Source: Tribonema minus (taxonomy: Eukaryota > Sar > Xanthophyceae > Tribonematales > Tribonemataceae). From it: a stretch of 64,000 nt of DNA. The position numbers and the translations under genes are program-made. Under the pieces are notes generated by a model. The model did no database searches. It had not been told where the DNA came from and was given only the letters and a program-made list of their open reading frames with translations. Numbering within the stretch: position 1 is the first letter of the stretch; each line of letters begins with the position of its first letter. The DNA is taken from positions 1 through 64,000 of the forward strand of contig JAFCMP010000529.1 of the NCBI GenBank assembly GCA_017506865.1, written 5' to 3'. This document shows positions 1 through 64,000 of the stretch, piece after piece.

Positions 1-3000
1 TGGCTCAGTGGTCCCCGTCTCCGTGACGGCAGTTGCGGCGTAGATCGCTTGCACCGCAGTGGGGAGCGTCGACGCTGCGGCCGTCGTATCTGCTGCCCAC
101 CGTAGCAACGATGCTGGGAGCTGCTCGGCCACAGCTGTGCGTGATTTTTCGCCGCCATCAGCTGTCAGCGCTCGCGTAGAGCGTCGCACGGCCTCGATGA
201 TTGGCGGCAGTCCCTGGTCCTCGCGTATTGCGCATGAGTGCTGCGCGAACCAGGTGACTGCGCCGTGTTCGTCAGTGCCGAGCCTCAGGGCCCCTGCTGC
301 CACAGTGGCATGAATTATTGCAGGCCGCAGTGTTGTGCATGCCTGGGCCGTTTATGCGGCTGGTGCCAGTAGCCCCAAAAGCGGCATGCCCAGACCGCCT
401 CGTCGCTCCGGCAACCGTGACGCCCGCAGTGGCACTGCGATGTCCGTGAGTTCTGGCGGGCCCAAGCGCGGCAATACCAGCACGCTGCCACTGCTGGCTA
501 CCTCATTGTCACCAGCAGTGCAGGCGGCCAGCAGGTGTGACTTCATGACTGCCGCGGTAGCGCAGCCGTGCAGGTGCAGCATGCGTTCAAGCGTCCATGC
601 ACAGAACCCGTCAAATGCGTGCAGCCATGTCTCACTCAAAGCCGTGTCAACGACGCGAGCTAAGAAGCCCATGCGCTTCGTCAGTGACCTGCGCAGAATG
701 AACTGTGCTGCCTGTAGGTGATGCCGCGCCATTCCAGCTAGCTGCCACGACAATCGCCATGTCCCTGCGTCAACAAGATGCTTGCTCATGGCAGCATGCA
801 CATAGGCTGGGTGCCCTACCGGTACCCCGACCGACGTAAAGCCCTGACTGGATTCTGGCATGGTGGCGTCCACAAACGGTATGTCAAGGGCGCGCAGGCG
901 TGCTCTGGCCGCTTCATCAAACACTGTGCCGCGCATGGCGATGGCCAGCGACTTGTCTGGTCGAACGCGTAGGCCCCCTGCCGCAAGCCGACGGATCACC
1001 TCTGCCACCCCAGCGGCCGCTGCATCGTCGAAGTAGGCAGCTTGCAGCACGTTGAGGTCATCCAGGAAAGCGCAGTGCGGGGCTGGCGGTTCCGCTGTGC
1101 TGTGGCCGTAGGCCGGCATACTGCCGGGCGTCGCATTCACTCCATCAGGGTAGAAGAGTAGGAAGGCCGCCCACTGCAAAGTACAGCGGCCCTAGAGGGT
1201 CCCCTTGCTGGCACCCTAGGTGGGAGCAGATAATGCGAGCTTCACCGTTCACCTCCACTCGCATCTCTGGGGCAGTGTCACCACAGTATACGGACTCAAA
1301 GTGCGGGAGCAGCTCCGGACAGAAGAGCATAAGTCCCCGCACAATGGCGGCGCGATCCACACTGTTAAATGCGTTCTCACAGTCCAGCTGGATTGTGGTG
1401 CCATACAGCTCGTGCCACACGCGCGCGCGCGCTGCCACATGCTCGACGCCAGACCGGTATCCTACGCCAAACTGCGACATGGAGGCCAGCAGCCCCGATA
1501 TTTTGCCCTTGACACTCCGTGCCGCTGTGGACCCGAGGAGTCTGCGCCAGACACTGGAGCAGGCGATCGGACGCCGCTTCTGTCCTATGCCTGAGAGGGC
1601 CGCGGCGCGGAGAAGCCGTTGCGATTGCTCCGGCAGCAGTTCGGGCTCAACAAGCAGCGTCGTGAACACCTTGGCCAGGTGATGAGCGAATGCCGGTTCC
1701 ATCACATCCGATTCTGAATCACCAGCTAGTCCTGGCGAGGCACTGCCCACGGGGCGGGTGGCTGCTTTCACTGGTGCACCAGGCCCAGCGGCCATCAAGA
1801 GGTGTTCATAGCGTAGGCCGTCCAGCCCTCCTGCCTTCCCCGCCCCTGCTGCGGACAAGGTCGACAGTATGTCTGTCGCCTCCACCTCGAGGCGCCGTCC
1901 GGCTGCGCTGGCAGCATCCTCAGGCCTATCGCTGCGATCATGCGCCTGACCTGATTCGAAGACGAAACTGCCGCTGCCAGTGGGCCCGGCGGTCGTTGCC
2001 ACCCCTGCGCCGTGCAAGCAGTGCCGCCGGGCGTCGCGTACCAGGCCGCGCACTTGCTCCATTGGCGTATCGACTACCCCGGGCCGGGTGCCAGTTTCAG
2101 GGTGCTTTGCTGCCAGCACCTGTGCCGTGACCTCGTCTGCTGGGGCGCATGCTTCACGCGCCTCTAGTCGTGCGGCAGCCAGGCCTACCCCCCGTCGCTT
2201 GCCTGAGAGGGCAGCGCATGCTGTTTGCTGCCTGGAGTCAGCCTCCGTCCAGTCGGCATCGAAGTTCGTTTGTGCCGACGCCGTAGCTGCGTTGTTTGGT
2301 TTGGGGGCCCGCAGCGCCGCTGCTGCTGACAGCGTCTTTCTCAGTAGCTCCGCAAAGTCGCCAGACAGCAACGCTGCCAGCCGGGCCGCAGGTGGCATAC
2401 CGGTTCCCTCCGGTTGCCTACCAAAGGCCATTGCTGCTAGCAAGTGCAGCAGCCTGTAGCCGCGCTGCACTAGAGGCTGAGAAACCTGATGAGCAAACGC
2501 CCCGGCACCATGGTGGAGGCGCACCCGTGCCGCCTCACGTGCACTGTCTGTGGCGTCCGCCAGTAGTCGTGTGGCGTGCTCCACTAGCCGTGCCCACTGG
2601 GTGCACTGCAGCTGAGTGCGGAAGGGGTTGGCAGTCGTGGTGAACCGTAGCAGCAGTAGATCCGCCTCATTGGTCTGGTCAAGTGCGTGGACGACCGAGA
2701 GCGTCGAGAGGTCCCAAGCCAGGGATGCTCGTGCCTGGGGCTTTGAGGGCCTGCCACTGGTGGTGGTGGTCGGGGGGGGCGGTGACGCGGCATCGTCCGG
2801 CGGGTCCAAGTCCATGTCCGCCCATCCCACGGCCGTCCCGTGGGGGGGGCTGCTGTCCTGCAGCCTTAGGCTGTTAGACTGAGTGCGGCTGCCGGCGCTG
2901 CCAGGCGGTGTCGCAGCAGCTGCCGTTCGGCGCCGGCGTTGCGCGCCGGTTGCCGTGGCCGCCGGGCGTTTCTTGCTGGACTTTGAGTTGGCAGCGCCAC

Positions 3001-4630
3001 TAGCCGGCACCGCCGGTGGCTTTGGAGGTGTCGCTGCGGCAGCCCCCGCCGCCGCGGCCGCGCCGTCGCTACCCGCACCCCCGCCCTCGGACTGGCCCGG
3101 GGGTACTGCCGGGCGTGCGCGCGTGGGGGCGCTTCCATTCCGTCGACACGTGTGGCATGGCGAGGTCAGCGCGCATTGCCTCTGCCCCGCGCTGGCTGAC
3201 ATATGGACCAGACCGCAGGCACCTGTGCATGCACTCAGCTTCCTTACCGCCCGTAGGAAGTCTTCTGCCGTGCAACCATACATGGTGCTCATCTCCTGCA
3301 CACGCTTGGCATGGTGTGCCCCAGTGTTGCAGGTACTGCTGCCTGAAGGGGCACGGTCACCGGATGGGTCGTGATCAACCTGCTGCCGGATGCCCTTGGC
3401 GTATGCTGCCGCCGGATTTTGCTGACAGTGTGATGTGCTCGCCTCAGGGTTCAGCATCGACCTCGTGCAGCTACCACCGTTGAAGTGGGCCACTACCGGT
3501 GCCATGCGGCTCGCAGCTGACAGTTTGCCTCGCTGTTTGCTGTTCTCTTTCTGACCAAGCTGCCAAAATGCCAGTGTGCATAGTGGACACCTCAGTGGCT
3601 CAGGCTGCTGTGGCAACTGCAGCGCAGTACGGGGCTGTGTCCGACTCGGAGCCGTGATGTGGGTGCTGTCAGCTTGAGTGGTCGCCGACGCTGTCATAGT
3701 GGTTGGCAAGGGCGGAGCTGCCGCAGGGGCGACAAGCAGTTCAAAGTGTCCCACATTTGTATATAGCCCAGGCGGCGTCCACAGCACATCCAGATGGCAG
3801 TCAGGCTGAGCTGGAGTTGCCGGTGCGAATACCGCTGGCAGCCCCATCAGTTGTGCCAGCACCAGCCCTGTTGATTTTTGCGTGCTGCCAGTGGCCTGAG
3901 GCTCGGCCTGCCACACCGTCACCGAGACCGCGTAGACCGCTGCAACAATGGCCCACACAGACAAACCGAGGGGCCGTCCCCACACGCCCTCTTCCTGTAG
4001 GCGTTGCAGCAGGAGCGTGTGCCCGCTGTTCGCGCTGTCCGTTTCATTTGTGCCGTACTCGATTGCGAGGCAGCGAGCGCGTGTCCCGTACGTGTCGAAT
4101 TGTTCACGTGTACACGCAGGTTGGGCTGCTGCATGCGCGGTCAGTTGACGCATCGATGACATGCTGGCCCCTTGTTTGCCCGCCCCCTGCGTGACGTATG
4201 CCACCATCCCGTCCAGCAGTGCCTCTCGCATGGCAATCACCAGCGCTGGGGCCGGCAGTCCGTGCTCAACTGCGACGCTGCCTATGCCGTGTAGAGCTGT
4301 ATGAATCAGGCAGTTGCCGTTGCCCACGTTGCTCACGGGGCGAAGCTCCCCACCACGTGCTAGCGTCGCTGTGTTTTCCCCAAGCGCCTGTTTGTGGAGT
4401 GCCTGCAGGCCCGTGTGCCAAGTGGAAAAACCATAGTTGGTGGCTTTTGCCAGCGCGTCTTGCTGCTCCTCCACGGTGACTGTATGGCACACGGTTGAGG
4501 GTATCCGGGTCGCCACCGTCACGGTGGTGACCTTCGCCGGCCCGGCGTACTCTTGAGCCTGTAAGCTCCTTACAACAGATCCCCGCTGCATGATGACTTT
4601 CAAATGGAGAGGTTCCGAAGCTGTCAGCAC
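1..4630 (-). mobile_element. Non-LTR retrotransposon (OTU-like protease + reverse transcriptase), degenerate copy
   Basis: A 1161-residue frame (4630 to 1145) holds an OTU-like cysteine protease fold: GNGNCLIHTAL with candidate nucleophile Cys107 and VGHFELLV with candidate His295. A Cys/His cluster (CPLC...HFNGGSC) and a Pro/Ala-rich linker follow. The reverse transcriptase contains GLDGLRYEHLL, the first catalytic Asp in QLDCENAFNSVDR (about residue 1083) and GCQQGDPLGPLYF. The frame shifts by +1 near 1180. The RT continues at about 1179-352 with the FLDD motif (CAFLDD, the YxDD equivalent) and thumb-like GGLGMPLLGLLAPAA. An in-frame TAA at 352-354 sits where relatives usually have Tyr, and the same frame then stays open to base 1. 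The 3' part with the endonuclease lies outside the window; the copy at 44982-46499 shows what it looks like. LINEs with cysteine proteases are known in protist lineages, but I cannot assign a clade. No DNA around it shows an insertion target. Confidence 0.88.
352..1179 (-). pseudogene. Reverse transcriptase palm/thumb segment after the frameshift
   Basis: This continues the RT of the element above in the next frame. It opens with QWAAFLLFYPDGV, where one base must be skipped after GPLYFA, and carries CAFLDDLNV, the second and third catalytic aspartates. It ends at TAA (352-354). The 117 codons beyond that stop remain open and Ala-rich with no further stop down to base 1, so the stop is a recent point change within an otherwise preserved frame. 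The two lesions mean this copy cannot make a full-length protein without recoding. Confidence 0.8.
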
Positions 4631-5764
4631 TCACTCAGGCTAACAGTCTGCATGTCTGCAGATTTGCACAGCTGCTGCTGCCAGACTGACATCTCACTAA
4701 ATATTTTTACTTTGTGACAGGCAAATTTATATCAGAAAGTGCAATGGTCATGAACCAAAGCTGGCGCAATTTCAAGAACGCATCACTGCTGCGGCTGATG
4801 CACATGTGAGCTCAGCTGGCTGTGAAACATCAGGCTCAGGCTGAGAAAAATGCTCAGACTGGCTACACTTACAGAATGCACTATGCATTTGAAGGCATGC
4901 CGACTTTGTAGCAAGAGTAGACTACTAATGGGCTACTTATAACCAAGGCTGATCGCAGTTCAACCTTCAGTATGCACCAGGTGGTGTCGGGAACACGCAG
5001 TACACCTATGATATTGACTACCGTTCTGATCCATTGCTGCTGCAGATGCAGACCGTTCAAACACAGCATATGACATCTACGTACTACGGCATGCCTACAC
5101 GCTGCTGCCTCATAGTGGATGTGATTGTGTGCGGCTTCACTTTACATCTGTGCTAATACTGTGTTGCAGTAGGGCCAGCATTACCCGGGCCAATCTCTTT
5201 CTGGCACGTGCGCAACACCTCACTCACTGCTGCTGATGAAACGGTGATGACTACTATTATAGTGCAAGCATACCGCTGCGTACGTACTTCTCAGCAGCAG
5301 CAGGCACACAGTTGAGTAGATACATATTTAATACACATTTGTTTGTGATCAAAATAATTTGCCACTACCACCCACCATGGTGGATTTGCTGGTGCTGAAT
5401 GCCATAGTGCTTCTGACTCATCAAATGCATACATCAAACTACTACAGTAGCTGTAGTGTCATTGTACGTATGGACTTATCATTGTACTCTGTCTGCTGCA
5501 CAGCCGCACTGTAGCGAGCTGGTGAACATGTGTGTATGCCCAATGTCATGTTATCTGCATGCGCAAGTCTGCCATACCACGATCTTATTTATAAATGAGT
5601 GTACACCAAAATAGACATGGTCCAGGATTTGCCGCAGCAATACCGCGTCGTTCCTGTCAGGGGGCTCCCAGGCTTCACACCCATTCACAATGTGCGTTTT
5701 TCTAAGCTCGAGCATCATTTTTTCTGCTGTATTGAAACAATTGCTGGTGTTTGTTGTGAGCCAG
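4631..5764. other. No gene recognised
   Basis: AT-richer DNA between the 5' end of the retrotransposon and the subtilisin fragment. From about 5490 onward it aligns by eye, inverted, with intron sequence of the complete subtilisin gene (about 49320 down to 49047). No exon encoding the Asp or His part of the protease was found here. Confidence 0.5.
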
Positions 5765-7186
5765 AAAACAAGTGGACCATTTCGGTGGCCGCCACTGGCC
5801 CCACCTTCTGGGCCAAGGACCCCAAGCATGCGAAACTCACCGGGAGCTCCTCACACACCAACACCGGCAGCGCCATCAACTTCTCCGCGCCAGGTGGCAA
5901 CGACGAGGCCTACGATTTCAACGCGAACATTCAGGCGACATGCAGCTACACTCTCAACACGGGCGTCTTCAGCACGTACTGCTACAGGTTCGACTACGTC
6001 AGTTGCCATACGCACAGTGTACTGCCACTAGTGCGTGTGTCTCATTGATGTAACACAGTTGATGTCACACAGCTCCCTATGCTGGGCTCTCAGCAGCACT
6101 CATGATGCGCAGCATGCAGATCACACGCACAGCATTATGGCGCTCTCAACCCAAGCGTACATCATAACGACAGCATCACCAGCAGGCCAACAGGTAGAAC
6201 AGCAGGCACACAACTCATGCTGCGGGGCAAGTGAACGCGTGCAACAATGGAAGTTTTTGGGTGATGCACAGCATATCACAGACTTCTTACATACATGGTC
6301 TGCCATGTCATTGTCTTAATTATTAGCGCATTCTTGGGGTTGTGCCATATAAGCTAGGTATACAGGTTGCCTTAACCTAGGTATACAGGTTACCTGTATG
6401 CATAGTGCCAAAGAGCCTTTATGCTCTATACATTTTGGAATGTTTTTTTTTGCCGTTGCAAGCAGCACACTTCGTAGTCTATATGTTATGGTCCTCCCGG
6501 TCGAGAGACCGGGTTTGCTTCTGCAATTCTCATGCCAGATACAAAAGTGAATAGCCGTTGGTGTTGGTCAAGAGAATGTTGACATGTACTGTCGCCGAGT
6601 GCACATGCCGCGAGCCTCGGAGGCATTGCTCTCCACATCAAATTGGTGGTGTGCTTCAAGTTGTGGTTGTCATTGAATCCACTTGAGTCAGACCTCGTAC
6701 TGCGATGACTGCAATTGCACCGTGAACTTCACGTTTTGCCTATCAAATACACGTTGCTATGCGCAATTTAACGTAGCATCATATCATGGGGTGCTGTTGC
6801 AATGTAAATTGCTGTTATATCCAGTATAATTTCTCATGACGTCCCTACGCGTTCTGCAGTGTCATGAACGGCCATGAATGCCATCTTTTCTTCTTCTCAG
6901 GTTCGACTACGTCCTGTCAGCGGCTCTCTCCCCGGACACGCTAGTCTCTAAGCTGAGGTACGGCATGCCTACGCGTTATGCGTTCGTTGAAGGGACGTCG
7001 ATGGCGACACCTCATGTAGCAGGTGTCGCTGCGCTGATTCGCGGCAAGAAGAAGGGGCGCATTTCGCCTGACCAGATGCTGGAGTACCTCAAGCGGTGCA
7101 GCCTCGACTTGGGCGACAAGGGCAAGGACCCCATCTACGGCTACGGTCTCGTCAGCGCGAGCAAGGTCATTGACCTCAAGTTCTAG
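5765..7186 (+). pseudogene. Subtilisin-like protease (S8), two terminal exons only
   Basis: Exon 5765-5987 encodes ENKWTISVAATGPTFW onward to FSTYCY, and exon 6901-7186 encodes RFDYVLSAAL to the stop, including the catalytic-Ser box GTSMATPHVAG. The phases fit (AG|G). Both are open and closely match exons 3 and 4 of the complete gene at 47740-57031, with one codon fewer in the first. The exons carrying the catalytic Asp and His are absent; the DNA upstream is intron-like and then retrotransposon. Known family logic makes this an inactive fragment, though the open frames suggest it is young or still constrained. Its intron (5988-6900) begins with the same 16 bases that begin the next exon. Confidence 0.85.
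5985..6913 (+). repeat. 16-bp direct repeats covering both splice sites of one intron
   Basis: CAGGTTCGACTACGTC occurs at 5985-6000 across the donor (CAG|GTTCGA) and again at 6898-6913 across the acceptor (CAG|GTTCGA). The intron is therefore exactly one repeat-to-repeat interval. In the paralogous intron of the full gene the pair survives in diverged form (CAG|GTGCGACTAC at the donor, CAG|GTTTGACTATG at the acceptor). This is the expected footprint of an intron born by tandem duplication of a segment containing AGGT. Confidence 0.8.
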
Positions 7187-9268
7187 TGCCCCTCGCCCTT
7201 CCTTTAAGTTAGAATGCTCACTGATAGGGTCAGGTCTCATCCGCGCGAGCAAGGTTATTGACCTCAAGTTTTAGTTCATCAACCCTCAGGCTTGCCCTTC
7301 CTTGGCATGGTCAGGGCCGGGGTTTGCCAGTGGGTTCAGGATTGTTGGCCTTGGCTCTACATCCTAACGCACCCCGGCTTGCTTGACGCAGAGGTGTCGC
7401 ATGCTCGGCACGGCGCTCATGTCAACGTCTCCGTCGATCGCACTGCTAGCTTTTATGATGCTTCAAGATGATGCCCCGGTAGCTTTGATTGAAATGATGC
7501 TCATGGAGCCATTGCCGTGCTCGTACCACCCCCTAAACCATGAGCAGATGCATGCAGCATCACTGCAAAGCGACTTAGTCATTGATGGCTGGTTCTGGTG
7601 GCGCTCACCTGTTGGTTGCTGTTGATCCTAGACCAAGTCGCAGCCGCGTCCGCTGGCAGCCACCCTGGCTTTCCAGCTTTATTCTGCATGCAGTAGCACT
7701 CTTGTTTACAACATGCACACAAACACGCCCTGCTACAGCAGGCGCTGCAGGAGGGGGCCTTTGCTGGGAAAATTATAGCATGCATACTCATTAATTGTCA
7801 TGATTTCTTTACTTGACCGTTGCCATCTTGCCAAACTGAGCCAACGCTGCGCAGGCATGCCTAGTGCATGCATGTGCACGACTTGTGTACCCTCCACATG
7901 TACCCTCCAGCGCTGGATCATGCCTCAGTGTGCTTCCCATTGTTGTAGATAGACATGTCTTTCTGCGCAACCCTACCGTACTATTGACAGTGGGCAGTGA
8001 CTGTTTGATCATGTGACTTAAATGTGATGGCAAGGCGCGGTCACCGGAACGCATAATATGCGCAACGCAACAAACCTCCGAGGCTCGCAGCAGGGCCCCT
8101 GGCTTTGCCGGGCCTAGCAAGCATTTGGGCCGCGCGCGCTCGCGGGTTTGAGACAGGTCTCAAGTACTGCAGGTAGGAACACACTGCCATGCATGCATTA
8201 CATGCAGAAGTAACAAACTTTCATCACCTCACCGAGGCAGATGCTTTTCAGTGTACCATTCTGAACTGATGCAAGGCGGCCTGAAGCTATAGGTGACGTA
8301 TATCTCCTGCGTACTGTTCAATGGCCACGCTCTGGCTCTTTGCAACAGTCGGATATGCTGCTTTTCCTTCCGCCGGCTGGAATTATGGTCATGCTGGTCC
8401 CCCCTGCCTGGCCCGAAAATTGCATATGCACAGCAAGGATGCCAATGAATCAGATCTCTCTGAACGCAAAAGCCCTGAGCGCCCATGTGCTGCTGAGTGA
8501 ATGACCTGGGCCGCTGCTGTGCTCCTCCAAAATGCTGTGAGCTCCGATCACTGGATGACATGGGACTTGGCGTATGCTCTTCTGCAGCGCCCATGTAGTT
8601 GGCATAACCAAACACCGTCTTCCTGTGCGGGGAGCGTGATGTACGCAAGCCTGTATGTCAACTGCGAAGAAGGTTATGTAGTGACTGTGTATGACAAAGG
8701 GCCTCAGAGCCGTTACGACATGAGAGAGCAGTTTGCGTACCCAGAGACCAGTCAGTAGTTATTCACGACACATGCTGCATGATACGCAAGCCTGAGCTTG
8801 CGAAACGAACATCAGGTGCAATCGAGTGAGCGCAAGTGCGTGGACGCGGCAATGCGAAATGCACAAGCCCTCTGAACGTCATCACGACCAGGGCGTGAAT
8901 CACATCAAAGTCGTGTAGGCCATGCGCAGCTGTTTGCAAAACAGCACCACATGCCGGAGCAGCAGCGTACAGAGAAGGAATGCCCGCGTGTTATTTCATC
9001 TCATGATCACGTCCACCCCTCGCGAGCGGTAGTACAAAAAGTGTTATGTGCCAAACCGCGTGGCGCCGCGCAGCGACCGCCGCTGCCGTCGCGCATGACC
9101 AGCGCGCACAGTCGCCAATGCGCGCACGCGCACGCGGATACCACCGCAAATGTATCAAAAGCAGCCCCCACCAACCAACACACAACGCACCCCCACCCCC
9201 CCTCACAACTCTATCATCAAAATCGTACAAAGAAGAGAGGCGGTCCACCACAGCGACAGTGTCTGAGA
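7187..9268. other. No gene recognised
   Basis: To about 8020 this is the downstream part of the left duplication arm. An imperfect repeat of the last coding bases (CGCGAGCAAGGT..TTGACCTCAAGTT) follows the fragment's stop at about 7240-7275. The rest shows no family match; a minus-strand open frame at 8229-8648 has no recognisable motif. Confidence 0.4.
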
Positions 9269-12200
9269 TCAGCTCCGATGCGCCTTGCTGGTGCGCTTGC
9301 GTCCCGGTATCCCGCAGTTGCCAACATAGACCATGATAGTCACGCTTGCCGTGTACAGCAGCCACAGCGCCGCCGCCTGCGTGCAGCGCAGCGCGCAAGG
9401 GCATGGACGGTGCAACTTGAATGAGAAACGTGACCGCTGAGATGAAGCGGATTTCTGGTTACAATATATTTCTAAGTATGCTCTTGTGGACGCCGTTGTT
9501 GAATTCGTTTTCAAATGTACATACTTCATAGTACTTCTATGCTGCGCAATAAGGCCACACGCAAGCTGCGCCGGACGGCCATTGCAGCCAGTCTTTTGCG
9601 CAGCTTCAATGGAAGCGAGAATCATTTCACACGTCCGACCTGTAGACCAGTGGAGCTGTGTCACGAGGCAACCTGTCGCGCGCTGCGTTGACGATCGGAA
9701 ACGATGCGAGTCTCTCAGCGACAAGCACACGCGACGCAAGATTCTCAACCGTTGCATACATTCGCCACAAGCGCTCACACACGCATGCAAACCTCACAAA
9801 CAAGTGCCAAGAACGATGCGCTTACACCAACGACCCTGGCACTCGACGTTGTTGCGCTGGGCGCTGCCTCAATAACGGCAGTTGCCACCAGGCATGGCCC
9901 AAACAGGAGCTACCGCAGTCGTGACACCAACACACCTCAGTGCTTGTTCAGCACAGCAGAATGATGGAAGTGGCAATCGCAGACGTGTCTGATGCTCATC
10001 CCAAGTGCCGCTGGCACGCTGGTCGTCATCATGAAGATGCGGATGGCGAGCGCTGATGCACCTGCCCGCTGCCCAGCGAACGCATCATGTCCAGGGCAGG
10101 AGCGTCCCACCAGCATCAACTTCAACATGCATTTGAGGAATGCAAACGACGGCGAGCGCTGACGCACCTGCCCACCGCTCAGCCCCAGCGTTGCCGGCGC
10201 GCTGGCCACGCTGCTGCCATGACACCGCTCGCAATCAGCCAGCTCATGCACACCACCAAGACAGCAACTTCAACATGCATTTGAAGATGCAAACGGCGAC
10301 GCACCTGCCCGCCGCTCAGCCGCAGCGCCGCCGCCATGATAGTGCTTACAACAAGCCAGTTCCCACCAACACGGAACTTCAACATGCATTTGAACAAAGC
10401 AAACCGGCGACGCACCTGCCCGCCGCTCAGCCCCAGCGCCGCCGTCGCGCTGGGCGCCGCTGCTGCCATGACACCGCTGACAACAAGCCAGTGCGTGCAT
10501 CACCAATACAGCAACTTCAACATGCATTTGGCAATGCAAACGGCGACGCACCTGCCCGCCGCTCAGACCCAGCGCCGCCGTCGCGCTGGGCGCCGCCGCC
10601 AGGACGGCGCTTGCAATGAGCCAGTACGTGCACGCGGCGGCGGCGTACGTGACCACCCACTGCATGACCCCCGCGCACGTGCTGACCCCCTTTGGGGGGT
10701 TCTCCAGGCCCCCCAGGAGGGACTCCCTGAGCGCTGCTGCAGCAACGCAGCGGTCGTGCTCGAGCTGCTCCTCGCTTGCTGCGGACTGCGAGCTGGCGTC
10801 GGATGGCTGCGCGGCAGGGAGTATGTTATTGAAGTTAGTCGCTGCAGCTTTGAGGGAGTGTGGGTGGGGGGGGGGGTCATGTGAGCATGGAGAGGATGAG
10901 GATCACCTTGTTGCTGCCCTTGGAGGGGTGCCGCGCGGCAGGAAGTATCGTGGTTGAAGTTATTCATTGCGTTTGAGAGGGAAAGGGCGAAGGGGCACGT
11001 GAGCATCGAGCGGATGAGCATCAGCTCGCTGCCGCCCTTCGAGGGGGGGGGGGGGGGGGGTCGTGGCTACTGTAGGGACACTGAGACTGCTGTTACAGCG
11101 GTGCAGCAACTGTGCGTGAACCACAGCCTGCTAGAAAGCCACGGCAGGACAGTGCTGGTCGGATACAGAGAAACATTGATAGCACCGCGTCACTGTCAGC
11201 ATCAGCCCGTTTCAGACACGAGGTGGGCAAATGAGGATCATGTAGATTGTCCCCCGCCATCTGGTTGCGGACGCCCACATTGCGGGGCGTCAACACATCT
11301 ACTTCAAAAAGAAGTAGTGAAAGTACCCAAGTAGCCTCTTTCCCCCCACGAACAATGAATGGCAACTGACGCCCACGGAACGGACGCCCGGTCCTATGCC
11401 GCGCGTACACCCACATGGCTACTAAAAGCATTACCTACCTCAACAGAAATTCAGACAACTCTATTCCCTCCTCTGTGCGTACGGGTGCGCAGTAGCGGAC
11501 ACAGCTCAGGGTCGCACGTACAGCCACGCAGCCATTTTATACTTGAAGCATCACCTACTTCAACACCTCCAACAACTCCTGCACCTCCTCTCCCAGGCGA
11601 ATGAGTGCGTGGTAGCGAAAACCCACAGTCCCAGGCCGCGCGTACAGCGCGCCGGCGCTTTACTTGCCTACTTCAATACTTTCAAGACTGTAATTGCCTA
11701 CTTGAATACTTGTCAACAACTCGTGTACCTCCTCCTCCACGCGAATGAGCGCGTGGTAGCGCATGCCCACGGTACCGGGCCGTGCGTACAGTGCGCCCGC
11801 GCTTTAAACTTGAAGCATTGCCTACTACAACACTTTCAATGACTGCAACTGCAATTGCCTACTTAAGACTTTCAGCAACTCCTGTACTCCTCCCACACGC
11901 GTATAAGCGCGTGGTACCGCACGCCCACGGTCCCGGGCCCCGCTTGCAGGCACGCAGCTGCGTCATACCCTACTTCGATACTTCCAACACGACCCCTGTA
12001 ATTGCCGACTTGCATACTCTCAACATCTCGTGTACCTCCTCCCCCATGCGCATGAGCAATGGTGACGGACGCCCACGATTTCGGGCCGCGTACAGTGCGC
12101 CGGTGCTTTATACTTCAAGTACTGCCTACTTCAACACTTTTGTACAATCTGTACAGACTGTACCTCCGCCCCCCACGCGTATGAGTGCGTGGTAGCGAAG

Positions 12201-15200
12201 GCCCACGGCCCCGGGCCGCGCGTACAGCGCGCCGGCGCTTTATACTTGAAGTACTGCCTACTTCAATACTTTCAATGACTGCAATTGCCTACTTCAACCT
12301 CATTAACGACGCCCGTACCTCCTCCCCCACGCGTATGAGCGCGTGGTAGCGCACGCCCACGGTCCCTGGCCGCGCGTACAGCGCCCCTGCGCTTTATACT
12401 TCAAGTACTGCCTACTTCAACACTTTTGTACACTCTGTACAGACTGTACCTCCTCCCCCACGCGTATGAGCGCGTGGTAGCGCACGCCCACAGTCCCCGG
12501 CCGCGCGTACAGCGCCCCTGCGCGCGCGGCGCGCGGCGGCCACAGCGCAAATGCCCCGTGGATGGTGAGCGGCAGCATGGGCCACCGCAGCTGCTGCGCG
12601 AGGTGGAAGGCGCCCTTCTTGAAGGGCCGCAGCTGCCCCGTGCGGCTGCGCGTCCCCTCCGGCGAGACCGCGAGCGAGTAGCCCACCCTGCGGGGGGCGC
12701 GCGCGTGCGGTGGGGGTAGGTATGCATGTGAGTGGGTGTGAAGAGAGGCGTTTTGGGTTAGGGTTCGTTCTAACCCTAGTCCTAGTCCACAGAGGCGCGC
12801 GGGGGGGGGGGGGGAGGGGGGGGGGGGTATGCATGTGAGTGCGAGTGAAGAGAGGCGTACCGGCCGGTTTGATTTGGAGTCCGTGTCACTGCCCGAGAGA
12901 CCTTGCGGCGCGCGCGTGTGCGGGGGTGCCACTTTCTCATGAAAACACGAGTACATCGATAACACGGCCTATGTGCGTGCGCGACGGCGTGTGAAGAAAG
13001 GCGTACCGGCCGGTGTGATGTGGAGTCCGTGTGTCGCTGCGGAGGTGCTTGAAATGCAGTTGAGCATAGCATGTGCTTCCATTTCATTTAAGCACGGCAC
13101 GGTCTACAGTACTGCTGTAGATGCCAGGTGTGTGCATGCGTTGCACACGAGAGCGTGGCACAGTGCGATGCCTGCCGCCGATGCCAGCGAGCGGGCACTG
13201 ATACGCACGGCATACAGGTACTTCAACAACGACGCATGCAACGACTTGCGGTGGGAGGTGGCACTCAAGTTCATAACCCGTCACGACGTTGTACCTCCGC
13301 ACCCTACGTACAGCTCATCCGCACCACACGGCTAGCGAAGCAGCCAGCAAGTGGCGCTCGCTGCACACATGCGTTTATGTACTTCTATATATGCTGCACA
13401 CATGCGTTCATGTACTTCTATATACATGTAGAGAGCACCACCATACATGATGTCCAAAGGCAACGAATCAGAAGATCGTAGAGCTCTAGGTGACAAGGTG
13501 TGGTTAGCCGCAAATGCTTTCCACCAATGACTGTGGTCGCTGCTGCTGCGGCAATCGGCCGCGAGCCAAACACAGATATATAGAGAGAGTGCACCACCGC
13601 CATACACGAGCGTTCTATTTGACGGCTAACCACACCTTGTCACCTGAAGCTCTACGATCTTTTGATTCGTTTTCATACACAATGTCCAATGCGCGCGACA
13701 GCCTCTTCTACCTTTGGCACTCCTCCTCGGCCGCTGCACGTGCACTTGTTTACACATGATGCAGAGAGCACCATTGACGGTATCCAACGTGCGTAAGAGC
13801 CTGAACCTTCAGCACATGTGCGTGAGATACTGTACCTTTGGCACTCCTCCCCTGCCGCAGTCATCGATGCCACCGCAGCGTCCCGCCGGCTCCTGTCGAT
13901 GGGCACGCACCCAAACGCCATCGCCAGCCACCCCAGGTACGGCACAGCAAAGATGGAGTGCTGCACGAGTCACGGCAAGTGGCGTCCCAGCGCGCGGCGG
14001 CGATGGAGGAGCGTTTGATGCACAGTCTGAACTTCAAGTGCAGCAGTGAAGTGACGGGCCTAATTTACGCCAGCCGCCCCAGGTATGGCACAGCAAAGAT
14101 GGAGTGCTGCGCGAGTCACGGCAAGCGGCGTCTCAGCGCCCGGCAATGCTGGAGGGAGCGCGTTGATGCATGGTCTGAACTTCAAGTGCAACAGGGGGGA
14201 GTGATGTGCCCTAACTTCACTCCAGCGTGGCCTGGCGGCCCACCGATGTGTGGCCTGAACTTCAAGTTCAGAAGTGGAGTGACGTGCCTACTTTCCAGTC
14301 TGCGGCGCCATCGCACATCAACCCGAGGGTTTACGCGGCGCTGTCACAATATTGAGGTCCCGTGCAGTGGCGAAGGCGGCATGAAGTAGAGGGCAGCAGC
14401 GCGTGGCGCGTCTGCTGCGGGGGGCGGGGTTGCCATGCGGCGACACGCGTACTTGCCTACATACCGTACCCAGAGCTAGTACGCATGGGCGGACCTTGCA
14501 GCGGAGTTCGGTCCTAATTTGAGAAAGACGAAGGTGACCATATGGGAACAAGGTGATCCCAGGGTGAACCAGCGGAAGGGCCCTTCCGGGGTCGCAACGC
14601 AGTGACACATGTACAGAGCACGCTTACATACATGTACCACACCGAGGGCTATTACGCATGCATGAACCTTGCAGCACCGTTCGGTCCTATTTTGAGAAAG
14701 GCGCGACGGTGACCACGCGGGAAAACGGGGTGATTGGAGGATGCACCAGCGGAAGGGCCCTTCCGAGGCTGCTGGTGTCTAGCAGACTGCAGTGGCCAAC
14801 TATGCACCGTTCGCATACCACGTTGTGTGTGCTGCACATCATGGCCATCACGCATGCAACTGAGCTGCAGTTACATCGGTGCAACTGCATACCTCACAGT
14901 TGCATTAGTGTAACTGCGCGCGCGTTAGTGACAGTTGAGTTGGTTGGTGGAATTGCGCAGTTACGTTGAGGTAACTGCGCATGGATGCAGTACAACTGCG
15001 TACCTTGACGATGGCCCTGAACCCGCATGGATGCGCCGATAGCATAATGAGTGGATCCAGGTTGCTGGCGAAGGCGAATAAGGCGAATGGGGGTCAAACA
15101 AGGGGAACAGGTGAACACGTATTCCAGGTGAAATGCGAGAAGGTCCGCTGTTGGTTGGTTGCGGCGATGGACCCTGGCGCACTGAGTCATGGGCAAAAAG

Positions 15201-18200
15201 GGTACTGCTACAGCCACACTTGAACGCGCACAGCAGTGTCTTCTCAAAGAGCCCAATAATGTTCACCGGGCCACGCCCCACTTGTTGGCGAAGTCCATTC
15301 CCCAAATCCAGCGTATTGAATGAGGAGTAGCCGTGTGAGTGGAGCGGGTGAGCAAACCTCACTTCCCTGGGCCAGCGGGCGTTCCGCTTGTTGTGTTATA
15401 ATCCAGTGGCAGAGCGTTCATCCAACAGCATTGAAAGCTGTTGAAGCATATAATAGTTGCACGGTTACGGCAGTTACATTTGTCAGGGGCACTTCAACGC
15501 ATTCACTATCAAAAGCACATGGCTGGCGTCGGCCTTCTGTATTGTTCACCTTGGTATCTACCTCTGGGGGTGAACAGTGACAGGCTACATGGGGCAGCTC
15601 GCTATGTTGCCTCGAAAACCACCAAGCACGTGCTGCCGTGCAGATGTGTCTTGACTCATCACTGATTCATCACTGATTCGCCACAAGTCATGCTATGTCG
15701 CTTGCAATGATGCAACGCAATAGCAGCAGGCGCTGCAGCACCACTATTGTTGAATGCAAGTGCTTTTGCAAAGCAACACGTTGAACATTATAGCGATGCT
15801 CAGAACGTACTACGTGCCCACATACATAATCAACAGTGTTATTGAATCAACAATGTCATTGACATCGAGACAAGGTTCCCTGCCCTCCATCCCGCTCCAG
15901 TCAACTCTGTCTTGAGCTTATGCAAGGGGCGTGTCCCAACCAGCTCCAGTCAACTCTTGCTTGTATTGAGCTTACAAATGCATGGGGCATATGCCAACAC
16001 GATCAGTGCCAGCATGTTCAGTACGTGTGGTAAGGTCTTGCTACGTTGAAGCGTTGCACACACTGGCAGTGACCACTTTGCCCCCGTACTGAAGTATTTT
16101 TGAAAGTATTTCAAAGTATTGGTTTGAATACTTCAGTGTGGGGCACACATGTCAACATAGCAAGATCGTTGATAAAAAAACTTCAGTATGGGGCACACGT
16201 CAAAGTGGTCACTGCCAGTGTGTGCAACTCTCCAACGTAGCAAGACTTTGCCATACATATTTTGCGGCAGCTAGCAGGCTCTGCAACGTCGCTGGTGTTG
16301 ACAGCATGTGGGTATTTGATGTGCATGGAAGCATATTGACTGCTCCTGGTTGGCCCATAGCCGGGTGGCACTGAAATTTCCGCATAGCTTCCAGCCAACT
16401 CCATGTGAGGTTCGTCTGTTCACCCCTGTCCTTACCTGCAAGTGTAAGCTCAAGTATAAAACTGCTCTTGAACAGCTTCAAGTACTGACATGTCCCATCT
16501 AACACAAGAAACCTCCACCGTTACACGCAACTGTCACCTCCATTCTCACCTGGCATGCGTGAACATGATCAGCGCCGGCTTTTGAAACCGCTCCTTGAAC
16601 TCCCCCCCCCTCCCCTCCACCCGCACCCGCACCCCCGTCACCAGCAGCATCCACTGAGCGAGGATGCGCTTCGCACCAGTGCTCAGCCGTGGAAAAGGAG
16701 GCCCTAGGCCTAGGGCTATGATCTCTGACTCCAGCTTGGTGAGCAGCACCAGCGGGACAGCCACGCTCATACCGAGGGTCTGAGAGCACGCACGCAGTGT
16801 AATGGGCAAGGACTTTAGGTTGGGAGGTCACACGGTTGAAGTTGATCATCATCACGAATCATGATGCACCTGGGTTTGAAGTATGAGGCCCCTTAAGTCA
16901 CTGTCGGCATGCTGGTTTGTAGCACTGTGAAGTGACTGCAATGATGCCAGCCAGCAATTACTCCACTCGTGAGTTGGTGCGTAAACGGCTCACAAACAAG
17001 AGCAGCCGCCCCTTGCGGAGCATCGCAGGGGTGACGTGCCTTAACTGAGTGTACTTTTTAAGAGTGCAAGACTTCAACTACAGGTACTTCCATGGCGCTC
17101 TTGTACACGCCCAGGCGCACAAGCTTCCCTGCTCAAAACCTGAAAAACCAGTGCAACATTGAACGATCTGCGCGCAGCACTGGCACAGAATCAACAAAAT
17201 ATGCACGCAGCAAACGGCATACGTTACACACCCGCCAGCTTACAGAAATGCGCAAAAATGACAGTTTTAGAAGCAACCGCGCAGCTGCGAACTTACGATG
17301 AACAGAGCCACCACGCACAGTCCCCTGAACAGAGCATCGACCGTTATGATGCATCGCCAGACCGCTGCCAGTGCGCCAGACCCTTTCGCAAACCCCGATG
17401 CTGGCTGCAGGCACGAATTGGAGTCAAGGCGGCGGCAGCACATGTTGGGGTATGAGTGTAAGGACTCTTCTGCAGTGTAGGCTGCAACTCTCTGCTCATT
17501 CTCTAAATCGCGCAGCGCACTGGGAATGAAGATGGGCTCGATGAAATGAATGGATGCATTGCCTGATGAGGTCACATAGTTCGGCCTCCCAGAAGTGAGC
17601 TGATTGAGGCTGCGATCAATGGTTGCCATACTGGTCCAACGCTGCATTTGCACGAAAGCCTTCACATCCAACAGTCTGCTGATACGAACCAAGGTGCCAA
17701 ATTGCCGCGACATGCACTGCTGCGCTGCATTGACATGATCTGAGGGTGTAATGTTCACTGTGCCTCTGGTGATGACACCTGATAGAGGCGAGCAGGCAAA
17801 GCGCATACATAGGTTATAATTAAGCTTGTATCAATGAAACTTGAGACATGTGCCATACATACAAAAATTGACACGAATAACTGATTGACGCTCAGCCGGT
17901 CAAGGACGCATGTGAGAGTTTATTCTGTGCCATACCTGTATAGATAGCTCCTTGTCCAGTGCCTTTGCTGTTGCGAGCACCTGCTGAAGCCTGTCTACAT
18001 TGCCACCTGACCAGCAGCGCACCACAGCAAGCCAGCAGCTGAGATGTCGTCATATCATACCATGCGGGAGGTGACACCTGGCTGTTGCCGACAAAGCAGG
18101 GACCCAAGTGGGGGGCTGATTCTTACTTGTGATGGGCACAGGTGAGGCTGTTAAGCAATGTGAGAATGTGGCGACCACACAATTTATGTACAGTTCGCAC

Positions 18201-18989
18201 ACCAGCAGCACAACCTTGCAAGAATCAGTCAAAGAGTGAGCTGGACCACCGGAAAGCCGTTTACTCGCAGATGTAAGCGCTGGCACATGGAGACCGCAGT
18301 CAGGCCTACGCAACAGCTGCTCTCAAAGTAGACGAGCAGCCATCACTACGTTGAGGTCAATGAAACAAGCTCATTGAGTACACCATTTGCACAAACGAAC
18401 CAAGAAAGTCGACTGACCTGAAGCGGATGTCTGCTGCGCAACAGCCAGCGCTTCCTGCAGCTCTGTTATGACAACGTCTAGATCTCTGTACAACGCCCTC
18501 CGTGCCCTGTCGTCTGCTTCAGGCGTCAATGCCTGTGCCGGCAGGCTCGTCGTCTTGGACCTGAGCTCCAGCAATTGCGATGACCACGGCTCCAGCGTTG
18601 GGTGATGCCCATTGGCATGCCCATTGCTGCTGAAAGAAGGGAGAAGCGGTCATCAGCGGCAAGGCGGTACAGCTGTGCCGGCACCGTCACAGCACTGCGC
18701 GCTTGACACAACGCACCCCACGCCGCTCGCGCGTCGTGGCTGCGTGTGCGAGTATTTTGCTTACCTGGGCATCGGAAACTGTGATTGACACAGGGTTCAG
18801 TACGTGTAGGGGCTGCCCGACCCCTGAACGCTCCTGTCGTGCCCAGCCGCTGCGGATTGCCAGAGCTACTGAGGGTGCCAAGTTGCAAGCGTTCCTTTCC
18901 AACTTTAAAAAAAAAATTAAAAAAAGTAGGCATGTCACCGTCTCGATCGTAGCCGCTTTTGGCCGGCATTGGCTCCCCATCATGTACAT
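9269..18989 (-). CDS. PlsC-family acyltransferase (1-acyl-sn-glycerol-3-phosphate acyltransferase-like), multi-exon
   Basis: Probable role: acylates lysophosphatidate to phosphatidate in a membrane. Exons with consistent phases, in transcript order: 17297 (end of a TM exon), 16779-16550, 15064-15004, 13960-13836, 12687-12450, 10806-10552, 9376-9269. Motif I is HASNLD (H-X4-D), formed across an exon junction; motif II is GCVPIDRSRR; motif III is SPEGTRSRTG followed by PFKKGAFHLA; then LPLTIHGAF. A TM segment (ALFRGLCVVALFI + TLGMSVAVPLVLL) precedes the domain, and two more lie in the last two exons. Upstream exons 18629-18418, 18006-17936 and about 17800-17297 add an unusually long, largely soluble N-terminal part. 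A first exon 18989-18765 is likely but its phase needs a small extra exon, and the 17936/17800 junction also does not fit in phase. Two large echo arrays lie in its introns. Divergent from the zinc-finger gene at 19059. Confidence 0.88.
10045..10551 (-). repeat. Exon-end echo array after acyltransferase exon 10806-10552
   Basis: In transcript sense the exon ends ...GGTCTGAGCGGCGGGCAG|GTGCGTCG. Just downstream, near 10406-10460, 10291-10340, 10158-10220 and 10045-10085, lie copies of the same end (GGCGCTGGG..TGAGCGGCGGGCAG|GTGCGTCGCC) with the adjoining intron, including AACTTCAACATGCATTTG. Spacing is about 110-145 bp. The donor dinucleotide is kept in most copies. The copy nearest the exon is best preserved and the farthest is the most decayed. 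Confidence 0.88.
11340..12449 (-). repeat. Exon-end echo array after acyltransferase exon 12687-12450 (7-8 copies)
   Basis: The exon ends by coding RPGTVGVRYHALIRVGEE, then |GTACAG. Copies of the last 60-75 coding bases plus donor recur at about 12318-12396, 12165-12240, 12029-12105, 11882-11950, 11727-11805, 11580-11655, 11463-11530 and, weakly, 11345-11420. Spacing is about 115-155 bp. GAGGAG|GT or GGAG|GT is retained in most copies; the copy near 11885 has lost one G. Between copies lies a common intronic spacer with a CTTCAA-rich core. It would be called a minisatellite if the exon were not recognised. Confidence 0.9.
13440..13690. repeat. Two inverted copies of a dispersed repeat
   Basis: A unit reading CTAACCACACCTTGTCACCT..AGCTCTACGATCTTCTGATTCG occurs here twice in opposite orientation (about 13455-13560 and 13615-13675). 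Its relatives are near 21785-21842, 25484-25572 and 54244-54385, some extended by a part reading TTTGACTCGTGGCCAATTGC..TGGTGGAAGGCACTTGC. Five loci in 64 kb, always in intron or spacer, suggest a short mobile element. I found no coding capacity and no clear tRNA promoter boxes. Confidence 0.7.
14060..14140 (-). repeat. Acceptor-side echo upstream of acyltransferase exon 13960-13836
   Basis: About 146 bp upstream (in transcript sense) of the real exon start lies a copy of its acceptor and first 40 coding bases: CGCAG|CACTCCATCTTTGC, coding HSIFAVPYLGRLA and then a stop. The shared stretch also covers about 40 bp of intron before the acceptor. It is the mirror image of the donor-side arrays: a copied exon start placed 5' of the exon. 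Confidence 0.82.
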
Positions 18990-19058
18990 GCGGCATACCG
19001 AGGGCGTTGCAGCTGGCGGGGGCTAGTGCGCACACAATCCATTCATTTACGGACACAG
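18990..19058. promoter_or_regulatory. Putative bidirectional promoter between divergent genes
   Basis: Only about 70 bp separates the candidate first ATG of the acyltransferase gene (minus) from the ATG of the plastid zinc-finger gene (plus). No TATA box or other core element is obvious. The claim rests on the divergent arrangement alone, and the minus-strand start is itself uncertain. Confidence 0.35.
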
Positions 19059-22000
19059 ATGCTGGGCCTGGGCGTACGAGCGAGCTTCGTGGCGCTGCTG
19101 TTCCTAACTCGTGTCGCACAAGCCTTTGTCCAGAATGGGAGCCTGGTGTCCACTGGAGCTGCTAAACGAGGCATGAGCCGAGGTACGAGAAGCAGTAAAT
19201 CTGTCTTGTGTGCTTTGGCTGCAGAATCTGCTGCCGCAGTAAGCGCGTGATGTGCTTGCCTGCATTTCGGCGACATTGAAGTAAGAGCGGGTGTGTGTGC
19301 TCATGTTTGTCGCGCAGGAAGCGCAGGGCGCTGCCGCATGCGGCTGGATCTCCTCCCTCACATTCCCATCGGAGCTGTGACCGAGGCAAGTGCATTTAAT
19401 GAATTGTTGCTCTAGCGCGCGAGTACAGTTCGTGTATGAGTCGAGACCCCCCTCCTCGGTGTTGCTTAGCCTTCAACTGTAGCTATCACGACGCCGCTCG
19501 GTGTTGATGTCCTTTTACCGTATATTACGCGTGTCGTCAGACTTTGATGCTGCTCACTTGAGCTGTGCTTGCTCTGTGATTCCGTTTTATCCAGCTTGGT
19601 GTGCCTAGCTCGCTGGTGATTATCGTGATGGCAGCACGACAAGTTAGCTAGCCATAGTGTGCTGAAAGTGACGCATCTGAGTCAAGCCACCACCTGTGCT
19701 GAAGGTGACGCATCTGATTCAGACCACTAACTCAAATTAATTGACGACGGCACAGGTTCCTATGCTATAGCTTGACTTGTGTACGACGACACGTGATGTG
19801 ACACACTGTCACAGCTGCAGCTGCTGAGCCACGTTGCGCTGCGTTGACCGACTTCTATTGGGATCAGGCGGCGCGTGCGATGGCGAATGCGAGCGGCGCA
19901 CACGTGGGGCTTAGCTCCACAGAGCACGTGTCGGCGGGCATATTGGGGGGGAGCGTGGGCGTGATTGGCACGTTGCTGGGGATTGAATGGAAAAAGTACA
20001 ATGTGAGGCAGGCGAGCGAGGTGAGTGTTGTTCATGGAAACAAATAAAAAGATCCTACACCCACGGGCGGCTCTACGACACCTGCACAATGTCTTCCTAT
20101 AGACACTTGCGTTTTGTGGTGCGTGAATAACGGCGCTGTGGATGCTGACGCGCCCAAGGCGCACAGTTTGGCCAGACATCATCATCGAGCAGCTTTCAGC
20201 TGAATGATTTGGCAGATGTTTTTTTCAGTCGTATTATAGACCTCTGTCAGCCTTCTGTCATGCTGTCGTCACAGCCTCAGCGTGCATGCCCTCGGGGTCA
20301 TACAGACCGAGGCTGCAGTCACTTTTGAACATGACGCTGAATGCACTGCCCTGCGCTCTCTCGACGTGCATGTATCTATGCCAACTCACAAGTGACCTGG
20401 CCTTGCGCACTGCTGTACTGCGGTCATGCAAGTTTGAAGTTAACGCCATGTGTACAAAATTCATGCATCAATACTCTCACACGCCTTTTGGAATCAGGCA
20501 GTCAATCAGGCAATTGGGGCATGTAGTTCAATGCTAAGGCCTTGAAAAATGGGTCTCTTGCTTCTTTGTCGATGAGCATGAACGTGAATGGCTCAGCACA
20601 TGACAAGTGCTGGAGTCAAGCTGGCTTTGACTGCATGAGTGGCGTGGTGACATGTCACTGCTGGTCGCTCGTGGTCGTTGACATGCGGTGGCGGTCCTCA
20701 GTGTTGCCGAAGAATGAACATGCTGCTGCCTAACCCTAACCCTAACCTGTGTATGCAGCCAGTCTCACAAGACAAGAAGCATGCAATTCAATGTACACAT
20801 TCAATGTCGAGTGGTGCACAGGCTATGGTGATGTAGTGTCATCTGGTTCAAGTGACATAGGCCCACAATACGAAATGTTGCAATCGCAGGAAGCAGCGAA
20901 CATAGGCGTGGTGGGTACCAGCGCTGTTCCCATCAGAACATGCGTATGTGTGTGTGTGAGCAAAAACATGCATCCGCGCGCGTGTGCCTCCTGGACAGAG
21001 AGCTTATTGCTTCGGACGTGACAAGCTGATCGTGAAATTTGTGGGTTGTCGCGTGTGACATGTAGCTGCGCAGCACCATTTTTCATGCAATTGGCAAGCC
21101 TCTCCACACAGTTTCCCAACACCGAGATATCATGCATGTTCAGCAGGCACTTTACTTGGCCGGTACTCCAGAACAAAGACGTTATCACCCTCACCTCTGC
21201 GTCGCATGATGGAGAGTCACATTCAACTGGCACAGTTGAAGTTTATGGCGGCCACGTGCTGACTGCACAGCGCTCGCTGCCCGCTACCCTTGTGCCTGGT
21301 CTGCAGTGCTGCTACTGCCGGGGGTCGGGGCACCTGGTATGTGGGCAGTGCCTGGGGACTGGCGAGCTGACGCTGGTCAATGCCGTTACAAACAAATCCA
21401 TCAGCCTGGGGTGCCCGACATGCAGGTGCGCGCTGCGCTGAGCATATGTAAATGCAACGTTTGATCAAAGGAAGTGGTCAAACAGGCTGCTGGAAGTGCG
21501 TTTGCAGATGGTGTGAGAAGGCCAGAGGGCTGCATGCATGCGATGCATTCACTGTTGTATGGTACTCCTTTACCCTCACCCTCACCCAAGACTGAGGCAA
21601 TAAGCGAGCTGATATCCACTAGCCTGCTGCTGTACACCGTCAGACACGTAGACAGCAGGGTGGTAACTGCAACAGAGGCCCGACACCAATTGTGTGATGC
21701 TGGAAGTGATTGTGCCGCAGTCTGTCCGTTGGCAAGTGTAACTGCCACAACCGCCAGGCGTCACGGCAAAATGAGAGGAAGGCACTGGCGGCTAACCACG
21801 CCTTGTCACCTAGAGCTCTACGATCTTCTGAATCGTTTCCACGTAACGGCCACCATGCTCCAACGCTGACCATGTGTACTTCATGTAACATCTGACCCGT
21901 AATAGTGGTTGGACGGGCTGCCCGAAGCGCGTGTGCAGATGGTGACAAGGCCTGAGGGTTAACATCACCATTACGTCTACAATTCTATGATGATCCTGTT

Positions 22001-22569
22001 TTACTCCATCTGCATGCACTGACCAATTTGTGCAGTGGTAACACACCAGCCTGGCGTTCTCGACGTGAGAGCAGACCTGCTGCAAGCATGTCCACTCTGT
22101 GGCCGAGAACCACTTGCTCACTTCCCACTGTGCTGCGCGTATGCTGCGTGAGGCTCACGGCTGGAGACCGGACGCTCTTATGTGGTGTTACGAAGCTCGC
22201 ATGAATGACATGTCGCCAAGGCAGCGGGAGCGTGAAGCGCTTTGCCGAGAAGCAACCACCAAGTGCCTTTTTCGTAGAGCATGAACTCTGCTACTTGCCT
22301 CAGTGCCCCGGCATGAGGCACCGCTCCTGCATGCATGCAGCATGACGCTTGAACAGGCGATGTTCAACTTGAAGTTTGCACGGCAGACCTCCTCATCATC
22401 CCTCCCCCCCATCCCCTCGCTGCTCTCCCCCCCCCCCCCCCACCACAGCGGCATGACGTACATCACGTGCATCAACTGCAAGGGCGACGGCCGCAGCGTG
22501 CCCAACTTCCTCAACCGCAAGACCTCGCGGGACCCGGAGGACGAGCTGGAGGAGATCGGCATGGGTTGA
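19059..22569 (+). CDS. Plastid-targeted DnaJ-type (CXXCXGXG) zinc-finger protein
   Basis: Exon 1 starts at 19059 and encodes a bipartite plastid leader: a hydrophobic signal peptide ending VAQA|FVQ, then a Ser/Thr/Arg-rich stretch. Exon 1 may end at 19238 (joining 19829) or at 19182 (joining 19815); both are in phase. The next exon runs to 20020 and carries one TM helix (AGILGGSVGVIGTLLGIE). Exons 21271-21425 and 22449-22569 give four Cys pairs: CCYCRGSG, CGQCLGTG, CPTCSG, CINCKGDG, then the end ...EDELEEIGMG. One TM helix plus a DnaJ-like Cys-rich end resembles ORANGE-type and other plastid thiol chaperones, which act on plastid protein folding. The specific orthologue is not certain. Length would be about 200-215 residues. 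Confidence 0.8.
20728..20746. repeat. Interstitial telomere-like repeat (CCCTAA)
   Basis: About three units of TAACCC inside an intron of the zinc-finger gene. It is the smallest of several TTAGGG-type tracts in the window. Confidence 0.75.
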
Positions 22570-24640
22570 GGTTGGAAGTTCAACCTCTGGGTTGGGCCTT
22601 GTGCCGCGGTGCCCTTCCTGCTTCCAACCTGTACTTGCCGTTTGGGGCTGACACGGTGGCGCCTGTATAGTACGTGTGTGGGCAACGATGGCCACAAAGA
22701 GGTGCACAGCAGCGTGCCCGGTGAGGGGTGGATCCTTCTCTGGGGATTGGGCGCTCTTAAAGGCAGACAGGCCTGGGGAGGGGGGGGGGGGGGTTGAAAC
22801 ACTCCCACACGCGTGTACAGCAGTCTTTAGCTCGGTGTCGCTGCACTGCTGGTGGCACGCCGAGAGTTCACGCTTACTTGAAGAATAGGCGATGGTATTA
22901 TTACAGCAACCATACCTGCCCTAGTATCTTACCCTTTGCTTGCGCGGGGAGAAGTGACGCTCCGGTCGGTGTATCCTACATAGATCCTAGAGCAGCACTT
23001 TCGGCGACTGCTGCGCAGCAGCATCTCTGTTCACTGCGTTGTGCTGCAGCCTGTCCATGATGTGCAATGCGCTGCCATGTGCGTGTTCATGAATTAATGT
23101 CGTGGTAGGAACGTGCTGCTTGCGAGGAAGCCGTGCCATTGCGAACGCCGCAGTGCACATGAGCTTGTGCATTGATGTAATTGGCCCAAGACTATGTGCT
23201 TGCAAATTGTTCTCAGTTAAGACGCAGAAGTTTGCACCTGCAAGACCTGAATGTGGAGCCTTGGAGCACCATGACATAGCACATATGTTGTGAACCAACT
23301 TTATTGAAGATATGGTTAGGCGCCGTCTGCACGTGGTGTGGCATAGGTTTACGCAATTGTCTAGATTATCTGACAGTAATGTGGGCACAAATTACAACCA
23401 ACCAAATTCTCCAAACAACAGCATGTGAGCAGATTACTGCAGAACCGAGGGCAGCCCAATTCTGTGGACGATAACACGTGAGCAAATTACATAATTTGCT
23501 AAAAGCGGCCAGGCATGTTAGCACCGCTTCAACCAGGTGCGCGGACGATGGTTCATTTCACGTGCAGCATGCAAAAGCGCTTAAAAGCAGCTGAGACATT
23601 GCCTTAAAATGTGGTGACCAGTACACCAAGCAGGAGCGTCACATGCATGCAAATTGCAACGGCCAGCAGCGCGCGCGAGACTGCTTTACTGAGGGTTTAT
23701 TCAGATCTGCTGCACTGCCGCCCGCGCGGCGGACCAGAGTGCAGCGCTCAGAAAGTGCACTCCTTTACACTGCAAATAGCAGCATATGTCTGTTTGCACA
23801 GATGCGTATCTACAGCTTTACCCTTGGACCCAATGTTCACTTGGGGGAGCTTAGTTTTCTTGAAAAAAATTGCCGCCCCTGATACGTCGCTGCGGAGGAG
23901 GCGATGCAGCCAAAACTGCAAATGGCGCAGAGAAGATGCGCACTGTGTTCCCTTTTTTGTGCTCAGTTTACGTAGCCGAGGGCTTGGGTATCTGAAATGT
24001 GCCAAACAGGCAGACTCAAGACTCATTGCCCGAGTCGTCTGGGCTGAGGCGCGTGCTTGAGTCTTGGGTGGACACGCCAGTGTTGGACAGGACCAGCCGC
24101 TGCACACTGCAACATCACGTCAAGCGAGGGCAGCGGGGTGAAGCGGCGTTGAGCGACATTTGGCTGGCACAGCGGCACTGTTATCATCCATCAGGCCTTG
24201 TGAGGCTCTGTGCACTGGTGATGCCAGGTGGCAGCGACGTGCTTTGCCGACACTTGCATTCATTGTGGCACTGAGATGAACTGAGCGAAGTTTTGATCTA
24301 TGGGTGCCGCACTGGTCACGTGCCGACTGCAACACCGTCGTGCTACGCAGTGGCATCGCGTTTGGTGCCGCATTGCTGTGTGTAGCCGCAGCACAAGCTG
24401 AACATCCAATACGTCTACACAGCTGCTGCACATATGAACACCCGCGCATGTGAAGCAGAGCTTCGGCGTGAGTGGACATATGTGTTGCGAGGTACAACAC
24501 AAAGAGCACTTGACAAGCACCTCATGTATACTGAAACGGCATGGGCAGTTACTGTGCGCGACTACTTTTCCGCCTGTCCCCCAAAGTTAAGCCCATGCGA
24601 GTAGCAAAGCTCACTGAGATCAACTATCTAACTTCAACAT
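22570..24640. other. No gene recognised
   Basis: Spacer downstream of the zinc-finger gene. A plus-strand open frame at 23611-24060 has mixed composition and no motif I know. Homopolymer C and G runs occur at 22429 and 22778. I see nothing else that can be supported. Confidence 0.4.
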
Positions 24641-25245
24641 TGTCAGCCGCACGGACGCGCATGTCGGCATATGAGACGCTGCTGCACCGCACGAACGAAT
24701 TTACGCGCCGCGTTCACACCACGGGCAGCGCCAGGTGCGCCAGCGCGCGACCCTCAGAAGAGGCGCTTGAAATGGGTCAGCATATGTTGGCGCCCGCCCA
24801 CTCCGTTTCCAGTCGGTACGAAGCGCAAGAAGACTCCACCGAGAGAACTCTACGCGATCTTTCAACGCTCAACGTCGATGTGCTTAGTGGGGCTTCATCG
24901 CAAACTTTCAACGCTCAACGACGATCTAGTGGGGCTTCGTCGCAATCTTTGCAATGAGAAGCTCCACTGTATCGTCGACGATCTAGTGGGGTTTAATCGC
25001 AAACTGTGTGCCATGAGAAGCTCCACTATATCATCGTCGAGCGCTGACAGGTCGCGTAGAGTTTGCTGCGTGAAGTCTTCCTGCGCTGCAGACCCACTAG
25101 AAACAGAGTGGGCGAGCGCCAACATGGAAGTATTGTGACCCATTTCAAGCGCCTCATCCGAGGGTTGCGCGCTAGGGTACCTGGCGATTCCCGTGGTGCG
25201 AACGCGGCGCATAAACTCGTTCGTGCGGTGCAGCAGCGTCTCATA
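24640..25245. repeat. Inverted duplication of an exon-like segment
   Basis: The plus strand at 24650-24870 and the minus strand at 25241-25030 encode related peptides in matching frames: RTNEFTRRVHTTGSA and RTNEFMRRVRTTGIA, then EEALEMGQ and DEALEMGH, AHSVSS and AHSVSS, TLRDLSTLNVDV and TLRDLSALDDDI. Between the arms a GATCTAGTGGGG..TCGCAA unit repeats about three times. Each arm could carry an exon ending GCCAG|GT; the plus copy has an acceptor (TTGTCAG|CCGCACGG). I do not recognise the protein. Confidence 0.7.
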
Positions 25246-25306
25246 GGGTTAGGGTTAGGGCCAGGGTTAGGGTTAGGGTTAGGGTTACGGTTAGGGTTAG
25301 GCGGTC
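25238..25306. repeat. Interstitial telomere-like array (TTAGGG)
   Basis: About ten units of GGGTTA with a few variants (GGGCCA, GGGTTAC). It abuts the right arm of the inverted duplication. It may be a repaired break or a past fusion or insertion site. Confidence 0.85.
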
Positions 25307-25642
25307 AACTCGTGACGCGGCGTCCGCCCGCGGAACTTGCACGTCATGGCATACTGAACCTCTGCGTTGGGCTGCCGGCTGAAGCTGGCCTGCCAAACAC
25401 GCGAGACCTTTCCATACTGAACACCCATGCCTCGAGCGCTAAAAGCTTGCACACAGAGATCTTCTTGACTACTGTGGATATGGTGGTACTGTTTGACTCG
25501 TGGCCAATTGCTGCAGCAGCGGCGACCACAGTCATTGGTGGAAGGCACTTGCCGCTAACCATCCCTCGTCACGTCTTGAACTTCAACTTCACCTATTTAA
25601 CTTCAACTTTGGACACATCAGTGACGCTCCACAGAGCCCTGC

Positions 25643-26821
25643 TCACCTCTCGCCCTGTGACTCCATGTAGTCCTCAATGTTCCTGCCGAACTCGGGAAAG
25701 TCTAATAGGCCCTTGTTGTCGGCGATCAGGTGGCGGGACTGACATCCAGAGCATGTGCAGATCACGATGCCCTGATAGTACGCGACGCGCGATATCTGAG
25801 AGGGTCGAAGTGATACATTGGGGAGGAAGGGGAGAGGGGGGGGGAGGGGGAGGTGTCAGTTAGCTACCGTACGCGCAGGTTCGCCCACAAATGTCAAAGG
25901 CAATGGGCGAAGGCTGCGCAGAGTTGCCGTGCTGATGGTCAGGTGAAGTTGCGACCAGTGCGACTGGGTAAGCATGGCAGCCGCTTGCGCTGCAACCAAG
26001 GAGTAGATGGGCACAGGCAGCAAGCGCATATGAAAGCGGGAGCGTCCGAATGTAGACGAAGGGTTGCACAGGCGCGCACGCTGAGTCAAAATCGTGCGGC
26101 AAGATTGGAAGGTGATGCTGTTGATCGTAACACACAGCGGCACAATGCAGAGCACTGCTGGCGCCAATGGTGAACACAGTCAGCCAGCTGGTGGGTTGTG
26201 CCTGGCAAGATGTGGCTCCGCTGCAGCACATTGACCCTGGAGCGGTTGGTGTGCCCACTGGGCCACACAAATGACTCTCAGAGGTTGTTCAGAACAAACG
26301 GTGCTGGCATGCACCTGCTGCGGACAACTGCAGCCTGGTATGATGAGAATGTAGTGGGCAGATGCACAGCTGAGGTGCGTGCTGCATGCGTACCTAACAT
26401 ATGTTTGGTGCATAGCACACAGGGATGGTTTTATTGGCAGTGCACATGTATGCTTACAGAGTCGAAACTGCCCCGGTCGTCTTGCTCATGTTGTCATCAC
26501 ATGCCAAAGTATTGCACTATGAGTCAAGATCGCACTTGGCATACCTGATTCCTCAAATGCATGCGGCAAATCAATTCTGCTTCAGCGGTGCAGCTTCTTC
26601 CCTGCCTCTCACCCTCTGTCAATCCAATTTCTCTCATTGGAATCGTCAACCATCAACTTCAAGTTGAAGATTTATTGGCGCGCACCAGGCAGTGCGTGTG
26701 CGTAACTGCCAGCGACAGCATCGCTCACCTTGTAAATGTTGCGCGTGTCGCACTTCTTGCATGTGAAGGCCAGCGTCATCTTCCTGTTGAGCTCGATCTG
26801 CCCGATCACCACCTGGTCGGC
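25643..26821 (-). CDS. DNL-type zinc-finger protein (Zim17/Hep1/Tim15 family), last two exons
   Basis: Exon 26821-26729 encodes GQIELNRKMTLAFTCKKCDT, and exon 25795-25643 encodes RVAYYQGIVICTCSGCQSRH followed by LIADNKG and ends at TGA. The two pairs CKKC and CSGC and the DNK (usually DNL) box identify the family. These proteins keep mitochondrial or plastid Hsp70 soluble and support Fe-S protein maturation. The splice is phase 0 on both sides. The exon(s) encoding the targeting peptide were not found, and the protein might be joined to the upstream exons at 27241-26942. The stop overlaps a possible donor (GAG AG|GTGAGC), so another exon cannot be excluded. Compartment unknown. Confidence 0.82.
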
Positions 26822-26941
26822 CTGAGCATCACCGCGTCATACAAGATAAGTACAGAGAAAATGCAACTTGAAGTTGGGCTGACGAGGTCAATGTAACGGC
26901 CACTTCCATGTACAGAAGTGCGGCTAGGTGTGCGACTCATG

Positions 26942-27241
26942 TGTTGAGGTTTTTAAAGTTGAAGTCTGGCCGAGACAGGCGCGCCCTGCTCCGCCTGCGC
27001 ATCATGAGGTAATCATCACACAGGGTGGCCATGGAATCGGAGACCTGAGCAATCGCGAGAAAATCCACACACAGGGGTGACATGACGTGGGAGAGGCGAT
27101 TTCAGGCGCCAGGATGCTGGGCAACACAATGAGGACGTAGTCATGTAGCAAGAGAGTGACCACATCACGGTTGATGGCGCCCCTCGGTAGCGTGGGCGAC
27201 CTGGGCTTAACTGCAGAGGCCTGGTCAATGTTGGAGAGCAC
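26942..27241 (-). CDS. Candidate exon(s) between the ABM-like and DNL genes
   Basis: Minus-strand frame 27241 down encodes VLSNIDQASAVKPRSPTL and a hydrophobic stretch (LLHDYVLIVLPSIL). It starts after a CCAAG acceptor in phase 0, which fits the phase-0 end of ABM exon 28264-28107. A second stretch, 27057-26942, after GCTCAG|, encodes MATLCDDYLMMRRRSRARL and ends at TGA, but the splice that would join the two leaves an intron that is too short. It may be the 3' end of the ABM gene or the 5' end of the DNL gene. No domain recognised. Confidence 0.4.
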
Positions 27242-27439
27242 CTTGGAAGCAAGATTTTGAGTTGCTAATTACAATAAATGACTTCAAGAGATTCTAAGTT
27301 GCTTGTTAAACAGTTGCAAATCACAGCACCTGGTAATAACATCATCATCTTCAACAACTGCAAGGACTTCACTCGTGCTTGAACCTGGCAACTCTGCACG
27401 CCGCTCTCTGCAAGTGTAAGCAGCTGACTTGAAGCAATG

Positions 27440-28106
27440 ACAGGTGGTCCGGCTTGGCAGACCTACGTACCGTTGGACCACTGGCCACTCACCCTCTTCC
27501 CGCTTTCAGTACCCACACTCTTCTGGCGTGCATGGCTCAGATCGGTCGCCTTGGGCTTGCTGCCGCACCGCGCGAGGGGCGCCCTCAGTACGTATCATGG
27601 AGGTTCCCCTCAGCACCAACTTTGAGAGTGCAGGACTTGGGCAACAGCGCTCACCTTGGGCTGGCTGACGGGGCGCCAATGCAGTGCCCTCAGGAGGTAG
27701 GTATGAGGGTGCCATCAGTGCCTACATGCCTGAACAAAGCATCGCTCAACTCGCTCACCTTGAGCTTGCTGCCGGGCCGCGCAAGGGGGGTGTCAATGTT
27801 GTACGCTCAGTACGTAGGCATGAATGTACCCTCAGTGCCGACATACCCCAAAAAAGCATCGCTCAGATCGCTCGCCTTGGGCTTGCTGCCGAGCCGCGTG
27901 AGGGGCGTCGACGTAGTACCCTCAGTAGGTAGGTATGAGGGCGCTCTCCGTGCCTACATACCTCAACAAAGCATCGCTCAGGCCGCTCATCTTGGGCTTG
28001 CTGCCAAGCCATGCAAGGGGCGCCGATGCGTTGCCCCTCAGTAGGTAGGTATGAATGTACCCTCAGTGCATACATACCGTAGGGCAACATCGCTCAGAAC
28101 GCTCAC
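27440..28106 (-). repeat. Exon-end echo array after ABM-domain exon 28264-28107 (about 6 copies)
   Basis: The real exon ends by coding PLVRPGSKPK, then |GTGAGCG. Copies of ...CGGCAGCAAGCCCAAG|GTGAGCG lie at about 27987-28040, 27875-27930, 27763-27815, 27653-27700 and 27545-27600, giving a period of about 110 bp. Donor bases read GT in two of these copies, AT in one and GC in two. Each unit also shares TACCTACCTA..ATGTAGGCAC-type intron sequence. Conservation drops with distance from the exon. Confidence 0.88.
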
Positions 28107-29720
28107 CTTGGGCTTGCTGCCAGGCCGCACCAGGGGCGTCGATGTAGTGACGTCCAGCGTCTCGCACAGGTTGGTCATGGCCGGCGCGAGGCGCATGAAG
28201 TGGCGCGAGGCCCAGTGCGCCTGCTCTGCGGCCTCGTTGGCCCACTCGACCACCAGTTGATACCCTGCGGACAGGGGGGGAGGTGGGGGGGGGGGGGTCA
28301 GCTGCCATGCGTGATGGCGTGAGGAGGCGGCATGTAGCTGCTGCCCTGTGATGCAGCACGCAGACAAGTAGGTACTCGGAGCACTTGATGGCGTCATACG
28401 TAAGGAAAAGTGTGTGGGCTTCAGTCGATCCTGCAGCTGTGCACAGCTGGGTGTCGCTAGATGACCAAAGCTGAGCACGGACGTACCGGCACTGAATATG
28501 GCATCATATCTGTGTTGGCACATGATGGAGGCACACTGAATGGAGTGTACTTATGGTGTAGGAAACAGTCAAGCGATTGATGAAAGCGAAGCTTGCAGCG
28601 GTGCGCCGTCCAGTTGACACCAGCACCACAAGTGTTGGCCGCATTCTCACACAAAAAGGCCATTTAAAAAAAATGAGCTGCAGGGGCATGACCGGCAGAC
28701 ACAAGGGCAACTGGTCAATGTGTTCATTTCGCAACCGCGCCACCATTGTGCCGCTGTGCCGCTCTCACTCCGTGAGGACCTGACCAATGTGTTTGCATTG
28801 TCAGGCTGCGCAAGACCATTCTAGACCAATGCATCGCGCAGCAAAGAACGCGTGATTATGATGAAGAGCCACACGGCATCTGAAGCCTGCACTGCGCAGT
28901 CAACTGGCGATCATGCGAGACAGGAAAGTGGGTTGTGATAATATTGCGCCAGCAGAAATTGTGCATTGTCCTTGCAGCATGCTTACCGTCGATTGTGTTC
29001 TCAACTCGTGAGAACGAGTACGCCAAGCAGCCCCTCTCCTCCACTGCTGCTTCGCTGAGCTCCAGTGCCATGGCTTCCCAGCTGCAAAGGAAGCAGCAGT
29101 GAACAAGTCTCGCTAAATTCGAACAGGCTGTGAGGCATGAGACTACAGGTGCAAATTTGCATAGCCTGAAATTTAGGCGACAATTGGCTGCACAGGTCAT
29201 TGCGTTGGCGAGTACCCGGTAGTACCAGCAGCAACCAAAACGAGTCGTCAGCGACAGCTTTCCGGAATCACGCGTGAGACAACTCAGTCACCGGCTCAGA
29301 AACTGCTGCCACGCTGAGCATGAAACTACAAGGCCAGGGTAATCTAGATGTGGCTTACATTTTCTGATTCTTTGGAGGCACCCTCAGGCTGATGATAACT
29401 CTCTTGCTCACGCTCTCCAATTCTTCGGGATCCAGAACCTTGCCCGCATCCGCAGCAGCCTTGGCTGCGTTCAGGTCTATGGTGGGTACGGAGTCAGCTT
29501 CGGACGCCTGGAAGGTTCGACCAGGAAGAATGAACACCTGCTGTTGATCCTCCTCTGGCGGCTCGTTGCCTGCAGCCAGCGTAATACATGGCGAAAGGTT
29601 GGTAGCAGCAGCGACGTTGTGACTTGCACCCAGTGGTGGGAAGGCCAAGAAAGAGTAGACTTGGGGCAATTGCTGGAAAGCCAGCAAAGACAACACTGCG
29701 GCGTTGCACAACGTGATCAT
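28107..29720 (-). CDS. Plastid-targeted protein with an antibiotic-biosynthesis-monooxygenase (ABM)-like domain
   Basis: Exons 29720-29359, 29081-28987 and 28264-28107 join in phase (AT|C, G|GG). The start is the ATG at 29720, giving a signal peptide (ITLCNAAVLSLLAF) that ends near VYS|FLAF, typical of red-lineage plastid preproteins. After an acidic linker, a dimeric ferredoxin-like ABM domain spans about residues 105-190: VIISLRVPPKNQK, WEAMALELSEAAVEERGCLA, YQLVVEWANEAAEQAHWASR, HFMRLAPAM. Such domains occur in monooxygenases and in many small proteins of unknown reaction, so the reaction cannot be named. The 3' end is uncertain (see 26942-27241). The gene diverges from the pseudouridine synthase gene about 95 bp away. 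Confidence 0.8.
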
Positions 29721-29815
29721 CAAACAGGGTGTGTGTTGGCGTGATTGGCGTGGCGTGTCCGCTGAGCAGGAAACTTCAAGTTGAACTCTCAGGCGAACGT
29801 GCTGTGGTGCTTTGC
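29721..29815. promoter_or_regulatory. Putative bidirectional promoter between divergent genes
   Basis: A 95-bp gap separates the ATG of the ABM gene (minus) from the ATG of the pseudouridine synthase gene (plus). It contains AACTTCAAGTTGAACT, a palindromic form of the window's over-represented motif. No TATA box was seen. Confidence 0.4.
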
Positions 29816-31974
29816 ATGGTGCGATACTTTATACTACACAAGCCCAAAGACTGCCTCAGCTCCACTGTGGATTCCGCCAAATTGGGACGGCGGACCATCT
29901 GGGATGTTGCATGTGAGTTGACCTCAACTGCAACTCGGGATCGCAGCAGCTGTTTGTGGGCGACCCAGCAGCAGCACGTGTTAATGCTTATGCTTCAGCT
30001 CGTTCTGGTTTGCATTATGTGTCACAAAAAGGGTCACAGAAAGGGCAAGCCTTGCGCGAGTCTCCCATGTGTAGCGTCAGTTGAGGGCGTCACAACATAT
30101 CTGTGTGCGCGTCAACGAGAGAATATTTGAGGATCCTGTTGCCTCTGATGAAACATCATTGCACCGATAATGCTGTGCATGTCTCGTGCGAGCTCTTGTT
30201 GCACGCGCTTGCGATGCCTTCACATGACATGATTGGTGTCCAGCGCCCTCATGTACCGTGCACGTCTACTGTTGTCGCCATGCATCGTATGCTACACTGA
30301 GTTCACGCAATCATGACCAACGTGCCTGCAGCGGATGCAGGATTTCCAGCCAACCTCGGGGCTGTGGGCCGGCTAGACTATGAGACAAGCGGGCTGCTCC
30401 TCTTCACCGACGACCCTCGCCTGAATGTTGCCATTACGAGCACCAAGTGAGTGCCGAGGCGCCCGTCTCAAATAGGCTGATGGCCTTGTTAAATGCAGCT
30501 TGCATGATGTGTTCGCCTCGGGGTGCTCAAGTCATGTGCTGCCAATGCTGTTGTACAGGAATGGCGATGCTGTCAGGTCACAAGGCGCGCCTTGGTCCAA
30601 TCGATACACACAGGGCACCAGCGCGCCAGTGCTGTAAGTTTTTGCCCAGGACACTTGCAATCGTCTCACCAGGTGTAAGCACAGCGACCCCCCCCCTTCA
30701 CCCCTCCCACAGGTTCAAGGGCAAAGCGGACCCCACCCTCATCCCCCCCCTGCAGAAGTGCTACCACGTCACGCTGGCGGGCAAGATCGACCCCGATGAT
30801 CCGCGCATAGCCATGCTGGAGGAGCCGTACCTGTACGAAGGCGCAGCATTCGGCCCTCATGGCGAGTGGACAAAGCCCGCCAGGGCGCGCTGGCTGCGGA
30901 GCGTGCAGTACACCGCGGTGACGGATCCGTGGGAGTATCGGCATGACACGGATAGATGGGTGACTTTTGTGGAGGTGAGGCTGCTGCAAGTAAGTCATCA
31001 TGCTGCGGCACTGAGCATGCGGGCGGTGCTGGTAGCTGGGTGGTCACCGAGGGCATGCGGCGTCAAGTGCATGAATTTGAAGGCCAAAGCAGCGCCGGAA
31101 GATGTGGTTTGCGGTGGGAACTACGGCCCGATGTGCATGAAATTATGAAAGAACTGATGTGCATGAAATTATGAAAGAACTGATGCAACTGCACCGACAT
31201 CAACCAGACGCGATGTATGGCACGAGCCACAACTGGCTCTTGCTGACGAGGACGTTGTCATTGTCGATTTCGTTGTGGTGCTGCTGGTAGGCCTCAAACA
31301 GCTCTTCAATTCGTCGGCGCGGTACAACTGATCATCAGCGGTCGGGTGCACGGGCGAAAACATTCAGCGTTGGACAGCGTTCTACACAGCATGCCCATGT
31401 AGTGCGACGTCGAGGCGGCATGGGCAACGTATCATCAAGTTCCACAACATCTTAAAATCAGTTGCAAATCCACCATCATCAGCCGCAAATGTAGGGGAGG
31501 TGGTGACGTGATCAACCATGACAGCGCTCCGCATCCTGCAACATCAATGATTCAACGCGCAGCACCTCTCTCGAATGCGTGGCCGCGGCGGCGCAGGTGG
31601 TGATAGTGCAGGGAAAGAACCGGCAGGTGCGGCGCCTCGTGAAGCGCAGCCAGCTCATCCTGCGCCACTTGCACAGAGCGTCGCTTGGCCCCCTGACCCT
31701 GGATGGCGTGCCGGAGGGGGGCTGTCGAGCGCTGACGCGCGCTGAACTGGAGCGGCTGTACTCGCTTGTACTGCCGCTGGACCCTGTGCCCGTGCACGCG
31801 GCATTTGTGGGGCCTCTGCTGCTGCGCAGGCTGCGGGAGCGCGCGCGTGGGGGTGGGGGAGAGGAGCGGTGGAGTGAGAATGTCGTTGTGCAGGCGATAC
31901 TGGCATATGGAGCGCAGTTTGTGCACCTGCCTTTCCAACAACAACATAATGGAAGCATTACAAAATGCGCCTGA
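29816..31974 (+). CDS. RNA pseudouridine synthase, RsuA/RluE family
   Basis: Exons 29816-29912, 30332-30446, 30713-30974 and 31597-31974 join in phase to 283 residues. The enzyme isomerises uridine to pseudouridine in RNA. Diagnostic parts: YFILHKPKDCLSS at the N-terminus, GRLDYETSGLLLFTDD with catalytic Asp48, KCYHVTL, and the C-terminal VQGKNRQVRRL..HLHRASLGPLTL plus LTRAELERL. There is no N-terminal S4 domain, which resembles RluE. The start at 29816 is the ATG nearest the domain; no targeting peptide is visible there, so compartment is open and an upstream exon possible. A loop of about 40 residues (PYLYEGAAFGPHGEW) in the third exon is unusual. Final exon is long and ends with a low-complexity QQQHN stretch. 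Confidence 0.88.
31128..31186 (+). repeat. Short tandem duplication in the third intron of the pseudouridine synthase gene
   Basis: A unit of about 27 bp beginning GATGTGCATGAAATTATGAA occurs twice in a row and is perfect. Confidence 0.85.
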
Positions 31975-32351
31975 CGCGGTGCATGCAGAGCAGTGTGTCT
32001 CATATGCTGCCCTGCTGCTGCCTCACCAGCTGCTTGCTTTCTTAGACAAAGCTCTATGATATGTCGGTTGTGCTGCTGCTCCTGCACAATCAAAACAATA
32101 GGGTGATGGAAAGGTTGAGAGACATTCGAAAGCTTCGTTAAAAAAACTCGCTGGTAGATCAGAGCATGGTCAGCGCATTTTTTTATCTCAAGCATGGTCA
32201 GCGCATTTTGTTGTGTGACTTGTGACCAAAAAAGCGGGGATCCACGAGTCTGACTCGAGTTGCAGGACCGAGTGTTCACTGTATACCTACCCACAAAAGT
32301 GCTCTCCTAGTACTAGGCTAGTACTTACGCGACACGACGCTACTGAAGAAC

Positions 32352-35300
32352 ATGTCAAGAGTCATCCCAGTGCTGCGATCTTGCGTCGGCAGTGCGACAG
32401 TCTCAAGCCGATCCTCTCTGGTGCGGGGCCTTGCGACTCAAGGTGAGGTCAACGACCAAAGCATGTTTTTTTTGGCTGTGTCAGGATTCCTCCAGCATGT
32501 TTTGTCAGCCGGCAAGCTTCTTTGCGTGCGCTCTGCATCCCTATCTCGCTTTCAGTGCTGTCCTTCAGTGCACGCCGCTCCTGGTGTTGCTCCGCTCACG
32601 GTGGTGGTCATGCCGGCTGCACATTCCTGCTTTGTGCTGAGCACAATCCTATCTTGTGCTCCTGGCTGCTGATGCTGCTGCCACGCGACTGCAGGTACCA
32701 CTCCGCCGCAGTCTACTTCGTATGAGAAGATGAAGGCTGACAAGAGGTACGAGCCAGTCACGGAGGTTCCCGAGGTTGTGCTGCGCAACATGTCTGCTGA
32801 CACAGTGTTCAGCCCTGGGTTCAGCATTAAGGGCAGATCTAAGGCAGGGCGCGCATCATATCTGGTGAGTGTTGATGAACAGGGCAACAGCCGTCGTGCT
32901 CTGTTGTGTGTGGATGGGTACTCCGCAACAGCCACCTCAGTGAAGTTGAACTTGACTCTCGCGGTACCTTGAAGAATAGCTTGACGGTAGGCAAAGTACG
33001 TGATGCGCTTGAACAATCTGCAGTATGAACCTGTTTAGTCGCTGACTCCAACTGTGTATGCTCCGGACCAGCTGTGCTGTCTTGACCTGCTTTGGTGCTC
33101 TGAGCATGCCATGTGACGTTGCGCTGGCATTTTCACACCTGTGCACCTGCACTCATTATGCCCTTCTTATCATCTTTCCCTGTTACTGCTTGATACATGC
33201 ACATGTACGGCACTCCGTGTACATCTCCTTGTGCACGTCTTCTTTCACATGGTGTGGACATGCAAATGATGCACACCTCACCGCCCATGTACTCCAACAC
33301 CAGCAGTGGACAGCACACAGTTTTGCACAGAATCCGAGCCGTAGCAGCACACCGGACCCTTTTACTCCCCTGGGACCTATACAAAGTCGAGTCCATGATT
33401 ACAGCACACCATGTAGACTATGCTCATGTGCAATGTCCATTACACTGCAGGACACATGGTCTGATGCAGACTAGCTCGCTACATCGAATTAGACCCCCGA
33501 GAATGCACCAGACCTGGTCTCCTCTCAGACCTCTTAAACATTAGTCCACGAGTCTAGCGCACCATGTATGCCTATGTGCACCTTTTCATCACGTTGCAGG
33601 ACGTGCAAGCGACAACGATCACAGCACACCATGTATGCTGATGTTCACCCTTAAATCACATTCCAGGACATGCAAGCGACGACGCCGCTGGATCCGAGGG
33701 CGCTGGACGCAATGCTGCCGTGGATGATGGGTGGCTACGGCAACCCGCACTCGCGCACGCACAGCTACGGGTGGGAGGCGGAGGGGGCGGTGGAGGTGGC
33801 GCGCGGGCAGATCGCTGACCTCATTGGAGCGTCACCAAGAGAGGTGGGCAGTTGAAGTTTGTACTTGACCTCACTGGACCGTCACCAAGACAGATGGGCA
33901 GTGGAAGTTTGTAGTTGGTTTTGTCCTGGCGGCCACAAACCATGAGCGATGAGTGTTTCGGCATACAGAGCGGAGGTGACGCGCGTGCAGATCTGCTGAC
34001 CTGATTGGAGCGTCGCTGAGAGAGGTGGGCAGTTGAATTTTTTACTTGAAGTTGGTTGTGGACCTGGTGGTCACAGGAAATGGGCAGCGAGTGTTTTGGT
34101 GTGCAGAGCGGAGGTGGAGCATGCAAACAGGTGCTGGGTTCCGTGGATACTGCCGGTAGATATCGAATCGTGACGGGTCCTCATGGGTGCACTTCGACTC
34201 CAAAGCTAAGTAGATTTGCCAGCGTGTATATTTCTAAGGGCATTTGGGGCCTTATTGCAGTGTTGTCAACAACAGTCCAATTCAAGTTTGCGCTGAAAAC
34301 CATGGTTGCGGTGGTGTGCTCGGTGGTGTGCTCAAGCGCAGTTTTGGCCGCAGATGTCATCAGCGCTCATCCAGGATATCATGTAGCGCAGCATTATACT
34401 TCAGAAGAAGGGTGTCGAAGCAGGTTTCTTCACCTCAGCATTACATCATCAAATAGTATCGTGCTTGCGTGTACGTACCTTAATGAAGTTACAGAGGTGG
34501 CATATGACGGGTACTGTTATGGTGAAGCACCACGACGCCATGGCGCCAGAGTCGCACCAGTCAGGTGTCGGTGTAATGGCTGTGGGGCCTTGTTGACAGC
34601 TGCTGTGATGTTGAGCATCAGATAGGCTTGTGTCAGATGCTGTAACCCGTGGACACCACAGCTACTGTGCTGTAGGTACTGCGGGTTCGGGATTGGCAGG
34701 AAAACGCGCATGCCAGCATCCCATCAGCAAATAGTAACATGCTGGTGCTCATGAATGTTGAAGCACAGAGGGGGGCGGTGATAGACATCTGTGATGCAGG
34801 GGCTGCAGGAGAGTGGTGGTGGCTTGTGCCTCTGTTGGTGGCTCTGGCGCACCAGCTGCATGGGTTCCGACGCATGAAATGGTATGCTGTCTGACAGTTG
34901 ACCAACATCAAGGATGCTGAGCTTTTATTTGAGGTCATGCGCAAGATTCTAAGGCCCGCCATACTTGCTTGCACTGATGATGTGATGTTTTTTTTTTTTT
35001 TCGAAGTCAGATGTCGCTTTGCATGGCTGTATACACATTGAGCCAGCAATCACCATGCTGCATTCATCAACTAAAGGCTCCACAAGTATGTTGTTGGAAG
35101 ACCTCATGACGTGCAACAACTTCACATAATTTTACACTGAAAAGTAGGCAAGAAAGACCTGAAGCAAACTCAACAACGAAGTGTCATCACAACAGCGTGG
35201 TGCCCTTGCATTCCCGCTGCTTTACTGCTACTTCAAGACTACAGCTTCAGAGTAAGTGATGTGTAGTAAACGGTGGCTGGACATACATAGCTTGTTTCAG

Positions 35301-38300
35301 CCAAAGCCTGCGCTCTCATGCAGGCTGTGCTCCTACAGCTGTCGGCCATCATGTGAGAGAATCAGACCCCTGTCTAGTCCATATTTGTTTTCTGCGCAGT
35401 GCATTCTAACTTCTTTCCGACATCTGTTCTCCACCTCTGTTCTGCATGCAGATCATTTTCACATCTGGCGCTACAGAGAGCAACAACATGTCCGTCAAGG
35501 GAGTGGCGCGCTTCTATGCATCTCGCAAGGTGTGTGCACATTGGTCCACCTGTTCATTGTGAAGTTACACTTTTAGCCCTCACCTGTAACATTAATGTGT
35601 CACTGTAGATATAAAAGGAGTTGTGGACAACACAGTCGCTGCTCATGTTCAATGTTGAAGTTACCCCTAGCTCACTCGCCTCAGCAGTATTGCTAGTCAC
35701 AATGCGAGAGGTGCAATGGTGACAATGACGCCCAAGCTTGTGTGTTGAGAGTGTCGTATTTCAAGCATGTTGTGTCGTGGCTGGCTGTGCAATGCATGCG
35801 CGCCTATGCAGTCGTTGACGCCAGGTGGTCGCACTGAGCTGAGCACTGTTGCATCATGGTCAAGCCGCTGCACTGAGTCTGATTACAAGTTTGTGGAACA
35901 CAGCGGTCGGCATGGCTCAGTGGTGCAACACTGCCACAGCTGCTGCGTGCGACGCAGTGCATGCAGTGCAACTGCCAGTCCTCTTGCTTTTGACTCACGT
36001 GTGCGTCATACGGTCATTGATGTTGAGGACGCGTGTCTGTGGTGTAGCATTGCCACAGCTGCAGCGTTTGTGCACCGCAATGTGCAACTGTCAGTCTCCA
36101 CGCTTTTGACACATGTGCGCGCAGTATAATCATTGATACTGCTGTCAGTCCCCACGCGTTTGAATCATGTGTGCGCCATATGTTCGTTGGTGCTGAGGAT
36201 GCTTGTCTGTCATGCCGCGCACACTATTGTGATTGTGCAGAAGCACTTGATCACGACACAGACGGAGCACAAGTGCGTGCTGGACAGCTGCAGAGCCATG
36301 GAGAAGGAGGGCTATGAGGTATGTAGGTAAATATGTTTTTATGTGTGTGTATTGATGATATGTGCTGTCCGTTGTATGTATACAAGTGTGTGTATATGAT
36401 GGTACATGTATGTACAAGGTATGATCGCGGCGTAGATCACACTGCGTCAGTACACCGTGGCCGCACAACCCGCTGAGATGATAACTCCAAGCGCGCAGTG
36501 GCAGCAACTAGTTTAGATGTTCTCTGACTGCACCTGTTCCCTTCTTCTCGATTCTGAAAGACAATGTCGTCAGGTTTTCAAAGCTCAGCATGCGCTCGTC
36601 TGCATGTCATGCGCCGTTTCTGAAGTGGTTTGTAATTGAATTGAAGTTGTTGAGTGACTCATTTGTCATCTGCGAATAGTTGGCAACGAACGGCGTGCGC
36701 ATCCAGCACTCTTGCAACTTCACAATGCTGCATATCATCAATTCTGCTAAATCCTCTGCTCATCCGCAACTTCATCTTCAACACTGCGCGCCCGTCACAT
36801 ACTTGCCGGTCCAGTGTGTCACAACAGGTTGAGCATTTAGCCGATTGTTCAAGAAAAGCAGTCAGCGATGATGTGGCTACCATCACTCTTGGACCTCCAC
36901 AACCCCGAAGGGTCTTGTAAGATCTCTGCTTGTAAAATCTCTGCTGCTCATATGCAACTTCATGCAACTTCATCTTCAACACTGCGCGCAGGTCACATAC
37001 CTGCCGGTCCAAACCAATGGTCTCATAGACATGGCGGAGCTGGAAAGTGCAATACGGCCGGACACGGCACTGGTCAGCGTCATGGCAGTCAACAATGAAA
37101 TCGGCGTCATTCAGCCCATCAAGGTACGTGCATGGGCGCTATACCCGTAGGTATACTGTGCAGGGTCAATATGCTGTTCATGCACAAGCGGTGTTTATGC
37201 CAGCGTCATGGCAGTCAACAACGAAATCGGTGTCATTCAGCCCATCGAGGTGCGCGCATGGGCGCTATACTTGTATACTCTGCAGTGGCGGCATGCTGTG
37301 TATGCACAAGCGATGTCCGTGCCAGGTATTCGTTCTTGTGAAGCGCTGCATTCCTGAAGTCACTTGTCAGTTTGCCGCAGGCACTTGTGCCTATTGTTGA
37401 TGCTCCAGTGGATGATTGCTTCTTGTTCACGGTGGCTGATGGCTGATGTTTCAGTATTTACTAGTCTGTGGATGGTAGCTGCATTTTTACACCAAACGCA
37501 GACCAGATGTATGCTTGTGGCGTTGTTGTGTAGCGGCGACTTTTTTGAATGGACTGGCTGTTGCTCGTGGCAATGTTGCTTCATGACATTTGTACAATGC
37601 CGTAGCTTTGCAACTTTGGGTTAGGGTTAGGTTTAGGGTAAAATTACAGCGCCCGCTCCATTCGTCCTGCTGTGCCTACTTTGGTCGGCGCTTGTGATGG
37701 CGCACTGCTCTGGGACCTGTAGTGTGTAGCAGCATGTTTGAATACGTTACGGAGTAGCCAACTGCAATCGACATCGTCCCAGATCGATTTGCAAGCGTCA
37801 CAGACTGTGAAGCAATGGCTTGCTTGCTTGCTTGCTAGTCCTATTTGTGCTAGGTTATACATGATGTCTGTGGTTGATAGGCGCTTGCCACGGCCATTCT
37901 ACGATGGAGCTCATGGACGGTTTTTACTGTGCATTGTGCGCTTGCAGGAGATTGGAGCGCTCTGCCGCGCCAGGAAGGTCTTCTTCCACAGCGACATGGC
38001 GCAGATGCTGGGCAAGCTGCGCATCAACGTCGACGACATGAACGTCGACTTGGTCAGGTGCGACACGCCTGTGCAATAGCGCCCACATGTTACACTTTGA
38101 ATGACAAGCTCCCCATCAACGTTGACGACATGAACGTCGACTTGGTCAGGTGTGACACAGTAGCGCAACAGCGCCCACATGTTACACTTTGCATAACAAG
38201 CTACAAGCTGCCCATCAACGTCAATGACATGAGTGTTGACTGAGTCAGGTGCGAAACAGTAGCTTTATAGCGCACACATGTCATACTTCGCGTTATAGCA

Positions 38301-41300
38301 CAGGGCAATGGTCACCACATATTCGTCATCGAGCCATGTCACCCACATGGCACAGATGCTGGGCAAGCTGCCCTGATGATCGACGTCGGCGATGTCAGCG
38401 TCGACTTGGTCAGCTGTGGAACAGTAGCTTAGTAACGCCGGCATGTTATACTTCAACTTATCACAAGGCTGTGTATGGTCAGCGCATCATTGTCAGCGAG
38501 CCGTGTACACGTCATTGGCTGCGGTTTTGCAGCGTCGTGGTCAGTGCTGATGTTAGCTCAACTGCGTCAGTGCAACATTGGAGCAGTCATACTTCTGAAG
38601 TATGCTTCTTTGAAGAAGACAATTGGCTGCAGTCAGCAGTGCTCAGCTTAGTTAGCGACCGCCAGCGGACAGTTGCACAGCGCCTCTGAACGCAATGCTG
38701 CGCCCACACCGCCATGCTTGCATCATGCAAAGCTCTCATATTGATTGCTGCGAGCCTTCCTTAGGCCTGATACCACCTGCTCAGGGTCTGCCATGCTTAC
38801 CACCTGCTGCCTTGGTGCTCACGCATCATGCTGCCCTCGCGACTTGTCTCAAATCCTGCAGTCTTAGCAGCCACAAAGTGTACGGGCCGAAGGGAGTCGG
38901 CGCGTTGTATGTGAGGCGGCGGCCGCGTGTGCGGCTGGAGCCGGTGTTCAGTGGCGGCGGCCAGGAGCGCGGGCTGCGCAGGTACAGTGCCAATATTTGA
39001 AGTTGGCGGTTGAAGTTATTCATCAGAGTTTGTCGTGAATTTTGTTGATGTCAAGTTTTGTGCGGGTGGAGCCGGTGTTCAGTGGCGGCTTGAGCGAGGG
39101 CTGTGCCAGGTATCACAGAGTTGAAGTTGTTTGTTGAACTTTTTTGGTGCAAGTTGTGCGGATAGAGCCGGCGTTCAGCGGCGGCGGCCAAGAGCGGGGG
39201 CTGCGCCGGTACAGTACCAAAAACTTCAGGTTGGCCACTGAAGTTCATTGGTGCCAAGTTTGTGCGGCTAGAGCCGGTGTTCAACGGCGGCTGGAGAGAG
39301 GGCGGTGCCAGGTACCGCATAGTTGAAGTTAGGGATTGAACTTTTCTGGTGCAAGTTGTGCGGCTGGAGCCAGTGTTCAGCGGAGGCCAGGGGAGGGGGC
39401 CGCACAGGCACTCACGACGTTGATTATCAGCCATCTTCACTTCATGAAACTCAAGTATATCTGTAGTTGGCTTTGAGCCTGCAGCAGCAACAGGCACCGT
39501 TCACTGCGCATCAAAAGTGACTGCCTTCGTTGGAGGCCTATGAGTGCGCCTTCAGGCATAGTCTCCTGCTCCTTGGCACCCAGTGAGGCTGTTGACGCGC
39601 ATTGTACAACACACATGTTGCTGTGAGAATGGTCAGCAAATCGCGTTGTGCAGCTAATGTGAAGCACAGCAACCAACCAAAAACTTAGACTCACCCGGCA
39701 CGCAGCCTTATGCGTAAGATGTTCTTTGTAGCTGTGCTGTAAACAGTCAGCCTCGCCACCACTGCAGCGACACCCTATTCTCCTCCCCGACATAGCGCCC
39801 TTGTATGTTTGATGTTGAAGCTCAGTATGCAGTACATGTCTGTATGTGCCGCAGATATGAAATGTGTCGCCTGATTGTAAAATTCACCAACTTGAGCGGC
39901 GCATGTGCACATCACAATCACGCTGCCAAGGCAGCTGCACCAATTCGGAGCGCCTCCTGCTGACAGTTCCATGCCTTGTAACTGCCATGCAGCGGCACCC
40001 TGCCGCACAACCTGTGCGTCGGCTTTGGCGCGGCGTGCGACGTTGCGGCCCAGGAGATGGAGAGGGATGCCAAGTGGGTGGGCTACCTGTCAAAGCGGAT
40101 GCTAGACGCAATCACCGCACGTGTGCCAGAGGTGAGAGGACACTTTGATAATTGCAGCTTAGTATTAAAAATCTTTTTAACAAATAATGAACAAGTGGCT
40201 ACCTGTCAAAGCGGATGCTCGACGCAATCACCGCACGCGTGCCTGTGGTGAGCTGCTGGAGACGTTGTGATATTTGCAGCACTGCACGCGTGCCTGAGGG
40301 TGAGGGTTAGGGGGCATGCACAGCACTGTTGCAAGGAGTGGTGCTGCTACAGCAGGTGTAGTGAAGCAGCAGAGAGAGTAATCATGTGAATAGATAAATG
40401 GGGGTTTGTCAAAGCGCATGCTCGACACCATCACCGCACGCGTGCCTGAGGTGAGCTGGTAGAGACATTACAGTAGCTGCAACTTAAGATTGAAATCACT
40501 GCACGCGAGCGTGAGGTGGCGAGGGTTTGGGGGCATGCATAGCAATGTTGCAAGGAGCGGTGCTACCGCAAGCAGGTGTAGCGAAGCAGCAGAGAGAGTA
40601 AACAAGTGAATAAACAAGTGGGCTACCTGTCAAAGCGCATGCTCGACACAATCACTGCATGCGTGCCAGAGGTGAGCTGCTGGAGACATTTCCAGTATTG
40701 CAGCTGAGTATTCAAAATCACCGCATGTGATGTAAGTTCTGAGAGGCATGCACACCTCCGCCTCAAGAAGCGGTGCTGCTACAAGCCGATGTAGTGAAGC
40801 AGCAGAGATGGTGTGGTGGTTTGCGATGAGAGAGTGCACAAGTGGGTACCTGTCGCAGTGGATGCTCAACGCAATCACTGCGCGCATGCTGAAGGTGAGT
40901 TCTTGGTGGTCTGCAGGGCACTGTGCCGGCGTACAGTGTGCTGAAGTATGCGTTACTGATACTCCAGTTTTTGTTCAGGCCACTCCGCCGCGTCATTAGT
41001 TCAATATGCGCTCGCAGCAGCATTGCCAACACCGCTTCTGCTCAATGAATCATGCCTGCATTCATGCCCGTTCAAGGCAGCAACTGTTGCAATGCGCACT
41101 GCAGGCATATTCTCTGCTTGTCATTTCTCACATCGCAGCGCTCAGCATTGGCCGCTTTTGTGCACCAGCACGGCTGCGTTGAGCGTCATCGGGCGCCTGG
41201 ATTGCTCACCGCCCACACGAATGCATGCATTTGACAACCGACGTCGAACTGGTGCCCTATACGAAGAAGCATGGTCAGTAGTGGTGCATGCTACGTGCAT

Positions 41301-43200
41301 GCAGGACAGGTGCATACGAAGCGGGGCGAATACAAGCAAGAGCACACGCCACTGAGCAATCTACGCCAATTAGCGCTGCATCGCCATCTCGCTGCCCTTT
41401 ACCGCCGCACGCAGTGCCGCAGCCATAGGCACTGTCCCTCCAGCGCATGATTTCACTAGGTACCTTTGCTCAAACTTCACCATGTTGTATTATTTCATTC
41501 TGCACTATTCTGCAGGTGGTGCTCAACGGCGACCCGACCGCGCGCTACAGCGGCAACCTCAACTTGAGCTTTGCGTACGTGGAGGGCGAGAGCCTGCTGA
41601 TGGCGCTCAAGAACATAGCTGTGAGCAGCGGCTCTGCGTGCACGAGCGCGTCGCTGGAGCCGAGCTACGTGCTGCGCGCTATCGGCGTTCAGGAGGACCT
41701 GGCCCACACGAGCATCCGCTTTGGGATCGGCCGTTTCACCACGCAGCAAGAGGTGAGGCAGGGGTGTTCTCTACTTTGAAGTTTATACTTTGAGATGGGT
41801 TTACATACACACAGGTCTACTCCAATTTCCCTCTTCAAGTCAAGCCTACACGCGAGCATCCGCTTTGGGATAGGCCGCTTCACCATGCAGCAAGAGGTGG
41901 GGCAGGGGTGTTGGCTGGCCCTGAAGCATACAAAATTCTGGGATTGAATACCATATACAAGCACACAGATCTGCTTCGATGATTTCCGTCAGTATATTCA
42001 AGCCTACACACTAGCATCCGCTTTGGCGTTAGCCGCTTCACCACGCAGCAAGAAGTGAGGCAGGGGTGTTGATTGGCCCACAGGCCAATCCTGCAGGTAC
42101 AATTGAGGACAATTGCACATTGTTGGGAGTCTGCATGCGTAGGGGGGTGTTCAAGGTTTATCACAAGCACTAATTGATAGCTTGATCACAGTCAGTATCT
42201 GATAGCTTGATCACAGTTATCAACTGATAGCTCGATGCACCATACTGTCAAGGCATGGTGCAATATCATAATGCTGGACATTCAAGTCCCTGTAGATACT
42301 AGGAAGCGGCGTTACTGAAGCTCTGCTGTGGTCTGTGAAAGTTTTACATGGCGCAGTTGCTGTTTGTTGAATACTTCTCCACACATAGCACACGCCACAG
42401 ACACATTTATGGGGCTCTCTGTTGTGGTTCCATCTTAGTCGCCTGCGAATCCGACACTGATATACCGTTTGCTTACGGTCTGTTGCCGCGCATGCATTTA
42501 TAACACAAACTTGAAAGGGGCGCCTGCTGACAGGTCCCATTACCTCCCCCCCCCCCCCCCCCCCCCCCATGCGACTCCACTCTGCATATGCATGAAATAT
42601 ATATTTTTGTGGTGCTCATCTTACAGTCTGCCTTGACAGTCAGATATGGTCCTCATGACGCGCCTGCCCCTCCTTGCTGTTATTGTCGTCCACCGTTATG
42701 GTCAATTTTCTGTATCCTTGTGTTTGTGTCTTGATGCACTCTAAAGTGTATTGCATATTGCCCTGTAGCCTGTCGATGTACCGTCCGCAGGCGGACCCTG
42801 CAGACAGACAACATCCACTGTACGACCACAGATGCCTGTACAACAGATTCCTGTATGCTTCACCAGATTCCTGTTTATTGTTATGTGCAGATGATTTCTC
42901 GTGCAAGCCCCCCTTGACTACTTTGGCGTATGCCCACCCACTGCACGCTTTGCAGCTGCAAGCAAGCAAATGTACCGATGCTGTCACTAGAGCTTGCAGC
43001 GTGCTGTTGACGCCCATGCACTTCCAAATTTTGACGACTTAGCATTTTCATTTTCTTGTCCCATGTTTTGGCAGGTGGACTTTGCAGTTGATCTTCTGGC
43101 GGAGCACGTGGAGCGCCTGCGCAGCATGAGTCCCCTCTGGGAGCTCGTCCAAGAGGGCGTAGATCTCAAGACCATTCAGTGGTCGCAGGACGCGCACTGA
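32352..43200 (+). CDS. NFS1: Cysteine desulfurase, mitochondrial type (NFS1), 11 exons
   Basis: PLP enzyme that takes sulfur from cysteine for Fe-S cluster assembly and tRNA thiolation. Exons: 32352-32442, 32695-32864, 33667-33843, 35452-35529, 36241-36318, 36992-37123, 37948-38057, 38862-38981, 39993-40131, 41516-41752, 43075-43200. All phases agree; 485 residues. The N-terminus ([20 protein letters not shown]) looks like a mitochondrial presequence. Key parts: [35 protein letters not shown] with His182, [23 protein letters not shown] with PLP Lys284, [36 protein letters not shown] with active-site Cys407, and C-terminal [12 protein letters not shown]. Family-typical length and complete. Departures: SHK where most have GHK, and SDMAQ for TDAAQ. 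Introns after exons 3, 6, 7, 8, 9 and 10 contain echoes of the preceding exon end. Confidence 0.97.
33585..33666 (+). repeat. NFS1: Acceptor-side echo upstream of NFS1 exon 3
   Basis: The real exon starts TTCCAG|GACATGCAAGCGAC. About 70 bp upstream is TTGCAGGACGTGCAAGCGAC followed by AACGATCACAGCACACC, with the same flanking CACCATGTATG spacer. It is a copied acceptor plus exon start located 5' of the exon. Confidence 0.72.
33844..34132 (+). repeat. NFS1: Exon-end echoes after NFS1 exon 3 (2 copies)
   Basis: The exon ends GACCTCATTGGAGCGTCACC AAGAGAG|GTGGGCAGTTGAAG. Copies lie at 33866-33905 (donor changed to AT) and 33985-34040 (donor GT kept), each with the following GGGCAGT(T/G)GAA intron start. 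Period is about 60-120 bp. The GTTTCGGCATACAGAGCGGA stretch also repeats (33955, 34094). Confidence 0.82.
36725..36991 (+). repeat. NFS1: Acceptor-side echo upstream of NFS1 exon 6
   Basis: The real boundary reads CAACACTGCGCGCAG|GTCACATACCTGCCGG. At 36779-36813 a copy reads CAACACTGCGCGCCCGTCAC then ATACTTGCCGGTCCAG, about 200 bp upstream, including CTTCATCTTCAACAC before it. The acceptor AG is lost in the copy. Confidence 0.8.
37124..37320 (+). repeat. NFS1: Exon-end echo after NFS1 exon 6 (1 copy)
   Basis: A 129-bp tandem duplication places a second copy of the last 45 coding bases at about 37206-37250, with 42 of 45 bases identical. Two of the three differences are synonymous. The donor GT and the next intron bases (GCATGGGCGCTATAC) are also copied. 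Confidence 0.88.
38058..38420 (+). repeat. NFS1: Exon-end echoes after NFS1 exon 7 (3 copies)
   Basis: The exon ends ...AACGTCGACTTGGTCAG|GTGCGACAC. Copies at about 38102-38155 and 38207-38252, and a longer one at 38345-38412 that starts at the CACATGGCACAGATGCTGGG part of the exon. Donors read GTGTGACA, GTGCGAAA and CTGTGGAA. Intron starts (AGCGCCCACATGTTACACTT) are copied too. Confidence 0.88.
38982..39420 (+). repeat. NFS1: Exon-end echoes after NFS1 exon 8 (4 copies)
   Basis: The exon end GTGCGGCTGGAGCCGGTGTT..GGGCTGCGCAG|GTACAGTGCC recurs at about 39060-39113, 39156-39218, 39260-39313 and 39356-39410, with a period of about 100 bp. The first three copies carry a GTATC/GTACAG/GTACC donor and the last reads GCACTC. 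Each is followed by TTGAAGTT. Confidence 0.9.
40132..40910 (+). repeat. NFS1: Exon-end echoes after NFS1 exon 9 (4 main copies)
   Basis: Copies of GGGCTACCTGTCAAAGCGGA..GTGCC.GAG|GTGAG lie at about 40196-40255, 40404-40460, 40618-40680 and 40840-40905, plus small fragments near 40280 and 40498. The unit is about 210 bp and includes an intronic part (GGGGGCATGCA..GTGTAGTGAAGCAGCAGAGA). In the first copy three of four differences from the exon are synonymous. Confidence 0.9.
41753..42080 (+). repeat. NFS1: Exon-end echoes after NFS1 exon 10 (2 copies)
   Basis: The end AGCATCCGCTTTGGGATCGG..ACCACGCAGCAAGAG|GTGAGGCAGGGGTGTT recurs at about 41849-41915 and 42010-42070, period about 155 bp. Donors are GTGGGG and GTGAGG. 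Several differences fall at third codon positions. Confidence 0.9.
42541..42569 (+). repeat. Poly-C tract in NFS1 intron 10
   Basis: A run of nearly 30 C. Similar long C or G runs occur at 11043-11060, 12798-12828, 22429-22441 and 63857-63876. Confidence 0.9.
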
Positions 43201-44198
43201 CGCACTTGCAGTAGACGCTCCGACGACTCGACAATATGGCACTTGAAGTAGACGCGCACGTCACCGCTTGCGGTTTGTATGAGTGAGTGGCTCACTGGCC
43301 GCGCTGCACTGCGTTTTGGGCAAGAGCAGCGCGGCATGTATCGCTTTGCACCTCTAGTGCTGCCTGTTTGCATCATGGCAATGCATATGCTGGTGCTGGA
43401 CGGGCTGGCAGTACTGATGCGGCGCCATTGGCACCAGGCCAGACAGTTAATGCACACATGGTACTTCAAGAAGTTTGCTTCATTTCGCCTGGTTGCCCTG
43501 TGAGTATGCGTTGCGTGCTCGCAAACGTAGTGGTTGCATCTCAAGCATGTACGCAAAGGACTTTTAGACACTTCATTCAGCATGACTTGAGTTCAAAACG
43601 CATGGCATGCAGTAGTGGAGCAGCAGGGTGATCAACTTGACAGTGTAGAATTTGCTCAAGATTGAGTCCCCTCTGGGAGCTCGTCCAAGAGTGCGTAGAT
43701 CTCAAGACCATTCAGTGGTCGCAGGACGCGCACTGACGCACTTGCAGTAGACGCTCCGACGACTCGACAATATGGCACTTGAAGTAGACGCGCACGTCAC
43801 CGCTTGCGGTTTGTATGAGTGAGTGGCTCACTGGCCGCGCTGCACTGCATTTTGGGCAAGAGCAGCGCGGCATGTATCGCTTTGCACCTCTAGTGCTGCC
43901 TGTTTGCATCATGGCAATGCATATGCTGGTGCTGGACGGGCTAGCAGTACTGATGCGGCGCCATTGGCACCAGGCCAGACAGTTAATGCACACATGGTAC
44001 TTCAAGAAGTTTGCTTCATTTCGCCTGGTTGCCCTGTAAGTATGCGTTGCGTGCTCGCAAACGTAGTGGTTGCATCTCAAGCATGTACGCAAAGGACTTT
44101 TAGACACTTCATTCAGCATGACTTGAGTTCAAAACACATGGCATGCAGTAGTGGAGCAGCAGGGTGATCAACTTGACAGTGTAGAATTTGCTCAAGAT
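43127..44198 (+). repeat. NFS1: 536-bp tandem duplication of the NFS1 3' end
   Basis: Copies 43127-43662 and 43663-44198 differ at only a handful of positions. The unit begins inside the last exon at TGAGTCCCCTCTGG, includes the C-terminal 25 codons and stop, and runs into 3' flanking DNA. TGAG at the junction is possible microhomology. The second copy carries one base change in the copied codons (GAGGGC to GAGTGC). It has no acceptor of its own, so it is not a usable exon. Confidence 0.95.
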
Positions 44199-44968
44199 GA
44201 CGTGCATTTCGCTGTCATCTTGTCTTTAGAGCACATGTACCCCTGCATTGGTAGTGCAGCCTACGCTGGTGAAAGCTCTAGACTGCAGCAACATGCATAG
44301 AGCACAGCACCTTTGAATGATTCAACGCGACTGCAACACAAGCCCTGCATACACATTGCATTAATGTGCCACAGTGTGCTGTGCATCAGTGTGTAGCGCA
44401 CTGGCAGTTGCGCAGCCAGCGGGCTGGCCATCAGATTCTGAGGAAATGGTGTGGCTGAGTACCCCCCAGCGCCAGTGCAGCAGCGCCCAGGTCCACCATA
44501 TGGCAGCGGCTACGATGATCCTGCCTCGTTGCTATGTGCATGGGCAGATGGGGATTTGAATACAGGGCAAGGTGTAGTCCAGGCGGCCCGGGTGCAGTGA
44601 CACGAGTCTAATCTTCACGCACACGATTAGGTGCTCCAGCAACTGGCAGTCCAACGTGGGGACACAACGCGACACACAACGCCCAGAAGTGCCGCGGTGC
44701 CTTCGCGAATTCAGCGGCATCACTATGACGTGTCTGTGGTCCGCGACAACTAAGGATGCTGGCGTGGCGTCTACATCTCAAGCCATTGTGAGCATCCGAT
44801 TCAAGTTGACACGCATCACGGCGTACACTCAGATAAGCTCTAGAGCTGTTGCGGTACCAGTGTCCAACCTCGTGGAGCGCAGTTGCAGACCGAGCTGCTG
44901 CATACATGTGCACCCTACACATATACCGCACACCCGCTTGCAGGGGCTTAAATTTGTTCACAACAAAG
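44199..44968. other. No gene recognised
   Basis: Spacer between the NFS1 tandem duplication and the retrotransposon insertion. No family match on either strand. Confidence 0.4.
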
Positions 44969-44981
44969 GTACCAGTCCACA
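44969..44981. repeat. Target site duplication, left copy
   Basis: GTACCAGTCCACA, identical to 46500-46512. It directly precedes the truncated 5' end of the retrotransposon. Confidence 0.9.
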
Positions 44982-46499
44982 GGCGGCGCCGCAACCGTGC
45001 CGGCTGCGACAGCGGCAATGGCGGTGGCAGCGGCCAATGCGGCAGGTGCTGCACCAACACCTGCGGCAGCAGCAACACCACTGGCAGCAGCAGCAACGGC
45101 AGGCGGCACAGCTGCAGCACCAGCGCACGCAGCAGCGGCAGCCGTCAATGCAGGCGCTGCGCGTTCCACACCAGCAATGCTACAAGGCGCAGCAGCAGCA
45201 GAGGTGGCGCGCCTGCCCCTCATGCGGACGATCGCCACAGCTGCCACATCTCTACGTGCAGCAACAGGTGACAAGCTGGAACATATACTGCCACCAGCGC
45301 TAACGCCACTGCAGCAGCAACCACCTACGCAGCAGCCGCCGCTGCGGCCGACAGCAGGTGGTGGCACTGGTGCGGATGCTGCTTGCGTACTTGACGCCAG
45401 TGCTCTGCAGTTGCAGTGTAGCCTGAAGCGCCCCAATCAGAGTGCGCTTGCAGATGCCGTCGCTACCGAGCTTGCAGATAAGGTGGAGGCGGACCTGCAA
45501 CAGCTGCCGCAGGGCACGCAACGCACGCAAGCACTTGCTCGATTCCGGTCGCAGCGCCACATGCACTCGATCGGCATGGCATTCCTCAACGAGCCCATGT
45601 ACTCCACAACGGCTTCGTTCGATGGCCTATCCTGGCAGCTGGCCGTCAAACGCGCCATCGGAGTAGAGGAGCAGACGGCAGGCTGCAAGCTGTGCGGGAA
45701 GTCGCCGGGCGGCACCCTGCATGCACGGCTGTGTCAAGCGCCACGCGTCAAGGCGCACGACACCATTGTCCACAATAGCGTCAAGAGGGCCACGCAGCGC
45801 CTCCTGCGGCAATACCTCAAAACGGGACTGGTGGACGAGGACTACACGCCGTTTCTGGGGTCCGCCGGGCCGCCGGGGAGTCGCAGGATGGACATCGTGC
45901 TGCCTGCCGACGCCTTCCCGGTGACCGGCTACGACGACCCGACACGCCACCTACCGCTCATGGTGGACGTTACCTGCTTCGAGGCACAGGTGGCGTCGCG
46001 GGCGGCGAAGACTGCAGCAGACCCCGAGCGATGCTGCCGCGACCAAGAGGCCGCCAAGACTACCCACTATTCTGGTCATTATGATCAGAATTGCTACAAA
46101 CTTGCCACATTGGCAATAGGGTCATTTGGCAGCATCGGGGAGCAGGGGCGGAAGCTGCTGGAGGCTGTGGCGACGGAGTATGCCAGCAGGATGTCAGTGC
46201 CCGGAGGAGCGCGCCCTAAAGCTCTCAAGGGCATCGCCCTGGCGCGCTTACGCTCGGCACTGTCGGCAGCGCTCCACATGGCGTACTCTGGCCGTGTCAT
46301 GACACACATGGCAGAATCCAGGGGGGGGGGGCACATGGAGGAGGACGTAGGGGAGGACCCTGAGATGCCATTTGGCGGCGGCGGCGTTTGAGTGGTTGTC
46401 GTTGCGACACTTTCAGACTGTAATACGACATGTAGATTCCTTACAGCTAGATGCCAATCATCTGGGCTTTTTCGCGCCCTGAGCGAGAATTAATAAAAA
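44982..46499 (+). mobile_element. 5'-truncated non-LTR retrotransposon copy with restriction-like endonuclease domain
   Basis: An open frame (44952-46391, entering from the flank) encodes an Ala-rich stretch and then the C-terminal half of a LINE protein. It has a CCHC knuckle CKLCGKSPGGTLHARLC, VHNSVKRATQRLL, then RRMDIVLP and LMVDVTCFEAQ, the Asp-bearing parts of a PD-(D/E)XK (restriction-like) endonuclease. The element ends about 110 bp after the stop in AATTAATAAAAA. A perfect 13-bp target site duplication (44969-44981 and 46500-46512) proves insertion by target-primed reverse transcription with 5' truncation. The frame has no stop or frameshift, so the insertion is young. It supplies the 3' half missing from the copy at 1-4630, but whether they are one family needs alignment of an intact copy. 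Confidence 0.92.
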
Positions 46500-46512
46500 G
46501 TACCAGTCCACA
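46500..46512. repeat. Target site duplication, right copy
   Basis: GTACCAGTCCACA directly after the A-rich 3' end (AATAAAAA) of the insertion. Confidence 0.9.
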
Positions 46513-46929
46513 AATACCAACCGCTGGGGTCTGCTTCATCATGTTTCACCAACCGCCGGGCTTGCAGTGGTTTAAACACACTAATCTGGTGTGCTTTAAA
46601 CACAATTGCACCTACTATTAGGCAGATCACGATGGTTGCAATCTACTTTCAGATTGGCAGTACAAACAGATGTGGCATGCGAAGTGGCAATTTGTCTACC
46701 AACAATTTGAAAGCGTTAATTGACAAGTCTTAGACTTTCAAGCGCCCGTGACCACTGATATGCACGGCGCACCTGCTCACTCACAGCCCAAGGTTTTTTT
46801 TTTCGAATAAAAGAACTTAGGGCGTAAATCGTAATCCACTGAGGGCCTGGAGGACAGCCCGAGGCCTGGAGCACAAATTGTGAAGAGTGTAAACACAAAT
46901 AGCCGCTGCGCAGCAAGCAATATGATGCA

Positions 46930-49320
46930 TATGTACTGAGCAACACATTTGAGTCTCATGAGCAGCACAACCGGCAGAGTACTATGGCAGGGTCGCGCAG
47001 AAAGCGTACAAAGCACACTGTGACATATGTTTCAGCATTGGAGGGTATATGGAGTTGCACACATGTGCACAAGCATGTGTGCACAAGGCAACGCTGGCTC
47101 AGTTTGGCAAGTAGCGATGGTGTTGCAGAAAAATGAAAGTCATTGATTAGTAGTAGTAGACGCTCCCAGCACAGCTACACTCTCGCAGCGCCTGCTGCAG
47201 CAGTGCTCGCTGTGTATATGATGTACTACTTTAGTTTGACAAAAAGCTGCTGCATACAGGCTAAAGCTGGAACGTCTGACTCAGAGTGGCTGCCAGCTGA
47301 CGCAGCAGCGGCTCAGGCTGAAATCAACAGGTACCAAACAACTTGAAGCGAACTTGTGAACTCATGAGCGCCACCGCAACTTCCAGCCACCGTTACCGAT
47401 GATTCGATTTCTCGAGAGGTGACTGTCCAGCACTGAGTGTTTGTTGCGGTGATGCTGCATGCATCTGCTGACGTCTTAGGCGGCGCTGCGAGCACGGCAA
47501 TGGCTCCGCGACCATCGTCTTTGCCAAATCTACCGGTGCATCATCTAGTTCAAAGCTAGCGGTGCGAGCGACGGAAGTCGCAGACTGCAGCGCCGTGTTA
47601 AATTGCAGACAGCTCAAGCAGCCTGCCAAGGGAGTGTGGTACTGTAGCAACCTTAGCATTTAAGGCTAGGGTCTGCAACCCTAGTCCCAAACCCTTACCC
47701 TATCATTTAACATTCTAAGTAAAAAGAAGGGCGAGGGCACTAAAACTTGAGGTCAACGACCTTGCTTGCGCTGATGAGACCATGGCCGTAGATGGGGTCC
47801 TTGCCCTTGTCACCCAGGTCGTAGCTGCACTGCTTGAGATACTCCTTCATCTGGTCGACCGAAATGCGCCCCTTCTTCTTGCCGCGAATCAGCGCAGCAA
47901 CACCTGCTACATGCGGTGTCGCCATTGACGTCCCTGCGACGAACGCATAACGCGTGGGTATGCCGTACCTCGGCATAGAGAACAGCGCCTCCTTGGAGAG
48001 CGCCGCTGAAAGAACATAGTCAAACCTGACAAGAACAACAAAATGAGATTCATGGGTGTTCGTGACAGTGCAGAACACGTAGGGATGTGTGCCAGCATTC
48101 AATGAGAAAAATAAACTGCATATAATATAATCATATAATGTGACTCTATCATACCTGATACTGCGCATAGCAACGTATACACTACTATTTGACTGGCAAA
48201 ATACGGCATGAGTCACACTGTGTTAGTAGGCGCAATCGAATGCACTGCCAGGCACCACAGTACAAGCACCTGTGTCCTGCCGGAACGGCTACAAAGCCAC
48301 ATGATGCATCTCAAAACGTATACCGTAGAGCATATGGGCTTTGACATTTTGATGAGTGCACATGTAACGTAAATATGCATGCCTACATATGTTACACTTG
48401 CGGTTCAATGCTGAGAACGCGCTGATCAAGGCAGTACTGGCATGGCAGTCCACTGGCACACCATGACGCTCATGTGAATGTAATAAGGCTTCAGCTATGC
48501 TGTAAAGCACTCAGAAACTTTTTTGCTCAGGCTGCTGTATGTGTTCGTTGGGGGCCCCACAGGCCCTGGATGACCTGCATGCCTGCTGTTCTACTACCTG
48601 TTGGCATGACACACTGTGCTGGTGTGCTGCTGGCATTGGAGCTACTAGTATTGAGTGCGCCATTGTGCTCAGAGCCTGTGCGTGCTCTGTATGCTTCGCA
48701 TCATGAGAGCCCAGCATAGGGAGCTGTGTGACATCAAAGACATTGTGGCGCAAGCAGTACCTCTGAGTCATTCACTATCTGTGTGTAAAACTATGGCAAC
48801 TGACGTTACGGTAGTCGCACCTGTAACAGGAAGTGCTGAAGACACCCGTGTTGAGGGTGTAGCTGCACGTCTCCTGCGTGGCACCCGCAGTCCTGTTAAC
48901 AGCCATGTTGTTGCCGCCCGGGGCGGAGAAGTCAATGGCGCTGCCGGTGTTGGTGTATGATGAGCTCCCGTTGAGTTTGGCATTCTTGGGGTCCTTAGCC
49001 CAGAAGGTGGGGCCAGTGGCGGCCACCGAAATGGTCCACTTGTTTTCTGGTCGAAAAGAAACATCAGCAACACATCAGAAGAAATGGCGAGCTTATTGTT
49101 AACGCACATTGTGGATGGATGCGAGGCCTGGCCCAGGGGCTCGGAGCCCCACTGCCAGTGGAAGAAGCGACCGCAGATCCTGGACCAGTCTGTTCTGGTG
49201 CTCACTTGTACGTTCAAGGGGTTACCATAGCGGACTTCGAAGTTGCATGCAGGTATCTTTTGCCATCAGTGACATTGGCATACTCATGTCTTCAGCTGCA
49301 CAGCGTCTCATAGCGTGTCG
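46930..49320 (-). repeat. Right arm of the inverted segmental duplication
   Basis: Counterpart of 5490-8020. It covers intron 2 (part), exon 3, intron 3, exon 4 and about 800 bp downstream of the complete subtilisin gene. The homology ends short of the retrotransposon insertion at 46499. Confidence 0.82.
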
Positions 49321-52300
49321 GGGCTCAAGAATATTTGCTATGGCCATGATATAACTCTTGGACCAGGACCTTCTGCCATAACGATTGTGATAAGGGCCAG
49401 GGCTTAAGCATTATTTTAAATGACTCCTCCTGCCATTATGATGAGGGCCGGCTTGTCAAAAGGTTTAAGCAACTAGTAGTTGACATTGAACTTCAAGTTT
49501 GTAAGCACACTCACATGTAAAATTGAGTATATAAATATGCAAACAGTGACTTTCAGGTGCATCACACAAGTAACTTTCAGGTGCATCACACCCTGGGCCA
49601 GTCACCTGCAGCAGTTCCAACTGTTACATCAAGAGGTGTCAGCTCAGCTGCTGCAGTGCACTGTATTGAATTTCGCAACATATTTGATCCATCTCAACAG
49701 TAATCGTCGCCCGGTTCAGGCACCAAGCGCGACCTCAGAACTAAGCTCTGCAACTCCTCTTTGTCGTTCACAAACTCATTGACCTAAGCAGCTTTAAGTT
49801 ACCAGAGCTGCTTGCGAAGAAACGGTCAACTTGGTGTTTTCTTGGCAAATTGAATGTCACATTGTGTTGAATATATATCAGAATCTGATCTCGGAACTTC
49901 TGGTTCGTCACTTGCACGACCACAGCGCACACCCCATACACCACCATAGCTGCAGAGGTTTCAAAGAGTTCACATAGCTGATGATGACCGTAGCCTTACA
50001 TTCGCTGTGCATAGTGTCACTATGCGTAGAGGAGGCAGCTGTTGAACAGCAAGCCGCTTGAAGCCACTGGCAGCTGACAATGTACTGGGAGGTCTCGATT
50101 GCAGTTGATTGAATGGGTAAGTGAGCACAAGTCACTGACTACAGCCTGCAGCTGTTGAAGTAACAGACTCTGACTCGGAGGTCAAGATGTACCGACTTTT
50201 AAATGTTTAGTTTTTAAAGTTTAAAACAGGAGCATCATGATGCGGCAGCACCTCTGCACTGCTTCCGCTTTGCGGAAACACCTAGTAGGTGGCGAAGCAG
50301 GCATTACTTATCATCAAAAGCGTATATTGAAATTGTTTTTTATATAATGTAATGATTCATTTAAGGCATATATATGTACTACGGTATAAGGTGTATGCAA
50401 TCCTAATCATGATGCAGTGACTGGCGGGAACAGCTCTGCGAATTTGCAGATATCATGATGCTGATATGAGTGGCTTCGGTTTTTGACAATTGTCCAGCAT
50501 ATCAATGACATGATAGTATGATACTGCAATTTGAAAGTCAGTCTGAAACTTTGGCGAAGTCTGGTTGAACCCTGTCAGCGTTCGCTGCTCAAGTTCAACA
50601 TGATGTTGAGGTTTTTAGGTGAATTGACCGGTATTGGAGTTGATTAGGATTCCGTGATGAGCACTGAGCACTTTTCAAACTTCAATGTGGATCGAACTTA
50701 TGTACTTTGCCAAAATTGACAGTTGAGGTCAATGTTACAGTTAAAGTCCGACTTCAGTATGGTATATCTCGAGATCCTGATGGTAAAAAAAATCTTTCAA
50801 AGTTGCGCCGCATTACATATTTCTGGGGATAACTAACACATCCACATCATCATAATTGAGAAAAGGTCATTAAGTCTTGCAGAGTTCACCCCAGAGGGCC
50901 TCAGGCTGTAGGTCAAGTTTTGAATTCAGGTCCCGTTTTTTGCAATTCAAAAAGTGACTGACTCAGAGCCTCTGAGTCTGGTGGCACATGCTTCAAAATA
51001 CGCTTTTAGCGCAGCATGTTATAATGTTGAGGTTTGCTCAAGACATAGTATTCCTGGTTCAACTTGCCAAATATGCCTCAAATGCGCCGTATTTGTGTGG
51101 CCAAGTAGTACGTTTTGTGCAACCCTTTGGCTACTCTGAGTCTCACCTGCAAAGAAGGCAAACAAGTCCGTCTGCGTGTCCATTTGGACAGCGTCGTTGC
51201 CGCCGGCCACCACCACCGTAACGCCGCGGTCGTGCGCAAACGAGAAGACCCGGTTGTACATCTGAATCCACATGCTGACGTCGCTAGCTGTGTAGCCATC
51301 CTCCGGCGAGCCGGTGACGTTGGAAAGAGAGCCCAGGCTCATGCTGATGATGTCCACACCCGCTGCCACCGCGTAGAGTATGCCCCCCACGACCTGAGGG
51401 TCGTAGCCAAAACCCATATCGGAAAGCACTTTGACCAGCACCAGGTTTGCCTCTGGTGCTACGCCGATGGTGCCCTTGCCACCGAGATCAGCGCCAGCCA
51501 CTGTGCTGGCGGTGTGGGTGCCGTGGCTGAAGTCCAGATCACCAGGGTTGTTTGCTAGTGTGTAGTTGAACGCCAGCTGCTCATCTACGATGAAGTTGTA
51601 GCTGAGGGACTGGTCGTAGCGCTTGATGGCGGGGTGGTCGAGGTAGAACCTGCCAGTGGCAGTGCATGCAATGCAGCAACTTCAGACGATGAATGAAATA
51701 ATGAAATTGTGTCACGGTGCTGCCAGTGCTCCAGGATCAAAAACACAAAAACGTGAACCGTCATCCAGTCTTGCAACTTAACTTTAACTTCTGTGAGACC
51801 ACTATTCTAATTTAAAAATTGTGGTGACAGCAGCCATCAAATTTTTTGAAGTGAACTCAGACTGTCTGCAACTGCCTGCAACCATGATAGTATTACTATG
51901 ATAGCAGCTGACTATCATAATGGACCGGGACCCGGTGTGGAGAGAGCACACATTGCCAATCTGTGAAGTTGAAAAAATATAGTTCTCAATGACTAGTCAG
52001 CTGCACTGCAGTTAAGGTACAGTAAGTGCAAGCTGTCACAGTTACTGTTATACTAGTCACTTATAGTTGTGAGAGCGTGTCTTCAGTACGGAAAGGTGTC
52101 ACGTGTTCGGTAGGCCAGCTCCAGCTGGCACTCGTAGCCCAACACAGCCTGAGGAGGTGCAGCACTGCTGGCAGCTACTGACAGCGCTCTTGAATGCGCG
52201 TAGACTAAGTGTAGAACTTCAAGGTGGTGAGCGGGTTTCAAATCTGAATCAACGTGCGGCGACACGAAGGCTCCAGGTTGTTTAGCACGAGCTATCCGTA

Positions 52301-55300
52301 GCATTCTTGTTGCCTCACCTACGAGCGGTAGCGTAGCAGGCATAGTGCGTGTCAGGAAAGGCTGCCTTCAAGTTGTCTGTTATTATATCGGATAACTTTT
52401 GAAGACCGTGACGGTATGTGAAAGCCGTTGTGGGAGCATCAAAGCCTACTAGTACCACCGTGACGGTGAACGAGATCATAATGAGTCACGAGTCGGACAT
52501 TGTTTGGACACTCTAAGTGTCTGCCAATGAGACCTCACTGATCACCCTGATACAGCCTGGTACTACGCGACTTTTGCTTCATATCTACGGTGCACTTGAG
52601 AGCTTGTTATTATTAAGCTCTTACAAGTGGATTGTCGCTTGAACTTGAACTTGCACGGTTCTCATGCAATTCGAACGCAGAGTGTCTCACTGGCAGACTG
52701 CATGTTGCTCAGAGGTTTAAATTGCAAGAAACAGGACCTGCCAGTACATTGACCTACTAGACAAGCCGCTTGAGGCTAATAGCATCAAATCACTTTCAAA
52801 CTGAGTCATTGACAATTTGTAAAGTTTAACTTCAAGCCTGGTTGAACTTTACTCAGGCTCACTGACAGGCTGCCAGCGTTCGCTGCAGCATTTCGACATG
52901 ATGTAACAGTTGAGGTTATTAGGTGAAGGACCAGGCAAAGCCTGTCAGTGAGAGTTAAGGCTGGAGGATCGAACTGCGAAAAATGGGACCTGTCAATGAA
53001 TCGGGAAAACAGGACCCAGCATCAAACCACTTTGACGATTCGGCAAAGTCTGGTTGAACCCTGCCAACGTTCAATGCTCGATTTCAACATGATGTCGAGG
53101 GTGTTAGGCAAAGGCACCAGTGTTGAAGCTGGTTAGGATTCCACGATAAGCACTGAGCATATTAAAAACTTCAATTTGGAGTTGAACTCCTGTACTTACC
53201 CAAAGCTCACAGTTGAGGTTAATGTTCAAGTCCAACTGCCAGTGGGTCAACATGGCATATCTCAAGATCCTGAGCGTAAAAAGAATCTTTTGCTTCACTT
53301 AATTTTTTTGTTCCTGGAGATGCCTATTACATGGCCATGGTGAGCGTTCAGGCTAAACACATTGCACACTTCGTTTGAAGTTGACACTTGCCAATAAGCA
53401 AAATTTAAAGTTGAAGTTGAGCTCAATGTTCTCATTGTCGGACAAGTCCAAGTTCTAATTTTAAAAGAGTCAGTATGGACTCGAGTTACTGTTACTGCAA
53501 CAGCGTTTGTGGACTTGTATTTATAAAGGCACATTGGCAACTTGAATGGAGGCGGGGTCGCCAATGCATTTGAATTGTTTGTGTCAACGCAGCAGCCTAG
53601 TCTGCACTACGCCCTACTGTAACACTACTACCTCGCGATCCGAACGAGCATAAAATGAATTATTGTTTTTGTCTTTAAACTTGCTACATGCATAATTGTA
53701 TGATTGAATTGTAATATTATTATATTATAATTAAGTTCTAGGTAATGCCATGATACTAGATATAATATATCATCAGAGTTTGGCAGATTCTGAAGTCCAC
53801 TGGAGGGTCCACACCTTTTGATCCCGTTTTGAATTCAGTTACTGTATTTAAATCAAAGCTTGTGTTTTGCAAATCAATTTTTGTTTGTAGACAATGTCAT
53901 CCAGCAGACTAAGTCTGACTGAGTAAATAAGAAGTATTAGACTTAGTCTATCAGTTTTTGCGTAGGCTCTTACAATTAGTAACTTACATTGAATGCTAAG
54001 AGTAGATGACATTGTGCGCTCATTCAGTCTAAGGACATGACACTGTGTGTGTGTGTGGCATTGTGTGCCAGCGCGTTTTAGTCACGTCGCCAACTACTGT
54101 AACGTATACTTATACCAGCCTGAGGCTGCTCATTGAAAAGCTTGATCAGTGCACCCACGCCTGGAATACTAGTAGTACTAAACAGCTTCCACACAGACTG
54201 TCAGATTCTGAAGTCTTTTGACTAGACTACTCACAGTAATATTGTGGCACTGTTTGACTCGTGGCCAATGACTGCAACAGCGGCGACTCGGACCACCGTG
54301 ACGGTTATTGGTGGAAGGCACTTGCGGCTAAGTTAAATTACTCCTGGTCACCTAAAGCTCTACGATCTTTGGATTCGATATCATAATAACCAGCCTGAGG
54401 ATAATCATGATTTTGGGAAATGTCGGGCATTCTCGATGCATTGTCGGACACATCATGACTGCACCGTGACCCAGGCTTTTGGAGGCGTTGCGCACCCACT
54501 GGCAGCTACAAAATTAAAAATATGAAAAGCTGAACGGTTTGCTGCCACACCACTGGTGGCACTATTGGAGACTGAGTGCTCGCTCATCTTGAAGCTCCTT
54601 TCACGGTGTAACTGTAGTGGGAATTGTAGGAACTTTCCGCTTGACGGCATCGGGTACCGAATTGGATATCGTCGTGAAATGATTGCGCAAGAATTGTCAA
54701 CAGTGGAGACAGTCACTATTAGTGGAGACACAGTCACTATCATTGTTACTGTAACACTGCTGCCAGCGTGCTTCATCTGATAAACCTGATAAACCGTATC
54801 CCCTGCAGCCTGGTCAGCTCCCAATATCTGGCAGTCTGCACAATTTGTGCCACCTTCAAGTTCACTTTCTCCCGCTCGAGGTTCAACTTGCGCTCGGGAC
54901 AGGGCATAGTGATTTCCGTTTTGCCTGGCGCGCACTGTGGCACCAGCCAGTGACAGAGTTGCCGATCAAAGTTTAAGACTTTGACAGTAAACAGTCTGAG
55001 AATTGCCTGCATTTGATGATGCAGCAGCTTATTAGCGCACAGCTACAGTAACTGTAACAGTTATGTGGACCCGGCCGTGCTATTATAAATCAGTTTGCCA
55101 TTGGGGCGATTCCATGATGACAGCAGCTGCTGCTGTGCTCAGCATGCTAAATTAATAACGAGAAGTTCGACTCCATCGATTCTTGGACTACACCAACGAC
55201 AGCTTAGCTGTGCACGGCAAGGGAGCTGATAATGCAAGGTTGTTGAGGTTCTTGAGGTTTGAGAGACTCAGCGTTCGAGCCTCAGATTTGTCTGGCCTGG

Positions 55301-57031
55301 GGCCGAAAACTTGGGTTGTGCATCAACCCGAATCCCATTTTTGAAATGGGACCCGAAGGACACTGTGTGTGACACTGACACCCATAACTTTTAAATTATA
55401 AATTCATGAACTTCTTGAACTTTGGAAGTGACTTTCAAACTTCAACACCTGTTCTGAGCCATGCGTCAGGCTGCCGGTGGAGGTTATATTATCAGGCAGC
55501 AGCTTCGTAATACTAACTTTAAGTTATTGAATGCCAGTAGTTTTCACCGGTCCGGGACATCACTGAATATACAGCCTGAGGGGGGGTCACGATATAAGAG
55601 CGGGTCCGTCCCGCCAGCCTCACCGCTCTTATACTGTGACCGCTCTTATATCGTCCTGGGGCTTAACTAGGGTTAGGGCTTAACCCTAGGGTAACCCTAG
55701 TCCTAGACTTAGGGTTTGAAGTATTTAAGCAGGTTTAGTGTACCAACAGTTGCAGTTGGCTTTGAATTAAGCCGGAAAGCAACCGCACCGTGCGCTATAC
55801 GCTGTGACTGATTGATTTTATATGCGCTTGAGCGTTGTTGAGTGTCACGCAAAATCCGCTGTTCAAGCATCTTTCGTGAGGCGGCTAGTGGTTGGTGGAC
55901 ACGATATAAGAGCGGTCTGCGGCAGCCCCGAGCTGCACCAAACCGCTCTTATATCGACCAGATCCGTGTTCAGCCGTCAGACCGCTCTTATACCGTGACC
56001 GCTCTTACATCGAGCGCTCTTATATCATAGCCGCCACTGTAGTCGACTTTCAAATTGGCCGATGTCGGTTTGACAAACTTTGAAACTGTTACAATTCGGT
56101 TTGAGTCGACTGATTGACCCACTGGTGGCATTTTTGAAATATATTTCGACCCGAATCCTGATCGGGCATACCTCTGAGTCACCCCCTACACTCAGTCTGT
56201 CAAAAAAGTCGCAATTCTGTTGTTGTGTACCGGTACCGGTACCGGTTGAAAATGTTTTCGCGCTACGCGCAACTGGTGCAATCAATGATGGCAGTACGGA
56301 GCACCTCTGCAATTCAGGTTCAAAAATTCAGAATCTGAATCCACTGGCAGCTGCTGCAGTCAGTCCCTGTGGTCAGCAGGAATTGAATTTAAAAACTGTT
56401 AAAGTAACTGCTAGTACAGTAACAGTTACTACAGTAGTTTTTAAGATTACTGAAGTTGCCAATGGCATCATTGTCGTGGTGTTCGCTGCACTCACCCTGT
56501 GTCCAGCACAGCAACGGTGGCGCCCTTTCCTTTAAGGCCAGCGTTGAGGGCTCGGTCAGCTCCGATGGCCTTTCTGGACCACTGCAGCGGCCGGTAGTCT
56601 GGCTCTTTGAATGCGGGCAACAACCTTGCAGCCGCTGACCTCGCCGCGTCGACGAGCGTGTCATGATCCTCGTGTAGCCTGCGGCCGCCGGCGGCGCCCC
56701 CCAGTAGTTTGTCAGCTTCTGGAATGAAGCGGCGCTTCACGCTGCGAAACACGCCAACCACGTCCGCCATCTTCTTGACGCTGGTGATGGACTGTGCCGG
56801 ACCAATTATGGTGGCCATGCCGATCTCGGGATGGTAGGAAGTGATGTCGGCGCCTGTAGCCCTGATTGCTTTCTTCATCGTCGTTGTGTACTCGCTAAGT
56901 GCGCCGGCACTAATCTTGGAGCCCAGGCTGGCGTGCTTGGAAACTAGCGCCACCCACTCCTGCTGCGTGTTGCCATCACCGAGAACGGCGACAGCCGAGG
57001 CCAGCAAGGCCGCTACGATAGCCAATTTCAT
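47740..57031 (-). CDS. Secreted subtilisin-like serine protease (S8), 4 exons, complete
   Basis: Exons 57031-56496, 51649-51147, 49046-48821 and 48025-47740 join in phase to 516 residues. The start MKLAIVAALLASAVAVLG is a signal peptide and is preferred over codons further upstream. An inhibitor-I9-like propeptide spans about residues 25-110, ending before a dibasic-rich stretch. The catalytic triad is intact: Asp177 in AVLDTG, His221 in SHGTHTA, Ser455 in GTSMATPHVAG; the oxyanion Asn is in VVVAGGND. Expected role is secreted or vacuolar proteolysis after removal of the propeptide. Intron 1 is 4.8 kb and repeat-rich. Intron 3 begins and ends with related sequence (CAG|GTGCGACTAC, CAG|GTTTGACTATG). 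A duplicate of the last two exons lies inverted at 5765-7186. Confidence 0.94.
50500..50795 (+). repeat. Dispersed intronic repeat, copy 1
   Basis: About 290 bp that recurs, same orientation, at 53025-53290. Shared blocks: GTCTGGTTGAACCCTG, TCAACATGATGT, TTAGGATTCC, AGCACTGAGCA, ACAGTTGAGGT and CATATCTC.AGATCCTGA. This copy lies in intron 2 of the subtilisin gene. No coding potential. Confidence 0.85.
52820..53295 (+). repeat. Dispersed intronic repeat, copies 2 and 3
   Basis: The full copy at 53025-53290 lies in intron 1. A partial one at 52840-52930 carries GTTGAACTTTACTC..GCCAGCGTTCGCTGC..TTTCGACATGATGT. Several short blocks are shared with 50500-50795. Confidence 0.8.
54244..54385 (+). 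repeat. Dispersed short repeat copy
   Basis: Same family as at 13440-13690, 21785-21842 and 25484-25572. It contains TGTTTGACTCGTGGCCAATG, TTGGTGGAAGGCACTTGC, GTCACCTAAAGCTCTACGATC and GGATTCG. An extra CACCGTGACGGT lies inside. Confidence 0.78.
55588..56032. repeat. Cluster of GATATAAGAGCGGT inverted repeats
   Basis: The 14-mer or its complement ACCGCTCTTATATC occurs, with small changes, near 55591, 55624, 55640, 55899, 55944, 55980, 55999 and 56014. Copies face each other over 20-35 bp, forming hairpins. One more copy sits upstream of the gene at 57691. They could be ends of tiny inverted-repeat elements or a repeated regulatory site. Confidence 0.8.
55664..55705. repeat. Interstitial telomere-like repeat
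   Basis: Degenerate GGGTTA/TAACCC units (CTAGGGTTAGGGCTTAACCC), adjoining the hairpin cluster in intron 1 of the subtilisin gene. Confidence 0.65.
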
Positions 57032-57099
57032 CGCACCGCCGGGTCTGCTGTGCTGCTGCTGGTGTGCAAACAACTTGAAAACTTGAAGAACTTAAAACT

Positions 57100-58280
57100 T
57101 GGCTCGGCGGTGTGTGACCCCCGCGACTGGCGGGGAGCGGACGTCTTCTCCCGAGAAGCCGCGGCCCTTCGGATGCAAATGCAAATGCTCTGCTTCTTCT
57201 CTGCTTCTCAGATCAGCCCCGGCTCTTCAAATTGGCCAAAGGGAAGACCATGATCAGTCGAGGCGGGCCGCTCAACCCCTCGAGCTCCCTCTCAAACCAC
57301 ACAACCTGTTTTTTTGCAACTCGAAGTGCATCAGTTTGCAGTTGCCATGAGTTGCAGTTGCAACTCATCAACAATTCACCCGGATTTCCAACGCTTGCAC
57401 AGCGGCCTGAAATGCGTGAAATGCGTGGAATTACATCCAGGATTTGATTCGCCATGTCATGCGGGTCAGCAAATCAAGTTGAAATATTTAGTGAATGCAG
57501 TTGGCAAGAAGCAATGCGTTCACTGTATATTGCGTTTCCAATCCATTTTGCTGTACTTTGTCTGTGCTCTGACATCATCATTTGTCGGCACCCCGGGCAG
57601 GGCGGGGCGGGGCGGGGCGGGGGGCGGGGCGGTCACCCCGAAAGGCCGCGTCCCTTCGCAATGGTGCCAATAGAGAGTTACAGCGACGGTCACGATATAA
57701 GAGCGGTCCGTCCCACCAACTCCACCGCTGTTAGAGCATCTCTCCACCGGTGCCTTCTTCTTGGCCGTCCAACAGCGGCTCGTGGCAGTCAAAGGCTAGC
57801 CACTTAATTGACGTGTCCAGCTAAAATCTTGCTGGCCGAGTATCGCCACACCGGCAGCATCAAGCTGGCTCATTTGCCACCCTTCGCAAAATTCCCCACC
57901 AGCCTGCCAGTGGCGCGAGTCGCTGTGCTTGCGCTGTGCATGCGTGCAGCTGCTTTGTTGCGTGCACGCATCACAAAGTCATGAAGCATGCACGTTGCTC
58001 GCGTGAAAACAGGTGCAAGACATTCATGGTGCTAGCTACTGCAGCTGCCAACGCGCACGTGCGATGTGTGCTGCAATAATGCTGTTGCTGTGCTATCGAA
58101 TGATGTACATGGCTATGATAAGCTGTACGCACAAGCTGTAGGTTGCGTGGTATTCGTTGTGCAATGCCTGGTGGTGATATGCAAAAACCATGCGTCATTG
58201 ACTGCCAGGATCCGCTCCGCCCATCCGCGACCCTGAAACCCAAAAAGCAACCGAGCACTTATGCTATAGTGAGGTCAGTC
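57100..58280. other. No gene recognised upstream of the subtilisin gene
   Basis: Holds a GGGGC-rich stretch (57597-57632, repeated GGGGC units) and one copy of the GATATAAGAGCGGT hairpin unit at 57691. The promoter of the subtilisin gene should lie at its start, but no core element stands out. Confidence 0.4.
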
Positions 58281-58289
58281 AAGACCCTC

Positions 58290-59040
58290 AAACTGTTGAA
58301 GTTAGATAATAGAAGGTTGTTGGCCTCACTCAGACGCACCAGAAGAGCTCTTGGTTGTTGAAGTTGAGATTGGTGGAGCCATGCTATTGCACGTTGAGCA
58401 GTGATATGACAGTTGAAGTTGGCATGAAGTTGAAGTTTGAATATCACCGTTGAAGTTCAATACCACATCAGGATCAATATCAACTTCAACAAGCGAGTAG
58501 TCGGCAGATGCCCCTGACATAGGGCTACAGCATGCCATAACCCAACTTCAATACCAGTTCTGTCCTGGAGACTTTACTACTGGACAAGCGCCTCGGTTGC
58601 TTCTTGGCTTTCAGGGTCGCGGATGAGCGGAGCGGCAGCTGCATCCCATATGCGAGCTATAGTCGCCTCCAATCTCGCCTCCTATCGCACTGGAGGCCCT
58701 GATTGGCGTGAAAACGACCTGGATGCTAAAAAGCGACGCCAAGGCAAAGTAGCCTTCGTTGTGTCATAGGACATTGTGAACTGCACCATTGCATTCACAG
58801 GAAACGCACGATTCGAATGACCTACTTCAAGTTCAAATTAAAGTTGATCATCAGGACTTAGGTAACTTCAACAGCCCAACTTCAACTGATGCTCATAATT
58901 GCAACTTCAATTATCTATTGAACTTCAACCCCTTTTGCACTTTTGAAACTTCAACATCAATATGCTCTACCTCAGCAAGGCGACCAGCACAGTCAGAAGT
59001 TATGGTAACTTCAACATCATAGAGATACTTCAACTGCGAT
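58290..59040. repeat. Dense cluster of TTGAAGTT / AACTTCAA motifs
   Basis: About fifteen copies of the 8-mer or one-base variants in 750 bp: the first half reads mainly TTGAAGTT, the second half mainly AACTTCAA, giving a loosely symmetric layout. The sequence GGATCCGCTCCGCCCATCCG upstream (58210) recurs reverse-complemented (with small changes) at about 58618. No gene recognised. Confidence 0.75.
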
Positions 59041-59127
59041 GTTTGGGCTGATCATTATTGTTGGCTGCAAACCCAAGTCGCTTTCTAACATTATTGTTGG
59101 CTGCAAACCCAAGTCGCTTTCTAACAT
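59041..59127 (+). repeat. Short tandem duplication
   Basis: A 38-bp unit beginning ATTATTGTTGGCTGCAAACC occurs twice back to back (59054 and 59092). Confidence 0.85.
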
Positions 59128-59365
59128 CCAGCGTCGCTTTCATGCCAATGAAGACCTCTGGGTCGACAAGATTGTAATGGCTGGTGCCCGGTCACTCAGC
59201 AGCAGCCACACACCACATCATGCCGCCGTGTGTGACAGCGCAGCCAAGTCGTGGCCGCCGCCGCGGTACTGCAGCCTGCTATAACAATACTGCCCTGACT
59301 TGCTGATTGCGCATGCCACCAGATTCTCTACAGAGAACGGCATTGCAGCTTTTGCAGGCTCACCT

Positions 59366-59483
59366 CATTGACAGTGGCGCTAAAGTCAGCGATCTGATTG
59401 GCGGGTTTAACGACAATGCCCATGATGCCATAGACCAAGCGCAGGTTGGGATGCAGTCGATGAACTGCGGCAGTTAGGGAGGG
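59366..59483 (-). CDS. Candidate exon of an unrecognised gene
   Basis: After a GCCGCAG acceptor the frame encodes HRLHPNLRLVYGIMGIVVKP and ANQIADFSATVNE, then |GTGAGC. The clean hydrophobic-amphipathic pattern and strong donor suggest real coding sequence. It may belong with the exon at 60579-60687. I do not recognise the protein. Confidence 0.45.
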
Positions 59484-60578
59484 GCGAGGAGGGGCATGCA
59501 AGTGCATCATCAGAGACAGGCATATGCAGACTGTACGATTGAGTATGACATGCCAACCTCTGAGAGTCTTCATCCTGTCAGTGACCGTTGAAGTTGCCGT
59601 GAGCACTGATGCTGTACCCTTGGCTGTACCCTTGGCATGGGCGCGGCCATGAATATTAGTGATGTGACAACTAGCCCAAGCTGTCACAGCAGTGCTCATG
59701 CCATTGGCGCGCGTGCAGAGTTCAAGTTATTTGAAAGTTGCGGCTGGTTGCCCGCAAACGCCAGTTCTGTATGAAACGACACTTGCGGTGGTGCATCATC
59801 ATCTGACAGCACATCACGCTGTATGTCAACATATTTCACTGCGTGCTTTGCGAACATATTATCATAGACTTTGTGAACATTGCGGCATCGGTGCCACTGT
59901 TGAGAGGATATGATGCATTAACTTGAAAAAAACGGTTCCTGCAGTATATGGTACGAAACTGTAAATGGGCAGCCCGTGGCCTTGCATGTGGCCTGTTGTC
60001 TTGTGTTCAGGCTATAGGCGCACTTCACGTGTATGCCTCAGCAGAGGTGTCAGTTGAATCCAGTCGCCCCTCAATCTGCCATGATTACACATCGAACCCC
60101 CCCAGGTCACATTTGCAACCCTAACCCTGCATAATGAAGGAGCCTGCGGGCATATCGCGCTGACGCGGTGACGCGCAACACACGCAACTGAACAACTGCG
60201 GTGCAACACAATTCCTTGAAGTCGTACCGGATTGCATCACCACGGGCGGGCGCGCTCAACTGCGGCCGCACGTATCATATCGTTGTGCGTGAAACGGAAT
60301 TGCATTCATAGGTGAGATGGAGCAGCGGGGCCGCCCTGAATGAAGTCCTGTAACATGTACAGCATGGCGCGTACTGCGGTCGCACAAGATGTGAGACGGG
60401 GCGTGCAGCAGCTGTGGGGGCATCGCGGCAAGAGAGGAAGCATCGGAACTACCGAGTATTCCGCACTGAGGCACCATGCACAGGCGTAGTACGTTATTCC
60501 AACAGCACCCGCATGCATAGTATTACCTACTCACCGACTGCCGCAGCGCGTACACCGGCGGCACTCGCTCACTCACCT

Positions 60579-60687
60579 TCCACAGCGTGAAAAGTTGTGG
60601 TGGTGCATCAACTTGATGGTGGCCACTCGCGCCGCAGGCTTGTGTGCATCTCGCAGGGCCGCGTCGCTTATTGTCCAGTACCTGCGT
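60579..60687 (-). CDS. Candidate exon of an unrecognised gene
   Basis: Bounded by TACGCAG| and |GTGAGTGAGC on the minus strand. It encodes YWTISDAALRDAHKPAARVA and TIKLMHHHNFSRCG. A second frame is also open (Pro/Gln-rich) but looks less like a protein. No family assigned. Confidence 0.42.
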
Positions 60688-61429
60688 ATGCGCAAGCGTA
60701 GGTTTGTCGCGCACAAGTACAATTCAGCATACTCAAGGCGGCAGGGACCTCGCAAGTTCCAGCTGCAAAACAGGCATAGCAGGCGCGGCACGAATTGTGG
60801 GTGGCAGCAGGCAAAGCACATCGCGAACGCATACAGACCCTACTGGTCTGCTGAGGGCGCAGGCGTGTACTCCACGCAGCACACGACCACGCAGGACACG
60901 TGTGGAGCTTCAAAAGCGTGACGGTAGCGAAGCGCCAGAAGAGTGCTGAGCGCCTGCTTCCGGTAAGCACGCTGCACATGAGGACGGCTGCGCGCGCCCT
61001 GCTCATTCATGGCATGCTCGTCGTCATGTCATCCACAACGTCAGCGGCTGGCTTGAGCATGCAAGGTTTCAGTGCCAAATAGGTATGTACCTAAAAGTGC
61101 CATAATCTCTGTGCAGAAATGCGCTCTGAATGACCCGCAGCACAGGCGCTTGCATTAATGGCGTTCTTCATGCAAGTGTCCACGTGCCTGCACACTGTCA
61201 GGTGCACTGTCCCGTACTAGATACTTGGAAGTATGTGTTGATGATTGGCGGTATGTAGCAGCGACATCAGTGATGGCGTCGTCAACTGCAGTCAGTGCAA
61301 TCATTCACATCCACTTCTGTGTGTACAGTCACTGCTGTGGTATTAGCGTGGGCGGTCATGTTGATTTCAGTGACGATCCTACAGCATAAACCTTACTGAA
61401 ACACTGACTGTCTTGAACTTTGCAAGCGG

Positions 61430-61647
61430 CACAGACTGCTGCACCTTCATGCCATTGAGGTTGCGCCGGCTGAGCCGTGGGGTGTCTATGTTGCCGTGCC
61501 CCGACTCCGTAAGCAAGGGGACATCGTGGGGTTGCCGGGTCCTGAGCGGAGGACAGGGGCGCGCACTCGGGCTGAGCGCTGCAGCGATGACAAACTTGAA
61601 GGACGCAGGCTGGCAGGGCTCTTCATGCGTTACGTTTTCTTGTAGTC
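61430..61647 (+). CDS. Candidate terminal exon of an unrecognised gene
   Basis: After TTTGCAAG| an open frame encodes HRLLHLHAIEVAPAEPWGVY, VAVPRLRKQGDIVGLPGPER and ends LAGLFMRYVFL at TAG. Composition looks coding. Upstream exons were not found. No family assigned. Confidence 0.4.
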
Positions 61648-62211
61648 ACCCTTTCTATGCCCTTATTGATCACGTTCTTGGATAATGCAGCTGCAGGACG
61701 GTGGCTGCCGTGCTTGGGCTTCGCGTTCTGATGGCGCTGCCGCTCGCAACCATCAATGTCGCGCAGATGCGACACGACGTGCACCTGCAAGGCTTAGCAT
61801 GCGAGGGAGTTGCCGACCATGCGCATGCGTTGTCTTCGCCGCGCGCGCGTGTCAACGCTGTTCCGTGGCTCAACAATGCCTGACGCTGCAGAAAAGCGCT
61901 CCGCTCTCGCAGACACTGAGTGCGCCTGCAGCACCGTCGAACTTTGTTGAACTTCGTTGAACAACGTCATGTGTGCGCGGGTGATGCCAAACAACATAGC
62001 ATGGGCGCGATCATCGCGGCTTGCGCGCCCCTACTTGCCGTAACGTACCGGGTAAACGACCTCCGAGGCTTGACTGGCAGAGGTCCTCGGTGCCGTAGAC
62101 CCGGCGACGGGCGCATTTACCACACAGGAGCTACTTAAGCTGGCATAGACGCGTGCTCTGCAGGTCTTGCAGCACAGGCGCATATATGCTGCCGAGGTGT
62201 GCGCGCTCGCT

Positions 62212-62420
62212 CGGAACCCTAGCTTAACCCTAGCCTAAGCCCTTAGTCTGAGGTTCTGCAACAAGCGCGCGTGCATGCCACATGAGGTCAGCGAACGAGT
62301 TGTACCGCAAAGAAGAACATGGCGGTGGCACTGCTCCGCACGCATGCCGCGGAAGGTCAGTACAGCCCGCACGCAACAAGGGCTGACCCCCCAACCCTAA
62401 CCCCAACCCTAACTCTGACG
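62212..62420. repeat. Two interstitial telomere-like tracts
   Basis: CTAGCTTAACCCTAGCCTAAGC near 62217 and CCAACCCTAACCCCAACCCT near 62390. Other small tracts lie at 37618-37640, 60118-60133 and 63127-63144. Confidence 0.65.
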
Positions 62421-62454
62421 AGAGCAACTACCCAAACCTTTTGAGATCATGTTC

Positions 62455-62783
62455 TCACACCCACGTACCTGGAGCATAGCGCGCCCAGCTGCCACATGGC
62501 TGGACAGGGCCTGCCACATGGCTCGACAGGCTCAACAGGCCCTGCTGGCGAGTATACACACCCAGCCTTTCAAACAACATATTCACGCCTACATACCTGC
62601 AGCATGGCGTGCTGCGCAGTCACGTCGCTCGGCAGCCCCTGATGGTGCGCGTGCGAGTAACCCAGACTTCAAACAACATACCCATACCTACGTACCTGGA
62701 GCATAGTGCGCTCTGTGGCCACGTCGCTCGACAGCCCCTGCCGGCGAGTATACCTACCAAAACTCGTTATCATACCTACATAC
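62455..62783 (-). repeat. Exon-end echo array after exon 62907-62784 (3 copies)
   Basis: In transcript sense the exon end ...GAGCGCGCCATGCTCTAG|GTATGTAGG recurs with donors at about 62695, 62597 and 62468 (..CTATGCTCCAG|GTACGTAGG, ..CATGCTGCAG|GTATGTAGG, ..TATGCTCCAG|GTACGTGGG). Period is about 90-130 bp. The GT donor is kept in all three. Confidence 0.82.
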
Positions 62784-62907
62784 CTAGAGCATGGCGCGCT
62801 CCACAACCACGTCGCTCAACAGGCACTGCCGACGCGCGTCGGCGGCGGTGATGGCGGCGTGCAGGTCAGCCACCGCGCGCTCCTCTGACTGTCGCTGCGC
62901 GCGCAGC
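62784..62907 (-). CDS. Candidate exon of an unrecognised coiled-coil-like protein
   Basis: Starts after GATTTCAG| and encodes LRAQRQSEERAVADLHAAIT then AADARRQCLLSDVVVERAML. The last codon before the donor |GTATGT is TAG, the only in-frame stop; the other two frames are closed. Copies of this exon end just downstream read CAG at the same place. It is either a terminal exon or a Gln-to-stop change. Charged, Ala-rich helix; no family assigned. Confidence 0.45.
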
Positions 62908-63674
62908 CTGAAATCAGTTCACAGCGCGCACGCAAGCGGATCGCGTGAGTTTGCGACGCGTCAGAGCAGCTGCACTTCTGGCGGGAGCTGGGGGGCGGCT
63001 GACGCGGCGGCGGCAGCACCACAGCTAGCAGGCAGTGGACACGAATATATTATATCTTGCATGATAAGCACACAACGTCGCTACGCAGTGGCGCGCGCCC
63101 GGACGTGAGCGCGCAGGCTGAAGTCATTAGGGTTAGGTTTAAGGGTGAAATCAGGGTTTCATTTCCAGCAGAAGACGCAAAGACACGGCACCCCTAGTAG
63201 AGGGCGGCGCGCGCTGTGCTGCTAGCGGAAAACGGCAATACATCAGCGTCTACGCAAGTGTGGCAAGCGCAGTGGGATGGCCCAGCGTTGAACGCAGCGC
63301 GCCGCCCGCAGCGAGCTAGCGCCCGTGCGCGACCATGGAGACATGTACAGCGTGGGCGCACTTGAAGCAGCAGCGCTCAGCTGACTATGGTGGCAGCGCT
63401 CCGCCACCAACCAGCGCGACAGCGCCGCCGCGCTGCTGGGCAGTTGCGTGTGTAATCACAGTTCGGCACGCACGAGGTGCCGCATGCACCACCAACACAT
63501 GGCCCCGCCCCCAACCACGGATAATAGGGCTTGTCAAGGAGCGCTGGCACGTGCTGTTTTGAGGATGCGGCTGCCACGTGACAGTGACACACATGGATTC
63601 CTATCTCCCCCCGCGCACACAACAGCAACAATCAGGTTTTACACAGTAACAGCGGCAGCGCTTGACAACCGACC

Positions 63675-64000
63675 TCGGCGGCTCCGCGGCGCGCCCCCCC
63701 CCCCCCCTATCAGCATCAATGAAGGCATGTCAAGCAAACAATGCCAATACATCTTCAGATGGCGCCTTCACGCAGCAGCAGCAGCAGCAGCAGCAGCAGC
63801 GCCATTAGCGCTCAATGCTCAACCTCTGCACCTCCGCGGCGAGCGCGTCGCCCTACCCCCCCCCCCCCCCCCCCCCGTCCTCAAAACATCCATGAAGGCA
63901 TCTCAACGCAACTGATACACCAAATCTCTTCAAACAGCGCCTTCAAGCAGCAGCGGCAGCAGCAGCTTGAGCTGAAACATGAGCGGCGGCGGCGGCAGCG
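63675..64000. repeat. CAG microsatellite, poly-C runs and a diverged 160-bp tandem unit
   Basis: (GCA)10 lies at 63772-63801 and a shorter CAG run near 63950. Two blocks, each CTCCGCGGCG + poly-C + ATGAAGGCAT + GGCGCCTTCA-type sequence + CAG repeat, begin near 63680 and 63832. No gene supported. Confidence 0.8.

Follow-up and report, generated by a model that had tools for sequence, protein, structure and literature searches.

Tandem copies of exon edges and their splice sites recur in adjacent introns of the yellow-green alga Tribonema minus

We found that exon edges, together with their splice sites, recur as tandem arrays in the adjacent introns of Tribonema minus, both in one 64,000-nucleotide stretch of DNA (the window) and in chaperonin genes elsewhere in the genome. 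The arrays very probably arose by local tandem duplications straddling exon edges, with the copies kept silent as the exon-proximal sites are spliced. Such exon stuttering is already known in birds, to which the alga is unrelated. The original prediction, that introns of the window lengthen by tandem duplication of exon ends with their donors, was partly supported: its end-only specificity and its claim to an undescribed phenomenon did not hold, and the genome proved rich in arrays generally.

The window contains a gene for NFS1, against which human NFS1 residues 83-482 align without a gap; the eukprot protein P0001 is 98% identical to our model over 92% of the query. The model and its arrays are these:

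32352..43200, plus strand: NFS1 (mitochondrial cysteine desulfurase), 11-exon model with GT-AG introns
32352-32442, 32695-32864, 33667-33843 and 35452-35529, plus strand: exons 1-4
36241-36318, 36992-37123, 37948-38057 and 38862-38981, plus strand: exons 5-8
39993-40131, 41516-41752 and 43075-43200, plus strand: exons 9-11
33556..33684, plus strand: acceptor-side echo (z 5) copying the acceptor and first 18 coding bases of exon 3, with AG preserved
33792..34116, plus strand: exon-3 end and donor, two copies in intron 3 (z 20)
35917..36210, plus strand: tandem array fully within intron 4, free of exon letters
36766..37011, plus strand: acceptor-side echo (z 12) copying the acceptor and start of exon 6, with CC in place of AG
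37075..37325, plus strand: exon-6 end and donor, one head-to-tail copy in intron 6 (z 34)
37994..38506, plus strand: exon-7 end and donor, three copies in intron 7 (z 29)
38928..39411, plus strand: exon-8 end and donor, four copies in intron 8 (z 27)
40078..40899, plus strand: exon-9 end and donor, four copies in intron 9 (z 35)
41705..42079, plus strand: exon-10 end and donor, two copies in intron 10 (z 33)
43127..44198, plus strand: 536-bp tandem duplication at the 3' end of NFS1

When exon-end 50-mers were compared with their own downstream introns, six of the ten introns (3, 6, 7, 8, 9 and 10) gave z values of 20 to 35, in agreement with the six NFS1 introns originally predicted, and the remaining four held no exon-end echo (z ≤1.6). 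Exon starts compared with their own upstream introns were positive in two of ten, introns 2 (z 5) and 5 (z 12). The wrong-side controls, exon ends against upstream and exon starts against downstream introns, were all null in NFS1 (z ≤2.1). Interior exon windows were raised in 3 of 45 tests, in exons 3, 7 and 8, which have arrays at their own ends. Head-to-tail joints of the array units were located inside exons. The intron-8 copy at 39058 was similar to the one at 39261, and that at 39155 to the exon, which would fit the duplication of a two-copy unit.

Further arrays were found in other genes of the window:

10100..10640, minus strand: acyltransferase exon end (10552) and donor, at least three copies
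10806..11046, minus strand: about 124 bp duplicated in tandem; read on a putative exon model, the duplication may span a short acyltransferase intron with edges of both its exons
11510..12523, minus strand: acyltransferase exon end (12450) and donor, six copies
13709..13858, minus strand: acyltransferase exon end (13836), one short copy of end and donor at 13709-13734
13922..14294, minus strand: acyltransferase exon beginning at 13960, acceptor and start copied at least once, plus another partial repeat
27500..28150, minus strand: ABM-domain gene, exon end (28107) and donor, five copies
62440..62840, minus strand: locus near 62.8 kb, three copies of a donor-like block on a putative splice model

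In the acyltransferase gene three of four donors and one of three acceptors had an echo, as had one of three donors in the ABM gene, bearing out the predicted arrays in these two genes. The array proposed near 62.8 kb has its three block copies, but the presumed exon end reads CTCTAG with TAG in the frame used, and its splice model is therefore unproven. Each exon end with an array in the window had 1 to 6 copies (1 to 8 had been proposed), with exon parts of about 20 to more than 70 bases (35-75 proposed) and adjacent copies spaced by 50 to about 220 bases (about 60-210 proposed). The threshold echo score of 30 was reached at 10 of the 22 donors and 2 of the 20 acceptors that could be supported anywhere in the window; the NFS1 intron-2 acceptor echo (26) falls below it. 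At that threshold no echo was scored at the three donors of a presumably RluB-type gene (this label and the chaperonin subunit names other than theta are our assumptions from the sequence) or at the two donors of a subtilase gene. The best 120 of 456 matches in a protein search with the acyltransferase were all at ≤49% identity, not one of them labelled as this alga, and a search of viral contigs, in a set from which near genomes may be missing, gave no match.

A second set, chaperonin (PF00118) genes elsewhere in the genome, was picked blind to repeats. The 56 PF00118 rows gave ten loci, of which eight (48 rows) were used and C51 and C544 (8 rows) were left out; two of the 48 rows, L029 3815-3958 and L032 5568-5678, were taken as echo copies. 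Junctions were chosen by script from profile matches (P0241 matches for CCT-theta), reading frame and splice consensus. No junction came from the adjacent exon pair L035 6088/6882, gaps holding undetected exons were passed over, and the low-scoring junctions (L031 5372 and L033 3933) were both echo-negative. Copies of the preceding exon end were found in 8 of 30 introns, copies of the next exon start in 8 of 30, and either in 13 of 30. Wrong-side comparisons gave 0/30, exon ends against other genes' introns 0/750, and exon middles 1/30. The original prediction had staked itself on a scan of this kind, exon ends in their own introns against interior exon sequence and other introns, and it came through outside the window. 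What gave way was its confinement to exon ends, since exon starts with their acceptors were copied equally often in the chaperonin genes.

Positive introns lay on C5, C135, C235, C279 and C516, five of the six contigs sampled, the window itself being on C526; the one intron sampled on C511 had no echo. CCT-theta holds 6 of the 13 positive introns, and three of the eight loci (L031, L033 and L034) had no echo. From these counts, the exon-edge echo pattern is widespread, uneven and two-sided. The next exon start was not echoed in 6/6 donor-array introns of NFS1 and 5/8 of the chaperonin genes, nor the preceding exon end in 2/2 and 5/8 acceptor-array introns, respectively; three introns (L029 4698-5332, L032 1028-3334 and L032 6576-7642) had both kinds. 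A donor-only model (the first-donor, first-acceptor rule) had matched the window tally (10/22 versus 2/20, Fisher p 0.017), whose genes had been flagged for donor arrays, and was dropped because the chaperonin set shows no donor bias (8/30 versus 8/30). Not one modelled exon was swallowed whole by an array across the eight chaperonin loci, indicating that the copies hold one exon edge only. This result, and the stops or frameshifts found in some copies, make it very improbable that the arrays are mutually exclusive or alternative exons, although the copies do include coding letters and one splice site.

Local tandem arrays made up 17% of a 200-kb genome sample (GC 0.569, or 57%), taken at regular steps along three contigs and not at random, and 32% of the 22,377 chaperonin intron bases were inside arrays. 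The 17% coverage of the sample, like the purely intronic array at 35917-36210, fits random duplication over introns and their flanks, in which edge cases would stand out only as those that a constrained exon copy leaves recognisable for longer. We give this alternative a considerable, if somewhat less than even, chance. It is opposed by an excess of arrays at exon edges in all eight chaperonin loci (20 of 33 against 13 expected, p 0.003) and in CCT-theta alone (8 of 8 against 4.0, p 0.007), and favoured by the figure with CCT-theta set aside (12 of 25 against 9.0, p 0.12). A strong edge preference (20/33) was given up on account of that last value; the data suggest a preference of arrays for exon edges that leans largely on CCT-theta. 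Random duplication is also opposed by the fall of identity away from the exon and by the masking of exon-derived letters, after which four donor, two acceptor and one internal NFS1 arrays were still found (E 1e-3). It differs from duplication across exon edges only in where the duplications are born, and the likelihoods we attach to the two are not exclusive.

Resemblance to the exon fell with distance in 14 of 16 arrays of at least two copies in the window and chaperonin genes (9 of 11 donor-side and 5 of 5 acceptor-side), and the predicted best preservation nearest the exon thus holds as a trend. In NFS1 and the chaperonin introns, GT survived in 27 of the 32 donor copies that could be aligned and AG in 19 of 21 acceptor copies, a loss about as neutral decay predicts. 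A local alignment set of NFS1 and ABM donor copies had GT in 24 of 30, one intron-3 copy reading AT. Counted over the three codon positions, donor copies of NFS1 and ABM had mismatches at 28/311, 27/313 and 64/314, about those of neutral copies combined with synonymous drift in the exon. Acceptor copies (20/373, 10/368 and 50/362) had a third-position excess stronger than expected of neutral copies, which goes against our explanation. So does one pooled MAFFT alignment, in which exon-derived parts of copies look better conserved between copies (1909/2409) than intron-derived parts (1821/2613). In local alignments the two parts differed little, and a neat 1:2 exon:intron divergence ratio taken from the pooled alignment was dropped because it fails there.

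P0001 (transcript-derived, species unstated, labelled isoform i2) crosses NFS1 junctions 1 to 9 free of copied segments, and P0241, an annotated protein, crosses the CCT-theta junctions in the same way. As judged from these sequences, splicing appears to pass over intact copies. The copies might instead be functional, as decoy sites that bind U1 or splice factors, that block premature polyadenylation or that serve regulated alternative splicing. Most copied splice sites are intact, and the P0001 tail means that transcripts straying into intron 10 may exist; GT and AG are nevertheless lost about as copy divergence predicts, the copies decay with distance, and copy number and presence vary strongly across introns and genes, so that we consider a function improbable. 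Past exon 10 the tail itself no longer follows the normal last exon, and searching it against the window gave no convincing match. By back-translation only, it resembles letters past the last intron-10 copy.

We propose that the array units, each straddling an exon edge, were made by local tandem duplication. A duplication running from inside an exon to outside it, or the reverse, would leave one complete edge native and place the other copy in the intron. Because the exon-proximal donor and acceptor would be the ones spliced, copies would be kept out of mRNA and decay near-neutrally. Repeated duplication close to the exon would push older copies deeper into the intron, so that introns lengthen and identity drops with distance. 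The duplications may be born by microhomology-mediated template switching or end joining and amplified by unequal exchange or slippage, and exon definition may be the cause of intact decoys being ignored. The near-identical 536-bp duplication, which starts 74 bases ahead of the end of the NFS1 stop codon and has 5 differences between its copies, has the same geometry with no donor involved and supports this mechanism; on our reading, its breakpoints have 3-4 letters in common. The core of the original prediction, tandem duplication across exon ends that leaves rows of decoy donors, is well supported.

Sequence or exon stuttering was reported in 2026 for avian dot chromosomes (Genome Biol Evol, PMC12954441). 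As that report describes it, it is the same pattern, and systematic arrays of this kind were not undescribed as had been supposed. In both hosts introns contain imperfect tandem repeats, tens to hundreds of bases to a block, and carry copies of the lateral part of the neighbouring exon along with the donor or acceptor; the coding exons stay intact (PMC12954441). The algal introns are repetitive from local tandem blocks, and copies of the exon edge and its splice site are limited to the adjacent intron, as judged by exon ends against the introns of other genes. The median exon part in birds is 36 bp (20-187), in 1 to 44 copies (PMC12954441), compared with about 20 to more than 70 bp in 1 to 8 copies in the alga. 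In the authors' screen 190 of 236 stuttering introns were on dot chromosomes, 3.4% of dot-chromosome introns, against 13 of 30 sampled introns here under differing criteria (PMC12954441). Extensive intron-length variation between individuals is a main avian feature in that account (PMC12954441). The hosts differ, a stramenopile alga and birds, and so does the setting: GC-rich dot chromosomes in birds, whereas the algal pattern is not confined, occurring on five of six sampled contigs and in the window (PMC12954441). Dot-chromosome confinement is where stuttering was found in birds and not part of its definition.

Exon stuttering thereby extends from tiny bird chromosomes to several contigs of an unrelated eukaryote, so special chromosomes are not needed. 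If the process is the same in birds and a yellow-green alga, it would offer a general means, arising recurrently, by which introns become long, and would serve as a natural experiment in how splice sites are chosen. The arrays offer a ready test of splicing: a newborn copied site shares the exon and intron context of the real site, and since this context is identical at copy birth, only position can guide the spliceosome. Gene prediction in such genomes faces rows of intact decoy sites. The alga also offers a system for studying intron growth, and a transformation paper for Tribonema minus reportedly exists.

Tandem duplication has reportedly been tied to introns by others: Hellsten 2011 is said to belong with new introns made from duplicated segments, Zhuo 2007, by its title, with human introns from tandem arrays, and Gao and Lynch 2009, by its title, with internal gene duplication as tied to intron origin. 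A new intron can be made from a tandemly duplicated segment (PMC4974935; review PMC3443670), and in the potato RdRp gene the duplicated stretch can cross the intron-exon border (PMC4974935). The algal arrays share with such introns a tandem duplication beside splice signals; unlike them, existing introns lengthen and the copied site is unused (PMC4974935, PMC3443670).

Introner elements place like sequence in introns of different genes, a trait absent from the 750 exon-end queries against other genes, and the NFS1, acyltransferase and ABM arrays had no mutual match in a window self-comparison (E 1e-3). That mobile elements or introners brought the repeats into introns is hardly credible: the window does have a retroelement-like open reading frame with a weak reverse-transcriptase match and an over-represented 8-mer, but the echoes derive from the adjacent exon and their units lie head to tail. 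The 8-mer, TTGAAGTT, was rejected as a duplication breakpoint signal and is kept as a remark only, because it is absent from the ABM array and from those of NFS1 introns 6, 7 and 9. It is strongly over-represented in the window and, counted on the 7-mer list, lies mainly in the sense orientation within NFS1 and the acyltransferase gene.

Gene models in the window (G000:C526:1-64000; assembly total 158,181,000 bases in 554 contigs) included the mitochondrial cysteine desulfurase gene:

32352-43200, NFS1, 11 exons with GT-AG introns

Its translation aligned without gaps to human NFS1 from residue 83 to 482, and P0001, a transcript-derived eukprot protein, matched it with 98% identity across 92%. 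Composites of the acyltransferase, ABM and pseudouridine synthase genes passed Pfam cut-offs, as did pieces of the subtilase. When exon-end 50-mers were compared with the gene, 6/10 were found repeated in their own downstream intron at z = 20 to 35, in agreement with the original observation of exon-end copies in six NFS1 introns. Exon starts were echoed in their own upstream intron in 2/10 cases, and the reversed pairings in NFS1 (exon end with upstream intron, exon start with downstream intron) were null. Exon-interior tests were raised in 3/45, all from exons with arrays at their ends. A sliding baseline placed an echo at 17.8% of positions in the gene, and six of the ten donors lay above it (circular-shift p 0.007). 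With an echo threshold of 30, which unrelated pairs attained in 0.23% of trials, all supported splice sites in the window were surveyed, revealing echoes at 10/22 donors and 2/20 acceptors and none in the RluB-type gene or the subtilase.

A second test set was provided by the chaperonin family PF00118, picked as conserved and multi-exon regardless of repeats. It gave 56 exon matches, from which eight of ten loci were taken and 30 introns modelled; the CCT-theta gene among them had as its top protein match a Tribonema minus protein with 97% identity over the entire query. The end of the preceding exon was echoed in 8/30 introns, the start of the next exon in 8/30 and either in 13/30, and wrong-side pairings gave 0/30. 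As predicted, exon ends matched their own intron more often than they matched the introns of other genes (0/750), and more often than exon middles did (1/30, an exon with a long copy of its start). The exon-end arrays were confirmed, but not as a feature specific to ends, since exon starts were echoed equally often in the chaperonin set. The pattern is widespread and two-sided, and its spread is uneven: CCT-theta holds 6 of the 13 positive introns, all eight of its arrays contact an exon edge and one of its exon starts has five copies upstream; three other chaperonin loci (L031, L033 and L034) gave no positive among 10 modelled introns. Tandem arrays made up 17% of 200 kb sampled in regular steps on three contigs, compared to 32% of the chaperonin introns.

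We also examined how the copies decay. Identity to the exon dropped with distance from it in 14 of 16 arrays with at least two copies (donor side 9/11, acceptor side 5/5), bearing out as a trend the claim that copies nearer the exon are better preserved, and the closest copy was the best match in 10/16, where about 5 were expected. GT was retained in 27/32 alignable donor copies (exon-part identity 0.89) and AG in 19/21 acceptor copies (0.927), retention close to that left by divergence alone. Mismatches at codon positions 1, 2 and 3 were 9.0, 8.6 and 20.4% in NFS1 and ABM donor copies and 9.8, 7.5 and 15.6% in NFS1-plus-chaperonin donor copies, a roughly two-fold third-position excess, as for free copies combined with synonymous drift in the exon. 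The acceptor copies gave 5.4, 2.7 and 13.8%. In these (chaperonin loci L029, L032, L035 and L036, with NFS1 introns 2 and 5 from the window), mismatches numbered 50/362 at position 3 and 30/741 at the first two positions, an excess beyond the prediction from free decay. NFS1 exon 7 reads KLRINV in the window and KLPINV in P0001 and the first two copies; the copies' letter is probably the older state, suggesting that the array is older than the exon change.

Duplications may arise preferentially at exon edges, or may simply remain visible longest there. Among 33 arrays inside the eight chaperonin loci, no case contained a whole modelled exon, as expected if survival is limited to duplications that leave the exon whole. 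The identity gradient modestly favours preferred birth at edges. Counting overlaps of at least 15 bases between array and exon edge, we found 20/33 edge arrays, where permutation gave 13 on average (p 0.003), a count lowered because many exons of some loci were undetected. This support depends on CCT-theta, which by itself gave 8/8 against 4.0 (p 0.007); with it left out, the result was 12/25 against 9.0 (p 0.12). A birth preference for exon edges is thus suggested rather than shown.

Insight into the mutation came from a duplication at the NFS1 stop codon:

43127-44198, 536-bp tandem duplication with 5 differences between copies

It begins in the last NFS1 exon, 74 bases ahead of the exon end, and so shares the geometry of the exon-edge arrays without a donor, indicating that the mutation itself need not depend on splicing. 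Both breakpoints have 3-4 letters in common, which we read as putative microhomology. In four of the five differences the first copy has G and the second A; the duplication could be a recent event or an assembly artefact. Such duplications may be born by template switching or microhomology-mediated joining, and arrays might then grow by unequal exchange or slippage.

P0001 crosses NFS1 junctions 1 to 9, and P0241, the annotated protein matching CCT-theta, crosses the junctions of that gene, both without a copied segment, indicating that exon-proximal donors and acceptors yield these proteins; intact copied sites sit between the sites used. Exon definition predicts exon-proximal site use on both sides; a first-acceptor rule would pick the upstream decoy acceptors. 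P0001 (isoform i2) departs from the normal reading after exon 10 into a short alternative tail, possibly through intron retention or other-strain sequence.

Arrays of this kind had been thought undescribed, but a prior account exists. A 2026 paper on genes of chicken dot chromosomes (PMC12954441) reports introns affected by sequence stuttering. In one form, exon stuttering, an exon's lateral part is copied with its donor or acceptor through the adjoining intron. It counts 115 genes and 236 introns, of which dot chromosomes carry 190 introns, and states the phenomenon for birds and, as data not shown, gerbils. This paper was the sole one found to use the term in the literature searched from 2024 on. 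The Tribonema arrays have the same anatomy as described there, whereas the dot-chromosome setting is the birds'; we therefore place them within exon stuttering, as a case from a distant lineage.

Other repeats and open reading frames (ORFs) in the window were as follows:

1145-4630, minus strand, retroelement-like long ORF whose match to reverse transcriptase is weak and falls short of the curated cut-off
44952-46391, plus strand, second retroelement-like long ORF, no Pfam match, resembling the first by eye
5668-7935 and 47011-49131, dispersed duplication in inverted orientation with 66-86% identity between pieces; at 47-48 kb it overlaps the subtilase gene
13459-13677, 21777-21841, 25478-25572 and 54239-54385, short dispersed repeat; in one copy, about 155 bases separate two inverted arms

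The inverted duplication is possibly a second subtilase copy or pseudogene, and the short repeat is like a small non-autonomous transposon. The 8-mer TTGAAGTT occurred at 50 sites, counting both strands, where shuffled sequence would give 1.66; it was densest at 58.3-59.0 kb, and in the 200-kb sample (L009-L028) its frequency was about 24 per 64 kb.
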